Positions 1 through 64,000 of a stretch of DNA of 64,000 nucleotides are shown piece after piece. The stretch is from Desulfovibrio sp. UCD-KL4C (GTDB taxonomy: Bacteria > Desulfobacterota > Desulfovibrionia > Desulfovibrionales > Desulfovibrionaceae): the NCBI RefSeq assembly GCF_006210265.1, contig NZ_VCNC01000001.1, forward strand, positions 62,001-126,000, read 5' to 3'. Position 1 is the first letter of the stretch. Each line of letters begins with the position of its first letter. The notes below the pieces were generated by a model. It was not told where the DNA came from and searched no databases. It saw only the letters and a list, made by a program, of their open reading frames with translations. Made by a program: the position numbers and the translations under genes.

Positions 1-1
1 C

Positions 2-433
2 AAGCCTTATGCTTTTAAGCTTGAAAAAATTCTCGATTTTAGAAAGCAAGTTGAAGAGCAGGCTCGTTTAGCTCTGGCTGAAGCGACCAGACTTCATGCT
101 GATCAAAAAAAAATTGTCGATGAAATTGAGCAGAAAAAAAATAATCATCAGAAAAAAGAGTATGAAAAACTGTCTGTTGATGATTTATGGCTATGGCGAC
201 AGTACAATGAAGCTTTAACTAAAGATCTTCATTTTGCGCAAAATCGTCTCACACAATTGGCCCTCAATTTGCAAAGATGCCGTACAGAAGCTGTTCAAAA
301 GTCAAAAGATCGTAAGTTGCTGGAAAAACTAAAAGAGAATCAGGCGAAAAAACACAATGAAGAAGAAAATCTTAAAGAACAAAAAGAGTATGACGAAATG
401 GCAACGCTTCGGTTCAAACCTAAAACTTTCTAA
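2..433 (+). CDS. fliJ: Flagellar export chaperone FliJ (5' end cut by window edge)
   Basis: The frame is open from base 2 and ends with TAA at 431-433, giving 143 visible residues; FliJ proteins are about 147 residues, so only a few N-terminal residues are missing. The protein is almost wholly charged and helical, rich in Lys, Glu and Gln, as expected for the FliJ antiparallel coiled coil. It begins AFKLEKILDFRKQVEEQA, the usual FliJ opening. FliJ is the soluble stalk and escort protein of the flagellar type III export ATPase (FliI/FliH). The MotE-like gene overlaps its 3' end and truA follows. The family call rests on composition, length and context rather than on a catalytic motif. Confidence 0.82.
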   Translation, partial: KPYAFKLEKILDFRKQVEEQARLALAEATRLHADQKKIVDEIEQKKNNHQKKEYEKLSVDDLWLWRQYNEALTKDLHFAQNRLTQLALNLQRCRTEAVQKSKDRKLLEKLKENQAKKHNEEENLKEQKEYDEMATLRFKPKTF

Positions 434-1031
434 AATTCTTATATGTTTGATTTTTCTTGCATTCTTTAAACTTTCTCTCATAGGTACTTTAGGCTTTAAT
501 TTACTTGTCCCAACGCAGGGAGCGGTAAAAGCTGTAGTTGAAAGTAGTGTTGTCCGAAATGTGGTTTCTGCTCCAGAAGCCGTTGCCGCTGAATCTGATA
601 AAAAGCCATCTAAGACGTCAACAACAAAAGGAACAAGTCGTCCTGAAAAAATGGCGGAAGCAGATTGGAAAGCTCTCAAAGCGAAAGAAGATGAACTGGC
701 GCGTAAAGAAAGGTCACTCCGCACACTTGAGAAAAATTTAGATAAAAAACTTGCTGACCTGAACGGGCTTGAAGCCCGCTTGAAAAAGATGATTGCTGAG
801 GCCGATGTTCTGAAAGATAAAAAAATTAAGCATCTGGTCGGCGTGTATACGGCGATGAAGCCTAAAAGTGCAGCTCTGGTTATTGAATCTCTCGATAAGG
901 ATTTAGCTGTCAAAATTTTGTCCGGCATGCGAGGTCGTAATGCTGGTGAAATCCTAGGATTTGTTAATCCAAAGAAAGCGGCAAACCTTTCAGAGGCGTT
1001 GACCAGACTACAGGTTCCTCTTGAGCAGTAG
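390..1031 (+). CDS. MotE-like motility protein (membrane anchor, coiled coil, MgtE-N/FliG-like tail)
   Basis: A 213-residue protein. A hydrophobic anchor lies near residues 15-40 (ILICLIFLAFFKLSLIG). It is followed by a low-complexity periplasmic linker, a coiled coil of about 60 residues, and a C-terminal block (YTAMKPKSAALVIESLD, then KILSGMRGRNAGEILGF) typical of the MgtE-N/FliG-like domain in MotE proteins. MotE is a periplasmic partner of the flagellar motor complex. The ATG at 390 is chosen because it shortens the overlap with fliJ; an in-frame ATG at 357 would add 11 lysine-rich residues, and neither start has a clear ribosome site. It is probably co-transcribed with fliJ. Confidence 0.72.
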   Translation: MTKWQRFGSNLKLSKILICLIFLAFFKLSLIGTLGFNLLVPTQGAVKAVVESSVVRNVVSAPEAVAAESDKKPSKTSTTKGTSRPEKMAEADWKALKAKEDELARKERSLRTLEKNLDKKLADLNGLEARLKKMIAEADVLKDKKIKHLVGVYTAMKPKSAALVIESLDKDLAVKILSGMRGRNAGEILGFVNPKKAANLSEALTRLQVPLEQ

Positions 1032-1064
1032 TTGTTTGAGGTTTTGGAAATAGTTTTTAATAAT

Positions 1065-1091
1065 TGCTCCAGCCGTTTTTCGGCTGGAGCA
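1065..1091 (+). terminator. Hairpin after the MotE-like gene
   Basis: Perfect 11-bp inverted repeat (TGCTCCAGCCG / CGGCTGGAGCA) with a TTTTT loop, 34 bases after the MotE-like stop. No strong T-run follows (TTCATATTT), so it may only slow transcription before truA. Confidence 0.55.
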
Positions 1092-1179
1092 TTCATATTT
1101 GTATGGTCTTGTATTAAATCCTGTAAAATAAAACCGGAGTTCGCAAGTTTGCAACTTAGCTTTTGCGAAAATATTTAAA

Positions 1180-1983
1180 TTGAAAAGAGTCAAAATAACA
1201 ATTGCTTATGATGGAACAAAGTTCTGTGGCTGGCAGATTCAGCCGGGTGTAAGGACAGTTCAAAATGAACTTGAGAAAGCCATTTCGCGTATAACTGGGG
1301 ATTCGGTGCGAGTATATGGTTCAGGCCGTACCGACAGCGGGGTACATGCCCTTGGGCAGGTGGTTCATTTTACAGTGCCAGACAACAAATCAAAAATTCC
1401 ATGGCAACGGGCTTTGAATTCCATTATGCCGAATGATGTTACTGTGTTGGACGTACAGTATGTGGATGAGTCTTTTCACGCTCAGTTCAGTTCTGTTCGT
1501 AAAACATATGTTTACACTCTCTGGCTGGAAAACAGCTTTTTGTTACCATGTCGACGTAACTATGTATGGGCATGTGGTCCACTTGATCTTAATGCACTTG
1601 ATCAGGGGATGGAGTCTTTTTGGGGCGAACATGATTTTGCGTCTTTTCAAAATGTGGGAACTCCGGTCAAGAATACGATTAGAACCATTTTTAATTTTTC
1701 ACGTCTTTCCGGTGAAAACGAGCATGAAATAAGACTTGAAGTATGCGGATCTGGCTTCTTGAAGCAAATGGTGCGTAATATGGTCGGCTGCCTTGTTGAG
1801 ATCGGTAGGGGTAAAGCAAATTCAGATTCAGTCCGATCAGTCTTAGAGGCGAAAGATCGAACTTTAGCACCAGCCACAGCTCCAGCGCAGGGGCTGTGTC
1901 TTGCTCACGTTTATTACGGGGAGCTTGAGCGTGGCGAATCTGAATCTGGACATAATGAATCTAATATTAACGGGGGCGACTGA
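1180..1983 (+). CDS. truA: tRNA pseudouridine(38-40) synthase TruA
   Basis: 267 residues, the normal length. The opening VKITIAYDGTKFCGWQIQP and the catalytic segment GSGRTDSGVHALGQ are diagnostic; the Asp of RTDSGVH is the pseudouridylation nucleophile. Later motifs include FASFQN and GSGFLKQMVRNMVG. It converts uridines 38-40 of the tRNA anticodon arm to pseudouridine. The start is TTG at 1180: no ATG upstream fits, and the family's N terminus begins exactly there. Sitting behind flagellar genes and overlapping the next gene suggests that it is read as part of the flagellar transcript. Confidence 0.95.
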   Translation: MKRVKITIAYDGTKFCGWQIQPGVRTVQNELEKAISRITGDSVRVYGSGRTDSGVHALGQVVHFTVPDNKSKIPWQRALNSIMPNDVTVLDVQYVDESFHAQFSSVRKTYVYTLWLENSFLLPCRRNYVWACGPLDLNALDQGMESFWGEHDFASFQNVGTPVKNTIRTIFNFSRLSGENEHEIRLEVCGSGFLKQMVRNMVGCLVEIGRGKANSDSVRSVLEAKDRTLAPATAPAQGLCLAHVYYGELERGESESGHNESNINGGD

Positions 1984-3727
1984 AACCGTTGAATCACCGC
2001 AAAAAACTGTAGTAAGTTCTTTTTGGGGTGATAAATTCTCTCGCGCGGCTCTGAAAAATAAATATGAATTAACTGGCACATCTACAGTCATGGATGTGCA
2101 AAGCAATATTTTGAATTTAAGTGAAGCTCTTGGTAAGTTCCGCTGGTCAAAAGATGGCTTCGGTTTGAGTCAATCACGTCTTGTTGTAAATGATCCTTTT
2201 CTTGATAATAAAATTTCAGCTTCTGAAACTCCAAAAAACGAGTATGCGCGCTACTATCGAGCATACTCTCGTGGTTTTACGGGTAGTTCCCCCACACTCC
2301 TTGATCCGGGAGAATATAAATTTAACATGTCTTATGGCTCTGTCACTAAAGAGCTGAGTGTTACTGTTGAGAGCGGTATGAATAATGATGCTGTTCTTGA
2401 TAAAGTGCGTGATGCCGTAAATGAAAGCTCTCTCCCAGTTCAGGCTAGAAAATTTATCCAAAATGTTCCTGGTTCAAATCTTGACGACCTTTTAGGTATC
2501 GGCTCCTCTTTAGCATTCTCTGTAAATACCGCATACAGCAATAATAACTCCGATATAGTTGGAGGTTATGACGGAGAGACAGATAGTGAAGTTAATAGCC
2601 AACTGAAATTCAGTGATACTAGCGGACATTTGATCTCTAATCTTAAACTTACAGATACCTTTTTGCCTGTCGGCCCTGCGGAAGAAAGAAGCTATAGCTT
2701 GTCTGGAACTAGAGCTGGTTCAGTTTCAGAATATTTAAGCAAAGGTTTTGACGTAAATGCGGTATCAACACTTGCCATCGGAGTTCATTCTATCGGTTAT
2801 TCTATTGGAGAAGAAACTGGAACAATCGATTTTTATGTTGATGAAGGGGCCACGTGGCAGACAGTTTTGAATTCAATTAAAAACGCAGCTGCTGGGACTT
2901 CTGAAAAATTTACAGCTGAGATTGTCGATGCAAAACTACCATCTTCGGTCTACACTGGAGATGAGTATTATCTGATTGATGGAAAAGCTGTAACAATTAC
3001 TTCCGTTTCCCCCAAGCTTGGTGAAAGACTTGTCCTCGAACCTGAGGATGGACTTGAGGTCTTGGGGTTTAATGCTACATCTCAGCCTGGGGTAGATGCG
3101 GAAATGGTGATTAACGGAGTTACAGAAACACGCGCTCCCGGGGAGTTTGCTTTGGATCATGGTCGAGTAACTGTAGAACTTAATGAACCATTCGGCGAAA
3201 CTTTGCCCTTGCGTGTGGTAAATGCTGCTATGCAGATAGAAGGAAATATCGGTTTATTTACTGACGCTTATAATGAGTTGCGGAAAACAATATTGCCGTC
3301 TGAGGATCTTTTCAAAGATGGTTTTGCAGATATGTGGCGTGAACCGATTGAGAATAATAGAATAAATTATGAATGGATGGGGCTACGGGAAGCTGAAAAG
3401 GATGATTTACTCTGGTTTGATTCAGATGTGTTTTACTCTGCAATAGGCTCAGAACCGGATAGGGTCAAAGACCTTTTGGAAGGAGAGGAAAATGGATTGG
3501 TCCCTCTTTGGAAAGAAGTGAATGCGACTGTATTAAAGAATAAAGTCAGTTCGTATCTGATACCGAAAACATCACTGCCCGGGCCGTGGCTTCCGGAACC
3601 TTCACCTCGTACTGAATTGGAATTAGAAGTTAAGAAAGAGCTTGTTGATACATTTGATACTGCTTTGAAATTTGACTTTGATGAGAATCTTGAAAGCACA
3701 GGAAGGTTGATTGCACGGAAAGGGTAA
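1955..3727 (+). CDS. FliD-like/flagellin-IN-motif protein of unknown role
   Basis: About 590 residues from ATG 1955, overlapping truA by 29 bases; the frame is also open from 1901. Two segments resemble the IN motif of FliD and flagellins. One is LDPGEYKFNMSYG, followed by VTVESGMNNDAVLDKV. The other is AIGVHSIGYSIGEETG, followed by DEGATWQTVLNSIKNA. The remainder is polar beta-rich sequence ending in an acidic helical tail. No signal peptide or membrane helix is seen, which fits export by the flagellar apparatus. The place after fliJ, MotE and truA supports a flagellar role. It could be a cap-related or hook-associated protein, but the assignment is by motif only. It ends one base before the convergent FapA gene, with no terminator between them. 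Confidence 0.55.
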   Translation: MNLILTGATETVESPQKTVVSSFWGDKFSRAALKNKYELTGTSTVMDVQSNILNLSEALGKFRWSKDGFGLSQSRLVVNDPFLDNKISASETPKNEYARYYRAYSRGFTGSSPTLLDPGEYKFNMSYGSVTKELSVTVESGMNNDAVLDKVRDAVNESSLPVQARKFIQNVPGSNLDDLLGIGSSLAFSVNTAYSNNNSDIVGGYDGETDSEVNSQLKFSDTSGHLISNLKLTDTFLPVGPAEERSYSLSGTRAGSVSEYLSKGFDVNAVSTLAIGVHSIGYSIGEETGTIDFYVDEGATWQTVLNSIKNAAAGTSEKFTAEIVDAKLPSSVYTGDEYYLIDGKAVTITSVSPKLGERLVLEPEDGLEVLGFNATSQPGVDAEMVINGVTETRAPGEFALDHGRVTVELNEPFGETLPLRVVNAAMQIEGNIGLFTDAYNELRKTILPSEDLFKDGFADMWREPIENNRINYEWMGLREAEKDDLLWFDSDVFYSAIGSEPDRVKDLLEGEENGLVPLWKEVNATVLKNKVSSYLIPKTSLPGPWLPEPSPRTELELEVKKELVDTFDTALKFDFDENLESTGRLIARKG

Positions 3728-5677
3728 TTATAGATTGTCAGCAACAATAGTTCTGGAAGCAGAATCAAAATGAAATTTGACCCTGTTTAAAGGCTTGGTG
3801 ACTGTAAGGGATTTGTCTCCGATTTTTATTTGCACGCCGGGGTAAACAGTTCTTTTGACTCTTATTGATAATCTCTCAAGACTTTCATAATAATCAGCAA
3901 GGTCATTTGAAAGTTTGCTGCGGACTGCTTTTAGCTTGCGTTTGATTTGAGCACGCAGGATAAGAATTTTTTCTATTTGCTGCATTTTATCTGGCGGAGT
4001 TCTAGCTAAAATATCTTCATCGGAATCTTGTCCCAATACCGCATTGATTTTCATTAATCTTTCTCGAAGATTTTCTCTTTCTTTGACCAAAACTTGGTTT
4101 GAGGGTGCCCTAGAAATGATACTTAAAACGGTACTGACACCTATTTCAGAGCCAAGTTCATTTGCTTCAATTCCAGTCGCAGAGGCAATTGACCCTCCTT
4201 GAATAACACCTTTGCCGGTTGTCGCGGTGATGGTTCCTTTACAGCGAACAAGGCAGTTGCTGAGTTCGTGTGCTATCGTAAGGGAGTCTCCGCAGTCAAT
4301 GCGGGAATTAGCTGCAAATTGTGCTGTTATATTATTTCCTGCTTTCAGGTGTCCCTTTCCAGCCATAATAATGCCGCCGCTGATTTCAATATCTCCGCCT
4401 GCACTGACTTCCGCCCCTTCAATTGAGTCCTTAACGAGAATATGACCGGGAACATTGACTACAAAACCTTGCCGAATAGACCCTGTGATGTGAGCTGATC
4501 CTTTTTCAAGTCTGATATTGCCAGTGGAGTAGTCCACGTCGCCTTCTGTTTCAAGAACATCAATTACCGATAATTCTCCCTTTTCAAGGGTAACCATACC
4601 GGTAGCTAAAGCTTTATAGGTTATTCCGTCAGGCATCGGGGCTACATGAAGCCCGGGTTTAATTTCAAGCGATTGACCTCCTGGGGGAGGAGTCTGTCGT
4701 CCGTACACGTCTTCTCCGGCAATACCCTCCTCAGGAGGGTGAATCTTCCCAATGATCTCACCAGGATTGACCATTGGATGCGTGCCTCTTTCTTTAAAAT
4801 CAATTCTATCATTCTCAAGTGAGGTCCCAATCGATTTGGTTTCCTCTTTTGCATATTCAAACCAGCCATTTTTACCTGCAATCGGTTCAGTGCCTTTTGC
4901 AATAACCGTTTCTTTTGCAATTCCTGTTTCTCTGGCTGTTCTTAGAGCCGTTTCTCCTGCTACCAGCAGTATCGGGCGTGAAATGCCAAGAGCCTGTAGG
5001 GCCGGTTCTATTTTTTGCAGGGTAATGTTTGAACCGAAGCAGTCGTGTGGAAAAAGTGTTGCTCTGACTTGCATTGAATTTTTTGAAACATGAATAAGAG
5101 GGGCAACATAAATTTGGTTTTCTTTTATTTGTACCAAGCCGTATGTGTCAGAAATAAGAGCATTACTTTCTTTATCGTAAGAACAGCCTCCGTCAACTGC
5201 AACGGCAAGCCCTTCAGGGGTATCTGTTTTTTCTGTGGGGATGACTTCACCGAGCAGGTTAGCTCCGTTTGAAGCTTTTACCGGAGGAAGCAATGTCCCA
5301 AAGACCATGTCCGGTAAAACCGGAAACTGGAAGTCGGCATCGCCAGAAATTGTGCCGTTTTCAGGCTCTTGAGGGTAAGTTCCGCGAACAAGAGCAACAT
5401 TAAGAATGGATTTACCTTCGCTTGCTCTTTGCAATGCAAATTTTGCCCCGTCAGGGTCGAGTTGTCCTTTATAGCCTGCCAGTTCAAGTCCTTTTTCCAT
5501 CAGCTCTAAAGAAAGAGGAGCTCCATTCCCGCGTGCAGGAGTATAGCTTGAGATGAAAGCAGCCATCTGGTCGGAGGTCGTGCTGAATTCTAAGTGAGCA
5601 TCATGGCTTTCGTCTTCTTTTGCGGTTGAAGAAGATCGTAATGCAGAACCTCTGATAGGGGATTCTTGATCTGCCAT
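3728..5677 (-). CDS. FapA family (DUF342) polymer-like beta-helix protein
   Basis: 649 residues. The middle holds the DUF342 signature (NPGEIIGKIHPPEEGIAGED then VYGRQTPPPGG). It is followed by right-handed beta-helix repeats rich in Gly/Ile/Val (GNIRLEKGSAHITGSI, GGDIEISGGIIMAG) and a C-terminal coiled coil of about 100 residues. The N terminus (residues 1-35) is a polar Ser/Glu leader. FapA proteins are cytoplasmic and have been linked to flagellar assembly and polar localisation in some species; the biochemical activity is uncertain. It stands alone on the - strand, convergent with the flagellar genes. The 140 bases upstream (5678-5817) are AT-rich with no other gene. Confidence 0.85.
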   Translation of the reverse strand: MADQESPIRGSALRSSSTAKEDESHDAHLEFSTTSDQMAAFISSYTPARGNGAPLSLELMEKGLELAGYKGQLDPDGAKFALQRASEGKSILNVALVRGTYPQEPENGTISGDADFQFPVLPDMVFGTLLPPVKASNGANLLGEVIPTEKTDTPEGLAVAVDGGCSYDKESNALISDTYGLVQIKENQIYVAPLIHVSKNSMQVRATLFPHDCFGSNITLQKIEPALQALGISRPILLVAGETALRTARETGIAKETVIAKGTEPIAGKNGWFEYAKEETKSIGTSLENDRIDFKERGTHPMVNPGEIIGKIHPPEEGIAGEDVYGRQTPPPGGQSLEIKPGLHVAPMPDGITYKALATGMVTLEKGELSVIDVLETEGDVDYSTGNIRLEKGSAHITGSIRQGFVVNVPGHILVKDSIEGAEVSAGGDIEISGGIIMAGKGHLKAGNNITAQFAANSRIDCGDSLTIAHELSNCLVRCKGTITATTGKGVIQGGSIASATGIEANELGSEIGVSTVLSIISRAPSNQVLVKERENLRERLMKINAVLGQDSDEDILARTPPDKMQQIEKILILRAQIKRKLKAVRSKLSNDLADYYESLERLSIRVKRTVYPGVQIKIGDKSLTVTKPLNRVKFHFDSASRTIVADNL

Positions 5678-5817
5678 TGGACTTTAGCTCTTTTATATTT
5701 AGATTATGAAGAGTAACTATGATACACTGATAATGCTATTTCTGTGATGTTAATATTATACTATGTTGCGAATTTGTTCAACAAATGTGGACTGGTATTA
5801 TTATAAATATTTTACTT

Positions 5818-7059
5818 CTATTTTTTGTTGATAATCCATGTCAGCTCTTCGAGTGTTGAGAGCAATTTTGCGTACATCCCACCGGCTCCTGGTGGAGGTC
5901 CGAAAAGGGCATTTCGTTGTTCTTTAAGTCCTCTGGGGAATACCGAATGCGGTTCAATGCGGCGCATGGTCATCGCTAATCTTTCAGCCAGCAGGTAACC
6001 TGTCACTCCTTTTTCGAATATTTCTATGTACTTTGAAAAGTCGGCTTTGCAGGAATTCCACATTTGTAAGGCTTCATCGTTTGGTTCAAGTGATGTCACT
6101 TCACAAATAAGAGCGTAAAGGCTGTTGATAGAGGCTCCGGGGATTCCTCTGCGCCAGCCCAGGAGCCAAGGGTTACGCCAGAAAAGGAGAAAATGCCCCT
6201 GTCCGGTAGTAATGATTGTTTCAAGAGATTTGCGCGTCGAGAGCAATACGGTGTCATCCCATAATACAGGGGTGTCGGACAGCTCCCATGCAGGCACTGA
6301 AGGTCTTTCTGTATGCGGTTCATTTTGCACTTGATCAAGAATATGAGACAGCCATATATTCGCTTGCGGAGAAGCTGGAGTTTCAAGATGCGGGTAGCTC
6401 AGTATAAAATTACCTTTGCCGAATTCTCCTGAGATAATTGCGGGGCGGTTATGCAGAAAACTAGGCATTAAGCTTATGCCATATAGGTTTTCCCAGTCGC
6501 TAAGTGTCCCTTCAGGCAATGACCCTACGCAAAGATCTGCTACCCAGAAATCTGGTCCTGGTTCACTATATTTACCAAGTGCGGTAGTAGATTCAGCTCC
6601 GTGTGGTGAAAATTGACCGGGCCACCATACGGGAACGAGCGCTTCTTTACCAAGTGAGTCCGGAACAAGTGGGTGATCATGGTTAAGGTTTAAGCTTATA
6701 TGACCGCTTAAAAAATGATGAAGGCGATTTTCGAATCCTTTGCGCTCCCAGTCCGTTAAGGACAGCCCGCCAGTGCCGGAAAGTGCAAGTCCGGCTCCTC
6801 CGCAAAAGCCTAAGTATGTTCCGCCTTCACTTACATATTGCTTAACCGCAAGTATTCCGGTTCTACCGAGACTGCTGGCTTTTCCTTTTGCCCAGCCGCC
6901 CGGAACGATAAGAGCCTTTGGGGGCTTGCTTGAAAGCAATCCCTGAGCTATTTGATGCCCACGCACTAATTTGTGGTCTATGTTCCATGCTTTTAGTGCC
7001 CGGTGGAGTAAAAGTCCCCAGATGTGGGAGTCGTCCCATAATATATAGATACTTGACAT
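5818..7059 (-). CDS. BPL-N domain protein (class I glutamine-amidotransferase-like fold)
   Basis: 413 residues. The N-terminal ~240 residues match the biotin-protein-ligase N-terminal domain family: SIYILWDDSHIWGLLLHRAL, KALIVPGGWAKGK, and YLGFCGGAGLALS with a Cys at the nucleophile-elbow position. It has GKGNFILSYPHLETP near residue 230. The C-terminal ~170 residues are helical and of no family I recognise. No biotin-ligase catalytic domain is present, so it should not be called BirA. Substrate unknown. It is transcribed alone, divergent from valS. Confidence 0.72.
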   Translation of the reverse strand: MSSIYILWDDSHIWGLLLHRALKAWNIDHKLVRGHQIAQGLLSSKPPKALIVPGGWAKGKASSLGRTGILAVKQYVSEGGTYLGFCGGAGLALSGTGGLSLTDWERKGFENRLHHFLSGHISLNLNHDHPLVPDSLGKEALVPVWWPGQFSPHGAESTTALGKYSEPGPDFWVADLCVGSLPEGTLSDWENLYGISLMPSFLHNRPAIISGEFGKGNFILSYPHLETPASPQANIWLSHILDQVQNEPHTERPSVPAWELSDTPVLWDDTVLLSTRKSLETIITTGQGHFLLFWRNPWLLGWRRGIPGASINSLYALICEVTSLEPNDEALQMWNSCKADFSKYIEIFEKGVTGYLLAERLAMTMRRIEPHSVFPRGLKEQRNALFGPPPGAGGMYAKLLSTLEELTWIINKK

Positions 7060-7089
7060 GTTCGAGTCTCTCTATAAGTGTGTAGCGCA

Positions 7090-7149
7090 AGTTACAAAGT
7101 AACTGCTTGGCGGTGAGCCTGACAGGTGAAAACACGTTAATGTCGGGCT
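7090..7149. promoter_or_regulatory. Two inverted repeats in the BPL-N/valS divergent region
   Basis: AGTTAC-AAA-GTAACT (7090-7104) is a perfect short dyad that could be an operator. Just downstream, AGCCTGACA (7116-7124) pairs with TGTCGGGCT (7141-7149) over 9 bp with one G-T. The second may form a leader hairpin on a valS transcript. No T-box features (specifier loop, TGGN antiterminator bulge) are visible. Confidence 0.3.
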
Positions 7150-7252
7150 GTCAATGCATCTCATTTATTAATTATTTCATTGTTAAAGACAACTTAGCAT
7201 CCGAAGCAAAAAATCGGAAGACTGAGAATTAAGATTATATAGGAGTCATATT

Positions 7253-9907
7253 ATGGCTGAATCCAACCTGCCTAAAGGCTACGAGCCTGAAGACGTTGAA
7301 AAAAAATGGCTTGATCACTGGAAAGAGAATAAAACTTTTACTCCTGATCCGGAAGCTGACGGTGATCCGTTTTCTATAGTTATTCCTCCGCCTAACGTAA
7401 CAGGCGTTTTGCATATGGGACACGCCCTTAATCTGACTTTGCAGGACATTCTCTGCCGCTACAACAGACAGCTTGGTAAAAATGTATTGTGGGTTCCCGG
7501 TACCGACCATGCTGGTATTGCTACACAGAACGTTGTTGAACGTCAGCTTAAGACCGAAGGCCTTACCCGTGATGACCTCGGGCGTGAAAAATTTATTGAA
7601 CGTGTCTGGGGCTGGAAAGAAGAAAAGGGCGGACATATCCTTAAACAGATCCACCGCATGGGTGCTTCTGTTGACTGGAGCCGTGAATGTTTCACCTTTG
7701 ACGATCAGCGCGCTAAAGCTGTCCGTAAAGTTTTTGTAAAACTTTTTGAAGAAGGTTTGATCTATAAAGGTAATTACATCATTAATTGGTGTAACCGTTG
7801 CCACACTGCTCTTGCTGATGATGAAGTTGAACATTCTCCAAAGCCAGGTCATTTTTACAATGTCCGTTATAAGCTTTCTGACGGTTCAGGTGAACTTATC
7901 ATTGCTACCACGCGTCCTGAAACTATGCTCGGTGACACAGCGATTTGCGTTAATCCGGAAGATGATCGTTATAAGCATCTGATCGGTAAGACTGCAATAC
8001 TTCCGCTTATCGGTCGTGAACTTCCAATTATCGGCGACACATATGTTGATATGGAATTCGGAACAGGCGCACTGAAAGTTACACCTGCTCATGATATGAA
8101 TGACTGGGAACTTGGCCGTAAACATAATCTTGAAGTAATTGCTATTCTTGATGAAGCGGGAAATGTCAACGAGAACGCTCCTGAAAAATATCGCGGTCTG
8201 TTTAAAGATGAAGCCCGTAAAGTAGTTGTCGCGGATCTTGAAGCTGAAGGATCGCTCATTTCTATTGAAGACCATGAACATTCTGTAGGTGAGTGCTATC
8301 GTTGCAAGTCTGTAATTGAGCCCCATGTTTCAGAGCAGTGGTTTGTTTCCATGAAGCCTCTGGCGGAAAAAGCTAGAGCTGCAGTTCCCTCTGAAACTCA
8401 GATTTTCCCTTCTAATTGGGAAAAAGTATACTACGAATGGCTCGATAATATTCGCGACTGGTGTATTTCCCGTCAAATTTGGTGGGGACATCGTATCCCT
8501 GCATGGACTTGCGAAGAGTGCGGTGAACTCATAGTTTCTGAAACTGATCCGACTAAATGTACCAAGTGTGGAAGCTCCAAGTTAGCTCAGGAAGAAGATG
8601 TTCTTGATACATGGTTTTCTTCAGCTCTATGGCCTTTTTCCACTATGGGATGGCCTGAAGAAACTCCTGAGCTGGCAAAATATTACCCCACATCTGTGTT
8701 GATCACAGGATTTGATATTCTTTTCTTCTGGGTTGCACGCATGATGATGATGGGGATTCATTTTCAGGACCAGATTCCATTTAAGCATGTTTACATTCAT
8801 GCTCTTGTCCGTGATGAAAATGGCAAGAAAATGAGTAAATCTACAGGTAACGTAATTGATCCGCTTGAAATGAGCGATAAATACGGAACTGATGCTTTGC
8901 GCTTCACGCTGACAGCTTTTGCAGCCATGGGGCGTGATATTAAGCTCTCTGAATCAAGGATCGAAGGATACCGTCACTTTGTAAATAAAATTTGGAACTC
9001 AGCCCGCTTTGCACTGATGAACTTTGACGGTAAAAAGTCTGAAGCATCAATTGATGATGCAACCGGACTTGCTAATAAGTGGATTCTGCATCGTTTGGAA
9101 GAAGTAAAAGTTTCCATGCGTGAAGGAATTGAAGGATACCGCTTTAATGAAGTGGCTCAGACCATGTATAAATTTATCTGGAATGAGTTTTGCGACTGGT
9201 ATCTTGAAATGATCAAACCCGACCTTTACAGTGATGACGAATCCCGCAAAGCTCCAACTTTGAAAGTTCTATGGACAGTCCTTTCTGAGACAATGATTCT
9301 GCTGCATCCTGTTATGCCGTTTGTCACTCAGGAAATCTGGTCAGTACTTCCCGGCATTGAGAATGAAGACATTGCAACCGTTCTTTACCCTGAAACAAGA
9401 GCCAACTGCATCAGTGAAGATGCTGTTTCGCAGATGGAACTCTTTCAGGGCATAGTTTCAGGTGTTCGTAATATCCGCACTGAGCTTCTCATCGCACCTT
9501 CCAAGAAATTGGAAATGATTATGCGTACAAGCTCTGATGCAGCTCTCAGTCTCATCAATGACAACTCCGAATTGGTGAAATTTCTTGCCCGTCTGGAAAC
9601 TGTTGAAGCCGGACCGGATGTTCGTGGACCAGAAGCTTCCGGTACAGCAGTTGTTCAGGGTAATGAAATTTTCATTCCTCTTGCCGGAGCGGTTGACTTT
9701 GAGTCTGAACTTGCAAGACTGGATAAAGAGTTTGCCAAGCTGGACAAAGATTTGATTGTGATAGAAAAGAAACTTTCAAATGAAGCTTTTGTAAATAATG
9801 CTCCTGCTGCGGTTGTAGCGCAGGAACGTGAAAGACTTGCTGAAATTGACGACAAAAGAGCAAAGCTTACTGAATTGAAAGATAGACTCGTAAGCGTAAT
9901 GAAATAG
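7253..9907 (+). CDS. valS: Valine--tRNA ligase
   Basis: 884 residues, a normal bacterial ValRS length. The class I HIGH motif is HMGH at residues 54-57 (after PPPNVTGVL) and the KMSKS loop is at 526-530. Editing-domain sequences (TTRPETMLGDTAICVNP) and the Zn-type cysteine pairs (CRYKC-like CYRCKS; CEECGE with CTKCGS) are present, as is the C-terminal coiled coil (about 815-884, rich in Leu/Lys/Glu/Asp) that contacts the tRNA. It charges tRNA-Val with valine in the cytoplasm. ATG 7253 follows TAGGAG at good spacing. The CobA-HemD gene starts 28 bases after its stop, so the two are probably co-transcribed. Confidence 0.98.
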   Translation: MAESNLPKGYEPEDVEKKWLDHWKENKTFTPDPEADGDPFSIVIPPPNVTGVLHMGHALNLTLQDILCRYNRQLGKNVLWVPGTDHAGIATQNVVERQLKTEGLTRDDLGREKFIERVWGWKEEKGGHILKQIHRMGASVDWSRECFTFDDQRAKAVRKVFVKLFEEGLIYKGNYIINWCNRCHTALADDEVEHSPKPGHFYNVRYKLSDGSGELIIATTRPETMLGDTAICVNPEDDRYKHLIGKTAILPLIGRELPIIGDTYVDMEFGTGALKVTPAHDMNDWELGRKHNLEVIAILDEAGNVNENAPEKYRGLFKDEARKVVVADLEAEGSLISIEDHEHSVGECYRCKSVIEPHVSEQWFVSMKPLAEKARAAVPSETQIFPSNWEKVYYEWLDNIRDWCISRQIWWGHRIPAWTCEECGELIVSETDPTKCTKCGSSKLAQEEDVLDTWFSSALWPFSTMGWPEETPELAKYYPTSVLITGFDILFFWVARMMMMGIHFQDQIPFKHVYIHALVRDENGKKMSKSTGNVIDPLEMSDKYGTDALRFTLTAFAAMGRDIKLSESRIEGYRHFVNKIWNSARFALMNFDGKKSEASIDDATGLANKWILHRLEEVKVSMREGIEGYRFNEVAQTMYKFIWNEFCDWYLEMIKPDLYSDDESRKAPTLKVLWTVLSETMILLHPVMPFVTQEIWSVLPGIENEDIATVLYPETRANCISEDAVSQMELFQGIVSGVRNIRTELLIAPSKKLEMIMRTSSDAALSLINDNSELVKFLARLETVEAGPDVRGPEASGTAVVQGNEIFIPLAGAVDFESELARLDKEFAKLDKDLIVIEKKLSNEAFVNNAPAAVVAQERERLAEIDDKRAKLTELKDRLVSVMK

Positions 9908-9935
9908 TCACGATAGTTAAAAATAGGATGTATAT

Positions 9936-11450
9936 ATGGGCATAGTATATCTCATCGGAGCTGGTCCCGGAGACCCCGGTCTGCTGACAGTTAAAGCCAA
10001 GGAAATCCTGGAATGTGCAGATGTCCTTATTTATGACTATCTGGCTAACAGCGAATTCCTTTCCTACTGTAAAGAAGGCGCTGAAATCCTTTATGTCGGC
10101 AAAAAGGGCGGAGATCATACCCTTCCGCAGAATAAAATTAATGAACTTATCATTAATAAAGCGAAAGAGGGTAAGGTTATTGCCCGCCTTAAAGGCGGCG
10201 ATCCTTACGTTTTTGGACGCGGAGGAGAAGAAGCTGAAGAACTGGTCGAAGCTGGAATCAAGTTTGAAGTAATTCCAGGTATCACTGCCGGAGTTGCGGC
10301 TCCTGCTTATGCCGGAATTCCCGTTACCCATAGAGATTTTACTACCTCAGTTTGTTTTATCACCGGACACGAAGATCCTACCAAGGAAACATCCGGTCAC
10401 AACTGGGAAGTTTATGCTAAGTCCAACAGCACATTAGTTTTTTACATGGGTGTTAAGAATCTGCCCATGATAGCTGAGAATCTGATTAGCAACGGACGGG
10501 ACCCTGAAACTCCTGTTGCCCTTGTTCGCTGGGGAACACGTTGCAATCAGCAGAGTTTTGTATCCACTCTTGAAAATGTTGCAGAAGAGGCCGCCAACCG
10601 TAAGTTTCAGGCTCCTTCCATTATTGTGGTCGGCGGGGTTTGCTCCCTGCATGACAAGCTGAACTGGTTTGAAAAGAAACCTCTGCTCGGAAAAGGAATT
10701 GTTGTCACCCGCGCTCGTGAACAGTCTAGTGGACTTGTTTCCACTCTTGGCAAACTCGGTGCATGTGTTTATGAATTTCCTACCATCACAATTGAGCCTA
10801 TGGCTGATTATGAACCTGTTCAGAAAGCTATAAGTACGCTTTCCGGTTGGGATTGGCTTATCTTTACATCCGTTAATGGTGTAAAGCATTTTTTCCAGCA
10901 GCTTGAAGAAAGCAATCTTGATGCTCGTGCTTTTGCAGGGTTGCAGATTGCCGCAATCGGACCTGCAACTGCTGACGCGCTTGCTGCAAAAGGAATTAAG
11001 CCTGATTTTGTTCCTGAAAAGTACGTTGCTGAAGGAGTTGTTGAAGGGCTGCTCGAAAGAGGAGTGAAAGGTAAAAAAGTTCTGATTCCAAGAGCCTTGG
11101 TTGCCCGTGAGATATTGCCTCAGGAACTTGAAAAGGCCGGAGCGCATGTTCAGATTTTGCCTGTTTATGAAACAGGTCTTTCTGAAAACGATCCTGCTCC
11201 GATTCTGGAAGCTCTTAAAAGCGGTAAAATTAATTATCTCACTTTTACCAGCTCCAGCACGGTTGAGAACTTTTTCAACCTTGTTGAACCTGAACAGTTC
11301 CACAAATTTAAAGATTCAGTAAAGATTGCTTGTATCGGTCCTATTACAACCAAAACCTTAGAAGGGTTCGGTTTTGAGCCGGATATACAGCCTGATGATT
11401 ATACAATCCCCGGACTGGTTGACGAACTTGTCAAAGAATCCGCAGAGTAA
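9936..11450 (+). CDS. cobA-hemD: Fused uroporphyrinogen-III C-methyltransferase / uroporphyrinogen-III synthase
   Basis: 504 residues in two parts. Residues 1-245 are a SUMT/CobA methylase: LIGAGPGDPGLLTVKAKEIL, then RLKGGDPYVFGRGGEEAEEL, then GIPVTHR. Residues ~250-504 are a HemD domain (GKGIVVTRAREQSSGL, DWLIFTSVNGVKHF, ending with ACIGPITTKTLEGFGFEPDI). The enzyme closes hydroxymethylbilane to uroporphyrinogen III and methylates it to precorrin-2, the branch point to sirohaem, cobalamin and the alternative haem route. Such CobA-HemD fusions are familiar in Desulfovibrio and Clostridia. It follows valS closely and is ended by a strong terminator. Confidence 0.95.
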   Translation: MGIVYLIGAGPGDPGLLTVKAKEILECADVLIYDYLANSEFLSYCKEGAEILYVGKKGGDHTLPQNKINELIINKAKEGKVIARLKGGDPYVFGRGGEEAEELVEAGIKFEVIPGITAGVAAPAYAGIPVTHRDFTTSVCFITGHEDPTKETSGHNWEVYAKSNSTLVFYMGVKNLPMIAENLISNGRDPETPVALVRWGTRCNQQSFVSTLENVAEEAANRKFQAPSIIVVGGVCSLHDKLNWFEKKPLLGKGIVVTRAREQSSGLVSTLGKLGACVYEFPTITIEPMADYEPVQKAISTLSGWDWLIFTSVNGVKHFFQQLEESNLDARAFAGLQIAAIGPATADALAAKGIKPDFVPEKYVAEGVVEGLLERGVKGKKVLIPRALVAREILPQELEKAGAHVQILPVYETGLSENDPAPILEALKSGKINYLTFTSSSTVENFFNLVEPEQFHKFKDSVKIACIGPITTKTLEGFGFEPDIQPDDYTIPGLVDELVKESAE

Positions 11451-11455
11451 ATTAC

Positions 11456-11486
11456 AAAGGAGGGGCTTTTGCTCCTTTTTTTTTTT
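11456..11486 (+). terminator. Intrinsic terminator after cobA-hemD
   Basis: AAAGGAG pairs with CTCCTTT around a GGGCTTTTG loop and runs into eleven consecutive T (11476-11486), six bases after the stop codon. Confidence 0.9.
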
Positions 11487-11626
11487 GATAAAGATTATGC
11501 TTCAGTCGACTTTACTCATTTTAAAAAAATCTTTTAATAATTCCAATAATTTTTAGTATGGGCAGTCCTGTTACCTGAGTTTACATAAGCTGTATTTTTG
11601 TGCTGACTTCAGTTTAGGAGTTTTTT

Positions 11627-12310
11627 GTGAGCAAATTACCAATTGCTGTTCTTATTTCCGGTAGTGGTTCCAATCTTCAAGCATTGATAGATAAGATGGA
11701 AGAAGGAATTCTCGATGTCGATATCAGAATGGTTCTTTCGAATAGATCAAGTGCCTATGGTCTTGAGCGCGCAAAGAAACATGCTATTCCCACGTGTGTG
11801 TTGAGTCATAAAGATTTTGAGAGCCGTGAAGATTTTGACAGTGAAATGGTACGTGTTCTAAAAGAAGCTGGTGTGCAGGCGGTTGTTATGGCCGGATTCA
11901 TGCGCATCATAACTTCTGTTTTTTTAAATGCATTTTCAGGTCAAATTATTAATATTCATCCTGCGCTGTTACCTAGCTTTGCAGGAGCCGGTGGGCAAGC
12001 TGAGGCCGTAGAACATGGAGTGCAGATTTCAGGATGTACTGTACACTTTGTGAACGAAAAAATGGATAATGGCGCAATAATTATTCAGGCTGCCGTTCCT
12101 GCAATCCCCGGAGAGGATGTCAAAATTTTATCTGATCGCATTTTGCAGGTAGAACACAGAATTTTACCGCAGGCTACGCAATGGCTGGCAGAAGGGCGAC
12201 TCAGTGCCGAAGGCCGCTTTGTTAAACTTGGAGCTGCTAATGTCGCTAAGGCAGAACTTACTGCTGATTTTCCTTGTCTTATCAATCCCCCATTAGAATC
12301 CGGGTTCTAA
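11627..12310 (+). CDS. purN: Phosphoribosylglycinamide formyltransferase
   Basis: 227 residues. The N-terminal glycine-rich GAR-binding motif is ISGSGSNLQALI (residues 10-21). The catalytic segment NIHPALLPSFAG carries the Asn/His pair (N109, H111), and the catalytic Asp lies in EKMDNGAIIIQA. It transfers a formyl group from 10-formyl-THF to GAR in purine synthesis. The start is GTG at 11627 behind TTTAGGAG; the first in-frame ATG is far inside the conserved domain. Note AGAGGQ where most PurN have PG at the start of that loop. The APH-like kinase gene follows after 18 bases. Confidence 0.94.
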   Translation: MSKLPIAVLISGSGSNLQALIDKMEEGILDVDIRMVLSNRSSAYGLERAKKHAIPTCVLSHKDFESREDFDSEMVRVLKEAGVQAVVMAGFMRIITSVFLNAFSGQIINIHPALLPSFAGAGGQAEAVEHGVQISGCTVHFVNEKMDNGAIIIQAAVPAIPGEDVKILSDRILQVEHRILPQATQWLAEGRLSAEGRFVKLGAANVAKAELTADFPCLINPPLESGF

Positions 12311-12328
12311 TGCTAATCAGGTGTAACA

Positions 12329-13234
12329 ATGGTAGATGCTCTTGAACCTTGGGGGCGTAAAACTTTTCGCCGTCATACAGAAAAAAATATTCCGGGAAGT
12401 CCCGCAAGAGCTCTCTCCCGATCTGTCATAGAAGACACTCAAAATAATTTATGGCTCAGCGAACGTATCGCAAGCAAGCAGCTTTCTCAGCGCACGGCTA
12501 TATCCCGTAATCTTCAAGTTTTGCATGATTCCGGTTTGGAGCATATTCTTTTATATCAACAAACGGTGGAAGGGACTTATGTTGCTGATCTTATGGGATT
12601 ACCGTGGCAGCTTTCTCCTTTCTACGAATCAGACCTTTTGCCACAGCCTGAGTTTGTTTATGATGAGGAAAGGGGGGAAAGTCTTGCTGAATTCATTTGC
12701 TCGCTACGTAAACATTCCAATGAAAAACAGCTTGAACAAGGAAAGCCTCCTTTTGATTTACTAGAGTATGCGACAACTTTGGTGAAGACCACTGCTGAGC
12801 GCGAACCTAAAGTATTTGAGCGGATAGAACCTATTTGCAAAAAAATTTTTCCTAAAATGGAAAAATTTACATCACTTCCTGTAGCTTTTTGTCATGGTGA
12901 TTTTCATCCTTTGAATATTCTTTGGCGTGGTAAAAATGTCGGAGCTGTTATTGATTGGGAATTTTCAGGTATGCGTCCAGAAATATACGACGTGGCCAAT
13001 ATTATAGGGTGTGTTGGTTTCGAAAATCCAGAAGGTCTTAATTTCGGTTTGATTCCGCAGTTTCTGAAAGTACTAAAAAGTGAAACTGATATTTCCGCTG
13101 AAGGTTACGCAATGCTGCCATTTTTTATCCCTGCACTACGCTTTGCATGGCTATCCGAATGGTTGCGTAAAAAGGATTGGGAAATGCTATCCATGGAATT
13201 AGACTTTATGGCAATATTATTGGAGCGTATTTGA
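12329..13234 (+). CDS. Aminoglycoside phosphotransferase (APH)-family kinase
   Basis: 301 residues of the APH/choline-kinase fold. The Brenner motif is CHGDFHPLNILW (around residue 188) and the metal-binding Asp lies in VIDWEFSGMRPE. The N-terminal lobe is recognisable (RNLQVLHDSGLEHILLYQQ). The family phosphorylates small molecules or sugars; nothing here indicates true antibiotic resistance, and the natural substrate is unknown. It lies in line with purN and ends 4 bases before the convergent histidine kinase. Confidence 0.8.
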   Translation: MVDALEPWGRKTFRRHTEKNIPGSPARALSRSVIEDTQNNLWLSERIASKQLSQRTAISRNLQVLHDSGLEHILLYQQTVEGTYVADLMGLPWQLSPFYESDLLPQPEFVYDEERGESLAEFICSLRKHSNEKQLEQGKPPFDLLEYATTLVKTTAEREPKVFERIEPICKKIFPKMEKFTSLPVAFCHGDFHPLNILWRGKNVGAVIDWEFSGMRPEIYDVANIIGCVGFENPEGLNFGLIPQFLKVLKSETDISAEGYAMLPFFIPALRFAWLSEWLRKKDWEMLSMELDFMAILLERI

Positions 13235-13237
13235 AAT

Positions 13238-14959
13238 TCAGCCTATGCCTGATGCAGGTAGTCTTATTAAAAAAGTTGTTCCTTTTCCTTCGACAGATTT
13301 GCATGTTATAGTCCCATTGAGCTGGCGGATGATTGTATGAGTGTTGGTTAAACCTTGCCCTACACCGTCTCCAACTTCTTTTGTAGTGAAGAAAAGGTCA
13401 TATATTTTGTGCATGTTTTCTTCGGGGATACCTTTTCCTGTATCATTGATATAAAACTCTACCTGACTATCCACATTTCTGGTGCCTATAGTAATTAAAC
13501 CTTGGTTTGTGCTCCCTTCATATTTCGCTTTAATTGCATCTGCAGCGTTTATAATGATATTTAATAAAGCCTGACTTATTTCTCCCGGACGTGCCATTAT
13601 TTTTGCTAGATTAGGAGAAAAAGCCGTTCTTACTTCAGCAATTGATTTCCACATATTTGTGGAAACAGTTAGAACATTTGAAGCGATTTCATTAAGATCT
13701 AAAGCTATTGCAGATTCATAATCCAGATGCGTAAAACTGTTTAAAGCCTTAACAATGGCCGAAACGTGTTCTATCCCTTCCTGTGATTCCTGTATTGCCT
13801 GAAAAACCTCTTCACTCAAGTAGTCAACATTTTCTAGCTCATCGGGCGAAATGAGATTGAAATCATTTTCATTGTCTGTAATATTCTTAGCAAGAGGGTT
13901 GGTAAGCTTATTGATAAGTTCAAATAATTCACTAAAGGACTGATCAAGAAAATTGAAATTTTGCGATAAGAATTGCAGCGGTGTATTAATCTCATGTGAA
14001 ACACCAGCAGCAAGCTGCCCAATGCCTTGTAACTTATGCCTTTGTGAGAATTGGCGTTCCATTTCTATTAAATCAGTCCGGTCATCAATAAGAACTACCC
14101 TCCCCTGTGACTTTCCGCTTACATCAAGTATTTTAGATAGGGTTACATTATAATGGTAGGACTCTACTTCGTCGCGAATTTCTTTATCAACTGTGATGGA
14201 AGGGGTTTCTGCAGAAAGGAATTCTTTGATTTCATCCGTCAACCACGGAAGAGTCTGGCTTAGCGGGGTACCTTTAAGCTTTTCAGTTTCTTGTCCTTTT
14301 TGTTCGTAATATATGGATCCAGGGAATTTGTTCATTCCAATCATTGAAAAAGATTTTGGAGTCATATTGTCAATATTGCCGCTCTCATCAATCAGAAAAA
14401 GTGGAACATTCAAACTTTCGAAGATGGTCAGATATTTGTTTTTTTCATTAGTCATTTCCCTATTAGATTTTTGTAATTCTTTAATGGTATTGTCAGAATC
14501 TAAACCAGACCATTCAGAGCAGAAAGCAATTTCAATTCTATCCAGTACTCGCTCAACAAATTTTTCATAGTGAAGCTTGAGTTCCGGTTCTGCAGTCATA
14601 CTCCGTACTAAATCAACATAAGTATAGCGATAATATTTGTAGAGACCGAGAAACATTTGAAGGCTTATACCGCGTTCACGATGTAGACGGGCTTCAAGCA
14701 CTCCAAATAGTGCGGCGGGGTCATCTGCATAATTCTCGTCTGGGTGGAATTGAGGCAAATCTTCGCCATATATGTCCGAAGCTGTCATTATAGCTTTGGA
14801 CAACCCATGTATAGAAATTCGCCATGCTTCAATAAGTGTTGAAGAATAATCTGTAAAATTTTGGGCTTTAGCGTAAGATAGAATGCGCTCCATTAACCAG
14901 AGTTCATTGTCAGAAATATATTTGGCTAAAGTATGCACTAAGGTCTCCATGGTATTCAT
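13238..14959 (-). CDS. Soluble sensor histidine kinase (helical N-domain, PAS, HisKA, HATPase)
   Basis: 573 residues with no membrane helix. Residues 1-165 form an all-helical sensor resembling RsbRD/globin-type N-domains (the ALFGVLEARLHRERGISLQM region). A PAS-like segment follows (SLNVPLFLIDESGNIDNM). The phospho-acceptor His is in GVSHEINTPLQFLSQN (about residue 322). The ATPase domain has the N box (NIIINAADAIKAKYEG), G1 (INDTGKGIPEENM) and G2 (GDGVGQGLTNTHTIIRQ). No response regulator is adjacent, so the partner lies elsewhere. Signal unknown. The start is ATG 14959; ATG 14950 is an alternative. Confidence 0.88.
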   Translation of the reverse strand: MNTMETLVHTLAKYISDNELWLMERILSYAKAQNFTDYSSTLIEAWRISIHGLSKAIMTASDIYGEDLPQFHPDENYADDPAALFGVLEARLHRERGISLQMFLGLYKYYRYTYVDLVRSMTAEPELKLHYEKFVERVLDRIEIAFCSEWSGLDSDNTIKELQKSNREMTNEKNKYLTIFESLNVPLFLIDESGNIDNMTPKSFSMIGMNKFPGSIYYEQKGQETEKLKGTPLSQTLPWLTDEIKEFLSAETPSITVDKEIRDEVESYHYNVTLSKILDVSGKSQGRVVLIDDRTDLIEMERQFSQRHKLQGIGQLAAGVSHEINTPLQFLSQNFNFLDQSFSELFELINKLTNPLAKNITDNENDFNLISPDELENVDYLSEEVFQAIQESQEGIEHVSAIVKALNSFTHLDYESAIALDLNEIASNVLTVSTNMWKSIAEVRTAFSPNLAKIMARPGEISQALLNIIINAADAIKAKYEGSTNQGLITIGTRNVDSQVEFYINDTGKGIPEENMHKIYDLFFTTKEVGDGVGQGLTNTHTIIRQLNGTITCKSVEGKGTTFLIRLPASGIG

Positions 14960-15070
14960 TTAGGGCATGTAACAAGTATGATTGGTTTAATAGTTAAATA
15001 AGCTCTTTTAATATGCACATTTTAAAAATAAAATACAATTAAAAGCGAATAAAATTATATAGAGATGATT

Positions 15071-15115
15071 AACGCAAAACAGCTCTGATTTATTAAGTCA
15101 GAGCTGTTTTGCGTT
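15071..15115. terminator. 18-bp perfect hairpin, terminator-like
   Basis: AACGCAAAACAGCTCTGA (15071-15088) is perfectly complementary to 15098-15115 around a 9-base loop. It lies downstream of AMMECR1 on the - strand, and is most likely its terminator, though it lacks a strong T-run on either side. Confidence 0.7.
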
Positions 15116-15179
15116 ATACTTGTAAGATGTAGGATAAAATAAAGATGGATGTGTCTTTTTAGTTATCAAATTTAGTGTA

Positions 15180-15737
15180 TTAGAAGACTTCAGCTTCAAA
15201 CCAGAAGATGTTAGTAGCTTCATCCTGCCATGCATTTGGCTCCATCCCTGCTTTGTGGCATGTTTGCGCTAGAAATTGATGGCGATCCCATTTCCACTCG
15301 GTTGCGACTTGCGGCAACAGCAATCCTGAATTTCGCCCTCTTTGCATGATTAATCCGTGTTTTCCTATTTCTATCTGCTCTGTGTCGGGGCAGATTGTTA
15401 CGGGGCTTAGAATCGAAATTTCGTAATCTAACTCTTCATATTCATTTATGGTGAGCTCTGGAAATCTGGGGTCTTCAAATGCTGCTGCGCGGGCCATTGC
15501 CCATATTGTTTGATAAAGCGGTCCTGTTCCCTGAACATTACCAATACATCCGCGAAGATGACCACCAAGCTTAAGCGTCACAAAGGCTCCAAGGTTCTCC
15601 TTCAGTTTCGCAGTGGGCGGCTGTGGTATTTCATGCTCTTTATCGCCGCGCAAATTGCTGATGATACTTAGCTTTACGATTTCTTTGAGGTATTCTTTTT
15701 CTTCGTCCGTAAGCGAAAAACTAAAATTATCTGTCAT
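15180..15737 (-). CDS. AMMECR1 domain protein
   Basis: 185 residues. The family hallmark LRGCIGN is present (GGHLRGCIGNVQGTGPLYQ), followed by AAAFEDPRFPELTINEYEEL and the C-terminal GLLLPQVATEWKWDRHQFL block. AMMECR1 proteins are small conserved proteins of unknown biochemistry; the reactive-looking Cys in LRGC is invariant. In archaea and bacteria the domain often sits beside MEMO-like or radical SAM genes, but here it follows a small Cys-rich protein by 9 bases and a SpoIIE phosphatase. Role unknown. Confidence 0.9.
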   Translation of the reverse strand: MTDNFSFSLTDEEKEYLKEIVKLSIISNLRGDKEHEIPQPPTAKLKENLGAFVTLKLGGHLRGCIGNVQGTGPLYQTIWAMARAAAFEDPRFPELTINEYEELDYEISILSPVTICPDTEQIEIGKHGLIMQRGRNSGLLLPQVATEWKWDRHQFLAQTCHKAGMEPNAWQDEATNIFWFEAEVF

Positions 15738-15746
15738 GTTATCTCC

Positions 15747-16001
15747 TTACTTAGACTTATTACGTTTAAGCTTGCCGATGATATAATCATACCTCTCAGG
15801 ACGATGCGGAAGAGTGCAGTCCGAGCACCACTTGATGCCGTTTTTAATTTCATATGTGCCTCCGCATTTTTCCAGATGATAGAGTGGGCAGAAGCAGAAC
15901 AGGCAGTTGAACTCCAAGTTATTTTCCACTTCATGGCAGGGAAAATATCGGCATTGATGATTTCTAAAAAAACGGAAACTGTTTTCCATACTATTACTCA
16001 C
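15747..16001 (-). CDS. Cysteine-rich small domain protein (likely Zn/metal binding)
   Basis: 84 residues with nine Cys and several His: CRYFPCHEVEN, then FNCLFCFCPLYHLEKCGG, then KWCSDCTLPHRPE. This layout matches the cysteine-rich small domain family seen beside anaerobic metabolism genes. GTG at 16001 overlaps the last bases of the SpoIIE gene (translational coupling); ATG at 15989 is the alternative and removes four residues. AMMECR1 follows after 9 bases. A metal-binding role is inferred from the cysteines. Confidence 0.75.
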   Translation of the reverse strand: MSNSMENSFRFFRNHQCRYFPCHEVENNLEFNCLFCFCPLYHLEKCGGTYEIKNGIKWCSDCTLPHRPERYDYIIGKLKRNKSK

Positions 16002-18129
16002 AATTCAGTTTATTAACTTTAATAATGACGAGAGTTATATCGTCTTCCTGTTCCATACCGTCTTGAAATTCTCTTACGGCATCGATTATTTTGCTTTGTA
16101 TTTCAGATGCTGGCAACTCGGCATTTTCTAGAATAAGTGTATCAAGTCTTTTTCGTCCAAACATCTCATCGTCACTGTTCCTAGCCTCCCATATCCCATC
16201 TGTGCCGATGAAGATTATTTCACCTTCCGCCAGTAGTGTTTTGGATTCTTCGTAGTCACTTGCTTCAAATATGCCTAAGGCGAGCATTGGTTCGCCTATA
16301 AGGTCTCTAGTTTCGCCCGTTACCGGAGTATAAACAGTTGCCGGGTCGTGCCCGGCTCTGACATACTTCGCTGAAGAGTTATCGGAAGAAATCTCCATAC
16401 AGAAAAGAGTCATAAAGCGTCCGGTGTTACCGATGTCATTGCATAGCAACCGATTTACTTCGGCAATTCTTGTTGCAAGAGGCAGCTTGTGTCCCGATGC
16501 ATGTTTGAGGTGCGCACGGCCTGTTGCCATAAGTAGTGCGGCTGAAACTCCGTGTCCGGTAACGTCTCCAAGCAATATCCCTGTCCCGTCTCCGTTTGGT
16601 GCTTTATAGTAGTCGAAGTAATCTCCGCCTGTTTCATCGCAGGAAATGCTTATGCCGGAAATATCCAGCCCGGATATTTCTGGAGAGACTACAGGAAGAA
16701 GATTGTTATGAACCTCTTGAGCAAGTTCCATCGATTTCGTTATCCGTAAATGGTCCTGCAGTTTAGGAATCATAGAATTGAAAGCTTCCGCAAGAGTCTG
16801 TCGTTCGTCATTAGTGTCAACTTCTACGTGTGTAGAAAGATCTCCTCCAGCGATCCTCTTCGCTGCATCAGTCATTAGAATGAGAGGAGCAATGATAGTC
16901 TTGCTGCCAAGATAAGCAACAAGTGCGATTGTCAGCAGAATTATAAAGGCCGCTGTTCCGACAGCAATGTAAAGATTTTGACTGAGATCAAGGGTTCTTT
17001 CTGCCGCGGCATCAGGTATTGCTGTGATTACCTTTTCCGGAACAATCAGTACATAGCTGCCTTGTTCTCTAAACGGTGCATATGCCCACACTGAATCAAT
17101 TCCGTTAAGGGGCATTCTTACTACACCTGATTTTTTAGCTATAATCTCTTGAATTGTTGTCGTCAGTTTTTCTGTGTTTGAAGATTGCAATAATTTGAGA
17201 TCGTTTGGAAGTTGAGTTCGCCACGAAATAGATTTTTCTTCATGGCCTGATTCTGCCCAGATTCGAAGTTCTTTCTTGCCGTTTGAGATGACCGGACCAA
17301 CAACAAAAGCCTGAATTGCAGAGGACCATTGTGATGATAACTCATCCTTGCGCAGCAACTGAACCAATTGAATGTCGATTGCCGCAACCCCCAGAATTTT
17401 TCCGGCCCTTCCTCTAATAGGCATGGAAATCGTATAGATTTGTTGACCTGTGCTTACATCGATGAATCTTTCCCATACAATCCGGTTTGTTGAGATGGCA
17501 TTTGTAAACCATTTTCTTTTTCGCGGATCATAATCTTGGGGATAGTTGCCGTGCCCCGGGTACTCCATATGCAGCCCAGAATTAAGAGTTACATGAATTC
17601 TATGTAACCCTGTTCCAGCTTCTGAAAAAAAGGATTTGAATTCAGGTTTCAAAAGATTCAGTCGTGCAATATTCTGATCTTTCTTCAGGTATTGTTTGCC
17701 TTTGGGATACAGAAAAACAGGCTCTTCAAGGCTTATGGAAGAAAGTTTCCGCTCCCCTGATCCATCAATACTAAAATATTGATCTGAGGGGGCAAGGTCT
17801 AGTGGCTGCTTACCCACTGTTTTAAAATCATCCGCAAAATAAACTTTAGGTAGTCCATTTACTGGATCATTAAGCACATCTTCCGCATCAGAAACAATTG
17901 CTTTAAGTGCGAACTCAAGTGAAACGGCTTGTTGTTGTACCAGTTTGGCAGAATCTTTTGCAGATTGGCGCATTTCACCCTGTAGAATGTCAATCATACC
18001 GGTCCGCAAACTTTCAGACTGAGTCTGTCCGAGACTGAGGATTCCCTGTCTACTGATAGAGGCGACAACCAGAAGTGGAATTAGGCTGAAAACCAGCAAT
18101 AGGAAGAATAATTTTGTTCGTATACTCAT
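15994..18129 (-). CDS. Membrane-anchored SpoIIE/PP2C serine phosphatase with Cache sensor and HAMP
   Basis: 711 residues. TM1 is at 7-27 (LFFLLLVFSLIPLLVVA). A periplasmic sensor of about 360 residues of double-Cache type follows (the DYDPRKRKWFTNAI and VWERFIDVSTGQQIYTIS motifs). TM2 lies near 395 (YIAVGTAAFIILLTIALVAY), then HAMP (IIAPLILMTDAAKRIAGGDL) and an RsbU/SpoIIE-type PP2C domain (CDETGGDYFDYY, LLGDVTGHGVSAALLMATGR, and GTDGIWEARN). It presumably senses a small extracellular ligand and dephosphorylates a Ser/Thr-phosphorylated anti-sigma antagonist. No such antagonist is in the window. It is 11 bases after the DUF4389 gene. Confidence 0.92.
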   Translation of the reverse strand: MSIRTKLFFLLLVFSLIPLLVVASISRQGILSLGQTQSESLRTGMIDILQGEMRQSAKDSAKLVQQQAVSLEFALKAIVSDAEDVLNDPVNGLPKVYFADDFKTVGKQPLDLAPSDQYFSIDGSGERKLSSISLEEPVFLYPKGKQYLKKDQNIARLNLLKPEFKSFFSEAGTGLHRIHVTLNSGLHMEYPGHGNYPQDYDPRKRKWFTNAISTNRIVWERFIDVSTGQQIYTISMPIRGRAGKILGVAAIDIQLVQLLRKDELSSQWSSAIQAFVVGPVISNGKKELRIWAESGHEEKSISWRTQLPNDLKLLQSSNTEKLTTTIQEIIAKKSGVVRMPLNGIDSVWAYAPFREQGSYVLIVPEKVITAIPDAAAERTLDLSQNLYIAVGTAAFIILLTIALVAYLGSKTIIAPLILMTDAAKRIAGGDLSTHVEVDTNDERQTLAEAFNSMIPKLQDHLRITKSMELAQEVHNNLLPVVSPEISGLDISGISISCDETGGDYFDYYKAPNGDGTGILLGDVTGHGVSAALLMATGRAHLKHASGHKLPLATRIAEVNRLLCNDIGNTGRFMTLFCMEISSDNSSAKYVRAGHDPATVYTPVTGETRDLIGEPMLALGIFEASDYEESKTLLAEGEIIFIGTDGIWEARNSDDEMFGRKRLDTLILENAELPASEIQSKIIDAVREFQDGMEQEDDITLVIIKVNKLNCE

Positions 18130-18140
18130 ATTTTTTAATT

Positions 18141-18455
18141 TTAAGAAAAATCAATTTTAGAAGAAGGGGGTTCACAGTTTGATGTTTCCGGTAGATCTGA
18201 AAAAGGGAAAGGTCTCCGGTTATCATTAAGCGTTGCATAGCGTAATAGTTGATAAGTATAAGCGCTGAGTCGGTTTCCGAATCTGCGAAGCGGGTCGGAA
18301 GATTTGGCGAAAATCAGCAGGTAGACATATTGAAAAAGAACTACGGCCTGAACTAAAATTCTGACCAGTGCAAAAGCAATTATGCATACAATTGTTCTCA
18401 GTAAACGTTTGAGGATGTCGATCCGACTGTTCTTGCATTCAGTGAAGTTTTCCAT
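18141..18455 (-). CDS. DUF4389-type small membrane protein
   Basis: 104 residues from ATG 18455, which follows AGAGGT at good spacing; the frame is open further upstream, without a ribosome site. It has a hydrophobic core (TIVCIIAFALVRILVQAVV then LFQYVYLLIF) forming one or two membrane helices, and then the conserved LRRFGNRLSAYTYQLLRYATL region and a Pro-rich tail (FPFSDLPE). That last combination is typical of DUF4389 proteins. Function unknown. It starts the - strand run into the SpoIIE phosphatase, so may work with that membrane sensor. Confidence 0.7.
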   Translation of the reverse strand: MENFTECKNSRIDILKRLLRTIVCIIAFALVRILVQAVVLFQYVYLLIFAKSSDPLRRFGNRLSAYTYQLLRYATLNDNRRPFPFSDLPETSNCEPPSSKIDFS

Positions 18456-18695
18456 CTTTTTATACCTCTTTTTTATAAAACAGTTCACAAACATTCATTA
18501 AAAGTGTTAGATTAGAAGTAACTCCGATATGATATACAATCTTATTTCCATTGGATGATACCTTCTTTGTTTTCAGACAGCAATGAAGGATTGAAAATTG
18601 CAACAGAACTCGTAACAGGAAATATTTGTTGGTTATCCGACTTTTCCTACTTGGCTTGGCAAAAATTATCTACTTCGAACTCCGGGAGGTGTCTG

Positions 18696-18977
18696 ATGAA
18701 CACCATGCTGATAGAAGAATTGGTAAGAAGAAAGGCTCAGTCGTTCAGATCTGACGGGGTATCAATTTCAGAAGCTCTTGATCGTGCAGGAGAAGAAATT
18801 TTATTGCGTTTCGGAGCTGGTCGCGGACATGGTTCACTTTTTTGTCTGCGTATGTGTCTGCAAGCGGCAAAAGAACGTATAGCTCCGGAATACCAGAGTG
18901 AATCCAGTAATGCGGAGGGAGACAAAAGGTTTCCGCTAACAAACATTGCACAGATAGGAGAGTCTTGCTCCATTTAG
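18696..18977 (+). CDS. Hypothetical protein, 93 residues
   Basis: The ATG at 18696 follows GGGAGG at ideal spacing; the upstream extension from 18555 has no ribosome site and atypical composition. The protein (MNTMLIEELVRRKAQSFRSD...) is polar with a helical N terminus, a possible amphipathic segment LFCLRMCLQAAKERIAPEY, and an unstructured tail. No family recognised. It ends exactly where the convergent yjbQ gene ends. Confidence 0.5.
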   Translation: MNTMLIEELVRRKAQSFRSDGVSISEALDRAGEEILLRFGAGRGHGSLFCLRMCLQAAKERIAPEYQSESSNAEGDKRFPLTNIAQIGESCSI

Positions 18978-19379
18978 TTACTGCGCAGATGGAAGCCATT
19001 TAACCCACAAGTTGCGGTTTCTGGGTCCGTCAAACTCGCAGAAGAATATTTTTTGCCATGTGCCGAGCATTATTTCTCCGCCTTCCACGATAAGCATCTG
19101 TTCAGGACCGAACATGCTGGTCTTGATGTGAGCATCGCTATTGCCTTCTGCGTGCTGATAATCTCCGGCATGCGGAACAAGTTTCCTTAGATTTACGATG
19201 ATATCCCTGACCACATCCGGATCAGCTCCTTCGTTAACAGTGACAGCTCCTGTTGTGTGCGGGCAGTACAGAAGAATTGCACCGGATGACCAGCCCTTAT
19301 CGCGAATAATCTTTCTTACCATTCCGGTAATGTCGATCATCTCGTCTCTGACATTTGTTCTGATATTAAGTGTTTCCAT
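18978..19379 (-). CDS. yjbQ: YjbQ/UPF0047 family protein
   Basis: 133 residues. Contains the family motifs YCPHTTGAVTVNEGADPDV and the metal-ligand region GNSDAHIKTSMFGPE followed by GGEIMLGTWQKIFFCEFDGP. Members have been reported to have weak thiamine-phosphate synthase activity; the physiological role is uncertain. Its ATG lies two bases after the cobM stop, with the GAGG ribosome site inside the cobM 3' end, so it is the last gene of the cobalamin run. Confidence 0.93.
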   Translation of the reverse strand: METLNIRTNVRDEMIDITGMVRKIIRDKGWSSGAILLYCPHTTGAVTVNEGADPDVVRDIIVNLRKLVPHAGDYQHAEGNSDAHIKTSMFGPEQMLIVEGGEIMLGTWQKIFFCEFDGPRNRNLWVKWLPSAQ

Positions 19380-19381
19380 AT

Positions 19382-20140
19382 TTAATCCTCACCTTTTCTG
19401 AACATGTGGGTGAACCCGGAATCGTAAAGAAGTGATTCAGTCTCTACATTTTTACCCGGAAGAATAAGAAAAATGGTTTGACGTTTAAAACCATTCTCTT
19501 CGGCTGTTGCTGCGAGCTTTGTTAAAGTCGTTTCAACCGATTTTTCTTCGGGCCAACCTATACGATATCCTATAATTACTGGCGTTTCCGGTCCCATCCC
19601 GCCTTTCATTAGTTCTTTCTGAATTCTGGAAGGGTTGCCTGCGGAAAGGTAAATAGCCATAGCACTGCCATGCGCCGCAAGTTTCTCTAAGCTTTCACTT
19701 TGCGGAACAGGGGTCCGTCCTTCCATACGGGTTATGATAAGCGTCTGCGTGCCGTTGGGTACGGTAAAAGATGCACTGGAGGCCGCAGCCGCAGCGCAGG
19801 CGGAAGTCACGCCGGGGATAACTTCATATTCAATTGAACTTTCTTTAAGCAGTCTTGCCTGCTCCTGTACGGCTCCGTAAAGGGAAGGATCTCCAGTATG
19901 AACACGGGCAACGAGTTCCCCTTTTGAAGCGTATTCTACCATGATGGCGTTTGTTTCTTCAAGTGACATCGACGCTGAGTTCTCGATGTGTGCCTCAGGA
20001 GAAGCTTCGGCAATAACCGCTTCCGGCACAAGTGATCCTGCATAAAGAACAAGACCTGCCTCGCGGATGATGCGTTGTCCTTTGACGGTGATAAGTTCGG
20101 GATCTCCCGGTCCTGCTCCAATGAAATATACTTTGCCCAT
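19382..20140 (-). CDS. cobM: Precorrin-4 / cobalt-precorrin-4 C11-methyltransferase
   Basis: 252 residues of the tetrapyrrole methylase fold: VYFIGAGPGDPELITVKGQR at the N terminus, VLYAGSLVPEAV (typical of CobM/CbiF), HTGDPSLYGAVQEQ, and GVTSACAAAAASSASF. It adds the C-11 methyl group during corrin ring contraction in B12 synthesis. It starts 3 bases after cbiET and is followed by yjbQ, clearly one transcript. Confidence 0.95.
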   Translation of the reverse strand: MGKVYFIGAGPGDPELITVKGQRIIREAGLVLYAGSLVPEAVIAEASPEAHIENSASMSLEETNAIMVEYASKGELVARVHTGDPSLYGAVQEQARLLKESSIEYEVIPGVTSACAAAAASSASFTVPNGTQTLIITRMEGRTPVPQSESLEKLAAHGSAMAIYLSAGNPSRIQKELMKGGMGPETPVIIGYRIGWPEEKSVETTLTKLAATAEENGFKRQTIFLILPGKNVETESLLYDSGFTHMFRKGED

Positions 20141-20143
20141 AAT

Positions 20144-21364
20144 TTATGCCTCTGGCTTATCAGCCCATATTATTGTGACAGGATTTTGCGCTTTAAAGCG
20201 GACATCTCCGGCGAGTTTATCCGAAATACTGGCTTGAAGCTGCATAGCCTGCCATTGCCATTCTAAATTTTCAAAAATTTCTTTTGTGCGTTGAACTGAA
20301 CCCATAAGAATAGCGTGAACTACAATTCGTCCGCCGGGTTTAAGTCTTGCTGTTGCTTCAGTAATTGTTGAGCTGTCCTTTCCTATTCCCCCGCCGATAA
20401 AAATTCGGTCAGGAGTGGGTAGCTCTGTTAAAACTTGCGGCATTGTTCCTTGAATCGGTTCAACCGTGAAAGCTCCAAATTTTCGCACATTTTCTTTTAT
20501 CATTTCAAATCGCTCAGGATCCTTTTCTATCGCAAAAACTTGTGAATTTTCTGCAAGAAAAGAAGCTTCAATAGAAACTGAACCGCACCCCGCGCCGAGG
20601 TCCCATATTGTTTGTCCTTTGTTAAGCCCCAGCAGGGCGAGCCCTGTAGCGCGAACAGGAAGTTTTGTAATAAGCCCTTTCTGGCGTGTAAAACTATCAT
20701 CACTGCGTCCGATAATAGGGTGGTTGCAGGAGATGGGCTTAGCTGTAAGCATCACAAGGTTAAGGTCAGAACATGTGAAGTCTAGAAAATTATCCAGAGA
20801 TCCGGTTGTTATTTTTTCAGATGGAGTACCCAGCTGATCCAGAACCGTCATAGTGTAATTTGTAACGCCTTTCTCGAGTAGCTTTTTTGCGATTACAGCA
20901 GGCGTATTAATATGGTCAGTATAAACTGTGCAGTCTACCCTGCGTTGTAATGCTCCGAATAGTGGGGAGGAGTTGGTCCTGCCGTGCAGTGATATTATCT
21001 CAAAATCTTTCCAGCCTTTGCCTATTTTAGAAGCCGCAAGCTGAACAGTTGATACACAGGGAATAACGCAAACACTGTCGCTGCCGAGATTTCTAATCAT
21101 GCTTTCTGCTATTCCAAAAAGCAGCGGGTCTCCGTCAGCTAAAAGAACAACTTTTTTCCCAGACTGGCGCAGTTCATTAAGTTTTTCTGCAAATTTTGCA
21201 ACTGGGGTAAAAAAGGTCAGAAGTTCTCCGGAAAACTCTGGGAATCTATCCAGCAATCGTTTGCCGCCAGCCAAAACATCCGCTTTGCAGATAATCTGAC
21301 GCGATGATTTCATAGGTTCCAGACTGCCGGGATGTAATCCAATTATGTGTACAGCGTGTTTCAT
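20144..21364 (-). CDS. cobL: Fused precorrin-6Y C5,15-methyltransferase / decarboxylase (CbiE-CbiT, CobL-like)
   Basis: 406 residues. Residues 1-~205 are CbiE: IIGLHPGSLEPMK, then LLADGDPLLFGIAESMIRNL. Residues ~215-406 are CbiT, a class I SAM methyltransferase with motif I IWDLGAGCGSVSIEASFLA, then VFAIEKDPERFEMI, then DRIFIGGGIGKDSSTI. The fusion methylates C-5 and C-15 and removes the acetate carboxyl of ring C. It lies between an unknown membrane-anchored protein and cobM. Confidence 0.94.
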   Translation of the reverse strand: MKHAVHIIGLHPGSLEPMKSSRQIICKADVLAGGKRLLDRFPEFSGELLTFFTPVAKFAEKLNELRQSGKKVVLLADGDPLLFGIAESMIRNLGSDSVCVIPCVSTVQLAASKIGKGWKDFEIISLHGRTNSSPLFGALQRRVDCTVYTDHINTPAVIAKKLLEKGVTNYTMTVLDQLGTPSEKITTGSLDNFLDFTCSDLNLVMLTAKPISCNHPIIGRSDDSFTRQKGLITKLPVRATGLALLGLNKGQTIWDLGAGCGSVSIEASFLAENSQVFAIEKDPERFEMIKENVRKFGAFTVEPIQGTMPQVLTELPTPDRIFIGGGIGKDSSTITEATARLKPGGRIVVHAILMGSVQRTKEIFENLEWQWQAMQLQASISDKLAGDVRFKAQNPVTIIWADKPEA

Positions 21365-21442
21365 TTAAGCCTTATACAATGGAAATTAAAGATGTGAAAG
21401 AGTTAGGAAGTGAAGTCCTTAGGAGGAGATATTGGCATGCTT

Positions 21443-21853
21443 TTATCCCATAATTCCTAACACAAGCCCCAAAATTCCGAGTATAACGCTTATGCCTGCA
21501 AGCTTTGTCGCAAGACGCATCGCCGCTTGCGGGTGGTCGCATCCTGAAAGAAATTCTCGCTTTATTCCGCATACGCATTCAATTTCAATATCGTATTCTT
21601 CTTGTGTTTTTGAAATACCTAAACGATTTCTATACCATTGAGATATAACAAGAACGTCTTTTTCTGGAAGAATTTTAACTCTTTCTGTGTTGCCATTATA
21701 TTGTTTTATGAAGTTCTCATCTATTTTAAAGCATTCGCAATAAATTGATTTTCCACGGTGAGATATTTTCACAACATTAGAAGGAGAATTGCTTGACCAA
21801 ACCCAACCCTCTTTCATTTCTGAATCGCGAGCTGCGTAAATAGTATAATTCAT
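21443..21853 (-). CDS. Hypothetical tail-anchored protein within the cobalamin run
   Basis: 136 residues, no family recognised. The N-terminal part is soluble with a DxE and Cys-containing core (SIYCECFKIDE, then IEIECVCGIKREFLSGCDHP). The C terminus has a single hydrophobic helix (LAGISVILGILGLVLGIMG) ending the protein, which would give a tail-anchored topology with the body in the cytoplasm. Four Cys and one His in the middle might bind metal; this is speculation. It lies 28 bases after cbiD and 78 before cbiET, all on one strand. Confidence 0.65.
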   Translation of the reverse strand: MNYTIYAARDSEMKEGWVWSSNSPSNVVKISHRGKSIYCECFKIDENFIKQYNGNTERVKILPEKDVLVISQWYRNRLGISKTQEEYDIEIECVCGIKREFLSGCDHPQAAMRLATKLAGISVILGILGLVLGIMG

Positions 21854-21881
21854 GATGCTCTCCTTGGTTTGAAGTTCTTAT

Positions 21882-22976
21882 TTAGTTGTTGATGACGCTC
21901 AACCTATTGCCGTCAAAGTCAAACAAGCAGTATTCAATAGACATGCTGTTATCATTAGTAAATAATAGTGCATTGTGTTTTGCCTTATCGATCAGTGTCG
22001 CAATAAAGGAAGCTTTTACTTCTTGAGGGATCATCTCAAAAACTTGTCTGGCTGTGTTCGCTCCGGCGATTTCTTTTGTGATTGCGGAATTTATATTCAG
22101 CTCGTCGCACCATTTGGCGAGCCGTTCAAAATCTATGTGCCAGTCTTTTGCGTGAGTGTATGGAAACCCCATGGCGTGCTTGACTAGCTTACCTATAAAT
22201 AGTGACCAGCGAACTTTGCGGAAACCACTTGTCTGTGCTTCCAGCATCGAAAAACTGAAAAAATCTGCGGCCTGAATCATTGCCAGCTCTTGCGTCTCTG
22301 GAAAATGTTCCAGATAAAATCTTTCGCTTCTGCGGCCTGTCGTGAAAATTATTTCTTCAACTCCTGCGGCTTTAGCAACACTTATCCCTTGTGCAATAGA
22401 TGCCTTCCATGACGCATGACTGAACGGCCTGACAATGCCCTGCGTCCCTAGAATTGAAATTCCGCCAAGAATGCCGATTCGTGCATTCATAGTTTTTAAA
22501 GCGATAGCTTCACCTTGCGGAACTTCTATGCGTACTTTGATAGTCCCTTTGAGATCTGGTTTTATCTTGGAAACTTCTTTTAATACTCCTGCAATAATTT
22601 GTCCTTTAGGGGCAGGGTTGATGGCTGGTTCACCGACAGGAACAGGTAGGCCTGGCAGGGTTACTTTGCCGACTCCTATGCCGCCTGAAATCTCAACGCA
22701 GAGTTCCTTGCCATCTGATATGTGTTCAACAACAGCGTGAATTTCGTGTCCGCTTGTCGCATCTGGATCATCGCCGCCGTCTTTAATGACAACGCCGCGT
22801 GCGCTTGAACCTTCCAACTCAACACGATCAACAGGAATTACGAGAGATCCTTTTTCTGGGAGTGGGGTTTCTATAGATTGCGGCTTAGATCTTCCTAACA
22901 TAACTCGAAGTGCGCTCATTGCTGCGGCTGTAGCTGATGATCCTGTAGTGAATCCTTCGCGAAGATTTTCTCTCAC
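21882..22976 (-). CDS. cbiD: Cobalt-precorrin-5B C1-methyltransferase
   Basis: 364 residues, the normal CbiD length. It opens with LREGFTTGSSATAAAMSALR, the family signature, and has DGGDDPDATSGHEIHAVV, PVPVGEPAINPAPKG and ILGTQGIVRPFSHASWKASI. CbiD is the marker of the early-cobalt-insertion (anaerobic) B12 pathway, fitting an anaerobe. It starts 10 bases after dinB. Confidence 0.97.
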   Translation of the reverse strand: MRENLREGFTTGSSATAAAMSALRVMLGRSKPQSIETPLPEKGSLVIPVDRVELEGSSARGVVIKDGGDDPDATSGHEIHAVVEHISDGKELCVEISGGIGVGKVTLPGLPVPVGEPAINPAPKGQIIAGVLKEVSKIKPDLKGTIKVRIEVPQGEAIALKTMNARIGILGGISILGTQGIVRPFSHASWKASIAQGISVAKAAGVEEIIFTTGRRSERFYLEHFPETQELAMIQAADFFSFSMLEAQTSGFRKVRWSLFIGKLVKHAMGFPYTHAKDWHIDFERLAKWCDELNINSAITKEIAGANTARQVFEMIPQEVKASFIATLIDKAKHNALLFTNDNSMSIEYCLFDFDGNRLSVINN

Positions 22977-22986
22977 TCTATAACCT

Positions 22987-24165
22987 CTACTTATCGGAAG
23001 GTGATTTTAACAGACTGCCACGGGTTAGCATTGCACTGCCGAATTTTTCACGCACTTTATCTACAGCTTTATCAAGCTGATCCAGTTTCTTGTCGTCACA
23101 CACATTTTGTTCAGGTTCCAGTAGTGAGAGCTGTCTTCCGCGCTCTTCAAAATTTGATATCCCTATTCCTATAAGTCTTACAGGACCGAGATAACCTTCT
23201 GCGTCAAGGATGGTACAGCCTGTTTTATAAATGATTCCAGAATTTGATGTTCTTTGATCTAAAGTTTTACTGCGGGTAATCTGCCTGAAATCAGGGAATT
23301 TAACTTTTAAAGTTATGGTACGTCCTTTCAGTCCATGCTTGCGAATATCTGCCGCTATGCGTTCGGACTGACTTAGCAGCCATGTTTTTAGAATTTGTGG
23401 GTCGCGAACGTCTTCTCCGAAGGTGTTTTCTGCGCTGGAAGACTTCATTTGCTCGCCTACAGAGACAGGAGTTGGATCAATTCCTGATGCCTTGGCATGA
23501 AGAACTATTCCGCGTTCACCAAATCTCTCTTTCCAAAATTCAGGAGGATAACGGAGCATATCGGCGGCATATTTGATGCCGAATGAATGGAAGCGCGGCA
23601 GGGCTTTTTTTCCTACGCCAGGGATTTTTTCAATGGGAAGCGTTTTTAAAAATTGTTTAACTTCATGAGCTTCAATAATGGAAATTCCGGCCGGTTTTTT
23701 TAAGTCGGAGGCTATTTTAGCCAGAAATTTAACAGGCGCAATTCCTATGGACGCAGTGAGTCCAACTGTGTCCAATATTTCCTGTTTAACACTTTCTGCA
23801 AGTGTACGTGGTGGTCCGAAAATTTTCTCTGTTCCGGTTATATCAAGATATGCTTCATCGATTGATGCTTGCTCAACAATAGGTGAATAGTTTTCAAGTA
23901 CAGCCATAACCTGACTTGAAATTTCTTTATAGCGAGATCTTCGACCTGAAACAAGAATTAGCTCAGGACAAAGTTTTAAGGCTTGATGAGAGGGCATTGC
24001 TGAGCGGACTCCGAATTTTCTGGCTTCGTATGAAGCGGTGCTTAGCACAGAGCGTTTGTGTGTGGAGCCTATGGCAATGGGTTTACCGCGAAGTTCCGGG
24101 TTATCCATTTGCTCTACGGACGCGTAAAAAGCGTCCATATCAAGGTGCATAATATATTTTTGCAT
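22987..24165 (-). CDS. dinB: DNA polymerase IV (Y-family translesion polymerase)
   Basis: 392 residues. Motifs: HLDMDAFYASVEQMDNPELR (first catalytic Asp), STASYEARKFGVRSAM, and EQASIDEAYLDITGTE with the SIDE-type catalytic Asp-Glu (ASIDEAY). The helix-hairpin-helix region IEKIPGVGKKALPRF and a little-finger domain follow. It copies past damaged bases. The tail after residue ~355 does not show the usual QLSLF beta-clamp motif, though RQLSLLEPE near residue 350 probably serves as one. Oddly placed inside the cobalamin run, with 44 bases to cobB and 10 to cbiD. Confidence 0.96.
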   Translation of the reverse strand: MQKYIMHLDMDAFYASVEQMDNPELRGKPIAIGSTHKRSVLSTASYEARKFGVRSAMPSHQALKLCPELILVSGRRSRYKEISSQVMAVLENYSPIVEQASIDEAYLDITGTEKIFGPPRTLAESVKQEILDTVGLTASIGIAPVKFLAKIASDLKKPAGISIIEAHEVKQFLKTLPIEKIPGVGKKALPRFHSFGIKYAADMLRYPPEFWKERFGERGIVLHAKASGIDPTPVSVGEQMKSSSAENTFGEDVRDPQILKTWLLSQSERIAADIRKHGLKGRTITLKVKFPDFRQITRSKTLDQRTSNSGIIYKTGCTILDAEGYLGPVRLIGIGISNFEERGRQLSLLEPEQNVCDDKKLDQLDKAVDKVREKFGSAMLTRGSLLKSPSDK

Positions 24166-24209
24166 GGCTTTGCTCAGAATATGAAAGGAGGCAATTCAGA
24201 AGAAATTGG

Positions 24210-25586
24210 CTAAATTTCTTTCTGCTTAGAAAATTTAATACATGCGTCAACAAAGTTTTTAGCAATATCAGGATTGCTTGCAAAGTGCAGATGGATATAG
24301 CTTCCCAAAGTGTTCCCGTCAGATAAGAATCCTTCTGCTTTTATGTCGCCGTTTTTCCCATGGACAAGAAAGCATTTATTTAAATCTTCTGGCATATCCA
24401 CAAGAGCTGAATAATGAAATTCGTGTCCCCTGGCTAAAGTTCCGGTCGGACCTAATATACAGTCCTCGGATAGCTCAACTTCTTTGTAGCCGAGAGCCTG
24501 AAACCTGTCCTGCATGGTTGAACGGAAAGGGAAAACTCCGCACATAGGGAAAACTCGGTCCCCTTTAGAAATTGAATCCATCAGGTACATGAATCCCCCG
24601 CATTCAGCATAAACCGGTTTGCCAGATTTGGAAAATTCCGCAACAGCACGGCGCAGGCGGGTGTTTTGAGCAAGGTCAAAGGCTGATAGTTCCGGGTAGC
24701 CTCCGCCGAGGTAGAGTCCTGAAAGGTCAGGTGGTAGTTCTTTATCGTTTATGGGCGAGAAGGGTACAAGTTCAGCTCCGGCATATCTGAGCATGCGGAG
24801 ATTTTCTTCGTAGTAGAAAGAGAACGCTTCATCCTGTGCAATACCGATTCTGGTATGGGGAATCATGGGAAGTTCATCAAAGCGCGGCGGCATCGGAATA
24901 TCCGGCAGAGCTTCAATAATAGTATCAAGATCGAGGTGCTCTTCAACCCAGTCGGCAAGGGCAGAGTATTTGCCTTCCAGATCTTCTAAATGTTCAGCCG
25001 TAATAAGGCCTAAATGGCGGGACGGGGTTTCGATTTCATTCCTTTTAGGCAAACACCCGACAAGCGGAATGTCAGTAAGTGAAATGGCATCTTGTAGTGT
25101 TTGCGCATGGCTCTCGCTGCCGACTCTGTTAAAGATAACTCCGGCAATTGCTGTTTCAGGATCAAATTCGCTGAACCCTTTAATCAGTGCCGCTGCGGAC
25201 CTGGCCATTGCACGGGCATCCACTACGAGTATTATCGGAAGATTAAGTTCTTTTGAAAGGTGCGCAGTTGAACCCGTTTCTTCAAGAGCTGAAAAGCCGT
25301 CAAAAAGTCCCATTACTCCCTCAACGATACAAACCTCTGAGTCTTGAGAGTATCTTGAGAATATATCACGCAGCACATTTCCTGAAAGCATCCATCCATC
25401 AAGGTTATGACAGGTCTTTCCGGCTGCTCTTGAATGATGGCCGGGGTCGATAAAGTCTGGACCTACCTTGAATGGTTGGACTTTCAGTCCCTTGCGGGCG
25501 AAAGCTGCCATCAGTCCGAGGGTGACGGAAGTTTTGCCGCATCCGCTGTGCGTGCCTGCTACGATAAAGCCTTTAATAGAGTTCAT
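24210..25586 (-). CDS. cbiA: Cobyrinate a,c-diamide synthase
   Basis: 458 residues. The N-terminal P-loop dethiobiotin-synthetase-like domain has GTHSGCGKTSVTLGLMAAF and VEGVMGLFDG. The C-terminal class I glutamine amidotransferase domain has YLGGGYPELSAF, the nucleophilic Cys in YAECGGFMYLMDSI and a His in LGSYIHLHFASNP. It amidates the a and c carboxylates of (cobalto)cobyrinate. First corrin gene of the run, 27 bases after the TPR gene. Confidence 0.95.
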   Translation of the reverse strand: MNSIKGFIVAGTHSGCGKTSVTLGLMAAFARKGLKVQPFKVGPDFIDPGHHSRAAGKTCHNLDGWMLSGNVLRDIFSRYSQDSEVCIVEGVMGLFDGFSALEETGSTAHLSKELNLPIILVVDARAMARSAAALIKGFSEFDPETAIAGVIFNRVGSESHAQTLQDAISLTDIPLVGCLPKRNEIETPSRHLGLITAEHLEDLEGKYSALADWVEEHLDLDTIIEALPDIPMPPRFDELPMIPHTRIGIAQDEAFSFYYEENLRMLRYAGAELVPFSPINDKELPPDLSGLYLGGGYPELSAFDLAQNTRLRRAVAEFSKSGKPVYAECGGFMYLMDSISKGDRVFPMCGVFPFRSTMQDRFQALGYKEVELSEDCILGPTGTLARGHEFHYSALVDMPEDLNKCFLVHGKNGDIKAEGFLSDGNTLGSYIHLHFASNPDIAKNFVDACIKFSKQKEI

Positions 25587-25613
25587 TTAGTTTCTATAAT
25601 GTTTTTTGCATGA

Positions 25614-26357
25614 TCAGCCTAGCTTCTTTTTATCTAGATAGGCGATAAATTTTTTAGCTTCTTCAAAATCTGCTCTAAGTTCTAGAGATTTATTTAATTC
25701 TTCACGTGTTTTGGCATAGTCTTTTGCTTCAAAATAGGCTCTTGCAAGGTTATAATGCAGGTTCTCATCTTCAGGGGAAAGAACGAGAGCTTTGCTGTAG
25801 TACTGAATAGATTGTGGAATCATTTTAGATTTGCGAAGATTTATTCCGAAATCATTGAATAAATGTTTATGCTTTTCTTCAAATGCTGCGTCCATAGAGA
25901 TGAGTCTGGCAAACACATCGTTCGCACGTTCTGTTTCACCTCTTTCCATAAAGCAGAGACCTACTCCGAAATTGCCGCGGACGTTAAGTTCATCAACTTT
26001 AATCGCACTTGTGTATTCCATTTCTGCGCTGTAGGAGTTGCCCTGTTTACGGTGTCTGTCAGCACGGGCAAGTGTTTTCTGCAAATTCTTCATATTAGGA
26101 AGAACTTGTTTATGATACATTTCCGGCTCAGGCGTATAGTCTGACAAAAGTGATTCGCGCGAAATTTTTTCCGAGTTTCCGGTAGGAACAAAATTGCTGT
26201 TCAAAGGGCGAACTTCAAACAGATCTTCTTCAAGCTGCTCTATGAAATAATAGCCTATCTGCGCAACTTTTCTTGTGGTTGTTCCTGTTCCTACTTTTGC
26301 TATTTTTTGACGGGAAAAAACTCCAGTTAGGTCATGAATGGTATTGGAATCAGTCAT
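25614..26357 (-). CDS. Tetratricopeptide repeat protein
   Basis: 247 residues. The N terminus (1-~95) is a short beta-rich region with FSRQKIAKVGTGTTTRKVAQ. From about residue 100 come TPR-type helix pairs, clearest in RGNFGVGLCFMERGETERAN, PQSIQYYSKALVLSPEDENL and HYNLARAYFEAKDYAKTREE. It is a protein-interaction scaffold with no catalytic motif. It is in line between the RNA methyltransferase and cbiA, with no evident functional tie. Confidence 0.8.
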   Translation of the reverse strand: MTDSNTIHDLTGVFSRQKIAKVGTGTTTRKVAQIGYYFIEQLEEDLFEVRPLNSNFVPTGNSEKISRESLLSDYTPEPEMYHKQVLPNMKNLQKTLARADRHRKQGNSYSAEMEYTSAIKVDELNVRGNFGVGLCFMERGETERANDVFARLISMDAAFEEKHKHLFNDFGINLRKSKMIPQSIQYYSKALVLSPEDENLHYNLARAYFEAKDYAKTREELNKSLELRADFEEAKKFIAYLDKKKLG

Positions 26358-26447
26358 TTATGTGCTCCGAAAATAATATAGACAACTTAGCTGTTATAGT
26401 AGCGATATTTTGTCTAATTGAGAAGGGCGTTTTTATTCATTTAACAA

Positions 26448-27191
26448 TTATTTCTTAGAAGATGCTTTTCCAGTGATCCATTTAATTTGTCGGCAGATAC
26501 CCATAAGTAAATTGAATTCATTTCTTTTAATATTTATTCTGGACATGAACCGTTTAACCGGAAGCATCCAGTAGTCGGCATTGTCTTCTTTCAAAAAATC
26601 AATTGCCAATAAAGTTTCTTGCAAATTGGCCGCCAAAATTTCCTGTTCTTGAAATGTTGTGATTCTTTCTTCCGGTGGTCCTGCCGGAGTGAACGGCTTT
26701 TCAAGAGCTTCTTTAAAGCATTCATAAAGAATTATTAAAACAGCCTGTGATAGATTCAGTGAACTGCTTTCTTCACTTGTCGGAATATTTATCAGTCTTG
26801 AACAAAGTTTTGTCTCATCATTTGTCAAACCTCTGTCTTCCGGCCCGAAGACAAGGGCAATTTTTTCTCCATCCTTAAGCTGCTGCACAATTAATGGCGC
26901 AGCCTCTGCTGGAGTCAGTACCCCTTTTCTCCATCCGCCTGTACGGGCTGTGGTTCCATAAATTTTGGAGTGATCGGCAAGAGCTGTTTCAAGGTCAGGA
27001 CATATACGAGCCTTTTCAACTATTTCATGACCTTTGGCTGTAGCTAGAGGCATGGCTCTTTCCATATTCCATAGTGGAGGGTTGACTAGAATAAGATCAG
27101 AACAATCCATATTTCGCATGGCGCGGGCTGTTGATCCTACATTCTCAGGATATTTGGTTCCGAAAAGTACTACACTGATATTTTTAAGCAT
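26448..27191 (-). CDS. trmJ: TrmJ-like SPOUT tRNA/rRNA methyltransferase
   Basis: 247 residues. SpoU-family motifs: VVLFGTKYPENVGSTARAMR (motif 1), ALVFGPEDRGLTNDETKLCS (motif 2) and NIPTSEESSSLNLSQAVLII (motif 3), the SAM-binding trefoil knot. TrmJ methylates the 2'-hydroxyl at tRNA position 32; the exact target here is inferred from family length and N-terminal placement of the domain. The ATG follows CGGAGA. It heads the - strand run that contains the cobalamin genes, with a 90-base gap to the next gene. Confidence 0.88.
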   Translation of the reverse strand: MLKNISVVLFGTKYPENVGSTARAMRNMDCSDLILVNPPLWNMERAMPLATAKGHEIVEKARICPDLETALADHSKIYGTTARTGGWRKGVLTPAEAAPLIVQQLKDGEKIALVFGPEDRGLTNDETKLCSRLINIPTSEESSSLNLSQAVLIILYECFKEALEKPFTPAGPPEERITTFQEQEILAANLQETLLAIDFLKEDNADYWMLPVKRFMSRINIKRNEFNLLMGICRQIKWITGKASSKK

Positions 27192-27486
27192 ATTTTCTCC
27201 GAGGGCAACAATACAAAGAATTTACTGTACCCGTGGAATAATCTTTAGAAAAGCTGATTTAAAATTTGTGGATTATCACATTAGCAGGAAGTAGATGGAG
27301 GCTTAATAGATTTATCTTTCACACATGTCCACAGTTATAGAAAAGAGTGGCGTGGACTTTATGGGCAAAATAGAAAGTATTACTATATTCCTTAGAATGC
27401 TTGACCATTTTTGATGTCAGCAATAGAAAAAGGGTATGTAATTGATCAGTCAATCATCTACAAACATTTTCAATGGGGGTTCAGGT

Positions 27487-28806
27487 ATGGCTCTTTTCAC
27501 AAAAGAGGAAGCTCTTAGGTATCATAGTGACGGTAGAAAAGGTAAGTTGGAAGTTATTTCCATCAAGCCTTGCAATACTCAGAAAGACTTATCCATGGCA
27601 TATTCTCCGGGCGTAGCTGAAGCTTGCCGCGCAATACATGCAGATGAAGAACTGTCTTACAAGTACACAGGCAGAGGAAACCTTGTTGCTGTCGTTTCTA
27701 ACGGAACCGCTGTTCTCGGGTTAGGTAATATCGGTCCTGCCGCAGGTAAGCCTGTTATGGAAGGCAAAGGAGTTCTTTTTAAAATCTTTGCTGATGTTGA
27801 TGTGTATGACCTGAATATTGATGCTTCCGATCCTGAAAAAGTTATTGAATTTTGTAAAATGATTGAACCTTCCTTTGGTGGTATTAATCTTGAAGATATT
27901 AAAGCTCCAGAGTGTTTTGAGATTGAAAGAAGACTTATCGAAGAAATGGATATTCCTGTTTTCCATGATGATCAGCATGGGACCGCGATCATTTCTACTG
28001 CCGGAATTTTGAATGCTCTTGAAATTACCGGTAAAAAAATTGAAGAAATTAAAATTGTTGTTTCCGGTGCTGGTGCCGCAGCAATTGCCTGCTCTAAATT
28101 ATATGTGACTATGGGTGCTCGCCCTGAAAATATTTATATGTTTGATTCTCGCGGACTTCTTTATGAAGGGCGTGCAGGCGTAACCGGTTTTAAAGCAGAT
28201 TTTGCTCAGAAAGAAAATGCAGGTTCACTTGCTGATTGCATGGTCGGCGCAGATATGTTCCTTGGACTTTCCGTAAAAGACGCAATCAATCAGGAAATGG
28301 TTAAAACCATGTCTAAGGGCGCAATCATTTTTGCCTGTGCTAACCCTGATCCTGAAATATCTTATCCTGCTGTTAAAGAGGTCCGTCCTGATATCCTTAT
28401 GGGAACCGGACGTTCCGACTATCCTAATCAGGTTAATAACGTCCTTTGTTTCCCCTTCATTTTCCGTGGAGCACTGGACTGCCGTGCGACCACTATCAAT
28501 GATGAGATGAAGTTAGCCGCAGCACAAGCTCTTGCCGCTCTTGCTAAAGAACCGGTTGGACAGGATATTTGTGATACTTTCGGTGTGGATAAACTTGAAT
28601 TCGGTATGGATTATATTATTCCTAAACCTACAGATCCTCGCGTGCTAACCCGCCTTGCCCCTGCTGTTGTTAAAGCTGCTATGGAAACAGGCGTTGCTCG
28701 CATTCAGTTGGACCTTGATCAGTATAAAGTTGATCTTGAAAAACGTATGGATGCTTCTAAAGCTCGTGGAAAAATGGTTGTAGATTCATTTAATTATGAC
28801 TTTTAA
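27487..28806 (+). CDS. Malic enzyme (malate dehydrogenase, oxaloacetate-decarboxylating)
   Basis: 439 residues from ATG 27487, preceded by GGGGG with 7-base spacing; an upstream in-frame TTG at 27442 lacks a ribosome site. It matches the short bacterial malic enzyme: [14 protein letters not shown], then the catalytic Lys region [40 protein letters not shown], and the Rossmann motif [20 protein letters not shown]. No C-terminal phosphotransacetylase domain is fused. It links malate and pyruvate and supplies NAD(P)H. The ~295 bases upstream (27192-27486) hold only its promoter and leader as far as I can see. Confidence 0.95.
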
Positions 28807-28870
28807 TTAAACTTTCTGCCTACTCTCTTTACAAAAGGTAGGCAAAGTTACTTTAAACAGATTAATAAGG

Positions 28871-28908
28871 CGGCTCGATCATTGGTAAAGTGATCGAGCC
28901 GTTTTTTT
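28871..28908 (+). terminator. Intrinsic terminator of malic enzyme gene
   Basis: CGGCTCGATCA and TGATCGAGCCG form an 11-bp perfect stem with a 9-base loop, followed by seven T. Confidence 0.95.
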
Positions 28909-28959
28909 GTGTCTAATCTAATGCTTTGCAAATGATAAGTTTGGAAGTATTCTAATTAA

Positions 28960-29136
28960 ATGAAGCCCATTGAACTTACAGAAAAACAGCTTGCCGATTT
29001 AAAAGCAGCCGGGTTGACAGAACAGGAACTTATTGAGTTGTTAACAGGTGAAGGCTTGATCCCCACTAGTCTTTTGGAAATTGTTCAAAAGGTTGCCGAA
29101 CATACTGCGCAAGTCTTAGAAAAAGAAGATTCCTGA
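28960..29136 (+). CDS. Small helical protein, 58 residues
   Basis: ATG 28960 to TGA 29136, beginning MKPIELTEKQLADLKAAGLT. Strongly amphipathic helical composition and codon use like the neighbours (TTG, CTT, GAA) support a real gene. The ribosome site is poor (GGAAG 13 bases upstream). No family recognised. It lies just after the malic enzyme terminator. Confidence 0.45.
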   Translation: MKPIELTEKQLADLKAAGLTEQELIELLTGEGLIPTSLLEIVQKVAEHTAQVLEKEDS

Positions 29137-29178
29137 TAATCTGATCTATATAATATATCTGACTGGTGAATGTTATCT

Positions 29179-29355
29179 TTAACGTTTACTGGCGGGAAAA
29201 ACATTTCCCTCTTCATTCACTTCTCCTATCAGCTCAAAATTAGGAAAAAACTTCGGGTCAAAAGTATAAGAGTAGTAATCCCTGAATTTAATCAAGTATG
29301 TTGTCCAGCCATATTCTCGCCGTGCATTAGCGGCTGCTTTTATTGCATCTGCCAT
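29179..29355 (-). CDS. Small conserved-looking protein, 58 residues
   Basis: ATG 29355 with CGGAG at 7-base spacing; stop at 29179. The protein begins MADAIKAAANARREYGWTTY and continues with aromatic-rich sequence (FRDYYSYTFDPKFFPNFELI), ending in NEEGNVFPASKR. The clear ribosome site and protein-like composition argue that it is expressed. Function unknown. Confidence 0.55.
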   Translation of the reverse strand: MADAIKAAANARREYGWTTYLIKFRDYYSYTFDPKFFPNFELIGEVNEEGNVFPASKR

Positions 29356-29415
29356 TTTATACTCCGATGAATTATATCATATCAGTTTATGGAATCTAAC
29401 AGTTTGAGACTTGTT

Positions 29416-29604
29416 TTAGGAATTTGGAGAAATGTTCTCTAAATTTTCGTCTTCTGCGTTTCCGGATTCAGAATGATTTGGTTCAGATAAATTGGAATTG
29501 GTCGTATTTTGGATGGTTGAGTTGTTACCGGTTGAGATTCCTTTAAACGCTTTTCTTAAAAAAGATTTTTTATTTTTGGATGAAATGCTGGCGATCTGAG
29601 TCAT
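29416..29604 (-). CDS. Small Ser/Asn-rich protein, 62 residues
   Basis: ATG 29604 follows AAAGGAG at 7 bases, a near-perfect ribosome site. The protein has a basic first third (SSKNKKSFLRKAFKG) and a low-complexity Asn/Ser/Glu tail. No family recognised; may be disordered. Confidence 0.5.
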   Translation of the reverse strand: MTQIASISSKNKKSFLRKAFKGISTGNNSTIQNTTNSNLSEPNHSESGNAEDENLENISPNS

Positions 29605-29700
29605 GTTATTACTCCTTTTGTGTGTTGTTCTGATATAGATAGTTATTAATGAATATGATAATCAATTTCAAGTAAAAAGTGGTTCTTTTTAACTTTATCA

Positions 29701-29741
29701 TTAAAAAAGGTTCTTCTGAATACCAGAAGAACCTTTTTTAA
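29701..29741. terminator. Bidirectional intrinsic terminator
   Basis: An 18-bp perfect stem (TTAAAAAAGGTTCTTCTG against 29724-29741) around AATAC, with A-run and T-run on the two flanks, so it can work either way. Confidence 0.85.
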
Positions 29742-29777
29742 ATTGTAACAGTTTAAAATATTAGCGAATATTTTAAA

Positions 29778-29797
29778 AGAGCGGGGGTATCCGCTCT
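29778..29797 (-). terminator. Terminator after the chemoreceptor gene
   Basis: On the - strand AGAGCGG and CCGCTCT form a 7-bp stem, followed by TTTTAAAA, about 20 bases after the chemoreceptor stop. Confidence 0.65.
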
Positions 29798-29818
29798 AAG
29801 ATAGCAATATGTCAGAAA

Positions 29819-31975
29819 CTAAACATCTTTTAATTCTTCAATCAAAGCTTGTAGTTCTGAGGATAAGCGAGCTAGATCAGAAACAGCCTCCCGTGACTGG
29901 GTCATAGCTCCGGCTGTATCTGCAGCAATACGGTTTACTTCCTCGGTGCCACGACTGATCTGTTCACTTGCGGCAGATTGTTCTTCACTGGCAGTGGCTA
30001 TAGCACGGACTTGATCAGCCGTTGACTCGACAATACCCACAATATTCTGAAGGCTATGTCCTGCTTTGTCTGCAAGTTCAGTGCTTTGAGATACTATCTT
30101 TTCAGCATCGTTCATTTCACTAATGCTTTTGTTCGTTCCGTCTTGAATATTCTTTACAGCTTGTCCAACTTCATGGGTGGCTTGCATTGTTTTTTCAGCG
30201 AGTTTGCGAACTTCATCAGCAACGACTGCGAAGCCGCGACCAGCTTCACCTGCGCGGGCAGCTTCGATTGCAGCATTCAGAGCCAGCAGGTTTGTCTGAT
30301 CGGCAATATCCGTAATGACAGTGATGACCTGACTGATGCCTTCCGCTTGTGATCCTAAATCGTTAAGGCCAGAAACCATGATCTCAGTTGCTTGATTTAC
30401 TTCATTAATGGAGGAAACAACATCGGCAACAATTTTTCCGCCTTCTTCTGCATTTTCTTTGGCACTCATGGCGCTTTCCGCTGCACGCGAAGCATTTTGA
30501 GCAACTTCCAGAACTGATGCATTCATTTGTTCCATAGCGGTTGCAGATTCAGATGTTCTATCTCGCTGAATTTCAGTGCCTCTGCTGGACTCTTCGATCT
30601 GTGAAGCCAGCTCTTCGGATGCGGAAGTAACCTGTTCAACAATTCCTTCAAGTTGTCTTGCGGCATGTAACATACCTTCTGCTTTCGCATTGTCGGCATT
30701 TTCTTTTGCTTTGCGTGCTTCTTCTAAAGCAACTTCTGCAACTTGTGTATGGTGCTCAGCTTCTTTAGTCTTCTCTTCGGAGGTTGCAATCAGCTCCACA
30801 AGGCTTTTTACCATGCTGGATAAGGCTTCGTATAAGGTAAGGAGCTCTCCTCCGAAATTACGGATGTCCGGCTTGGAGTTGAAGTTACCGCTTGCGATAT
30901 CCTGCGCAAAACCAACCATACTATTGATTGGCTTTGAAACACTACGGGCTATGAGGAATGCTACAATTAATACTAAACAGATACCCACAGCTGATAATAT
31001 CAGGCTTACTATAAGAAACTTATGAGATTCGGCTTCAATAGTCTGTGTTGGAATGGCGAGGCCGATACTCCAAGGTGTATCTGTTCCTTGAATTATGATC
31101 GGAGCAAATAAGAAAAAGTAATCTTTTCCATCAAGGGGAGAGATAATATCTTTATGGAAGGTTTTCCCATTTGCAATTGCGGAGGAAATTTCCGTACGGA
31201 CATCTTCTGGAAACGCTTTAGTTATATTTTTACCGACTAGTTCTTTGTCTGGGTGAGCAACGCAGTATCCTTTATTGGAAGCCAAGAAAGCAAGTCCGTT
31301 TCCCATCGGGTGAATGTCATCAACCATTTCCTGGAACGAGTTGATCATAAAATCTATGCCGATTATTCCGACAAAACTTCCATTTTTGATTATCGGAACA
31401 CTCACTGTCGCCATAGCTCCTTCAACAATACTAGAAGTATACGGTTCTGTCAGGATAGGACGTAGTGTGTCGCGAGGGATTTTATACCAATCGCGGGTTT
31501 GAGCAGGGTTATGTTGAATCATATCTTCTGCCTTCATCTCACCGTTTTCGCGCCAAAAATATGGTCCGTATTCTCCGTTCGGACCGTACCATTTTTTTGT
31601 TCCTTTATAATAAGAATCGCGTCCATCAAACTTATTGGGTTCGAATACTACTTGTATTCCAAGGAAAGTGGGATCAGAGAGTGTGAGCTTTTTTATAAAA
31701 TTATCAGCTAAAGTACGGTCGAACTTCTCTCCGAAATCGGAAAATGCTATAAAAGCAGCAGCGCCTGCCTTAGATGCATCAAGAGCTTTTTCTATGTCGT
31801 TCTTTACCTGATTGCCGTATCTGAATGCCATTTCATCAGCCATTTCCATAGCTTTATTTCTGGACATTTGTCTGGTTTTTGTAACAGTTATGCTTGTAAA
31901 AGTTACAAAGATTAAAATTACTAGTACGCTAATACCTATGGCAATTTTAGGTCCGATTTTTAAATTTCTAAACAT
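29819..31975 (-). CDS. Methyl-accepting chemotaxis protein with Cache sensor
   Basis: 718 residues from ATG 31975, which is preceded by GGGGGG at good spacing; an upstream in-frame start at 32026 has none. TM1 is at about 12-32 ([20 protein letters not shown]). A periplasmic double-Cache region follows ([23 protein letters not shown]-like [20 protein letters not shown], and [20 protein letters not shown]). TM2 is near 325 ([20 protein letters not shown]), then HAMP, then the signalling domain with hairpin tip [20 protein letters not shown]. It relays a small-molecule signal to CheA. No C-terminal CheR pentapeptide is seen. Confidence 0.95.
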
Positions 31976-32131
31976 GTACCCCCCCAGGAACAAATAATTA
32001 AATCTTAAAAGTTTTATCTTACTCATCGCATCTTGGTTTAAGAGAATGATGATTTTTATAATAGATTTTTAAAAGAGGCTATATAATTATGTCCAGTTTA
32101 ATAAGATTATTCTAATTTTAAGAGGTTGCTG

Positions 32132-32896
32132 TTAAAAAATAAGTTCTATTCCGATCGGACAATGGTCTGATCCTAAAATATCCTGTTCAATCCAAGCTTT
32201 TTTTACATGATCTTTGAGTTCTTCCGAGACGAAGAAATAGTCAATTCTCCACCCTGCGTTGTTTTTTCGGGCATTAAAGCGGTAACTCCACCATGAATAG
32301 TTCCCGCCTTCAGGCTCAAACATTCTAAAGGTATCAATATATCCATGCTTAATAAATTTATCCAACCACTCTCGTTCAATAGGTAAAAACCCTGACCTCT
32401 CAGAATTAGCTTTGGGATTTTTGAGGTCGATCTCTTTATGCGCAGTGTTAAAATCTCCGCCGACAACAATTGGTTTTTTTTTGCGCAGTTCCTGTGCATA
32501 TTCAAGGAAGCAATCATAGAAACCTAATTTATATTTAAGGCGTTCGTCATTCATTTGCCCGTTAGGGTAGTAAATGTTGAATAAATAGAATTGTTCGTAT
32601 TCAGTAAGAATTACGCGGCCTTCTCCCTGATATGTTTCATCCGGTAGGCCGTAAGAGTGGGAAAGGGCTGGTGTGCGTGAAAAACAAACTGTGCCGGAGT
32701 ACCCTTTTTTACCTTTGGACCAGTTCCAGAATGATTCATACCCTTCAAAATCGCGATGAGTGTCAGGTATCTGATCCGGGTGGGCTTTGGTTTCCTGAAG
32801 CATTACGACATCTGCATCGCTCTGCTGAAACCACTCTGTGAAATTTTTTTTTATTACAGCTCGGTATCCATTGACGTTCCAAGAGTATATTTTCAT
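32132..32896 (-). CDS. xth: Exodeoxyribonuclease III (AP endonuclease)
   Basis: 254 residues. Exonuclease III motifs are complete: YSWNVNGYRA, VMLQETKAHPDQ (metal Glu), YYPNGQMNDERLKYKL, the GGDFNTAHKEIDLKNPK loop (catalytic Asp/Asn) and the C-terminal GSDHCPIGIEL (catalytic His). Repairs abasic sites and 3' blocks in DNA. Stands alone. Confidence 0.96.
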   Translation of the reverse strand: MKIYSWNVNGYRAVIKKNFTEWFQQSDADVVMLQETKAHPDQIPDTHRDFEGYESFWNWSKGKKGYSGTVCFSRTPALSHSYGLPDETYQGEGRVILTEYEQFYLFNIYYPNGQMNDERLKYKLGFYDCFLEYAQELRKKKPIVVGGDFNTAHKEIDLKNPKANSERSGFLPIEREWLDKFIKHGYIDTFRMFEPEGGNYSWWSYRFNARKNNAGWRIDYFFVSEELKDHVKKAWIEQDILGSDHCPIGIELIF

Positions 32897-33012
32897 TGTT
32901 CAATCCTGTTTTTTAGAAAGATAACAAATCTTGTGATTAGTTGCTAAGAACTATTATCTTATAGTCTGCTTGATAAAAAGCGTTTTTAGCGTGTAGTTTT
33001 GTTTAAAATGAG

Positions 33013-33033
33013 AAAAACCCGCATAAAGCGGGC
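33013..33033 (-). terminator. Small intrinsic terminator after the 29-residue ORF
   Basis: On the - strand, CCCGC-TTTAT-GCGGG is followed by TTTTTCTC, 44 bases after the small membrane ORF stop. Confidence 0.7.
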
Positions 33034-33076
33034 TTTTCAAGAAAATTAAACGGGATTCCTGTAAATAAGGCTAAAA

Positions 33077-33166
33077 CTACTCGTCAGTTGTGCTGCTAGC
33101 CTTGATGAATCCGATGACTGCAATAGTCATAGCGAGACCTAGAAAAAACCAGAAAAAGCTCATCAT
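33077..33166 (-). CDS. Tiny membrane protein, 29 residues
   Basis: ATG 33166 lies 7 bases after GGAGG. The peptide MMSFFWFFLGLAMTIAVIGF then IKASSTTDE is a single transmembrane helix with a polar tail. It has its own ribosome site and terminator. Such one-helix peptides are common but usually missed by annotation. Partner unknown. Confidence 0.6.
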   Translation of the reverse strand: MMSFFWFFLGLAMTIAVIGFIKASSTTDE

Positions 33167-33284
33167 ATCCGTTTCCTCCATGTAAAGCTTGTCGGTACAA
33201 TTTAAAATCCTTAGCAAAAAAAAAAGAACTTGAACAGTCTGTATTCAATAGAGAATAGGTTTTGCAACCATTAGACGGTTAAAA

Positions 33285-34115
33285 TTAAACGGAAAGATTT
33301 AGTACTGATCCTTTTGGAGGAGATTTTAGATAACCAGAGTTTTGAATTTGATCCATCAATTCACCCGCGGCAGCCGGTGCCGCCTGAGCGGTTATACCGG
33401 GATGAATCTCTTCGGCTTTTTCGAGAGCCTTATCCAGCCCTTCTTTAAAGGAGCTAAGTGAGTTCCCTTTATCTTTCATAACCTGATTAATTAAACTTTC
33501 AATGGCGTCAGCAGTTCCTTCACCAAACTCTTCGTTAAGCTTGGCAAAGGTGTTGCTGAGATTAATCTTTGCGGTAGTGTTCGGTTTGGTTGCAAAAAAA
33601 TGTTCCTGAAGACCATTTTCAAAATGGTTGTTCATCGCATTGTTTAGATTTGCGTTAAAATGGTCCATCACCTTATCTCCGGCGGAAAATCCGAAGTTGC
33701 GGTCAATAAATTGAATGGACTGTAACAACCCTTTACTAAGGGATTCTTCAGTAACCTGATCACCTGCGTTCGCAATGACAAGTCCTTTAAAAGCGGTCGC
33801 AGCATCTTTACCAAACTCATTTTCGATAAAGTTGGAAGCCTCGGCAAGAGCTCTGGCAAGTTCAGAAGGGTCTTTAGAAGACTGTCCGTTTTCTAAAGCT
33901 CCCTTCTGAGTTTCTTGAACTGCAGTTTTAGAGCTAACGGATTTTTGAGCGATCAAATCGGCGAATTGTTCAGCAGTATTGACGGGCGAGGCCGAAACAC
34001 TAAAGCGCGTCGCTCCCACGCCAAAAGTACGGCTCCCGCCCAAAAGCGAAGCCTGACTGTTTTGCCAACTAGTTGCTCCGTAGTTATTTTTTAATGCTGA
34101 TGCGTCAATTTTCAT
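33285..34115 (-). CDS. Hypothetical protein, 276 residues
   Basis: No family recognised. Begins MKIDASALKNNYGATSWQNS with no signal peptide or membrane helix. It has a Ser/Ala-rich first third, then repeated amphipathic helical segments with similar phrasing: FIENEFGKDAATAFKGLV, FIDRNFGFSAGDKVMDHF, and KLNEEFGEGTADAIESLINQ. These three look like a degenerate internal repeat of about 60-70 residues. The leaderless, Ser/Ala-rich start resembles proteins exported through flagellar-type systems, but this is only an impression. Confidence 0.6.
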   Translation of the reverse strand: MKIDASALKNNYGATSWQNSQASLLGGSRTFGVGATRFSVSASPVNTAEQFADLIAQKSVSSKTAVQETQKGALENGQSSKDPSELARALAEASNFIENEFGKDAATAFKGLVIANAGDQVTEESLSKGLLQSIQFIDRNFGFSAGDKVMDHFNANLNNAMNNHFENGLQEHFFATKPNTTAKINLSNTFAKLNEEFGEGTADAIESLINQVMKDKGNSLSSFKEGLDKALEKAEEIHPGITAQAAPAAAGELMDQIQNSGYLKSPPKGSVLNLSV

Positions 34116-34242
34116 AACCGAATTCCGTCCTTAGGTATTTTATCGGTACATTTGTAAATTAACTTTATATTTCTTTATAAAAATAAAGATTAAATATGCG
34201 CATATTATTGACGTGCTTACCTGCTGACAGTATCTTCCGTGT

Positions 34243-35151
34243 ATGAATATTTCCACAATTAAAGAATTTATGAAGCGTCAGAAACTAATTCTTATTGGAA
34301 TTGCAGGTGCAATTGCCGTAATTGCAATAATTGCCTGTGTATTAGCTGTGCAGAATCACTTTGCAGAAGAGCGGGCACGTATCGCAGAGCAAAGCCGCAT
34401 TGAGCATGAGCGTGTTCTTAAAGAAAAGCAGGACAAAGCTCGTGAGAATGTGATTTTCAGTATGAAGCGGCTTATCGAAACAGGAAATGCTGAAACAGCA
34501 CTTACAGTTGCGGAGAAGAACAAAGAACTCATGAATGACGAGCTTGAGGCACTCATTCATCTGGCGACAGAAAAAGACTTGCTGCTCAGGATTGAGAATA
34601 CATCCAAATGGAATTATTCAGAAATGGCAAAGTACTATGCAAGGCTTGCCGCATTGGAACCTAGTAATTCAAAGTATACCAAGGCCCTTAAAGGGTACGA
34701 TCGCAAACTTAACAGAAGATTGGAAAAAAAACTTTATGCTCGTGCGCAAAGACTTCCAATGCGTGACTACAAAGCCAATATGGATATTTACGCTGAACTG
34801 ATGCGGTTGAACCCCACCGAAGGGTTATATAAAAGCAAATATGAGCGTTACAAGTCTAAGTACGATGATTTTATGAAAGAACTTGAGAAGTTCGGTGATA
34901 AGCCGGAAAAAACATCCGCAGGCTACTATATAGAAGTCGAAAAATATTTAAAGGAAAAATCGGAATTTCCAGAAACTGTACAAATGGAACGTTGTACAGA
35001 TTGCTATTATACGGATAAAGGCTGGCTTGTCGGTTGTAATTACAGTGAAAAAAATGAAGTAGGTTCAAGATTCAGCGAATTTTTATGGTTCACGATTACT
35101 AATTCCACAGTGCAAAAAGTTGAATCTGCTGGGACATATACTGTAAATTAA
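34243..35151 (+). CDS. Hypothetical single-pass membrane protein
   Basis: 302 residues. One N-terminal membrane helix (LILIGIAGAIAVIAIIACVL, residues 15-34), then a highly charged coiled coil (ARIAEQSRIEHERVLKEKQD), then TPR-like helical pairs (YARLAALEPSNSKYTKAL). The C-terminal domain has a CTDCYY motif and ends in beta-rich sequence. The protein is probably anchored with its body outside the cytoplasmic membrane. Family unknown. Followed by a strong terminator. Confidence 0.65.
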   Translation: MNISTIKEFMKRQKLILIGIAGAIAVIAIIACVLAVQNHFAEERARIAEQSRIEHERVLKEKQDKARENVIFSMKRLIETGNAETALTVAEKNKELMNDELEALIHLATEKDLLLRIENTSKWNYSEMAKYYARLAALEPSNSKYTKALKGYDRKLNRRLEKKLYARAQRLPMRDYKANMDIYAELMRLNPTEGLYKSKYERYKSKYDDFMKELEKFGDKPEKTSAGYYIEVEKYLKEKSEFPETVQMERCTDCYYTDKGWLVGCNYSEKNEVGSRFSEFLWFTITNSTVQKVESAGTYTVN

Positions 35152-35172
35152 TCTATAGTTTTCATTATCTCT

Positions 35173-35213
35173 AAAAAGCTCCGCTCAGATAATTATCTGG
35201 GCGGAGCTTTTTT
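35173..35213 (+). terminator. Intrinsic terminator
   Basis: An 18-bp stem (AAAAAGCTCCGCTCAGAT against 35195-35212, with one G-T pair), a 4-base loop and a run of six T. Confidence 0.93.
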
Positions 35214-35253
35214 ATGAGCTATGAAAAAGCGTGTGAAACTTAGAGACTTAAGT

Positions 35254-35547
35254 TTAGTCTTCGACTTCTTTCAGCCATTCTTCCAAAGTATCGATGATTT
35301 TACGCGCCTGAACAGGGCTGGAAATATTGAATTTAGATTGAGGACGATATTCACCGTTCATCTTGCGAAAGCGACGGATTGTGTACATATCTTTCCCGAA
35401 TTCTTCGGTTTTGCGGTCAAGCTGTTGGTAACGGAAAAGGATAGTTGTCCATGCCCCCTTGGTGAGGACTTCTTTTGCCAGTTCTTTTACAACAATTTGT
35501 CCGTCTTCTTCATATTGTATGGTCAAGTCTTCGATTGTAGAACTCAT
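35254..35547 (-). CDS. Conserved hypothetical protein, 97 residues
   Basis: ATG 35547 sits 5 bases after AAGGAG; the open frame upstream to 35610 has no ribosome site. The protein (MSSTIEDLTIQYEEDGQIVV...) has the phrase LTKGAWTTILFRYQQLDRKT followed by basic KDMYTIRRFRKMNGEYRPQS. I recall this as a small family conserved in Desulfovibrio and relatives, with no known role. Cytoplasmic. Confidence 0.75.
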   Translation of the reverse strand: MSSTIEDLTIQYEEDGQIVVKELAKEVLTKGAWTTILFRYQQLDRKTEEFGKDMYTIRRFRKMNGEYRPQSKFNISSPVQARKIIDTLEEWLKEVED

Positions 35548-35814
35548 ATAATCTCCTTGAAGGGTTGTTTTTATATTATAGGATTTGCCGTAAATGTGTG
35601 CTCTTGTCAAAGGCGATCCTTGCAGGGCTGTGCTTACATGATTTTTAACGGGAGTATTTTTAAGTTGGATTATAAGACGAAATTATTTTTGCAGTCATAA
35701 AATAGTGTATTAATTAAGTGTTATATTGACATTAATTATATCGTTATGTAGCTATTTATCATTTAGAGGGAGAAGTCTTGTTGGCGATTAACAATTAATT
35801 ACGGAGCGATGATT

Positions 35815-36315
35815 ATGAAAAGTTTGATGAAGGCTTGCGTGTTGTCGATGGCGATGTTGGTGTTGATGTGCGGGATTGCGGGGGCAGCTGATTTTAATGC
35901 GCAGGGGAGTGCGATTGTACCGCATATGAGAAGTTGTATGACCTATAATCCTACCAATAGTACCTCCACTGGCATGTATTTATCTAATATAACAGATAAA
36001 AATATAAATTGTAAAATAAGCGTATATGATCAAAATGGGAATGATATTTCCTCTTATGGATATGTTATGACTGTTATTCCCAATAGTACTGGCTATCAAT
36101 ATGTAGCTAGTGGATCTCAAGCTTTTGATATCGCAGCTCATTCTTCATGCTATTTTAAATATTCTGGAACATTCAATGCCAGAACTTTTGGATATGCTGT
36201 TGTTAAATGGAATTCTAGCGATGCTTTAATGACAAAAGCTCTTGTTGGAGCTGTAGAATACAGTTCAGAAATGTCTGGCGGAAATGTTTATATCAACAAC
36301 GGCCACCCTTTCTAG
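35815..36315 (+). CDS. Secreted hypothetical protein
   Basis: 166 residues. A clear signal peptide (MKSLMKACVLSMAMLVLMCG, with cleavage probably after GIAGA). The mature part is Ser/Asn/Tyr-rich and beta-like (YLSNITDKNINCKISVYDQN). Three Cys could form disulfides. The start is ATG 35815, 8 bases after GGAG; ATG 35809 is too close to it. The 5' part of the coding sequence is unusually rich in G and T. A frameshifted relative lies at 63064. Function unknown. Confidence 0.7.
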   Translation: MKSLMKACVLSMAMLVLMCGIAGAADFNAQGSAIVPHMRSCMTYNPTNSTSTGMYLSNITDKNINCKISVYDQNGNDISSYGYVMTVIPNSTGYQYVASGSQAFDIAAHSSCYFKYSGTFNARTFGYAVVKWNSSDALMTKALVGAVEYSSEMSGGNVYINNGHPF

Positions 36316-36357
36316 TTCTCACAGCAGATCTAATCTAACTTCCAATTCACATTCCAC

Positions 36358-36384
36358 AAGGCCAAGGTTAACCCTTTGGCCTTT
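36358..36384. terminator. Terminator between convergent genes
   Basis: AAGGCCAA pairs with TTGGCCTT around GGTTAACCCT; T-rich sequence follows (TTTCTCATTTC). It serves the secreted protein gene and perhaps the convergent ATP-grasp gene. Confidence 0.65.
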
Positions 36385-36407
36385 CTCATTTCTAGTTTAA
36401 TTCTCTT

Positions 36408-37577
36408 CTATTCAAATTCAAAATACTTACTAAAATCTGCATGCAGCACATTCTTAAGCTCTGCCATATTATCCTTCTCCACTTCCGCAAACATAAATGC
36501 GAAAACTGGGAATATTTTATAATCAATCTTACGTAATTCTAGTGGTTTAGTGAAATAGGAATTGAATGCTTCGTAATCAATTTTTTTAATTTTTGTACGA
36601 TCAATGCTCGAATCAACATCAGCGATAATCATGGCGTAAACTTTATCTTTGTTCTTCTCGAATATTTCATTCCAATCTGGAGTAAGGCCTTGCATGAAAT
36701 ACTTATATGGGTTGATTCCATACGCAAAGTAGGCAAGGTCAGTTACGCACCATCCGGCAAAGCGCATGGGGTTTACTTCTATTACTCCTAGATTCCCTTT
36801 GTCGTCGCCTCTGATTTCTATGTGAAGCGGGAAGTTTTTGAGTTCGGTTCTTTTACCAATTTCAGCAAGCAGGGCTTCAAATTTTGCATGCCATTTTTTG
36901 ATGATTTCTGTGGATGTGATGTAGACTCGGTCGCTAACGTCATCGCTGGATGCGAAAAGATGCCCAAAAATATTTAGAATTACAGGCTTTCCTTCTTCGT
37001 CAAAGTAGACATCAACAGCAAATTCTTCACCCTCAATGCATTGCTCAATGATAAACATATCCAGTTCAAGAACTTTTGCTGGATACATGGTTTTAATGTG
37101 TTCAACTTCGTCTTTGATTTCAGCTACAGCTTCATGCCAGCCCTTGATAGATTCAACCATATGCACGCCAAGGCTAAAAAAACCTACGCTAGGTTTAATT
37201 ACGCAGGGGATAGGCAAATCAGCCGGATTAACTGAGTCAAGGTCTTCAAAAGCAACAGTTTTATAAAAAAAGTCTGGATATAGATCTTTTACTAAATCAC
37301 GGAAAGCTGCTTTGTCTTTGAACAGGCGAATTTTTTGCGGCAATCCGTTGAAATTTAAATTGTTGTCGATCCAGTCTATAGCATTTTCAGAATTGGAATA
37401 AACAGGCTGATTGGGATTTGACTTGTATGAGTCAATGAAATTTTTCCCTCTTTCTAGCGAAAGGGGAGATCCTAAAAGTGCAGCTTCTGCTGTATCATTG
37501 CTTAAAACTTTTGCGTTAAGTTCGATCAAGGTGTTTTTTAATAGATCAGATACATATGGTTTCTCTAAAATAAACAT
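36408..37577 (-). CDS. ATP-grasp domain protein
   Basis: About 389 residues from ATG 37577, which has AGGA upstream; GTG 37610 would add 11 residues. ATP-grasp features: PIPCVIKPSVGFFSLGVHMV (nucleotide-binding Lys and loop), IIEQCIEGEEFAVDVYFDEE, and the metal-ligand segment IEIRGDDKGNLGVIEVNPMR. The N-terminal ~100 residues are a Rossmann-like preATP-grasp domain. These enzymes join a carboxylate to an amine or thiol using ATP; the substrate is unknown. It stands alone between hairpins. Confidence 0.85.
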   Translation of the reverse strand: MFILEKPYVSDLLKNTLIELNAKVLSNDTAEAALLGSPLSLERGKNFIDSYKSNPNQPVYSNSENAIDWIDNNLNFNGLPQKIRLFKDKAAFRDLVKDLYPDFFYKTVAFEDLDSVNPADLPIPCVIKPSVGFFSLGVHMVESIKGWHEAVAEIKDEVEHIKTMYPAKVLELDMFIIEQCIEGEEFAVDVYFDEEGKPVILNIFGHLFASSDDVSDRVYITSTEIIKKWHAKFEALLAEIGKRTELKNFPLHIEIRGDDKGNLGVIEVNPMRFAGWCVTDLAYFAYGINPYKYFMQGLTPDWNEIFEKNKDKVYAMIIADVDSSIDRTKIKKIDYEAFNSYFTKPLELRKIDYKIFPVFAFMFAEVEKDNMAELKNVLHADFSKYFEFE

Positions 37578-37734
37578 CTGAAATCCTGTGGTTATGGAAT
37601 AATGTTTCACTATAATTATGAAACCTTTTAAGGAATACAGATATTAATAATAAGAGAAAGGTAAATTGTACAGGGGCAGATTGTAAAAGCTTGCAGATAA
37701 TAGAAGATATGTAATGACTTATTTAATAAGAAAG

Positions 37735-37827
37735 GGGGAGGAAGTGAGCCACCCCTCCCCTGTTTAAGAAAAATTTCGCCTGTTGTCATCACTTTGAGCT
37801 TTCGGCTCCACCCGAGCTCATGTGATG
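37735..37827 (-). ncRNA. Candidate structured RNA in a gene-free stretch (37578-37946)
   Basis: Two strong hairpins lie close together. One is at 37787-37827, where CATCAC/GTGATG encloses TGAGCT/AGCTCA and a CGG/CCG tip. The other is a GGGGAGG/CCTCCCC stem at 37735-37760, followed on the - strand by CTTTCTTATT. Read on the - strand this could be a short RNA of about 110-130 bases with a terminator, or the leader of the ATP-grasp gene. It matches no riboswitch or small RNA that I know. The fold is also possible on the + strand. Confidence 0.35.
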
Positions 37828-37900
37828 GACTTTTCGAACAATAGTTTTTTTAGCCAATCTATTCTTGCATACCAGACAATTCGTGGCATAAAACTAGAAA

Positions 37901-37934
37901 CGGTCGATTCCGGGTTGCCCGCCGGAATCGACCG
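37901..37934 (-). terminator. Terminator of the first Fe-alcohol dehydrogenase gene
   Basis: A 13-bp perfect stem (CGGTCGATTCCGG / CCGGAATCGACCG) with an 8-base loop; on the - strand it is followed by TTTCTAGTTTT. It lies 12 bases after the dehydrogenase stop. Confidence 0.85.
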
Positions 37935-37946
37935 ATTTTCTTTTAA

Positions 37947-39128
37947 TTAAAGTGCTGCTTTATAGATAGCAGCTACTGCTGCGTCAGACATGCTACGTGG
38001 GTTAGTAAGACCACATGCATCTTTCTGTGCGTTAGCTGTCATAACTGCGATATCTTTTTCAGAAACCTTCTTACCATAACGTTCGCCAAGAGCAATCAAG
38101 CCGTCAGGAATACCTACATCGGTTGAAAGTTTGCGAATTGCTGCAAGACACTCATCTGCGCCATCACGTTTGGACATTCCTGAGAGATCAGCGCCAAGCC
38201 ATTCAGCCATGTCGCAGAAGCGATCAATTTTGGAAATTAAGTTGTACTGCTCAACGTGTGGAAGGAGAATAGCATTACATTCACCATGTGGAAGGTCGTA
38301 GAATCCACCAAGCTGATGAGCCATAGCATGAACATGTCCGAGGCTGGCATTATTGAAAGCCATACCACCCAAATACTGTGCATAACACATGCCTTCACGA
38401 GCTTCGATATCTTGACCGTTAGCAACTGCGCGGCGCAGGTACTTAGAAACGAGTCTGATAGATTTTTCAGCACAAGCGTCTGTGATAGGAGTTGCAATTG
38501 TTGAAACATATGCTTCAACTGAGTGAGTAAGAGCGTCCATACCGGTAGCTGCGGTAAGGGATGGTGGCATACCCATCATGAGTAATGGATCATCAAGAGC
38601 TATACCAGGTGTTACGCGCCAGTCAACGATTGCCATTTTAACTTTACGTGATGTGTCGGTGATGATGCAGAAACGAGTCATTTCTGAAGCTGTTCCGGCA
38701 GTAGTGTTCACGGCAATGTAAGGAGGCATTGGCTTAGTAGATTTATCTACGCCTTCGTAATCATGAATTGTGCCGCCGTTAGCAATAACAAGTCCGATAC
38801 CTTTACCACAATCATGTGAGCTACCGCCGCCAAGAGTGATAAGTGAATCACATTTGTTGTCCTGGTATACTTTTACACCAGCGCCAACATTTTTATCGGT
38901 TGGGTTAGGGATAGTTTCATCATAAACAACGCAATCCATTCCTTCTGCTTTCAAGATGTCTACAATTTGTTTGGTGATACCTACGCCAGTGATTCCCTTA
39001 TCTGTTACTAGAAGTGGCTTTTTGCCCCCTAGTGAGCGAATGCGAGCTGGAATTTCTTTGTGTGCACCGATACCGATGAGGGTAACACTTGGAATAAAGA
39101 AACCGTGTACTTCTTCACGTACTGCCAT
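37947..39128 (-). CDS. Iron-containing alcohol dehydrogenase (group III)
   Basis: 393 residues from ATG 39128, with AAAGGA upstream; an earlier ATG at 39137 overlaps that site. Motifs: LITLGGGSSHDCGKGIGLV (NAD binding), NTTAGTASEMTRFCIITD, and metal ligands in GMDALTHSVEAYVS and HAMAHQLGGFYDLPHGECNA. It closely resembles the abundant D. vulgaris/D. gigas Fe-ADH, oxidising ethanol and similar alcohols to aldehydes. A sigma-54 promoter and activator sites lie upstream, and the gene ends at a strong terminator, so it forms its own transcript. The aldehyde product would be a substrate for Mop (52466). Confidence 0.93.
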   Translation of the reverse strand: MAVREEVHGFFIPSVTLIGIGAHKEIPARIRSLGGKKPLLVTDKGITGVGITKQIVDILKAEGMDCVVYDETIPNPTDKNVGAGVKVYQDNKCDSLITLGGGSSHDCGKGIGLVIANGGTIHDYEGVDKSTKPMPPYIAVNTTAGTASEMTRFCIITDTSRKVKMAIVDWRVTPGIALDDPLLMMGMPPSLTAATGMDALTHSVEAYVSTIATPITDACAEKSIRLVSKYLRRAVANGQDIEAREGMCYAQYLGGMAFNNASLGHVHAMAHQLGGFYDLPHGECNAILLPHVEQYNLISKIDRFCDMAEWLGADLSGMSKRDGADECLAAIRKLSTDVGIPDGLIALGERYGKKVSEKDIAVMTANAQKDACGLTNPRSMSDAAVAAIYKAAL

Positions 39129-39199
39129 TTTGACCATCCTTTAAGCTACAGGTTTTTGAAGGTTGTACTTGTCGAGTGCTTATTAATGAATCTCTATTA

Positions 39200-39214
39200 G
39201 CAATAATGAGGCCA
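39200..39214 (-). promoter_or_regulatory. Sigma-54 promoter of the Fe-alcohol dehydrogenase gene
   Basis: The - strand reads TGGCCTCATTATTGC: TGGC at -24 and TTGC at -12, with exactly 10 bases between GG and GC. The predicted start point near 39188 gives a leader of about 60 bases before ATG 39128. A possible IHF site (AATCAATGGTCTA, 39289-39301) lies between it and the upstream array. Confidence 0.8.
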
Positions 39215-39335
39215 AAGTTTAACTTGTTTTATTTCAAATGCTTATGTGTTTCATGGGGTGAGCGTAGTGGATCGCTACTCTTTAAAAAAATCAATGGTCT
39301 AAGGTTTCGTATTACAAAAATGTGAAGGAGGGAGG

Positions 39336-39367
39336 CTCGGAATGGTTATAAAACGTACCATTCCGAG
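39336..39367 (-). terminator. Hairpin after the sigma-54 activator gene
   Basis: CTCGGAATGG pairs perfectly with CCATTCCGAG over a 12-base loop, 64 bases downstream of the activator stop and just beyond the activator binding array. The - strand flank is C/T-rich (CCTCCCTCC) rather than a T-run. Confidence 0.6.
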
Positions 39368-39370
39368 TGC

Positions 39371-39408
39371 TGTGTCATTTTGTCTCAGTATATAAAGGCT
39401 GTGTGTCA
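39371..39408. promoter_or_regulatory. Three-copy heptamer array, probable activator binding site (UAS) for the alcohol dehydrogenase
   Basis: On the + strand: TGTGTCA (39371), 3 bases, TGTCTCA (39381), 14 bases, TGTGTCA (39402). Starts are 10 and 21 bp apart, so all copies lie on one face of the helix. It ends 157 bp upstream of the sigma-54 promoter. The same array with identical spacing occurs at 56697-56734. Confidence 0.75.
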
Positions 39409-39430
39409 CTCATTTTTGGGTTGTCTTGGT

Positions 39431-40771
39431 CTATAAATTATATTTATCAATTTTGCGGTAAAGGGTTTTACGGCCTATACCAAGGGCTTGCGCAGCTTTA
39501 AGTCTGTTGCCGTTAAAAAAATCTATAGCCTTGATAATGTGTTCCCGTTCCATGCGTTCAAGGGAGAGTATGCCGGTTTCACGGTCCCGCTCCGGTTGAT
39601 CTGCAATTTCACGAGGAAGACAGTTGCAGGTGATTACATAATTGTCGGATAGGATGATGCTGCGCTCCAGAACGTTTCTTAGTTCACGGACATTACCCGG
39701 CCAATAGTAGGAAAGCATACACTGCATGGCCCGTTCGCTCACTGTGTACTCGCCTTGTCCTATCTGCTGCCCGAGTTTGTTAAGAAAGAAATCAACCAGA
39801 AGAGGAACGTCTTCACGGCGATCTTTTAGCGGCGGCAGGTTGATATTGAACACATTGATGCGGTGAAAAAGAGCTTCGTGAAATCTTCCGGCTTCAACTT
39901 CCTGCGCAAGGTTGCGGTTGGTGGCAAAAAGAAAGCGTATGTCGACTGTCCGTTCGTCTTTTTCTCCGACTCTGCGGAAATTATGCGATTCCAGTACTCG
40001 CAGTAGTGAAGCCTGCACTTCCATCGGCAGTTCGCCTATTTCATCAAGAAAAAGAGTACCGGTATGGGCAAAGGTCATCAGACCGTCACTGTTGTCCATA
40101 GCTCCGGTAAATGAGCCGCGGGTATGACCGAAAAGTTCACTGCGTGCGAGTTCTTTTTGCAGAGTTGCACAGTTCTTTACAATAAGAGGTTTGCCGGCAC
40201 GCTGGCTTGCAGTGTGGATGCTGTGCGCAACAACGTCTTTACCTGCACCGGAATCTCCGGTGATAAGGACTGGTACTCCTGTCGGGGCGACTTTGCCTAT
40301 CAAGTGGTGAATATGTTTTATTGAAGCGGCTTGGCCAATGAGCTGCGTGCTTGCTGTATCATTTTGTGAGTGTTTATAGCTCCGGTTTTCACGCTGTAGA
40401 CAGACTCTTTGCCATGCGCGGTCAACAACTAATTCCATCCTATCGAGCCTGAAGGGCTTGGTAATATAGTCATAAGCACCAATACGGATAGCTTCCACTG
40501 CATTATCAATATTGCCGTGTCCGGTGATGAGAATTACTTCTATCTCCGGTTCAATATCTTTGAATTCTGTAAGCAGTTCAAGCCCGTCTCCGTCAGGCAG
40601 TCTTATATCTGAAACGATAATATCAAAGCGGACTTTGCGCATTTGCTCTCTAGCCGCCTGAGCGCAACTTGCCGTATGGATAGTCCGTTCAGGGCTTGCA
40701 AGTTCCTTGCTAAGTAATTTCAGTATGGACTCTTCATCATCGACAACAAGAATTTTATAAGATTCTGGCAT
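39431..40771 (-). CDS. Sigma-54-dependent response regulator (NtrC family)
   Basis: 446 residues. Receiver domain 1-~120 with acidic pocket VVDDEES and phospho-acceptor D55 (IIVSDIRLPDGDG). AAA+ domain ~145-380: Walker A GDSGAGKDVVAHSI, the sigma-54 loop as GSFTGA rather than the usual GAFTGA, and Walker B GTLFLDEIGELP. C-terminal Fis-type helix-turn-helix (IIKAIDFFNGNRLKAAQALG then IGRKTLYRKI). It is encoded 13 bases after its kinase. It is the natural candidate for binding the arrays at 39371 and 56697 and activating the alcohol dehydrogenase and mop promoters. Confidence 0.95.
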   Translation of the reverse strand: MPESYKILVVDDEESILKLLSKELASPERTIHTASCAQAAREQMRKVRFDIIVSDIRLPDGDGLELLTEFKDIEPEIEVILITGHGNIDNAVEAIRIGAYDYITKPFRLDRMELVVDRAWQRVCLQRENRSYKHSQNDTASTQLIGQAASIKHIHHLIGKVAPTGVPVLITGDSGAGKDVVAHSIHTASQRAGKPLIVKNCATLQKELARSELFGHTRGSFTGAMDNSDGLMTFAHTGTLFLDEIGELPMEVQASLLRVLESHNFRRVGEKDERTVDIRFLFATNRNLAQEVEAGRFHEALFHRINVFNINLPPLKDRREDVPLLVDFFLNKLGQQIGQGEYTVSERAMQCMLSYYWPGNVRELRNVLERSIILSDNYVITCNCLPREIADQPERDRETGILSLERMEREHIIKAIDFFNGNRLKAAQALGIGRKTLYRKIDKYNL

Positions 40772-40784
40772 TTCTATTTTCTCA

Positions 40785-41966
40785 CTATATTGGAAGAAGT
40801 ACTGTGAAACATGAGCCTTGGTTTGGTTCGCTGTCCACTACGATTTCGCCGTTATGCTCTCGAACGATATTGTAGCAGGTGGATAAGCCTATACCTATTC
40901 CGCGCCCGACTGATTTCGTCGTAAAAAAAGGTTCAAAAAGCATGTCTTTGTTTTCCGGTGGAATTCCGCATCCAGAGTCACTGACTTTCAGTCCTACGTG
41001 GGTGGCTGTGGAAAATGTTTTTACATGAATTTCCCCTGATTCACCTACTGCATCAATTGCGTTGGTCATAAGATTTAGTATCACCTGCTTAAGTTGAGCT
41101 TCATCTCCGTATATGTGAGATAACGATGAGGATAGTTCTGCATGAAGGTCGATATCTTTTCTTTTCCGGAACTGATGGTCCAGTAATCGCAATGTGTCTT
41201 TTGCTACCTGATTGAAGTCGACAGGAAGGAAATCTGCTGCAACCGGACGGCTGAATGAAAGCAGAGTTTTTACAATATCCTGACAACGCAGGCATTCTTT
41301 CAAAATAGTATTTGTGTAGTCGTTCAGATCTTCCGCAAGGTCATCCGGTACAGAATCGTCCAGTCTGGCAAGTCTACGCTGAATTCCTTCTGCAAATCCG
41401 GCTACAGCAGCCATGGGGTTATTTATTTCATGGGCAACACCGGCGGCAAGCACGCCTATGGTCGCCATTTTTTCAGCCTGATAGAACTTTGCCTGATATT
41501 CCTTTTCTAAAGTAACATCCCTCTTAAATATAAGAATGCGGTTTTCAGTAAGATCCGGGTTTTTTAGTGGTGAGGCGACCATGTCAAACTGCATGTTCTT
41601 TCCGTCAACTCGGAAAATAGCTGTTTCTTTACATACAGAGTTGGTGGAGAGCGCGCGGAAAGCAGGACATTCAGAGCAAGGTTTCTTGTCATGCCTAAAC
41701 AGGCTGTAGCACTTTCTGCCTATAGGATTAACACCTGGGAAAAGCTCTTCAAAAACATGGTTGACAGAAATTATTTCGAGATTTTCAGACAGAACCATCA
41801 TTACATCGGTTATGCCATCAAGGATGGCTGCAATTTCGCGTCTTTGGTCCTCTGAGTGGAGATTGAGTTCCGTTAGTTCCTGAATGTTTTTTTGCAATTC
41901 CTGAAAGAAATTTAGTTTGTTATGCTCAATGCCTATAAGGTCAAGGAGTGATGTGTTGCTGCTCAT
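40785..41966 (-). CDS. PAS sensor histidine kinase paired with the sigma-54 regulator
   Basis: 393 residues from ATG 41966, whose A is shared with the stop of the upstream alcohol dehydrogenase (TAATG), with GAGG at good spacing. The frame extends to 42005 but has no better start. A PAS domain carries a Cys cluster (RKCYSLFRHDKKPCSECPAF). HisKA has AAGVAHEINNPMAAVAGFAE. The ATPase has NLMTNAIDAVGESGE, DSGCGIPPEN and GRGIGIGLSTCYNIV. No membrane helix, so it senses a cytoplasmic cue. Translational coupling to the dehydrogenase suggests the cue is linked to alcohol, aldehyde or redox state. Confidence 0.92.
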   Translation of the reverse strand: MSSNTSLLDLIGIEHNKLNFFQELQKNIQELTELNLHSEDQRREIAAILDGITDVMMVLSENLEIISVNHVFEELFPGVNPIGRKCYSLFRHDKKPCSECPAFRALSTNSVCKETAIFRVDGKNMQFDMVASPLKNPDLTENRILIFKRDVTLEKEYQAKFYQAEKMATIGVLAAGVAHEINNPMAAVAGFAEGIQRRLARLDDSVPDDLAEDLNDYTNTILKECLRCQDIVKTLLSFSRPVAADFLPVDFNQVAKDTLRLLDHQFRKRKDIDLHAELSSSLSHIYGDEAQLKQVILNLMTNAIDAVGESGEIHVKTFSTATHVGLKVSDSGCGIPPENKDMLFEPFFTTKSVGRGIGIGLSTCYNIVREHNGEIVVDSEPNQGSCFTVLLPI

Positions 41967-43108
41967 TACCATGCCTCGTTGCATATATTTAGAAGATCGC
42001 TCCAATCAGCCTCTCTGGGGTTTGGAACAGCGCAGGCATCCTGAACAGCCAGATGACATATTTCTTCTAAGTGATTGTTGTCAGGAAGGATATCGCGCAA
42101 CCGCATGGGAATGCCCAGATCTTCAAACATATGCTGCAATGTGTTGCAAACCTGATCGGCCTTAATATCTGTTGAGCAGATGTGTGCGCCGTTAATAGTT
42201 CGGGCTATAATTGCCATTTTAGTTTTACAGCTTGAGATGTTGAAGCGCATGACTGCTGGAAGCAAGATAGGAAGCGTCATGCCGTGCATTACATCATAGC
42301 GACCGCCTAACGAATGAGCTACAGCATGACCGATGCCAAGTCCTGCATTACTGAAAGACATCCCTGCCGCAGTGCTTGCAATTGATAAATTTGTTAAGGC
42401 TTCAGGATCTTTCGTGTCTGCCGCAGGCTTAAGATTTTCAGTTATCAGTTTGATAGCGTTTAAAGCTTGTGATTCCGTGAAAGGAGAAGCTAGTCTCGAG
42501 ACATAAGATTCAATGGCGTGGGTCAGTGCGTCAACAGCAGATGATAGAATTAATTTACGGGATTTAGTAATAAGTAAGTCTGGATCAATAATTGAAATAT
42601 TCGGGACCAGTGAACGACTGATAATGGACATTTTTACTTGCCGTTTTGTGTCTGTGATAATTGCGTATTGTGAGACATCTGATCCTCCGCCAGCAGTGGT
42701 AGGGATGAAGATCATTGGCGGCAGGGGGTGACTGATTCTGTTTGCGCCTTCGTAGTCGCTGATTTGTCCGCCGTTACTTACTATTGTTGCGATTCCCTTT
42801 GCTGTGTCAATGGGACTGCCGCCGCCAAGCCCGATAATAACATCGGCCTTGTGCTCAAGATACAACTTTGCTCCTTCATGAATTTGAGTGTCACGAGGGT
42901 TTGAAGTAACATCATTAAAGTATGCACAGTCCATCTTAGCATTTTCAAGAATATTCAGAATTTGTTTTACCCATCCGGACTCTTCAAGTCCTGCATCGCT
43001 AACGAGTAAAACCCTTTTGGCTCCAAGTCGCTGTGCACATGAAGCAAGGTACTTGATACTACCGTTGCCAAAGATTATTTCCGGTATGGCAAATTTAGTT
43101 ATCTGCAC
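41966..43108 (-). CDS. Second iron-containing alcohol dehydrogenase
   Basis: 380 residues, divergent in sequence from the enzyme at 37947. GNGSIKYLASCAQRLGAKRV at the N terminus, GLGGGSPIDTAKGIATIVSN for NAD, IPTTAGGGSDVSQYAIITDT, and metal ligands in SAVDALTHAIESYVS and GHAVAHSLGGRYDVMHG. First gene of a three-gene operon with the kinase and the sigma-54 regulator. I found no sigma-54 promoter in its upstream region (43109-43211). Substrate range unknown; it may act as a second dehydrogenase or as a sensor-like partner of the kinase. Confidence 0.92.
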   Translation of the reverse strand: MQITKFAIPEIIFGNGSIKYLASCAQRLGAKRVLLVSDAGLEESGWVKQILNILENAKMDCAYFNDVTSNPRDTQIHEGAKLYLEHKADVIIGLGGGSPIDTAKGIATIVSNGGQISDYEGANRISHPLPPMIFIPTTAGGGSDVSQYAIITDTKRQVKMSIISRSLVPNISIIDPDLLITKSRKLILSSAVDALTHAIESYVSRLASPFTESQALNAIKLITENLKPAADTKDPEALTNLSIASTAAGMSFSNAGLGIGHAVAHSLGGRYDVMHGMTLPILLPAVMRFNISSCKTKMAIIARTINGAHICSTDIKADQVCNTLQHMFEDLGIPMRLRDILPDNNHLEEICHLAVQDACAVPNPREADWSDLLNICNEAW

Positions 43109-43211
43109 AAAGACTCCTTGGTGTATAAGATGTATAAATTATTATAAGAATTGTATTTATCTTTTTTATTCTTCGCGCTGAAAGCTGTAAAGTCAATAGC
43201 CCCTTTCGGAT

Positions 43212-43796
43212 TTAACTTGGAAGTATATTGAAGTTCTCAAGAATTAAGCCTGAAGATTTTTTTTTCAAAACAGTAGTACAGCAGTGAAGAGGAGACAGTT
43301 TAAAAATATTGCTTAAAGGAAATTGAAGGGTAATATGAAGGATGATGCGGATAACTCCGGCATGAGTAACAATTACTACAGGTTTTTTATGCGTTAGGAT
43401 TTTTTCTAGACCGCTTTGAACCCGTAGTTTCAGGTCTGTAAAGCTTTCTCCTTTAGGGGGGCGGTAGTTTGCGAAATCCACTCCACGCTTGATGTATTCA
43501 TTTGGAAATTGTTCTTTTATTTCCTTGAAACTAAGTCCGTCCCAGTCTCCTAAGTTAATCTCAGCAAATTCAGGACAGGGTATAGCTGTAAGGTTACATT
43601 CTGTTTCAATTGCTCTAGCTGTTTCACGTGTTCTTAAGAGAGGGCTTGTGTAGAGATGTTCAAATGGTACGTTGCATAGTGATTTAGACAGGATTTCAGA
43701 TTGTTTACGTCCTGTATCTGAAAGCGGAAGATCCGTTTGTCCTATGGCGCATCCTTTAGCTTTTTCAGCTTCACCATGACGGATGAGTATAATCAT
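43212..43796 (-). CDS. Histidine phosphatase family protein (CobC-like)
   Basis: 194 residues. The catalytic RHGEAE motif is at residues 6-11; GQTDLPLSDTGRKQSEIL and TSPLLRTRETARAIE follow, then EINLGDWDGLSFKEI and the second His in VIVTHAGVIRII. The EINLGDWDG phrasing resembles alpha-ribazole phosphatase (CobC), which would fit the B12 genes elsewhere. However it lies at the end of the molybdenum-enzyme cluster, so a role on another phosphorylated intermediate is equally possible. Confidence 0.85.
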   Translation of the reverse strand: MIILIRHGEAEKAKGCAIGQTDLPLSDTGRKQSEILSKSLCNVPFEHLYTSPLLRTRETARAIETECNLTAIPCPEFAEINLGDWDGLSFKEIKEQFPNEYIKRGVDFANYRPPKGESFTDLKLRVQSGLEKILTHKKPVVIVTHAGVIRIILHITLQFPLSNIFKLSPLHCCTTVLKKKSSGLILENFNILPS

Positions 43797-43839
43797 ATTT
43801 GAGCCTTAATGCTTTTAACTAAGTGTAGTCAGTAAAATC

Positions 43840-44973
43840 TTAGGAGATGAGTTCTTGATCTGACAATAGATCCATTATTTTAATTTTTGTCTCATTTTCA
43901 TATCTGATCATGAGATTCTCGGCTCGTTCTTGACGTCCTTTTATAGCTTTAGCTGCTTCGGGATCGTCGGCCCATTTACACATTGTATTTTCATACCGTT
44001 TGTTCAGATTTATCAGTTTGGTTCCTTTAAAAAATTTATCAGCTAAAAAGACCATTTCTTTTTCAGTTAATGGAGAGTTGTGATCAATTTTTGTGTCGCG
44101 ATGTGAGGCAACGATTTCTGAGATTCCTGTAAAACCGTAGCCCGCTAGAATATTTCCGCCTATAGTTTCATGATTTTTGCGTGTTTTAGCAACATCATGC
44201 ATCAGCGCTGCACTTTGCACGATATCCATATCCAACAGAGGGCCATTCTTGCGTGTTGCATTGAGAGCCTTTGTTATAAGGCAAGCCCCTTTTGATACCG
44301 CTTTACAATGTTCCTGTGTGCCTTCTGGAGTTTCAGACAGTTCCCAAAGTGCTTCGCATTCTTCGAGAAGAGGAAAGCGTTTGTCTCGGGAAAATCGAAG
44401 AGCTGTCGTATAATCTTCCGGCGTGTCCAGATCATGCAAGATTCCGAGATCCGGCATGTTTTTCTCTCTGGAATTTGAATCATGTTTTTCTAAAATTTTG
44501 CGTAGACCGCCGTTTCCGTCATGTTGCAGAATTTCAGGGATAAGTTTTGCACTTATAAGCGGAGGATGCCCTCGTTTACCCTTAAATGCCGGATAAAGAA
44601 TATCTACGGGAGAGTTATTAAAATCAAAGGTAAGAGCCCGTATTGTTGATGATCTTACCAAGGGAATATCAACCGGCAATACAAAAAATGCTGAGGTATC
44701 GTCTGGGAGAGCATGTATCCCGGTGATAACGGAAGAGAACATACCCTGTTCATAGTCAGGGTTGTATACGGAATTAATTCCGAGTTTATGAACTTCCGGT
44801 TCAACTGTCTTTGCTTTGTATCCTGTTACGACAAAGACTTCGGAAACCCCGCCATCAAGCAAAGATCGGACACAGTTTGAAAGTACACTTCCTCCGTCCA
44901 GAGGTAGCATCGCTTTAAGAGTCCCCATGCGTGATGACAGCCCTGCGGCTAGCACCAGTCCATAAATGTTCAT
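43840..44973 (-). CDS. MobA/MocA-like nucleotidyltransferase fused to an HD domain
   Basis: 377 residues; ATG 44973 lies 2 bases after the XdhC stop. Residues 1-~200: GLVLAAGLSSRMGTLKAMLP, the NTP-binding loop of molybdenum cofactor cytidylyl/guanylyltransferases, then VLPVDIPLVRS and GKRGHPPLISAKLIPEI. Residues ~215-377: HD phosphohydrolase with AALMHDVAKTRKNHETIGGN. The first half probably transfers CMP to molybdopterin to make MCD, the cofactor form in Mop. The role of the HD half is unknown; it might hydrolyse a nucleotide product. Matches what I recall as the DVU_1551 NTP transferase family. Confidence 0.85.
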   Translation of the reverse strand: MNIYGLVLAAGLSSRMGTLKAMLPLDGGSVLSNCVRSLLDGGVSEVFVVTGYKAKTVEPEVHKLGINSVYNPDYEQGMFSSVITGIHALPDDTSAFFVLPVDIPLVRSSTIRALTFDFNNSPVDILYPAFKGKRGHPPLISAKLIPEILQHDGNGGLRKILEKHDSNSREKNMPDLGILHDLDTPEDYTTALRFSRDKRFPLLEECEALWELSETPEGTQEHCKAVSKGACLITKALNATRKNGPLLDMDIVQSAALMHDVAKTRKNHETIGGNILAGYGFTGISEIVASHRDTKIDHNSPLTEKEMVFLADKFFKGTKLINLNKRYENTMCKWADDPEAAKAIKGRQERAENLMIRYENETKIKIMDLLSDQELIS

Positions 44974-44975
44974 GA

Positions 44976-46022
44976 TCAATCCCCGGATCTTTCTTGAATA
45001 AGTTCTGCAACGATGCTGACTGCGATTTCTTCAGGAGTCTGCGCTCCTATGCTAATTCCTATGGGGCAATGACAGCGATCTATGCTTTCTTGCGTAACGC
45101 CTTCTTCAATAAGTGCATCATAGATGGCGTTGCGTTTTTTGGAGCTTCCGATCATTCCCACATAGCGGGCTGGGGTCTTAAGCGCCTCTGCAAGCACTGT
45201 TTTGTCATGCAGATGCCCCCGTGTAACTATTATAATGTATGAACTTTCTGTGACGTTCAGGTTTGCAAATGCATTTTCAAAATTAGTAAGTACTTTGATT
45301 TCATCCGCCAGCGGAAAGCGATCAGCGTTTGCAAATTCGCTTCGGTCATCCAGAACTACAGTTCTGAAATTTACAGAAGATGCTAAGGCTGCAGTGGGGC
45401 GTGAAACATGACCTGCTCCGAAAATAAATAAACTGGGCTGTGGAGCAAAGGATTCAGCAATAAGCTGTTTTGTTTCAGATTCTAGAACTATCGGCTTGTC
45501 TGTTTTACGGGATTTGATGAGAATCGTTAAAAGTTCTTCCCTAGGAAAATTAGTTATTACAGGTACATCTTGGTCTAAGTCTACAACTCTTTTGCTTGAG
45601 GTAGAGGATGTTTCACCCTTATCCATAAGAGTCAAAGTCGTTATCTTTTGTCCGAGTCTTAAGCCTGTATCAATGGTTGAAAATATGGTGGTGTTTTCTT
45701 TGTCAGCAGAAAGATGTTCAAGCATCACTGTTACGTTGCCACCACAAATCATGTCTGCGTTTGCTGCCAGTTCATTAGAAAGGTCAAACTTTTTAAACGT
45801 AACAGCATTTTCAAGATTATTAAAAAGTTTCGCGGCAGCTTGTAGAACTAGGGCTTCAACGAGTCCTCCTCCGATTGTTCCGTCAATTTCTCCGTTGCGA
45901 AGAATTACCATTTTACTGCCTGAGGAACGAGGGGTGGAACCTGTACTTTTGACAATACTTGCAAGGATGAGGTCATTACCTGATTCTAACTGCAACCGTA
46001 TATTATGAATGAGCTTTTTCAT
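44976..46022 (-). CDS. XdhC family molybdenum-enzyme maturation protein
   Basis: 348 residues. The N-terminal XdhC domain has ILASIVKSTGSTPRSSGSKM and IGGGLVEALVLQAAAKLF; the Cys ligand lies in NADMICGGNVTVMLEHL. The C-terminal Rossmann domain has FIFGAGHVSRPTAALASSVN and GMIGSSKKRNAIYDALIEEG. XdhC proteins bind the molybdenum cofactor, promote its sulfuration and hand it to xanthine-oxidase-family apoenzymes; here the client is presumably Mop. It is coupled to the MobA-like gene downstream. Confidence 0.93.
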   Translation of the reverse strand: MKKLIHNIRLQLESGNDLILASIVKSTGSTPRSSGSKMVILRNGEIDGTIGGGLVEALVLQAAAKLFNNLENAVTFKKFDLSNELAANADMICGGNVTVMLEHLSADKENTTIFSTIDTGLRLGQKITTLTLMDKGETSSTSSKRVVDLDQDVPVITNFPREELLTILIKSRKTDKPIVLESETKQLIAESFAPQPSLFIFGAGHVSRPTAALASSVNFRTVVLDDRSEFANADRFPLADEIKVLTNFENAFANLNVTESSYIIIVTRGHLHDKTVLAEALKTPARYVGMIGSSKKRNAIYDALIEEGVTQESIDRCHCPIGISIGAQTPEEIAVSIVAELIQERSGD

Positions 46023-46046
46023 TAAATGAAGACCTTTTAGGTTTGT

Positions 46047-47360
46047 TTAAGATGAAGTTATTAATCTTTTTCCAAAACCTGAACTGATGCTGCCATCGTT
46101 GTTATCAACTATAATGATAATTTTCAAATTGTTTTCTAGAATAGCGCGGCTTAGTTTAGGGTAGGAAGTTAAGGCTCTTGTAAGATCTGTCGGGATTTTA
46201 GACGCAGGGGCTATGTCCAAAGAAATGTTAATGGCAAGTGGTTGCTGTTGATAATTAACTTTGAAGTCAAGAACTCCGACATACGGCAGGATTAATTCAT
46301 TAAGTTCAGCCATAGACAGATATTCTGAGGTCGGCAAAAGAATGTCGGTATCGAGTCTGCCTTTTACATCTCCTAGCCTACGCATAGACAACCCGCATGT
46401 GCATTGATTTGGAAGAATTTGCCCGAGATCCCCTGTTTTATATCTGATAAGCGGCATTGCTCTTCGCGATAGAGTCGTAAATAAAATTTCCCCACTGTTT
46501 CCGTCTGGCACAGGTAAGCCTGTCTCAGGATCGGTTATTTCAAGGTAAAAATCAGGTTCCCGTAGGTGCATACCTGAACCCTGGAAGCATTCAACTGCAC
46601 CGCCAAGACAAGTCTCTGTCATGCCCCAGTGAGAGAAAATTTCACATCCGAATATATTTGCGATTGTCTGAATTGCTACTGGCGGTAATAGATCCCAGCA
46701 GAGAAGGGCAGAACGTACTTGATTTTTGGGGAGTCGTTTTTTTTTCCATAGCCGCGCCAATGCATGAATATGTATGGCAGGTCCTAAAAGGCAAGTTGCC
46801 CTCGAATTTAAGAGTAAATTCAGTAAATTTTGAATGTCAGATGGATCTTCAGGGTAAACAATTTTTGCCCCAAGTCTTGAGATACTTTCAGCAAATAAAG
46901 CTCCTACTCCACCTGGACGCGAATCCGGCAGCAGTGCGAGTACTGTTTCTCCTTTTCCCAGTAATGGACCCATACCGTAATGGAAAAACTCAGTAGTGCG
47001 CTCTAAGTCTCCGGCAGTAAAAAAAAGACGCTTAGGGGGGCCGCTTGATCCTGAGCTTGAAAGAGTTATAGCCCTTGCGACCTCATCTTGAGATATACAT
47101 AGAAAACTGTTTGGATTTTTCCGAAGATCTTCAGGTGTCGTTACCGGTAATTTGCTGAGGTCCGCAGGAGTAAGAATTTTATCTGGAGTGATATTTTTTA
47201 AATGATTTGAATAAAAAGGAGAAGTTTTTATGGCGTGATTTAGCGTTTTTCGTAACAGATCAAATTGCCAATTCTGTAGTTTCTTAGGGGAAACACTTCC
47301 TGAATTAAGGGGGCGTCCCATGCGCAGATTCAGCCAGCATTCAAGGGGGTGATTAATCAT
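46047..47360 (-). CDS. AMP-forming ligase, phenylacetate-CoA ligase-like
   Basis: 437 residues of the PaaK/adenylate-forming family: TLSSSGSSGPPKRLFFTAGD is the ATP-binding P-loop, HWGMTETCLGGAVECFQGS the A5 motif, and RYKTGDLGQILPNQC the A7-A8 region. Two Cys (CTCG) near residue 320 recall the metal-binding Cys of PaaK relatives. It activates an unidentified carboxylate as an adenylate, perhaps onward to a thioester. It overlaps the radical SAM gene by 8 bases, so the two are translated together. Resembles what I recall as the DVU_1553 family. Why a molybdenum-enzyme locus needs an acid ligase is unexplained. Confidence 0.82.
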   Translation of the reverse strand: MINHPLECWLNLRMGRPLNSGSVSPKKLQNWQFDLLRKTLNHAIKTSPFYSNHLKNITPDKILTPADLSKLPVTTPEDLRKNPNSFLCISQDEVARAITLSSSGSSGPPKRLFFTAGDLERTTEFFHYGMGPLLGKGETVLALLPDSRPGGVGALFAESISRLGAKIVYPEDPSDIQNLLNLLLNSRATCLLGPAIHIHALARLWKKKRLPKNQVRSALLCWDLLPPVAIQTIANIFGCEIFSHWGMTETCLGGAVECFQGSGMHLREPDFYLEITDPETGLPVPDGNSGEILFTTLSRRAMPLIRYKTGDLGQILPNQCTCGLSMRRLGDVKGRLDTDILLPTSEYLSMAELNELILPYVGVLDFKVNYQQQPLAINISLDIAPASKIPTDLTRALTSYPKLSRAILENNLKIIIIVDNNDGSISSGFGKRLITSS

Positions 47361-48744
47361 TATGTCCTCGGTAAAGAGATGATCCGTCCATTGAAGTCAG
47401 GTTGTAAGCGCAAAATGGAATTAATTTTCCATCTGGCGCAGCTACGTGGATGCAGCAACCTTTCAGCCGTTCAAGATCAAGTGTCCATGCATCTTGAAAT
47501 GCCATTCCTGAAACCGCTAGAATATGTGTCTTTGCCCGTTGAATGAAACGATCAAGATCATCCAGAGGTTTAGTACAGCAACATTCGTTAACCACTGGCG
47601 CAGCCCATTGTCTGCGTACAAATGATTTTGATTTCTCTGCACCTTCCGCCGCAGGGCGTGTGGAGCAGCAAGCTTCACTCTTGCCGGAAAGTTTTTTAAG
47701 CTTTCCATTTTCCATAACCATATAATTACTGTGAAAAGAACATAGCGCGTGTTCACATGCCGGAGGTAAAAAGTCTGTTTTATGCACCAGCTCAGAAGTT
47801 TGCTCTTCAAGCTTAGTCATTATTTCCGGCAGTGTTATACGGGCCTTGTCGGATGGAGATTGTGGATAGCGTCCGAAATAGCTGACAGGTTGAAAATGTA
47901 CGCCTCGTACCCCTGGAGCATGATCAACCGCTAATTTAAGTATCTCTCCGATATTGTCATCATTTACGCCCGGAACAATTGTCGGAACCAGAACAACTCC
48001 TATTCCGGCTTCTATTAGATTAGTGATTGCACACATTTTTTCTTTAAGCAACGAACGGCCACGAATTGATTTATAAATATCATCACGCGTACCATCAAAT
48101 TGTAAAAAAGCAGAATCAACTCCTGCGCTTGCCCATATTTTAGCTAATTCTTTCTGGCGGGCAATTCTAAGTCCGTTAGTGTTGACTTGTACAAATGGAA
48201 ATCCGAGTTCTTTAGCAATTGTTGCCAGTTGCGGCAGATCGTCTCGAACTGCAGGTTCACCACCTGAAAGTTGTAAATTGCATGGTCCTGCTGTTTCACG
48301 AACCTTAGCCAGTAAGGTTTTAAGTTCATCAATAGTCGGATCAGGGCGCAGCAAAAATTTGTTTGTGGAGTTTTTGTCAGAGTTGTTTTCAGAGTTTCCA
48401 GCTGACGCAAAGCATATCTTGCAGTTAAGATCACAACGCCATGTTATTTCAACCAAAGCTGTGCAAGTATGCTGATTATGTTCTGGGCATAACCCGCAAT
48501 CAAAAGGGCACCCTTTTAAGGCTGTTGTATCTGTCACCGGAGGAACAGATGGTGTTTTGGGCCTTGCCCAATTTTGTATGGCGGGTTCACCACGCCATAC
48601 AGGCGTGCTGAATTCTCCATGTTCGTCGCACTGTTTTATAATGCGGGTTTCACCGTTTTCAGTAACTCTTCTGGCAGATATTTTTTTTAAACAAATAGGA
48701 CAGACACTTTCAGTTTCATAATTATACGGATCAGAATTCATCAT
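47353..48744 (-). CDS. Radical SAM protein of the Mop-linked cluster (TrsS-like)
   Basis: 463 residues from ATG 48744, behind AGGGA; the longer open frame to 48864 lies inside the neighbouring gene. Begins with two Cys-rich elements (SVCPICLKKISARR; GCPFDCGLCPEHNQHTC), then the radical SAM cluster motif CDLNCKICFASAGN, then GGEPAVRDDLPQLA. The C-terminal third has paired Cys: SEACCSTRP, NECCCTKP and GCCIHV. The architecture resembles methylmenaquinone-type radical SAM enzymes and what I recall as the TrsS (seleno)protein family, in which one of these Cys may be selenocysteine. Product unknown. Confidence 0.85.
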   Translation of the reverse strand: MMNSDPYNYETESVCPICLKKISARRVTENGETRIIKQCDEHGEFSTPVWRGEPAIQNWARPKTPSVPPVTDTTALKGCPFDCGLCPEHNQHTCTALVEITWRCDLNCKICFASAGNSENNSDKNSTNKFLLRPDPTIDELKTLLAKVRETAGPCNLQLSGGEPAVRDDLPQLATIAKELGFPFVQVNTNGLRIARQKELAKIWASAGVDSAFLQFDGTRDDIYKSIRGRSLLKEKMCAITNLIEAGIGVVLVPTIVPGVNDDNIGEILKLAVDHAPGVRGVHFQPVSYFGRYPQSPSDKARITLPEIMTKLEEQTSELVHKTDFLPPACEHALCSFHSNYMVMENGKLKKLSGKSEACCSTRPAAEGAEKSKSFVRRQWAAPVVNECCCTKPLDDLDRFIQRAKTHILAVSGMAFQDAWTLDLERLKGCCIHVAAPDGKLIPFCAYNLTSMDGSSLYRGHND

Positions 48745-49195
48745 TAATTTCCCTGCCTGAATATGGATCAAAGCCTGCATCAACAAGAATTTTAATAAGC
48801 TGTGTATAGGCATCAACAAGCAACTTACCGCAGCGGTCCGGCTTTGGTGCGCCGCATTCTTCACCTAGAATATCACTACATTTTATACCGCCGAATTGCT
48901 TAATTGAAGTGTTTCGAAACCATCCTCTGAAATTTTCTGTAATTAAAGGAAGCCGCTCATCTTCTTCTTCGCCGTCAATTCCTTTGCCTGCGTATAAAGC
49001 AAGGGCGCATATTCCACTGCTAAGAATTCCGCATGAGCCTGAACAGTCGCCCATACCGAGGCAAAGTCCCTGCATGGAGCGTACAAGGTCCGGGTTTTCA
49101 CGCTGTAAATTATCAAGACAAAGGAGGATCATTATTTGAGCACAGCAATATCCTGAACCGTTTAACTGTAGGATACGCAGATCGGTATCATTCAT
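48731..49195 (-). CDS. C-GCAxxG-C-C family (putative redox-active) protein
   Basis: 154 residues from ATG 49195, with CGGAGA upstream; the frame from 49234 has no start signal. The family pattern is visible: NGSGYCCAQIMILLCLDN, MGDCSGSCGILSSGICALAL and a late CSDILGEECGAPKPDRCG. In this member the first Cys pair is CC rather than the usual C-x-Q form. Members carry spaced Cys thought to bind a metal or act in redox, without known reaction. Overlaps the radical SAM start by 14 bases. Resembles the DVU_1555 family. Confidence 0.85.
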   Translation of the reverse strand: MNDTDLRILQLNGSGYCCAQIMILLCLDNLQRENPDLVRSMQGLCLGMGDCSGSCGILSSGICALALYAGKGIDGEEEDERLPLITENFRGWFRNTSIKQFGGIKCSDILGEECGAPKPDRCGKLLVDAYTQLIKILVDAGFDPYSGREINDEF

Positions 49196-49211
49196 ATGAA
49201 TATCTCCGGGA

Positions 49212-49883
49212 TTATAATTTATTTTGCTTTGCAATCAGCAACATATAACCTGGTTTGGAACAGCAGCTTCCTTTGGGAATGATGGATTTCTCACCGGAAA
49301 AAATAAGCCGCGCTGCAAGCTCTGCCAGTAGTTTAGAGTGGTCTTCTTTAATAATGGTATGAAGTTGGTGATTAGAAATGGCACTTTCTAACTCTACTGT
49401 ATTTAGTGGGTTAGTAGCGCAAGATCCAGAAATTAAACCTGAACTGTTTTGACCTCGTTGATAGATATCAGTGATAATCAGGGTCCCTGTTGAGTTCAGA
49501 ATTCTTTTAAATTCGCCGATAGTTTTAGAAATATCAGGAAGCAGCGAAAGAACACATTCGCATATTATCCCGTTAAATGAATTATCTGGAAAAGGAAGGC
49601 AGTCCGCATTCGCAAGAGACAGTCTCAGCCCTGATGGAGCTTGACTTAATTGTCTGGAGGATATGTCGATACCGTACCCTTTGAAGTGGTGGACATTATT
49701 AAGGTGTTCAACTGTTGCACCGAGTCCACAGCCCACATCAAGTATGCGGCTATGTTTAGGAAAATTTGTTAGCGATAATGCTCTGTCAGTTAGAGTCAGT
49801 CCACCCGGACGTAAAGTTTTTCCCGCGGCATCCTGTAGGGTTGACCGCTCCCAAAGTGGAACGGTTGAAGCCGTGGAATTCAT
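49212..49883 (-). CDS. Class I SAM-dependent methyltransferase of the Mop-linked cluster
   Basis: 223 residues. Motif I is ILDVGCGLGATVEHLNNVHH, then GYGIDISSRQLSQAPSGLRL and ADCLPFPDNSFNGIICECVL. The N-terminal LRPGGLTLTDRAL and C-terminal KGSCCSKPGYMLLI are unlike ubiquinone-type methyltransferases. The C-terminal CC pair echoes the CC motifs of the radical SAM neighbour and may bind the same substrate. Resembles the DVU_1556 family. It precedes the C-GCAxxG-C-C gene by 16 bases. Confidence 0.85.
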   Translation of the reverse strand: MNSTASTVPLWERSTLQDAAGKTLRPGGLTLTDRALSLTNFPKHSRILDVGCGLGATVEHLNNVHHFKGYGIDISSRQLSQAPSGLRLSLANADCLPFPDNSFNGIICECVLSLLPDISKTIGEFKRILNSTGTLIITDIYQRGQNSSGLISGSCATNPLNTVELESAISNHQLHTIIKEDHSKLLAELAARLIFSGEKSIIPKGSCCSKPGYMLLIAKQNKL

Positions 49884-49885
49884 TT

Positions 49886-50104
49886 CTATTTATCCTCCAG
49901 AAGACTCTCCACTTCGGCCATTTTCCCAAGTGCAAGATCTTCGGGGATAAGTACCAAACCGCAAACAGGGCAAGATGGCAGTTCCACTTTAAATCGGCTT
50001 TCAAGATAACCAAGCTCAATTGGCTTTGGTACAAGTTTCTCGCCGCAGGCAGCGCATTTCCAAGATGAAAAGTCTTCACCATCAAGAACTTTTAATGTGC
50101 TCAT
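49886..50104 (-). CDS. Small zinc-ribbon/rubredoxin-like protein
   Basis: 72 residues with CAAC near residue 17 (SSWKCAACGEKL) and CPVC near residue 45 (LPSCPVCGLVLIPED), four Cys suited to one Zn or Fe. Its ATG overlaps the stop of the upstream oxidoreductase (ATGA-type, 4 bases). It may carry electrons or bind metal for the flavoprotein encoded next to it. Resembles the DVU_1557 redox protein family. Confidence 0.8.
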   Translation of the reverse strand: MSTLKVLDGEDFSSWKCAACGEKLVPKPIELGYLESRFKVELPSCPVCGLVLIPEDLALGKMAEVESLLEDK

Positions 50105-52380
50105 TTACTGCCTCCTAATATCTTCATGCGATGGCTCCATACTCTATGGATTAAATACGTGTCTCCATCTACCATTTCATATTCTACCCAGTAAGTAACG
50201 GTGACAGGTCTGTGATATATAAGTTTATGACCTGTATCAGTATTTTCGAGTACTTTTCCTGTTTTCTGAACAGCTTCAATGGTCTTTTTAATATCAGAAA
50301 CAAGAATGCGTCGTTCTTCCATGTGCTTTTGAGCCTCTTCGGTATAAGAGACTTTAATTGCTTCATAAGCAGGGCGAGGAGTAGAAGGTGTTTTCCAAAC
50401 ATTTTCCAGCATCTGTTCTTTAAGTCTAACCCGATTTTCACGGCGCGTAGAGTAACGTGGAGCAGTTCGTGCTGCCGGATCTGTATTTTCTGAAGGGAAT
50501 ATAATATCAAGTATATTGAGACAACGTTTGCCTGTTTTTGCAAGTAAATCGCGACACATAGCGCAATATGTTATGCCGTCGCCATCAAGCTTTGAAGCTC
50601 TATGTTCCGCAACTTTTTGGGATAACGGTTCGTTGGCATCACTGAGCAATCCTCCGAAGCCACAACATTCCGTATGCAGTCCTGAAAGTTCCGGTTCAGT
50701 AAATTCTAATCCTAAATCCGTAAGTAAAATGCGAACATCAGCTAAGAGTTTCTCGTTGTGTCTGGCCGAACATGGATCCTGTAAAGCCGGAATTGATTTT
50801 GGCAAAACTGGATTCAAATTTTTGCGATACAGGCATAACAAAGACCATAGTGAAGTAATCTCAGCTTCTGGAATCGCTTTGTGTAAAGTTTCCATACATG
50901 AAGGGCAAGCCGCGATTATTTTAGGCTTGCCAAGGGATTCCCAGTCAGAACGTAATTCAGTAGATTTTTTATCAAAAAGATCAACTATTCCCGACCAGTC
51001 TGCGGGGGCAGAGCAGCAACGGAGCATAAGGCCTGTCCCACCGGTTAAAGTGTCGCACAGAAAACTGTACGAATTTTTTACCGCGTCGGGATCTGATGCT
51101 GGAAGCTGACAACCTGGGAAGAAAGCCCATTCACTTTGTTCAAATCCATTCTGATGGCGGTTGATAGCGCAAGCTTCACTGTCCGCAAACTCCATATCAC
51201 GTAGAGCAAATTCATGAGCCGATTGCGGCATAACCCCTTGCTCAACCAGATCTTTTCTGGCTTCTATACAGAGATTTTTCATAGAGAAACTTTCTGGGCA
51301 TATCTCTGTGCATAAATCACATAGCATACAGGAATTAATAAGCTTATTAGCTCTTCGTGTACCCATTACTATTGAGGCATTATTGTATATCTGGCGAGCG
51401 AAAATTTTAGGATATTCTTTGAAGTTTTCTAGATATACGCAATTTTTAACACATTCCATACATTCGCAAAGTAGACAACGGGCAGCCTCTTCTTTTGCTG
51501 AATCAGCAGTGTAACCGTTTTTAGGGACAGCAATAGGGGCAAGCGGTTCAACTTTACTTATGTTTGTGAACAGTTTTGTTTCAAAAGGTTCATCACGTTC
51601 GCGCCCTGCAGAAAGAGACGCATTTTGCATAAACCGTTCAATGGATAATGCTCCTTTGCGGCCTATTGCTATGAGTGTAATTGGTGATGCGTTCTTTTCC
51701 GGCTGAGATGCGGCAAAAAGTCCCTTTTTTTCCGTTTCAAGAGTTGTAAGAGAAGGAGTGGAAATTTTAAGATTTTCAGGGCTGCATGCTATGGGGTCTG
51801 CAAATACTGCATCAAAATTTTTAAGAGATTCTTCGTCAAGTGTATCATCAAAAGTACTGTTTTCAACGAAAGTTACACCCATCTTTTTGATGACTTCAAT
51901 TTCATGTTTGAAGATATCTACAGTCAACCATTCTTGGGGTAGAGTTTCAAAAGCTTCGTAGGTATTTTTTAGAAAGAGTGTGACAGTAAAACCTTTTTTA
52001 GCAAGGTCCCATGCTGCAGTCAGCCCGGGTAGAAATCCACCGAGAACCGCAACTGTTTTCCCACGTGGAGGTAATGGCCTGAAAGGAGGAGTTCGCTTTG
52101 TGTTTTCAGCGCAAAAGCGTTCAAGGTCGGCCATTTCAATACCACCGCCGACTTTCTCGCGGAGGCATGAATTTTTACATGGAGCATCACAAATACGTGC
52201 TGTTACTGCTGGGAAAGGTAATGTTCGGCAAAGAACGGCCCATGCTTTGTCTACTTGTCCTGCTGCAATCTGCTTACAGAATTCCCGTCCATCTACGTGA
52301 AGAGGGCATGCTGCTTTGCAACGCGGCGGTTCTTCCTGAATACATTTAGCTTCCCATTCGCGAAGTGAATTTTGTTCCAT
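50101..52380 (-). CDS. Large flavin/Fe-S oxidoreductase with CCG domains
   Basis: 759 residues in several parts. The N-terminal Fe-S region resembles the GltD/NfnB type (PRCKAACPLHVDGREFCKQI, RICDAPCKNSCLREKVGG). A dinucleotide-binding fold follows (TVAVLGGFLPGLTAAWDLAK) whose GxGxxG is altered to GGFLPG. A two-cluster ferredoxin-like segment comes next (CLLCECMECVKNCVYLENF, CMLCDLCTEICPESF), then heterodisulfide-reductase-like CCG regions (MLRCCSAPADWSG, HTECCGFGGLLSD). The last ~120 residues are extra. It probably moves electrons between a soluble carrier and a thiol/disulfide or cofactor. It has lost part of the nucleotide-binding motif, so FAD binding is uncertain. Confidence 0.8.
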   Translation of the reverse strand: MEQNSLREWEAKCIQEEPPRCKAACPLHVDGREFCKQIAAGQVDKAWAVLCRTLPFPAVTARICDAPCKNSCLREKVGGGIEMADLERFCAENTKRTPPFRPLPPRGKTVAVLGGFLPGLTAAWDLAKKGFTVTLFLKNTYEAFETLPQEWLTVDIFKHEIEVIKKMGVTFVENSTFDDTLDEESLKNFDAVFADPIACSPENLKISTPSLTTLETEKKGLFAASQPEKNASPITLIAIGRKGALSIERFMQNASLSAGRERDEPFETKLFTNISKVEPLAPIAVPKNGYTADSAKEEAARCLLCECMECVKNCVYLENFKEYPKIFARQIYNNASIVMGTRRANKLINSCMLCDLCTEICPESFSMKNLCIEARKDLVEQGVMPQSAHEFALRDMEFADSEACAINRHQNGFEQSEWAFFPGCQLPASDPDAVKNSYSFLCDTLTGGTGLMLRCCSAPADWSGIVDLFDKKSTELRSDWESLGKPKIIAACPSCMETLHKAIPEAEITSLWSLLCLYRKNLNPVLPKSIPALQDPCSARHNEKLLADVRILLTDLGLEFTEPELSGLHTECCGFGGLLSDANEPLSQKVAEHRASKLDGDGITYCAMCRDLLAKTGKRCLNILDIIFPSENTDPAARTAPRYSTRRENRVRLKEQMLENVWKTPSTPRPAYEAIKVSYTEEAQKHMEERRILVSDIKKTIEAVQKTGKVLENTDTGHKLIYHRPVTVTYWVEYEMVDGDTYLIHRVWSHRMKILGGSK

Positions 52381-52407
52381 GATACTCCCATAGCTGTAAA
52401 ATAAATA

Positions 52408-52448
52408 AGGTCGTGATCGTGTGCTTTAGAAACGCACGACCACGACCT
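52408..52448 (-). terminator. Hairpin between mop and the flavin/Fe-S gene
   Basis: A long stem of 16 pairs with one mismatch (AGGTCGTG-x-TCGTG arms), then TATTTATTTTA on the - strand. It probably ends most mop transcripts while letting some readthrough into the downstream cluster, giving high Mop and low maturation proteins. Confidence 0.7.
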
Positions 52449-52465
52449 ATTATATTATGATATTA

Positions 52466-55186
52466 CTATTTAGCTTTCATTGCAGCAAGAATCTTTTCAG
52501 GTCTGGCTGGAAGATGAGTAACGCGTGCTCCGCATGCATCGTAGATAGCATTGATAATTGCGCCATGAGGGCAGGTCAAAGGCATTTCACCAACTCCTGA
52601 TGCTCCATGAGGACCGTCAGGGCGAGGTGCTTCAACATAAACAACTTCCATATCGTCTGGGATCTGTTTGATGTATGGGAAGCCTGCACCGACCATTGTG
52701 GAATGTTTCTTGATATCTTCATAGTCTTCATAAAGAGCAATTCCGATACCCTGAGCAAGACCACCGTAGACCTGACCGTCAACAACAAGTCTGTTGTTGA
52801 TTTTACCGATGTCGGTAACAAGTGCTGCTCTTTCAATTGAAGCTTTACCAGTTGCAATTTCGACAGCAGCTTCCATTATGAACAGTCCGTACATATAGCA
52901 TGCAAATGGGCTACCCTGACCGTTTTCATCACACTCAGTACAAGGAGAAGTCCAAGATCCGCTGTAACGAAGGGCTTTGTTTTCTTTTACCATTTCGTCA
53001 TAAGTGCGGTATTTACCGTCTGCTTTACGCATAGCGTCAAGTAATTCTCTACATGTTGCTACGATGGCGTTACCGATAACAACCTGTGAGCGGCTACCAC
53101 CTGCAGGTCCGCCGTTAGGGCAGGTGCGGGTGTCGTTCATAACAAGTTTAATCTGCTCAGGAGCAAGACCTAGTGGGCGGAGAGTTTCATGAGCTGTTCC
53201 AAGAACACCCATGTCAGCACCCTGACCATGATCAAGCCAGCAAGCATACATGGTTACAGTTCCGTCAGCATGAAGTTCAATTTCAGCGCCGGCAGTATCA
53301 GGTCCATCAAGTCCGCAACCGTAAACACCAAGAGCAACACCTACACCGTGTTTAACAGTATCGGTAGATTTTTCAGCAACACGTTTTTTGGCTGCTTGGT
53401 ACATTGGACGGGCTTTAGTGAATATTTCTTCAAGGCTTAAGACTTCAGGAGTCTGTCCTGTCGGAGTTGTGGAACCTTCGCGATAGATGTTTTTGTAACG
53501 AAGTTCGAATGGGTCCATGTTCAGTTTTTCAGCAAGTTCGTCCATCAGTACTTCTGATGCAAACTCAACTTCTGTTGAACCGTATCCACGGAAAGCAGAA
53601 CCCCATGCGTGGTTGGTACAAACGGTGCGACCTTTACCACGGATGGAATCAATGTCGTAACCTGCGCCGATGAACTGGGCTCCGCGAAGAGTCAGAAGGT
53701 CACCGAATTCGGAGTAAGGACCGTGGTCACAAATCCAGTCGGTTTCCATGGAGCGGAGTTTACCGTCGTTATCTGCAGCAAGGCGTACTGTTGTGAAGAA
53801 CGGTGAACGTTTTCCTGTGTAAGTCTGCTGCTGGTACCATGTGTAGTTAAGGAATACAGGTCTGCCGGTAGCAAGACATGCAACACCTACAAGTGCTTCC
53901 ATGGTAGGGCTGAATTTGTAACCGAAAGTACCACCTGCATAGTTCTGAACCATGATCAGGTTTTCAAGCTCGATTCCCATACCAGGAGCAATCATTGCTG
54001 CATGCAGATGCAGACCGATTGATTTTGAATGGATGCAAAGTTTGTCGTCATCATCTAGATATGCAAAACCTACATCAGGTTCAATCGGCATGTGTGGCTG
54101 ACGTGAAACATAATAACTGTTTTCGACAACAGCATCAGCTTTATCAAAAATAGGAGCGGTGTCATCGCCTTTGGCAATTTTCTGTTCAAAGTAAACGTTA
54201 GGTGTGCCGGGATGAATTTCGATTGCATCTTCAGCCATAGCTGCAGGTGCGCTCATGTATTCAGGTAGCTGTTCGATTTCTACTACAACTTTTGCAGCAG
54301 CTTCTTTTGCATGCTTTTCAGTGTCAGCACAAACAATGGCAATTGCATCACCGTACTGGAAGATTTTCTTCTCAGCTAGGATTGGTCTGTCCCATCCGTC
54401 ACCTTTGTTTGTTGGGAAGGTGATCAGGCCAGTAATGAGGTTCTTACCTTTGATATCTTTGTGGGTAACAACTTTAAAGACGCCTTCCATCTTCTCAGCT
54501 TCGGTTGTGTCGATAGAAATAATGTTTGCATGAGAAACTTCAGCCTGCACCAAAGCACATCTAAGTGTTCCTTCAGGCATTTTGATACCGAGGTCAGCAC
54601 CGTAATCAAGTGTTCCGGTAACTTTGGCAACAGCTGTTGGGCGTGGGTATTTTGAACCCCAGATGCGTCCGTCTTCAGGAAGCTTGAAGAGCAGATCTTC
54701 AACTTTCATGTCACCGCGCATAACTGCGGCAGCGTCCATGGTTGCATCAACAAGCTGTTTGTAACCTGTACAACGGCAGGCATTGCGATGTTTCTGGAAC
54801 CAAGCGCGAACATCTTCGCGAGTTGGAGATGGGTTTGATAAAATGAGGCCGTAGGTGGAAATAATAAATCCTGGAGTACAGAACCCGCACTGTGCAGCAC
54901 CATGTGCCATCCATGCAATCTGGATAGGATGCATCTGAGTTGGTGTTCCGATTCCTTCAGTGGTCAGGATTTCAGTAAAGTCTTCAACTCGGCTCATCTT
55001 AAGAGAACATGTGCGTTTTACCTTTCCATCCATAAGGACAGAACAACTACCGCATTGTCCGGTTCCGCAACCAATTTTAACACTGGTAAGACCTAAGTTT
55101 TCGCGTAAAACAGTAGCCAACGGGGTGTCGTTTTCCACAATCACCACGCGTTCTACTCCGTTAACTTTTAGAGTTCTTTTGATCAT
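52466..55186 (-). CDS. mop: Aldehyde oxidoreductase Mop (xanthine oxidase family)
   Basis: 906 residues; D. gigas Mop is 907. Residues 1-~155 carry both [2Fe-2S] clusters: C40, C45, C48, C60 and C100, C103, C137, C139, exactly the D. gigas positions. The rest is the molybdenum domain, with GGSRSQVVIGNAIVATC, TYTGKRSPFF and the catalytic Glu in GASGVGEMPLTCPHGA (E867). It oxidises aldehydes to acids at a Mo-MCD centre, releasing electrons to flavodoxin or ferredoxin. ATG follows AAGGAGG. It lies 67 bases after the MoeA-like gene and ahead of its own apparent maturation genes. Confidence 0.97.
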   Translation of the reverse strand: MIKRTLKVNGVERVVIVENDTPLATVLRENLGLTSVKIGCGTGQCGSCSVLMDGKVKRTCSLKMSRVEDFTEILTTEGIGTPTQMHPIQIAWMAHGAAQCGFCTPGFIISTYGLILSNPSPTREDVRAWFQKHRNACRCTGYKQLVDATMDAAAVMRGDMKVEDLLFKLPEDGRIWGSKYPRPTAVAKVTGTLDYGADLGIKMPEGTLRCALVQAEVSHANIISIDTTEAEKMEGVFKVVTHKDIKGKNLITGLITFPTNKGDGWDRPILAEKKIFQYGDAIAIVCADTEKHAKEAAAKVVVEIEQLPEYMSAPAAMAEDAIEIHPGTPNVYFEQKIAKGDDTAPIFDKADAVVENSYYVSRQPHMPIEPDVGFAYLDDDDKLCIHSKSIGLHLHAAMIAPGMGIELENLIMVQNYAGGTFGYKFSPTMEALVGVACLATGRPVFLNYTWYQQQTYTGKRSPFFTTVRLAADNDGKLRSMETDWICDHGPYSEFGDLLTLRGAQFIGAGYDIDSIRGKGRTVCTNHAWGSAFRGYGSTEVEFASEVLMDELAEKLNMDPFELRYKNIYREGSTTPTGQTPEVLSLEEIFTKARPMYQAAKKRVAEKSTDTVKHGVGVALGVYGCGLDGPDTAGAEIELHADGTVTMYACWLDHGQGADMGVLGTAHETLRPLGLAPEQIKLVMNDTRTCPNGGPAGGSRSQVVIGNAIVATCRELLDAMRKADGKYRTYDEMVKENKALRYSGSWTSPCTECDENGQGSPFACYMYGLFIMEAAVEIATGKASIERAALVTDIGKINNRLVVDGQVYGGLAQGIGIALYEDYEDIKKHSTMVGAGFPYIKQIPDDMEVVYVEAPRPDGPHGASGVGEMPLTCPHGAIINAIYDACGARVTHLPARPEKILAAMKAK

Positions 55187-55253
55187 CCTAGGAGCCTCCT
55201 TAAAAGAATTTCTGTTTTAATATAATTAGGCGCCCGAAACAGGCGTCAATTGA

Positions 55254-56273
55254 CTATTTACCGAAGGAACAGAGAGGGTAGCGGCAAGTCTCGCACCCGG
55301 CACAGAATCCTCCGTGCCCGAGAGCCGCAATTTCTTTTCGTGTCGGACGTTCTCCCGCAACAATTCGCGGCACGATCAGGTCAAAAATACTGGCCCGGTA
55401 ATACATAACACAGCCGGGCAGGCCGATAATCGGCACACCGTTAAGATATGCCAACATAAACATTACTCCGGGGAAGGACGGTGTTCCGTACGTGACGACC
55501 TCTGCTCCGGTTGAGCGGATACTCGCGGGGGTTTGGTCATCTGGATCAACGCTCATCCCACCAGTCAACACGACCATTTGCGCTCCGTCATCAATACATT
55601 TCATGATAGCAGCGCGGGTCATATCAGGGTCATCGCTGACAAGTGTTTGGGAAATTACTTCAGAATTTAATGCGTCGAATTTTTTGCGGATAACAGGTCC
55701 GAATTTGTCTTTGATGCGTCCGGTGTAAACTTCGCTTCCTGTTGTGATTAGGGCGACGTCTAGATTTCTGAAAGGTTTAACGCTGACAATAGGGCCGGAT
55801 TCTCTACAGATTTTTTCTACTTCAATTATTTTACTTTCATCAATGACGAGAGGCACTACTCTGGTACCTGCAACGTCGCGAGGTTCTGTAATTTGAATTC
55901 CGTTATGCATGGTCGCCAGTACGACTTCATCAATGGAATTAATGCGTTCAAGTGCTTCAACATTGATGGAGAGTAAGCCGGGAGCAGCCTTCATATTAAT
56001 GCGGCCTTCAGATATGGTGGAAAGAGTTATTCCCGGTCCGGCTGCAGCTTTGGCAATGCGTCTTGCCGCATCATTTTCATGAAGCTGACCTTCTGCAAGT
56101 GTCAGAATATAAACGTGTTCTTTACCTATTTCGAGTAGGACAGGAATATCTTCCTGTTTGATAATATGTCCTTTTTTAAAAGCAGGCCCTTTGTATTCAC
56201 CAGGAATAATACGGGTCATATCATGGCAAAGTACGCTTCCGATAGCATCTTGAACAGGCACTGTTTTCATCAT
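55254..56273 (-). CDS. MoeA/MogA-like molybdopterin-binding protein
   Basis: 339 residues from ATG 56273, with GGAG 9 bases upstream; the frame is open to 56378 without a signal. It contains the MoaB/Mog-type domain: ALITTGSEVYTGRIKDKFGP and VVLTGGMSVDPDDQTPASI, with GLPGCVMYYRASIFDLIVPR. The N-terminal part (TVPVQDAIGSVLCHDMTRII) is MoeA-like. The C-terminal GGFCAGCETCRYPLCSFGK adds four Cys not found in standard MoeA and may bind a cluster or metal. It probably inserts or handles Mo/W in molybdopterin for Mop. A sigma-54 promoter at 56527 would make a leader of about 240 bases. Confidence 0.88.
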   Translation of the reverse strand: MMKTVPVQDAIGSVLCHDMTRIIPGEYKGPAFKKGHIIKQEDIPVLLEIGKEHVYILTLAEGQLHENDAARRIAKAAAGPGITLSTISEGRINMKAAPGLLSINVEALERINSIDEVVLATMHNGIQITEPRDVAGTRVVPLVIDESKIIEVEKICRESGPIVSVKPFRNLDVALITTGSEVYTGRIKDKFGPVIRKKFDALNSEVISQTLVSDDPDMTRAAIMKCIDDGAQMVVLTGGMSVDPDDQTPASIRSTGAEVVTYGTPSFPGVMFMLAYLNGVPIIGLPGCVMYYRASIFDLIVPRIVAGERPTRKEIAALGHGGFCAGCETCRYPLCSFGK

Positions 56274-56526
56274 GAGTAAGGGCTCCAGAATCTTTTTTTT
56301 GCTTATTGTATGTGCCGTTTGTCTAGGCACTGTTCCCAAATTAGTGTGTAAATTTTCAACTTTGTTGTTATAATCCAAATCTATATGTCGAGATGGGCAT
56401 AATAAGTCAAGCTGTTAATCCTAGCAGATATGTAAAAAAAGCTATTTTTGAACTATCTTTCGCATCTATAAATGTGATAATAGTAAAGGTTGGCTTATTT
56501 TTATGAGTAACTAACGGACTCTTTAA

Positions 56527-56541
56527 GCAAAAAGAGGTCCA
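56527..56541 (-). promoter_or_regulatory. Sigma-54 promoter of the MoeA-like/mop unit
   Basis: The - strand reads TGGACCTCTTTTTGC: GG and GC separated by 10 bases, with a T-rich -12 side. The -24 element is TGGA instead of TGGC. The distance to the array at 56697 (156 bp) matches the alcohol dehydrogenase promoter (157 bp), which is the main reason to trust it. The rest of the gene-free stretch 56274-56755 shows no convincing ORF. Confidence 0.7.
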
Positions 56542-56696
56542 AAAAAATATAATCAATATTTCAGATGGTTGGGCTAGGGGAGGTGTGTAAAAGTGGATCG
56601 TTTTATTAAAAATAATAATAGGCTGGGCAACAATTGTTACTGTTATAGCTAAATTAATATGCGGCAAGTGGCATAAAAAAGGGAGCTAAAACGAAC

Positions 56697-56734
56697 TGTG
56701 TCATTTTGGCTCACTTTTGAATGAATGTGTGTCA
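56697..56734. promoter_or_regulatory. Three-copy heptamer array, probable activator binding site (UAS) for MoeA-like/mop
   Basis: On the + strand: TGTGTCA (56697), 3 bases, TGGCTCA (56707), 14 bases, TGTGTCA (56728). Two of the heptamers are identical to, and the third differs by one base from, those at 39371-39408; spacers between copies are of equal length but different sequence, so only the heptamers are conserved. Confidence 0.75.
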
Positions 56735-56755
56735 CAAGTTGATGTTATTTTGTTT

Positions 56756-57487
56756 TTAGCAGCTTTCAGCGCAAAAACGAGTCCACCCCATCAGGTCAGC
56801 TGCTGCAGCTACAGTAGTTCCAAAGAATATAGTAGGTTTGTTTTCCACTAAAAAATTAGTAATTGTTTCGTTAACGAGAGTTGAACCTGTAACTACGAGC
56901 AGATCAGCCGAGTTGATAGCTTTTAGTGAATCATCAGGGCCTTCAATAGTAATTCCGCATTTATTGCTACCAATGTTGTCTGGGTCTAAGTCGACAACTC
57001 TAAGATCAAATTTTGGAGAAAAAGCTTTAATCATTGCAGGTTGATATCCGATTTGTGTGATACGTATTTTGCCATAATTTTCCATAATATGATCAGCAAA
57101 TTTTGGAGCGCAAAGTGCAGGTCCTTCGTTGCGACAGTGAATAGTATGATCAGTTTTTCCTAAATTTGATTGGACTGCATTAAGGGAAGAAACGAAAATT
57201 GCTCGGCGGAAATTATTTTCCAGCTTCATTTCGCAAACATCACGAAGTGAAGTGCTGAAATCTCCAAAGCGATCAGTGAAAGCTTGTCCTTTTGAACCGC
57301 GGAATTCGGCTTCCATCAGTTTTTCTTTCCCGCGCAGCAAAGGGAAATCATCACCCTCAGGGTTTCCGATAGCTTCCTCTGTGCTCAGTATTCTGGCGGT
57401 GATGGAAATGTTTTCATCGAGAATACTTTCTTTTTCCCATACTTCGCGAGCTTTTTCCTGAATCTGATTTAAAATAGATTTACTCAT
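56756..57487 (-). CDS. DUF364 family (putative heavy-metal chelation) protein
   Basis: 243 residues. HCRNEGPALCAPKFADHIME is the region typical of DUF364, with ITQIGYQPAMIKAFSPKFDL, then DLLVVTGSTLVNETITNFL and FFGTTVAAAADLMGWTRFCA. The fold is of the PLP-free enolase-N/Rossmann type proposed to bind oxyanions or metals in molybdenum and cobalt loci. Its ATG follows AAAGGA. Last gene of the transporter run. Proposed role: handling incoming molybdate/tungstate; not demonstrated. Confidence 0.85.
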   Translation of the reverse strand: MSKSILNQIQEKAREVWEKESILDENISITARILSTEEAIGNPEGDDFPLLRGKEKLMEAEFRGSKGQAFTDRFGDFSTSLRDVCEMKLENNFRRAIFVSSLNAVQSNLGKTDHTIHCRNEGPALCAPKFADHIMENYGKIRITQIGYQPAMIKAFSPKFDLRVVDLDPDNIGSNKCGITIEGPDDSLKAINSADLLVVTGSTLVNETITNFLVENKPTIFFGTTVAAAADLMGWTRFCAESC

Positions 57488-57530
57488 TTTATAGCCTGTT
57501 CCTTTTTATGTTTTAGTCTCGTTTACTAAT

Positions 57531-58202
57531 TTAAGCGTCTGATACTTTTTTTAAAATAATAAACATTGCAATAGATGCGGCCCCGATAATCATCGAGAGT
57601 ACTATAGCTCTTTCAAATTCGCCATTGAAAACAGAGTTGTATATTTCAAGCGAAAGAGTGTTTGTTCTGCCTATAATGTTTCCACCGAGCATCAACGTCA
57701 TACCAACTTCTCCAAGTGATCTGCCAAGTGCCAGTAACATTCCTGCTGCAATGCTGCGTTTTGCATATGGTAGTAGTACCTGCAAAAGTATTACAGTTTC
57801 TGATTTTCCAAGTACTGCCGCGACTTCGCTAAGCCTAGCTGCTTCTGCAGATTTAAGTGCGGCTTGAATCGGCTTTACAGCTAAAGGAAGTCCCGCAATG
57901 AACGCAGCAATCACCAGTCCCGGAAAACTGAAAATAATATTGTCTCCAAACAAAGGGCTCATCGGTCCGCTTCTGCCGAGCAGTAAAAGAAGTCCAAATC
58001 CCATTGCTACGGGTGGAAAAACAAGGGGCATTGTTACAGCTGTATCCATGATATTGTTAAGAGTTCCATGCGAACGGGCAAGCCAGCAAGCAAGAGGAAT
58101 TCCGAGCAATATTTGCAGGAGTCCGGAAACAGCCAGAACTTTACCCGAAAGAATAAGCGGACGTATTGTTGAGCTGTCTGAAAGTATAGCCGTGAAATCC
58201 AT
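57531..58202 (-). CDS. Second ABC transporter permease, ModB-like
   Basis: 223 residues with five or six hydrophobic helices. PLVFPPVAMGFGLLLLLGRS and the cytoplasmic loop around EVAAVLGKSETVILLQVLLP match molybdate-type permeases; ALGRSLGEVGMTLMLGGNII is the conserved late loop. It starts 8 bases after the second binding protein. It probably shares the single ATPase with the permease at 59634. Confidence 0.9.
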   Translation of the reverse strand: MDFTAILSDSSTIRPLILSGKVLAVSGLLQILLGIPLACWLARSHGTLNNIMDTAVTMPLVFPPVAMGFGLLLLLGRSGPMSPLFGDNIIFSFPGLVIAAFIAGLPLAVKPIQAALKSAEAARLSEVAAVLGKSETVILLQVLLPYAKRSIAAGMLLALGRSLGEVGMTLMLGGNIIGRTNTLSLEIYNSVFNGEFERAIVLSMIIGAASIAMFIILKKVSDA

Positions 58203-58210
58203 TAATTAAC

Positions 58211-58936
58211 CTACATGCCATGTTTAGCCGTAATTTTAGCAGCTTCCTCAGTTGTGAGGAATTTTAAAAAGTCTTCACAATCTTTTTGATTTGCGGAGGT
58301 TACCATCTGCCCGATGATAATGTTGATAGGAGAATAGTCTTTTTGATCAATAAGAACATACCCTCCGATTGATTTAGCTATTTTGCGTGCATGCGTAAGA
58401 TTGATAAATGCGTAATCAACTTCGCCGGCAACTACATATGATGCGGATTGCGGAACAGTGGCAACGATAAGTAATTTTGACTCGATTTTATCGTATATTT
58501 TAGTGTTTTTGAAATATTGCAGAGCTGCTTTTCCGTATATAGCCCGATTAGTGTCAGGGATAGCTATACGGGTCACTTTATCATTTAGCAGGTCAGCTTT
58601 AGTATGAAAACTGCTTCCTTTCGGGAATGCTACAACAAGCTTACCGTTGCCTATTTTGTGTGTGGTTTTGAAAGGTATTTTTGCCTTTTTAAGGAAATTC
58701 GCATCACCGAGAACCATATCAACAGCTCCGCTGACATTGGCTTGAGCCGTAACGCGGGACATATTGCCGTAAATACGTTCAATCTGATTACCGGTTTTTT
58801 TGGTGTAAGTATCGGCAAGGTCGTCAACAAGTGAGCGATAACCTGCACCGGAAGCTAGTATCATTTTAGATTGAGCTGCCGCAGGAATACAGAGTACTAA
58901 TAAAAAAATCAGAAACAGTTGATTGATACGCATCAC
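58211..58936 (-). CDS. Second substrate-binding protein, ModA-like
   Basis: 241 residues with a signal peptide (FLIFLLVLCIPAAAQS). The mature part has SGAGYRSLVDDLADTYTKKT, then VDMVLGDANFLKKAKIPF and GKLVVAFPKGSSFH, as in extracellular oxyanion-binding proteins. It is a distant relative of the ModA at 60292. The ATG overlaps the modC stop by 4 bases. It may bind a different oxyanion (for example tungstate versus molybdate); this is inference. Confidence 0.88.
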   Translation of the reverse strand: MMRINQLFLIFLLVLCIPAAAQSKMILASGAGYRSLVDDLADTYTKKTGNQIERIYGNMSRVTAQANVSGAVDMVLGDANFLKKAKIPFKTTHKIGNGKLVVAFPKGSSFHTKADLLNDKVTRIAIPDTNRAIYGKAALQYFKNTKIYDKIESKLLIVATVPQSASYVVAGEVDYAFINLTHARKIAKSIGGYVLIDQKDYSPINIIIGQMVTSANQKDCEDFLKFLTTEEAAKITAKHGM

Positions 58937-59637
58937 ATGTTCTCCACAAGTTCATATTGATTAGGAGTTATATAGTTCATATTCCGGCGTGCATTTTGCC
59001 TTTCCAGCCATTGCGGTGAGGCAATTCCGTTTTCCATTACAAAAATTTTGTCTGCAAGGTAGTAAGCTTCTTCCAGATCATGCGTCACATGAATTATCGG
59101 GATATTAAGTTCTTCTTTAAGCTCTCTAAGCTCATGGCGTAATGATTCTCTAGTACCTATATCAAGGGCTGAGAATGGTTCATCAAGAAGCAGTAAAACA
59201 GGCTCACGTGCCAGAGCCTGACAAAAAGCCGCGCGCTGCCTTTCGCCGCCTGAAATACCGGAAGGTTTGCGGTCGGCAATGTGAGCAATGCCGAATTTGT
59301 TGAGTAATCCTTGAACACAGTTTTTATCAACCGCCGCAAAAGCAACATTCTTGCGGACCGTCAAATGAGGGAAAAGAGTATATTCCTGAAAAACCAGCCC
59401 TAAACCTCTTTTTTGAGGAATCGCATGAATTTTTCGTGAAGTATCATTCCAGCAGACATCTCCTAGTGAAACAGTCCCGTCATCAGGAGAATCAAGACCG
59501 GAAATAATTCTGACTAGAGTGCTTTTACCTGCTCCGGATGGCCCGACAATGGCTGTAAGAGTTCCGGCAGGGCATGTAAGAGAAACATCCAAAGTAAAGT
59601 TTGCAAGCTTTTTTCGAATATTCAGATAAAGATTCAT
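58933..59637 (-). CDS. modC: Molybdate/tungstate ABC transporter ATP-binding protein
   Basis: 234 residues. Walker A IVGPSGAGKSTLVRIISGLD, Q-loop LVFQEYTLFPH, signature SGISGGERQRAAFCQALARE, Walker B LLLLDEPFSALD, and His in HVTHDLEEAYYLADKI. No C-terminal TOBE (Mop) domain, unlike E. coli ModC, so it lacks metal-sensing of its own; TunR nearby carries those domains instead. ATGA overlaps on both sides with neighbours. Confidence 0.94.
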   Translation of the reverse strand: MNLYLNIRKKLANFTLDVSLTCPAGTLTAIVGPSGAGKSTLVRIISGLDSPDDGTVSLGDVCWNDTSRKIHAIPQKRGLGLVFQEYTLFPHLTVRKNVAFAAVDKNCVQGLLNKFGIAHIADRKPSGISGGERQRAAFCQALAREPVLLLLDEPFSALDIGTRESLRHELRELKEELNIPIIHVTHDLEEAYYLADKIFVMENGIASPQWLERQNARRNMNYITPNQYELVENM

Positions 59638-60290
59638 CGACGCCTTCCGTTGATATAGTTAATGGCAAGCAGAGCAAGAAAACTGACCGGAATTATTGCA
59701 AGAGACATATACAGTGCATCTTGATAGCGCATAGCTTCCACAGCTTCATAGATTGCAATGGACGCAACCTTTGTAGAGCCAGGAATACTGCCGCCGACCA
59801 TGAGGATTACTCCGAACTCACCAAGGCTGTGTGCAAAGACAAGCATCGCCGCCGCAGTCAGCCCCGGTATACTGTTCGGCAGTACTACGCGGAAGAATGT
59901 CGCTGTGGGGGAAAGTCCGAGAACCGCGGAGTTTTCAAGCAACCTGATATCCAGCTTGTCAAAGGCGGCACGCATAGGCTGAACCGCAAAGGGAAGATTG
60001 TAAACCAGCGAAGCCGCTAAAATCCCTGAAAAGCTGAAAACCATTCGTTCACCTGTAGCATCTCTCCAAAGGCCTCCCAACGGACCTTGTGGACCCATCA
60101 GAATGAGGAGTCCGAATCCAAGGACCGTGGGAGGCAAAACCATAGGAAGAGAGACAACAGCATCAAACAGACTTTTTCCACGAAATCGGCAAAACGCCAG
60201 TATGTATGCCGTTGGCGCTGCAACAACCGGAATGAGCAGAGTTGTTGCAATAGCCAGTTTGGCAGACAGGACGAGCGGGTAAAAATCCAT
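59634..60290 (-). CDS. modB: Molybdate/tungstate ABC transporter permease
   Basis: 218 residues, five to six hydrophobic helices. ModB signatures: SLPMVLPPTVLGFGLLILMG, LENSAVLGLSPTATFFRVVL (coupling helix) and AHSLGEFGVILMVGGSIPG. It starts 1 base after modA and overlaps modC by 4 bases. Confidence 0.95.
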   Translation of the reverse strand: MDFYPLVLSAKLAIATTLLIPVVAAPTAYILAFCRFRGKSLFDAVVSLPMVLPPTVLGFGLLILMGPQGPLGGLWRDATGERMVFSFSGILAASLVYNLPFAVQPMRAAFDKLDIRLLENSAVLGLSPTATFFRVVLPNSIPGLTAAAMLVFAHSLGEFGVILMVGGSIPGSTKVASIAIYEAVEAMRYQDALYMSLAIIPVSFLALLAINYINGRRR

Positions 60291-60291
60291 G

Positions 60292-61026
60292 TTATTCGTA
60301 TCCGTATTTGCTCTTGATAGCTTTAACTTCAGGTCCAGCTAAGAATTTAACGAACTTGGCAGCAGCATCTTTGTGCTCTGAAGATTTAAGTACGCAAGCC
60401 GCTTGTACGACCAGAGGAGCTTCTTTTACAACGGTAAAGAAACCTTTTTTACCTTCATCTGTGAAGACGGAAGAGTACGCGCAAAATCCTGCGTCAGCGG
60501 CACCGGTTGCAGCATACTGAAAGGTCTGAGAAATTGACTGAGCGTATGCCAGTTCAGGTTTTACTTTTTCCCAGAGAGAAACTTTTTTAAGAGCGTTCAT
60601 GGCGGCAGTTCCGTAAGGGGCTGTCTCTACGTTTGCGATAGAAATCTTTTTCAGTTTTGGATTAACAACAGCTTCCTGCCAAGGAGCGGATCCGAATTCT
60701 TTATTAAGAGACCAGAAAACAAGTTTACCGTTTGCATATACAAAAGGTTTTTCAGTAAGGCCGTCAGCAAAAAGTTTAGCTGGGCGTTTTTCATCTGCAG
60801 CAAGGAAAACATCAAATGGAGCACCATTGGTGATCTGTGCGTAGAGTTTTCCTGTTGATGTATAAGTTGCCTGAACTTCGAGTCCTGTAGCCTTTTTGAA
60901 AGCCGGGATAATTTCCTGCATTGCCGGAGTAAAGTTTGCAGCCTGCCCGATAAGCAGGTCCGCAGCATTGGCCGCAATAGGCAGAGCCAGAAGAACTGTA
61001 AGAACCAGTGTAAGAATGCGTTTCAT
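60292..61026 (-). CDS. modA: Molybdate/tungstate-binding protein ModA
   Basis: 244 residues with a signal peptide (LTLVLTVLLALPIAANA). ModA motifs: LIGQAANFTPAMQEIIPAFK, GLEVQATYTSTGKLYAQI, GAPFDVFLAADEKRPAKL, and IANVETAPYGTAAMNALKKV. It captures the oxyanion outside the cytoplasmic membrane for modBC. First gene of the - strand transporter operon, divergent from tunR. Confidence 0.95.
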   Translation of the reverse strand: MKRILTLVLTVLLALPIAANAADLLIGQAANFTPAMQEIIPAFKKATGLEVQATYTSTGKLYAQITNGAPFDVFLAADEKRPAKLFADGLTEKPFVYANGKLVFWSLNKEFGSAPWQEAVVNPKLKKISIANVETAPYGTAAMNALKKVSLWEKVKPELAYAQSISQTFQYAATGAADAGFCAYSSVFTDEGKKGFFTVVKEAPLVVQAACVLKSSEHKDAAAKFVKFLAGPEVKAIKSKYGYE

Positions 61027-61055
61027 CGTAAAATCTCCAATTTCATTGTGATTAT

Positions 61056-61141
61056 GTCAAATTATGACTATTAGACGATCAAATACTTATGCAGATCGGG
61101 TGAAAGAAACAATGTCGTCACGCTAATTATGAAAAACGTGA
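61056..61141. promoter_or_regulatory. Candidate operators in the modA/tunR divergent region
   Basis: Two dyads in the 134-base gap: GTCA-AATTA-TGAC (61056-61068) and TCACG-N14-CGTGA (61118-61141). TunR homologues bind between such divergent genes, but I do not recall their exact motif, so these are candidates only. Confidence 0.35.
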
Positions 61142-61160
61142 TTCTACGAAGGGATATTTT

Positions 61161-62207
61161 ATGGGAACAGGTAAATTAGCCCCGTGTAAATTCTTTGATG
61201 TGCCGGATAATATTAAACATCTGGACACAAAAATGCTTGATTCTCTTGAGTCAGTATATCGTTTATGGCGGGATGAAGCCGGACGAGCTGACCACTTGAG
61301 ATCACGTACTCGAATCTTTTGTCTGTTTCTTATATTGCGGCATACCGGTGCAAGACTGGGTGAAATTCTTAAAATGGATGATAGAGAAAGTATTAATTTC
61401 GGACGTGCGACAGTCACTCTCGGAACAGAAAAATTTAGTCGCGAAGTTCCTCTGCCGCAAAATGTCTGCCGTGAACTTAAAGCTTTAATTGAAGGCCCGA
61501 TGGGAATGGGGCTTGAAGGTCATATCTTTCATCTTGATCCTGGCTATGTGCGGCGTATTTTTTATGACAGAGCTGAAGCTTGTCATCTTCCTCGCCCACT
61601 TGGTGCGCCAAGTGTGCTTCGGCGGTCCCGCGCTGTTGAGCTGCTTAGGAACGGAGTCCCACTAGGTGTTGTTCGCAAAGTTCTTGGTCAATCTTCAGCA
61701 GATCTGTCAGCTGTTTATCAGGAGTGGTCTGAAGGTGATGTGCAGAACATTGTCCGGCGGATGGCGCTTGAAGAATCATCCTTAAAATCAAGTGCCCGTA
61801 ATACGTTTATAGGTCATGTTGCACAGATCCGTCGTGACGGAATCCTTGCTGACGTTGAATTTGAGACAGCTGAAGGACTACTGGTAAGTTCTGTCATTAC
61901 TCTTGAGAGTCTGTATAAACTTGATCTCGAAGTTGGTGTTCCAGTTTCTGCAACGATTAAAGCTCCGCTTGTTTCTGTTCGGCCTATAGCTGAAGGGTGT
62001 ACTTCCAGCACACGAAACTGTATTATTGCTACTGTCACAGAAATAAAGAGAACTGAAATACTCGCCGAAGTTTCCGGTGAGACAGAGGCCGGAACAAGAT
62101 TATGCGCGCTTGTTGCCGCATGGAGTATAGAAGAAGACGGAATGAGTGTTGGCGATAAGATAGAATTTTGTTTTAAAGCATTATCCATTGTCCTTCATGT
62201 TGTTTAA
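61161..62207 (+). CDS. tunR: TunR-type tungstate-responsive regulator (integrase-like domain plus two TOBE domains)
   Basis: 348 residues. Residues ~45-210 resemble a tyrosine recombinase core (LFLILRHTGARLGEILKMDD retains the first Arg box; LRRSRAVELLRNGVPLGVVR replaces the H-x-x-R box, so the catalytic set is incomplete). Residues ~215-285 and ~290-348 are two TOBE/MopI-type oxyanion-binding domains (NTFIGHVAQIRRDGILADVE; NCIIATVTEIKRTEILAEVS). This is the architecture of D. vulgaris TunR, a repressor that responds to tungstate. ATG follows AAGGGA. Divergent from the transporter operon it presumably controls. Confidence 0.85.
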   Translation: MGTGKLAPCKFFDVPDNIKHLDTKMLDSLESVYRLWRDEAGRADHLRSRTRIFCLFLILRHTGARLGEILKMDDRESINFGRATVTLGTEKFSREVPLPQNVCRELKALIEGPMGMGLEGHIFHLDPGYVRRIFYDRAEACHLPRPLGAPSVLRRSRAVELLRNGVPLGVVRKVLGQSSADLSAVYQEWSEGDVQNIVRRMALEESSLKSSARNTFIGHVAQIRRDGILADVEFETAEGLLVSSVITLESLYKLDLEVGVPVSATIKAPLVSVRPIAEGCTSSTRNCIIATVTEIKRTEILAEVSGETEAGTRLCALVAAWSIEEDGMSVGDKIEFCFKALSIVLHVV

Positions 62208-62295
62208 TATTAAGTTATAATTAATTGAACGTTGCCGCAATTTTCCAGTTGTGGTATTTTGCGTAGAAATTAAAACAAACAATGGAGTATACATT

Positions 62296-62811
62296 ATGAG
62301 CGAAAGAACCGGAGTAATTACTTTTCAAGGCAATCCCCTTACCCTTATCGGGGCTGAAGTAAAAGTCGGAGGTAAAGCACCTGATTTCAGCGTGACTGAT
62401 AACGGTCTGGCTCCTAAAACTCTTGCTGATTATAAAGGAAAGGTGCTTATTTTGAGTGCTGTTCCTTCTCTTGATACACCAGTGTGTGACATGGAAACCC
62501 GTAGATTTAACAACGAAGCTGCAAAGCTGGGCGATGATGTCGCAATCTTAACTCTAAGCATGGATCTCCCGTTCGCGCAGGCTCGCTGGTGCGGAGCTGC
62601 CGGAGTAGAAGCCGTTAAGACTCTTTCCGATCACAAAGATGCATCCTTTGGTGAAGGTTATGGCGCATTGATCAAAGAACTTCGTCTGCTTACCAGAGCA
62701 GTGTTTGTTGTCGGCAAAGACGGCGTTGTTAAATACGTTCAGTATCTGAAAGAAATCACAGAAGAACCGGATTACGATGCAGCATTAGAAGCAGCTAAGA
62801 AACTCGTTTAG
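62296..62811 (+). CDS. tpx: Thiol peroxidase (Tpx-type peroxiredoxin)
   Basis: 171 residues from ATG 62296, with GGAG 9 bases upstream; the frame opens at 62251 without a signal. Tpx motifs: VITFQGNPLTLIG, the peroxidatic Cys in SLDTPVCDMETRRFN, and the resolving Cys in RWCGAAGVEAVK. It reduces hydrogen peroxide and alkyl peroxides using thioredoxin. Stands alone with its own terminator. Confidence 0.96.
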   Translation: MSERTGVITFQGNPLTLIGAEVKVGGKAPDFSVTDNGLAPKTLADYKGKVLILSAVPSLDTPVCDMETRRFNNEAAKLGDDVAILTLSMDLPFAQARWCGAAGVEAVKTLSDHKDASFGEGYGALIKELRLLTRAVFVVGKDGVVKYVQYLKEITEEPDYDAALEAAKKLV

Positions 62812-62831
62812 ATTAAATAAAAATAGATTTT

Positions 62832-62870
62832 AAGAAGCCCCTTGCAGAATATCTGCAAGGGGCTTCTTTT
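62832..62870 (+). terminator. Intrinsic terminator of tpx
   Basis: A 17-bp stem (AAGAAGCCCCTTGCAGA against 62852-62868) with a 3-base loop, then TTTTG. From here to 63063 the sequence is AT-rich with nothing recognisable. Confidence 0.93.
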
Positions 62871-63063
62871 GTTATGAAATAGTAGAAATTTTAGGTGTAG
62901 GCGGTTTGTTGGATGGGAAGTGTAATAATATTGAAGAAATAATAAAGTCATAGTGTATTGGGTAAAGATATTAATATGTGCTCCGGTAAATCCTTTAATA
63001 TTGAGGTTGTTTAAAGTATAAAATGTATTTTTAGGCGCAATTTAACAGTTTTAATGAGAAATT

Positions 63064-63364
63064 ATGAAACGCTTAATAAGTTTGTGTTGTCGATGGTTGT
63101 GGTTTTGATGATGTGCGGTGGGCTATGGCGGAAGAGTGTTTTAGTGCGCAGGGGAGTGCTGTTGTACAGGATATTTTTATCTACCTTGAAATTTTCTATA
63201 ACAGGAAACAGAGACATGTCGGTCTCGGTTATGTTTTATCGGATCAATTTGAACACGAATACGACCGTAAACAAAAATTAGCTGTCTGTTATTTATATAG
63301 CATTTCAAGCACTAAGGAATTAAAGATGTTTAGTGTTGTATCTATTGTTGTAGAAGGTTTATAA
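63064..63364 (+). pseudogene. Frameshifted relic of the secreted-protein gene at 35815
   Basis: The first ~110 bases align with 35815 onward, including shared runs TGTTGTCGATGG and GCGCAGGGGAGTGC, but a missing base after the start region and others later split the frame. The pieces are MKRLISL..., then VLSMVVVLMMCGG (signal-peptide core), then AEECFSAQGSAVVQ (compare AADFNAQGSAIVP), then a piece like SITGNRDMSVSVMFY in another frame. No single frame encodes the protein. Sequencing error could explain one shift but not all of them. Confidence 0.65.
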
Positions 63365-63465
63365 GAAATTATTTATGGTCTTGACCCTGACTCTGGGCTT
63401 TCCTCTGAAATTAGGGCCACCCATGAGGGTGGAATTTGCGTTCTAAAAAAGATAAGGAAGGGCGT

Positions 63466-63600
63466 ATGACAAAAGCAGGAAGAGACGGAAGCATTCGGGC
63501 AAGTTTATGATCAAAGTCGTTCTGAAAGAGATTATGACACCAAGTGACTCTGGACATAGAGCAACGAAAGTCTCAATATGGGCATTGGCGGCATCATCCT
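63466..63600 (+). mobile_element. Possible insertion-sequence (IS3-type OrfA) scrap
   Basis: After ATG 63466 with AAGGAAGG upstream, a shift of one base opens KSRKRRKHSGKFMIKVVLKE, which resembles the basic start of IS3-family OrfA transposases (KRRxxxxFKxKVxLEA). It soon loses similarity and stops. No terminal repeats or second ORF were found, so it is at best a remnant. The stretch 63365-63709 otherwise holds a small CCACCC/GGGTGG hairpin (63417-63432) and no gene. Confidence 0.3.
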
Positions 63601-63709
63601 GATGCAAAAACTAAAAATGGCTGCATAGCCTCTATTTTTAAGGCCCCTTACAAACTAGGGGATTACCCCTGAGACGCACCAAGAAAACACCATAAGGAAT
63701 CAAATTATA

Positions 63710-64000
63710 ATGACTGAAGAATTAGAACTGACAATTTTAATGCCATGCTTAAATGAGGCAGAAACAATAGCAATATGTATTAAGAAAGCACAAGATTATT
63801 TATCTCGCTCAGGTGTGTCGGGTGAAGTATTGATAGGAGATAATGGCAGTACTGACGGTTCGCAGCAGATTGCTGTAGATCATGGAGCTCGTGTCGTTTC
63901 TGTTAAGGAAAAAGGGTATGGAGCTGCGCTTTTAGGTGGCATCAGTGAGGCAAAAGGCAAATATGTTATCATGGGTGATGCTGACGACAGCTACGACTTT
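63710..64000 (+). CDS. Family 2 glycosyltransferase (3' end cut by window edge)
   Basis: 97 residues visible from ATG 63710 (AAGGA upstream). GT-A fold start: LTILMPCLNEAETIAICIKK, GEVLIGDNGSTDGSQQIAVD, VKEKGYGAALLGGISEAKGK, and the metal-binding DxD-type segment MGDADDSYDF. This last motif is typical of dolichol-phosphate-mannose-synthase-like membrane-linked glycosyltransferases. It probably starts a surface polysaccharide or lipid-sugar locus beyond the window. Confidence 0.85.
   Translation, partial: MTEELELTILMPCLNEAETIAICIKKAQDYLSRSGVSGEVLIGDNGSTDGSQQIAVDHGARVVSVKEKGYGAALLGGISEAKGKYVIMGDADDSYDF

Follow-up and report, generated by a model that had tools for sequence, protein, structure and literature searches.

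The closest described counterpart of the locus analysed here is the DVU2394 regulon of Desulfovibrio vulgaris Hildenborough, in which a two-component sigma-54 regulator with a GSFTGA loop was mapped to the adh operon (DVU2405), with stress-response targets added in the same study (Rajeev 2011, PMC3333781). The regulon entry in Kazakov 2015 (PMC4641369) comprises DVU2405-DVU2399 only, and the word "aldehyde" is absent from the main texts of both papers. Two further systems resemble parts of the locus. At the orp promoters of D. vulgaris (DVU2106, IHF; PMC3897727), IHF sites lie between palindromic activator sites and the sigma-54 promoters and a single activator synchronises two operons, but that activator is single-component (DVU2106) and the operons are divergent and linked to cell division. 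In the YiaY(ErcA)-PP_2683 module of Pseudomonas, an iron-containing alcohol dehydrogenase is co-cistronic with a histidine kinase, and the pair is upstream of an alcohol-oxidation regulon (PMC12997753). The targets there are PQQ dehydrogenases, reached through a hybrid kinase and a LuxR-type activator in place of the sigma-54 response regulator encoded here.

The window, a stretch of 64,000 nucleotides from Desulfovibrio sp. UCD-KL4C, carries a comparable regulator and kinase together with genes for the aldehyde oxidoreductase Mop. Mop was characterised long ago and has long been studied structurally, and to our knowledge its physiological pathway is unsettled. The main reading, held at a probability of about 0.85, is that the response regulator at 39431 and the kinase at 40785 would switch on both ADH1 and the MoeA-like/Mop operon through matching sites. 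Of this regulon, the ADH1 half has been described in D. vulgaris, and what is new is the aldehyde enzyme; a search of largely openly accessible literature by title, abstract and text passages found no publication placing Mop under this activator. The genes of the region are:

37947..39137, minus strand: ADH1, iron-containing alcohol dehydrogenase, DVU2405-like by context
39431..40771, minus strand: sigma-54 response regulator (enhancer-binding protein), GSFTGA loop, Fis-type HTH, DVU2394-like
40785..42005, minus strand: sensor histidine kinase, AtoS-like by best hit, cognate by position
41966..43108, minus strand: ADH2, second iron-containing alcohol dehydrogenase, its frame overlapping the kinase frame
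43212..49883, minus strand: AOR maturation genes (phosphatase-like, below cutoff; DVU_1551, XdhC-type, DVU_1553, TrsS radical SAM, DVU_1555 and DVU_1556 families)
50101..52380, minus strand: pyridine nucleotide-disulfide oxidoreductase/dicluster protein (NF045663)
52466..55186, minus strand: Mop, molybdopterin-dependent aldehyde oxidoreductase (full-length match to NF045668 over residues 2-904 at 1655.9 bits, cutoff 1100)
55254..56378, minus strand: MoeA-like molybdenum cofactor protein, first gene of the Mop operon (label ours, best matches below cutoff)

We take NF045668 to be the D. gigas-type aldehyde oxidoreductase. The true start of the MoeA-like gene probably lies near 56273, since many relatives align from residue 35-37. 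The best NCBIfam match of ADH2 was the ErcA family (NF041833), to which its 411.8 bits, below the cutoff of 550, do not assign it, and in this it differs from ErcA of the Pseudomonas module. ADH1 is apparently a single-gene unit, with a terminator-like hairpin behind it (37901-37934), whereas adh of D. vulgaris shares its operon with heterodisulfide reductase genes (PMC3333781). Between 37500 and 57000, scans for sigma-70 promoters (38 against 35.8 in shuffles) and terminators (13 against 17.9) found no excess, so the operon limits follow from gene spacing only.

The regulator looks like an ortholog of DVU2394. It combines a receiver, an AAA+ domain with the GSFTGA loop and a Fis HTH, and is encoded with a histidine kinase and an iron-containing alcohol dehydrogenase, as in the DVU2394 type. 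In N. liaohensis (L032), a relative from the D. vulgaris genus and not Hildenborough itself, the activator is 59% identical, also has GSFTGA and stands in the same ADH2-kinase-activator order. The GSFTGA loop was found in all 16 other genomes of the genus, and GAFTGA occurs in some distant relatives (L031, L034, L041).

Sigma-54 promoters are commonly served by remote activator sites about 80-200 bp upstream, typically inverted repeats. The elements upstream of the two operons are:

39371..39387, no strand assigned: predicted promoter-proximal activator dyad of ADH1, TGTGTCA-TTT-TGTCTCA, a worn TGKGTCA-N3-TGACMCA
39402..39408, no strand assigned: distal half-site TGTGTCA of ADH1, starting 31 bp from the first heptamer; a second full dyad stands here in many family relatives
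39200..39215, minus strand: sigma-54 -24/-12 element of ADH1, TTGGCCTCATTATTGC, GG-N10-GC
39232..39244, minus strand: IHF-like box of ADH1, TAAGCATTTGAAA, 21 bp upstream of TTGG
39268..39273, minus strand: GATCCA box of ADH1, 58 bp upstream of TTGG
56697..56713, no strand assigned: predicted promoter-proximal activator dyad of Mop, TGTGTCA-TTT-TGGCTCA
56728..56734, no strand assigned: distal half-site of Mop, TGTGTCA; the starts are 31 bp apart in 7 genomes of the genus and 32 bp apart in 9
56527..56542, minus strand: sigma-54 -24/-12 element of the MoeA-like/Mop operon, TTGGACCTCTTTTTGC, GG-N10-GC
56559..56571, minus strand: IHF-like box of Mop, CAACCATCTGAAA, 21 bp upstream of TTGG
56594..56599, minus strand: GATCCA box of Mop, 57 bp upstream of TTGG

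The array at ADH1 (39371-39408) reads TGTGTCA-TTT-TGTCTCA-N14-TGTGTCA and that at Mop (56697-56734) TGTGTCA-TTT-TGGCTCA-N14-TGTGTCA. They are identical at 30 of 38 bases, with one and two mismatches to TGTGTCA in the middle heptamer, respectively, and each lies 154-155 bp from its sigma-54 promoter. With up to 3 mismatches allowed, the pattern was matched twice in the window and never in 100 shuffles; across the whole genome exactly these two arrays were found, and reversed-pattern controls gave 0. The initial annotation had described both arrays, their 3- and 14-bp spacers and minus-strand GG-N10-GC elements at 39200 and 56527; the arrays withstood the sequence and chance controls, and spacers and promoter elements were as described. 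Its statement that the spacer sequences are unrelated roughly suits the 14-bp spacer (7 of 14 bases identical) and fails for the 3-bp spacer, which is TTT in both.

The same annotation had named arrays missing upstream of orthologous genes, in close relatives that keep the activator, as evidence against shared control, and shared control withstood this test. Among 17 sampled genomes of the genus, all with activator and Mop, the array was present at ADH1 in 16 and before the MoeA-like/Mop operon in 16, G105 being without the Mop site. The fixed-spacing pattern finds the Mop array in only 7 of the 17, because the distal half is shifted by one base in 9; the shifted half-sites were recognised by reading aligned upstream regions. 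With the relaxed array, 22 matches without mismatch and one with 1 mismatch were all located at ADH1 or Mop, two further 2-mismatch matches fell in G150 and G007, and the reversed-pattern controls in the 17 genomes gave 0. All 9 matches of the 32-bp variant at up to 1 mismatch were Mop sites, again with 0 in controls. In G007 and G074 the activator/ADH1 and Mop lie on separate contigs and the array is kept at both. The GG-N10-GC element is kept at both operons across the genus genomes scanned; the -12 part at ADH1 of G074 is ATGC, and this promoter is 157 bp from its array.

An 18-bp block recurs in both arrays with a single mismatch, which is copy-like and could mean that the array at Mop was recently copied from the ADH1 control region, or is a relic of it, and has no function there. 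This is very improbable, as the Mop arrays persist across the genus with drifting spacers and with sigma-54 and IHF-like boxes of their own, and the same arrangement at Mop occurs in 5 other genera. Outside the array, a short-word blastn of both promoter regions returned words of at most 9 bp, one of them the GATCCA box.

The initial annotation had also suggested searching relatives for arrays near sigma-54 promoters and for their tracking with the activator gene. In 149 family genomes, the array at up to 3 mismatches was found at 20 places in 15 genomes (12 places in the own genus and 8 outside) against 4 control places in 2 genomes. A matrix was then trained on 30 ADH1-upstream sites, 29 of them non-genus and one from G105. 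Relative to TTGG, its matches cluster near -180 and between -220 and -200, where 0.2% would be expected in each 10-bp bin, and the -180 bin was occupied in 16 of the 16 genus ADH1 promoters scanned. When paired sites before the MoeA-like gene followed by a sigma-54-like element 169-174 bp on were required, a criterion fixed after the output had been viewed (the pre-set range was 100-260 bp), a Mop site was called in 14 of 28 non-genus activator-bearing genomes (5 of 14 genera) and in 0 of 12 activator-less ones (one-sided hypergeometric 0.0017, shared ancestry ignored and related genomes not being independent). Of the sampled non-genus genomes, 37 have both genes and 48 have Mop only, and the test covered 28 and 12 of these, respectively; activator-less means no match at E<=1e-155, so that a more diverged activator could be hidden. 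Among the 14 activator-bearing genomes in which no Mop site was called, G009, G037, G046 and G139 are not clear-cut. Within the pre-set range, a promoter-like word is also present in activator-bearing G036 (184 bp, pair p 0.28) and G139 (176 bp, p 0.027) and in activator-less G079 (123 bp, p 0.70); activator-less G028 has a pair with p 0.020 and no promoter.

ADH1 itself occurs in 50 of 53 activator-bearing against 23 of 96 activator-less genomes, and paired sites with a placed sigma-54-like element were found at ADH1 in 0 of 20 activator-less genomes (20 of the 23 with ADH1), a comparison that is partly circular because the matrix was built from best matches to a consensus written after the ADH1 regions had been read. 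The Mop comparison is free of this circularity. In many genera the activator gene stands ahead of ADH1. In G058, G080 and G121 the MoeA-like gene and Mop lie 0.9-1.7 kb beyond it, in G075 and G118 it stands beside AOR genes, and G071 has ADH1 and the MoeA-like gene/Mop reading divergently out of a shared intergenic region. Mop is only 61-63% identical in G058, G080, G121 and the remaining g25 genomes.

The genome might instead encode a different Fis-type enhancer-binding protein whose site is similar and which binds one or both arrays, so that 39431 would not be the shared regulator. TGT and ACA half-sites are common to three D. vulgaris activator motif groups in Kazakov 2015 (PMC4641369), and the genome offered 115 first-look candidates for the activator protein, but the arrays with their sigma-54 promoters track this particular activator, which repeatedly neighbours ADH1 or Mop in other genera, and another binding protein is therefore considered unlikely. 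Control of both operons by the activator at 39431, as the initial annotation had proposed, is supported by the conservation in the genus and the tracking, with this regulator as the probable binding protein and activation as the probable direction of its effect.

The sites are better described by inverted repeats than by the three direct heptamers of the initial annotation. In relatives it is a 17-bp inverted repeat, TGKGTCA-N3-TGACMCA, often paired at 31-32 bp, and family sites such as TGTGTCACATCGACACA and TGTGTCATTCTGACCCA display this form; by comparison with them, each heptamer triple here appears to be what wear has left of a tandem pair of inverted repeats, that is, one dyad and a half-site. 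Within the genus, the three diagnostic bases of the middle copy matched the direct repeat in 7 of 48 and the inverted repeat in 23 of 48 cases at ADH1, and in 13 of 45 and 19 of 45 at Mop, with a slight bias towards the inverted template, which permits two bases at one position. These counts alone make a modest case for the inverted repeat, and the family sites weigh more. Four Nitratidesulfovibrio-type genomes (g38) similarly have two dyad-like sites 32 bp apart upstream of ADH1. Rajeev 2011 (PMC3333781) terms the validated DVU2394 site a direct repeat and describes the validated motif as otherwise found only in D. vulgaris Miyazaki; for the site upstream of adh here, the comparison with relatives points rather to an inverted repeat.

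In the mechanism proposed from these elements, the kinase at 40785 would phosphorylate the response regulator at 39431, which would bind the dyad and half-site about 170-205 bp upstream of the two sigma-54 promoters. An IHF-like bend site near each promoter may help it to contact sigma-54 RNA polymerase, and the regulator would then open both promoters. Promoter 1 would drive ADH1 (alcohol to aldehyde) and promoter 2 the operon that opens with the MoeA-like gene and Mop (aldehyde to acid), so that the whole sequence from alcohol to acid would be co-induced. Transcription of the Mop operon probably continues into the Mop maturation genes, and because ADH2, the kinase and the regulator come after these on the same strand, the regulator may raise its own expression.

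Alcohol is the presumed signal. The activator could also bind both regions in response to another cue, such as redox state or a limited supply of electron donor; ADH1 and Mop might then run in the reverse direction or together detoxify aldehydes. Loss-of-function changes in DVU2394 arose during syntrophic coculture evolution (PMC8319347), which fits such a signal; modest ethanol-specific fitness defects of two alcohol dehydrogenase genes in D. alaskensis G20 (PMC4215793) and the likeness of the co-encoded iron-containing alcohol dehydrogenase and kinase to the Pseudomonas alcohol module (PMC12997753) speak against it, and it is regarded as possible but the less favoured option. ADH2 is tentatively suggested to be a sensory partner of the kinase and not a catabolic enzyme, its turnover on alcohol (or the NAD state) gating the kinase and hence the sigma-54 activator that would co-induce ADH1 and Mop. 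If this holds, inducible alcohol oxidation would have Mop as its second step in many Desulfovibrionaceae, but apparently not within the genus of D. vulgaris, from which one genome was tested.

A conserved sigma-54 control site is common to Mop and an alcohol dehydrogenase in six genera, and Mop is therefore predicted to be the second step of an inducible alcohol oxidation. No Mop site was called in G100, the sole Nitratidesulfovibrio (D. vulgaris genus) genome in the Mop test, which suggests that D. vulgaris is a poor model for Mop control. The activator gene is one of those mutated repeatedly when D. vulgaris evolved in syntrophy (PMC8319347), so if its regulon is wider in other genera, this would matter for how such strains route electrons.

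The IHF-like and GATCCA boxes common to both promoters had been missed in the initial annotation. The first IHF pattern was composed after the window had been viewed, and the count was repeated with the published consensus. At 20-23 bp, boxes with at least 7 of 9 matches to it were present in 11 of 16 genus ADH1 promoters (expected about 5%) and 13 of 15 genus Mop promoters scanned (expected about 9%). GATCC was found at 56-59 bp in 13 of the 15 genus Mop promoters scanned and at 58-59 bp in 4 of the 16 ADH1 promoters, with GATTCA-like words in others.

The two arrays, each of three TGTGTCA-type heptamers, were found on re-reading of the sequence at the positions given by the initial annotation (39371–39408 and 56697–56734). 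When the 38-bp array pattern was searched with up to three mismatches, they were the sole matches in the window (0 in 100 shuffles) and in the whole genome of 3,928,489 bases, where the reversed-pattern control gave 0. Between them, the arrays agree in 30 of their 38 bases, and their spacers, earlier described as unrelated, share the 3-bp TTT. On the - strand, a sigma-54 element has its TTGG 154–155 bp away from each array. One strand carries all named genes from the MoeA-like gene through ADH1.

Features of the locus
37947–39137, ADH1, iron-containing alcohol dehydrogenase
39268–39273, GATCCA box at -58 (ADH1)
39431–40771, NtrC-family response regulator (the activator)
40785–42005, histidine kinase
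41966–43108, ADH2, iron-containing alcohol dehydrogenase
43840–49883, NCBIfam families DVU_1551, XdhC-related aldehyde oxidoreductase (AOR) maturation factor, DVU_1553, TrsS, DVU_1555 and DVU_1556
50101–52380, dicluster oxidoreductase
52466–55186, Mop, molybdopterin-dependent aldehyde oxidoreductase
55254–56378, MoeA-like gene (a working label) with a weak molybdenum-cofactor domain
56594–56599, GATCCA box at -57 (Mop)
57531–59637, modB-, modA- and modC-like genes
59634–61026, two further genes, working labels modB2 and modA2
61161–62207, fusion of a tyrosine-recombinase-like and a molybdopterin-binding (Mop) domain, encoded divergently to a mod-type ABC transporter

For the MoeA-like gene, the first listed start (TTG, 56378) probably precedes the true one, as many homologs align from residue 35–37 (near 56273). 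In the mod-like cluster at 57531–61026, a single modC-like ATPase gene is flanked by apparent genes for two permeases and two substrate-binding proteins; in most of the genus genomes compared, this cluster adjoins the Mop operon on its upstream side. Such recombinase/Mop-domain fusions are known in sulfate reducers as TunR.

Both the activator and Mop were present in all 17 genus genomes. A relaxed array pattern (TGTGTCR-N3-TGnnnCA-N14-TGTGTCA, at most two mismatches) gave 25 matches in 16 of them and none in the control; 16 lay at ADH1, seven at Mop, and two, with two mismatches, elsewhere (G150, G007). A variant with N15 and at most one mismatch matched nine times in the genus, always at Mop (control 0), the ninth match preceding the MoeA-like gene, with a sigma-54 element, in the fragmented genome G152. 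With the two patterns combined, the array occurred at ADH1 in 16/17 and at Mop in 16/17 genomes. The exception at both loci was G105, where ADH1 instead has two family-type dyads (inverted repeats) 31 bp apart and the ADH1-trained matrix found no significant site in the Mop region. Two genomes, G007 and G074, have the activator/ADH1 locus and the Mop locus on separate contigs, with an array kept at each. In seven genus genomes the array lies >1 kb from the activator gene end, yet 155–156 bp from the ADH1 promoter; since this distance stays constant, the array belongs to ADH1 and not to the activator gene. Extra ADH1 copies, 86–90% identical (13037–13999 of locus L156 from G140; G129:C2:847281), had no match to the relaxed N14 array.

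The site matrix was built from 30 ADH1 upstream regions (29 outside the genus and G105), using the best match to a consensus composed after regions of this kind had been inspected. Its symmetrised consensus, TGTGTCA-N3-TGACACA, describes the family site as a 17-bp inverted repeat, and many of these ADH1 upstream regions carry two such dyads, placed roughly at -205 and -173 relative to the promoter and 31–32 bp from each other. Because the relatives' site is an inverted repeat, often in tandem, the window array is read as a single worn dyad followed on its distal side by a half-site. When the three discriminating bases of the middle copy were compared across the genus, 23 of 48 matched the inverted form and 7 of 48 the direct form at ADH1, and 19 of 45 and 13 of 45, respectively, at Mop. 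Matrix matches fell in the -180 bin for 16/16 genus ADH1 promoters (0.2% expected per bin) and in the -180/-170 bins for the 15/15 genus Mop promoters scanned, a set leaving out G105 (no such promoter) and G152. At 29 family ADH1 promoters, G105 included, they concentrated between -220 and -170, and a minor cluster lay near -80 (7/29 in the -80 bin). Training sites are contained in this family part of the profile, but neither in its genus part nor in its Mop part. A third dyad, e.g. TGGGACAAAATGCCCCA, stands about 79 bp upstream of family ADH1 promoters such as those of loci L226, L227, L230 and L280.

Among 149 family genomes drawn evenly from a larger group, the activator (threshold E<=1e-155) occurred in 53, ADH1 in 73 and Mop in 94. 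ADH1 was found in 50/53 genomes with the activator versus 23/96 without, and Mop in 46/53 versus 48/96. The ADH1-trained matrix was then applied to the 750 bp preceding the MoeA-like gene in 28 of 37 non-genus genomes with activator and Mop and in 12 of 48 with Mop only. Counting as positive paired sites with a sigma-54-like element 169–174 bp on, a range chosen after the output was seen, 14/28 genomes with the activator, from 5 of 14 genera, were positive (G106, G118, G075, G058, G121, G133, G080, G024, G025, G097, G143, G090, G071 and G116) versus 0/12 without. G025 was the weakest, with p 0.040 for the pair and 0.003 for its best single site. No site was called in the other 14 (G036, G096, G031, G009, G015, G032, G016, G051, G037, G010, G091, G046, G139 and G100); G009 and G037 had site pairs at p 0.010, without a matching promoter pattern and without a promoter in range, respectively, and G046 and G139 were also ambiguous. 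The wider range used first (100–260 bp) also admitted promoter-like words in G036 (184), G139 (176) and activator-less G079 (123). The lowest pair p among the 12 activator-less genomes was 0.020 (G028, without promoter). Genomes with the activator and no recognisable Mop-operon site, among them G036 (locus L232) and G100 (L259), point to the Mop target having been gained or lost in the course of the family's history. With 87% DNA identity to N. liaohensis, G100 is placed in Nitratidesulfovibrio, to which D. vulgaris also belongs.

At ADH1, 20 of the 23 activator-less genomes with the gene were scanned, and 0/20 combined paired sites with a suitably placed sigma-54-like element. Single matches occurred in G147, G019 and G057 (p 0.010, 0.020 and 0.047), and promoter-like words at other positions in G102 and G019. 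Five of the 20 belong to genus g21, whose members with the activator (G021, G096, G132) have sites and promoter. ADH1 was absent from two other activator-less genomes checked, G065 and G104.

The order ADH2-kinase-activator followed by ADH1 is found repeatedly, both within and outside Desulfovibrionales (L029, L030, L031, L034, L039, L041). G058, G080 and G121 each have two activator copies, one of which has the MoeA-like gene and Mop 0.9–1.7 kb behind it on the same strand; the gap could hold another gene in G058 and G121. The activator adjoins AOR maturation genes in G075 and G118, and G071 has ADH1 and the MoeA-like gene arranged divergently around a shared, dyad-bearing region. Separately, a second Mop paralog (59–60% identical) is followed by an iron ADH (42–45%) and a sigma-54 activator (37–38%) in L177 (G129:C2, 5508–12740) and L178 (G105:C8, 6103–13303), so that these three functions are brought together independently a second time.

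Exactly 21 bp upstream of TTGG, both window promoters have a box that, read as its reverse complement, closely resembles the IHF consensus WATCARxxxxTTR (as quoted in PMC3897727). Such boxes (>=7/9, at 20–23 bp) occurred at 11/16 genus ADH1 promoters (shuffles about 5%) and 13/15 genus Mop promoters (about 9%); one other 4-bp offset block reached 9/31 and the remainder <=4. A role for IHF here is plausible, as IHF is reported to be needed at the orp promoters of D. vulgaris, which likewise depend on sigma-54 (PMC3897727). A GATCCA or GATTCA-like box lies 56–59 bp upstream of TTGG, GATYCA-like in much of the genus, with GATCC in 13/15 Mop and 4/16 ADH1 genus promoters; it is possibly the remnant half of a third dyad.

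The best reading is that the kinase would signal to the regulator, which would act from tandem sites on sigma-54 polymerase at the ADH1 and Mop promoters. Rajeev 2011 mapped D. vulgaris DVU2394 to the adh operon and termed its site a direct repeat, whereas the present comparison favours an inverted repeat. Kazakov 2015 lists DVU2394 (loop GSFTGA) with DVU2405-DVU2399; its main text mentions neither 'aldehyde' nor DVU1559. Relative to the literature searched, the prediction of Mop as a second activator target in six genera is new. Also new are the reading of the site as an inverted repeat, the tandem arrangement of its copies and the way its presence follows that of the activator. There may be other second steps besides Mop, because fitness work in D. 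alaskensis G20 assigned acetaldehyde oxidation to acetaldehyde:ferredoxin oxidoreductase, Dde_2460 (PMC4215793).

The genes are closely spaced, with gaps of at most 218 bp by reading frames, so transcription from the Mop promoter might read through to the activator gene. Judging from the genes, the signal may be an alcohol. ADH2 scored under the ErcA cutoff and was therefore not classed as ErcA. A sensory role of ADH2 is thinkable, since in Pseudomonas a co-cistronic iron ADH and kinase are described as acting upstream of alcohol genes (PMC12997753), and a D. vulgaris proteome table, its three columns taken here without their headings, gives 2, 6 and 2 for Adh2 (DVU_2396) versus 111, 64 and 27 for Adh1 (DVU_2405) (PMC10920352).
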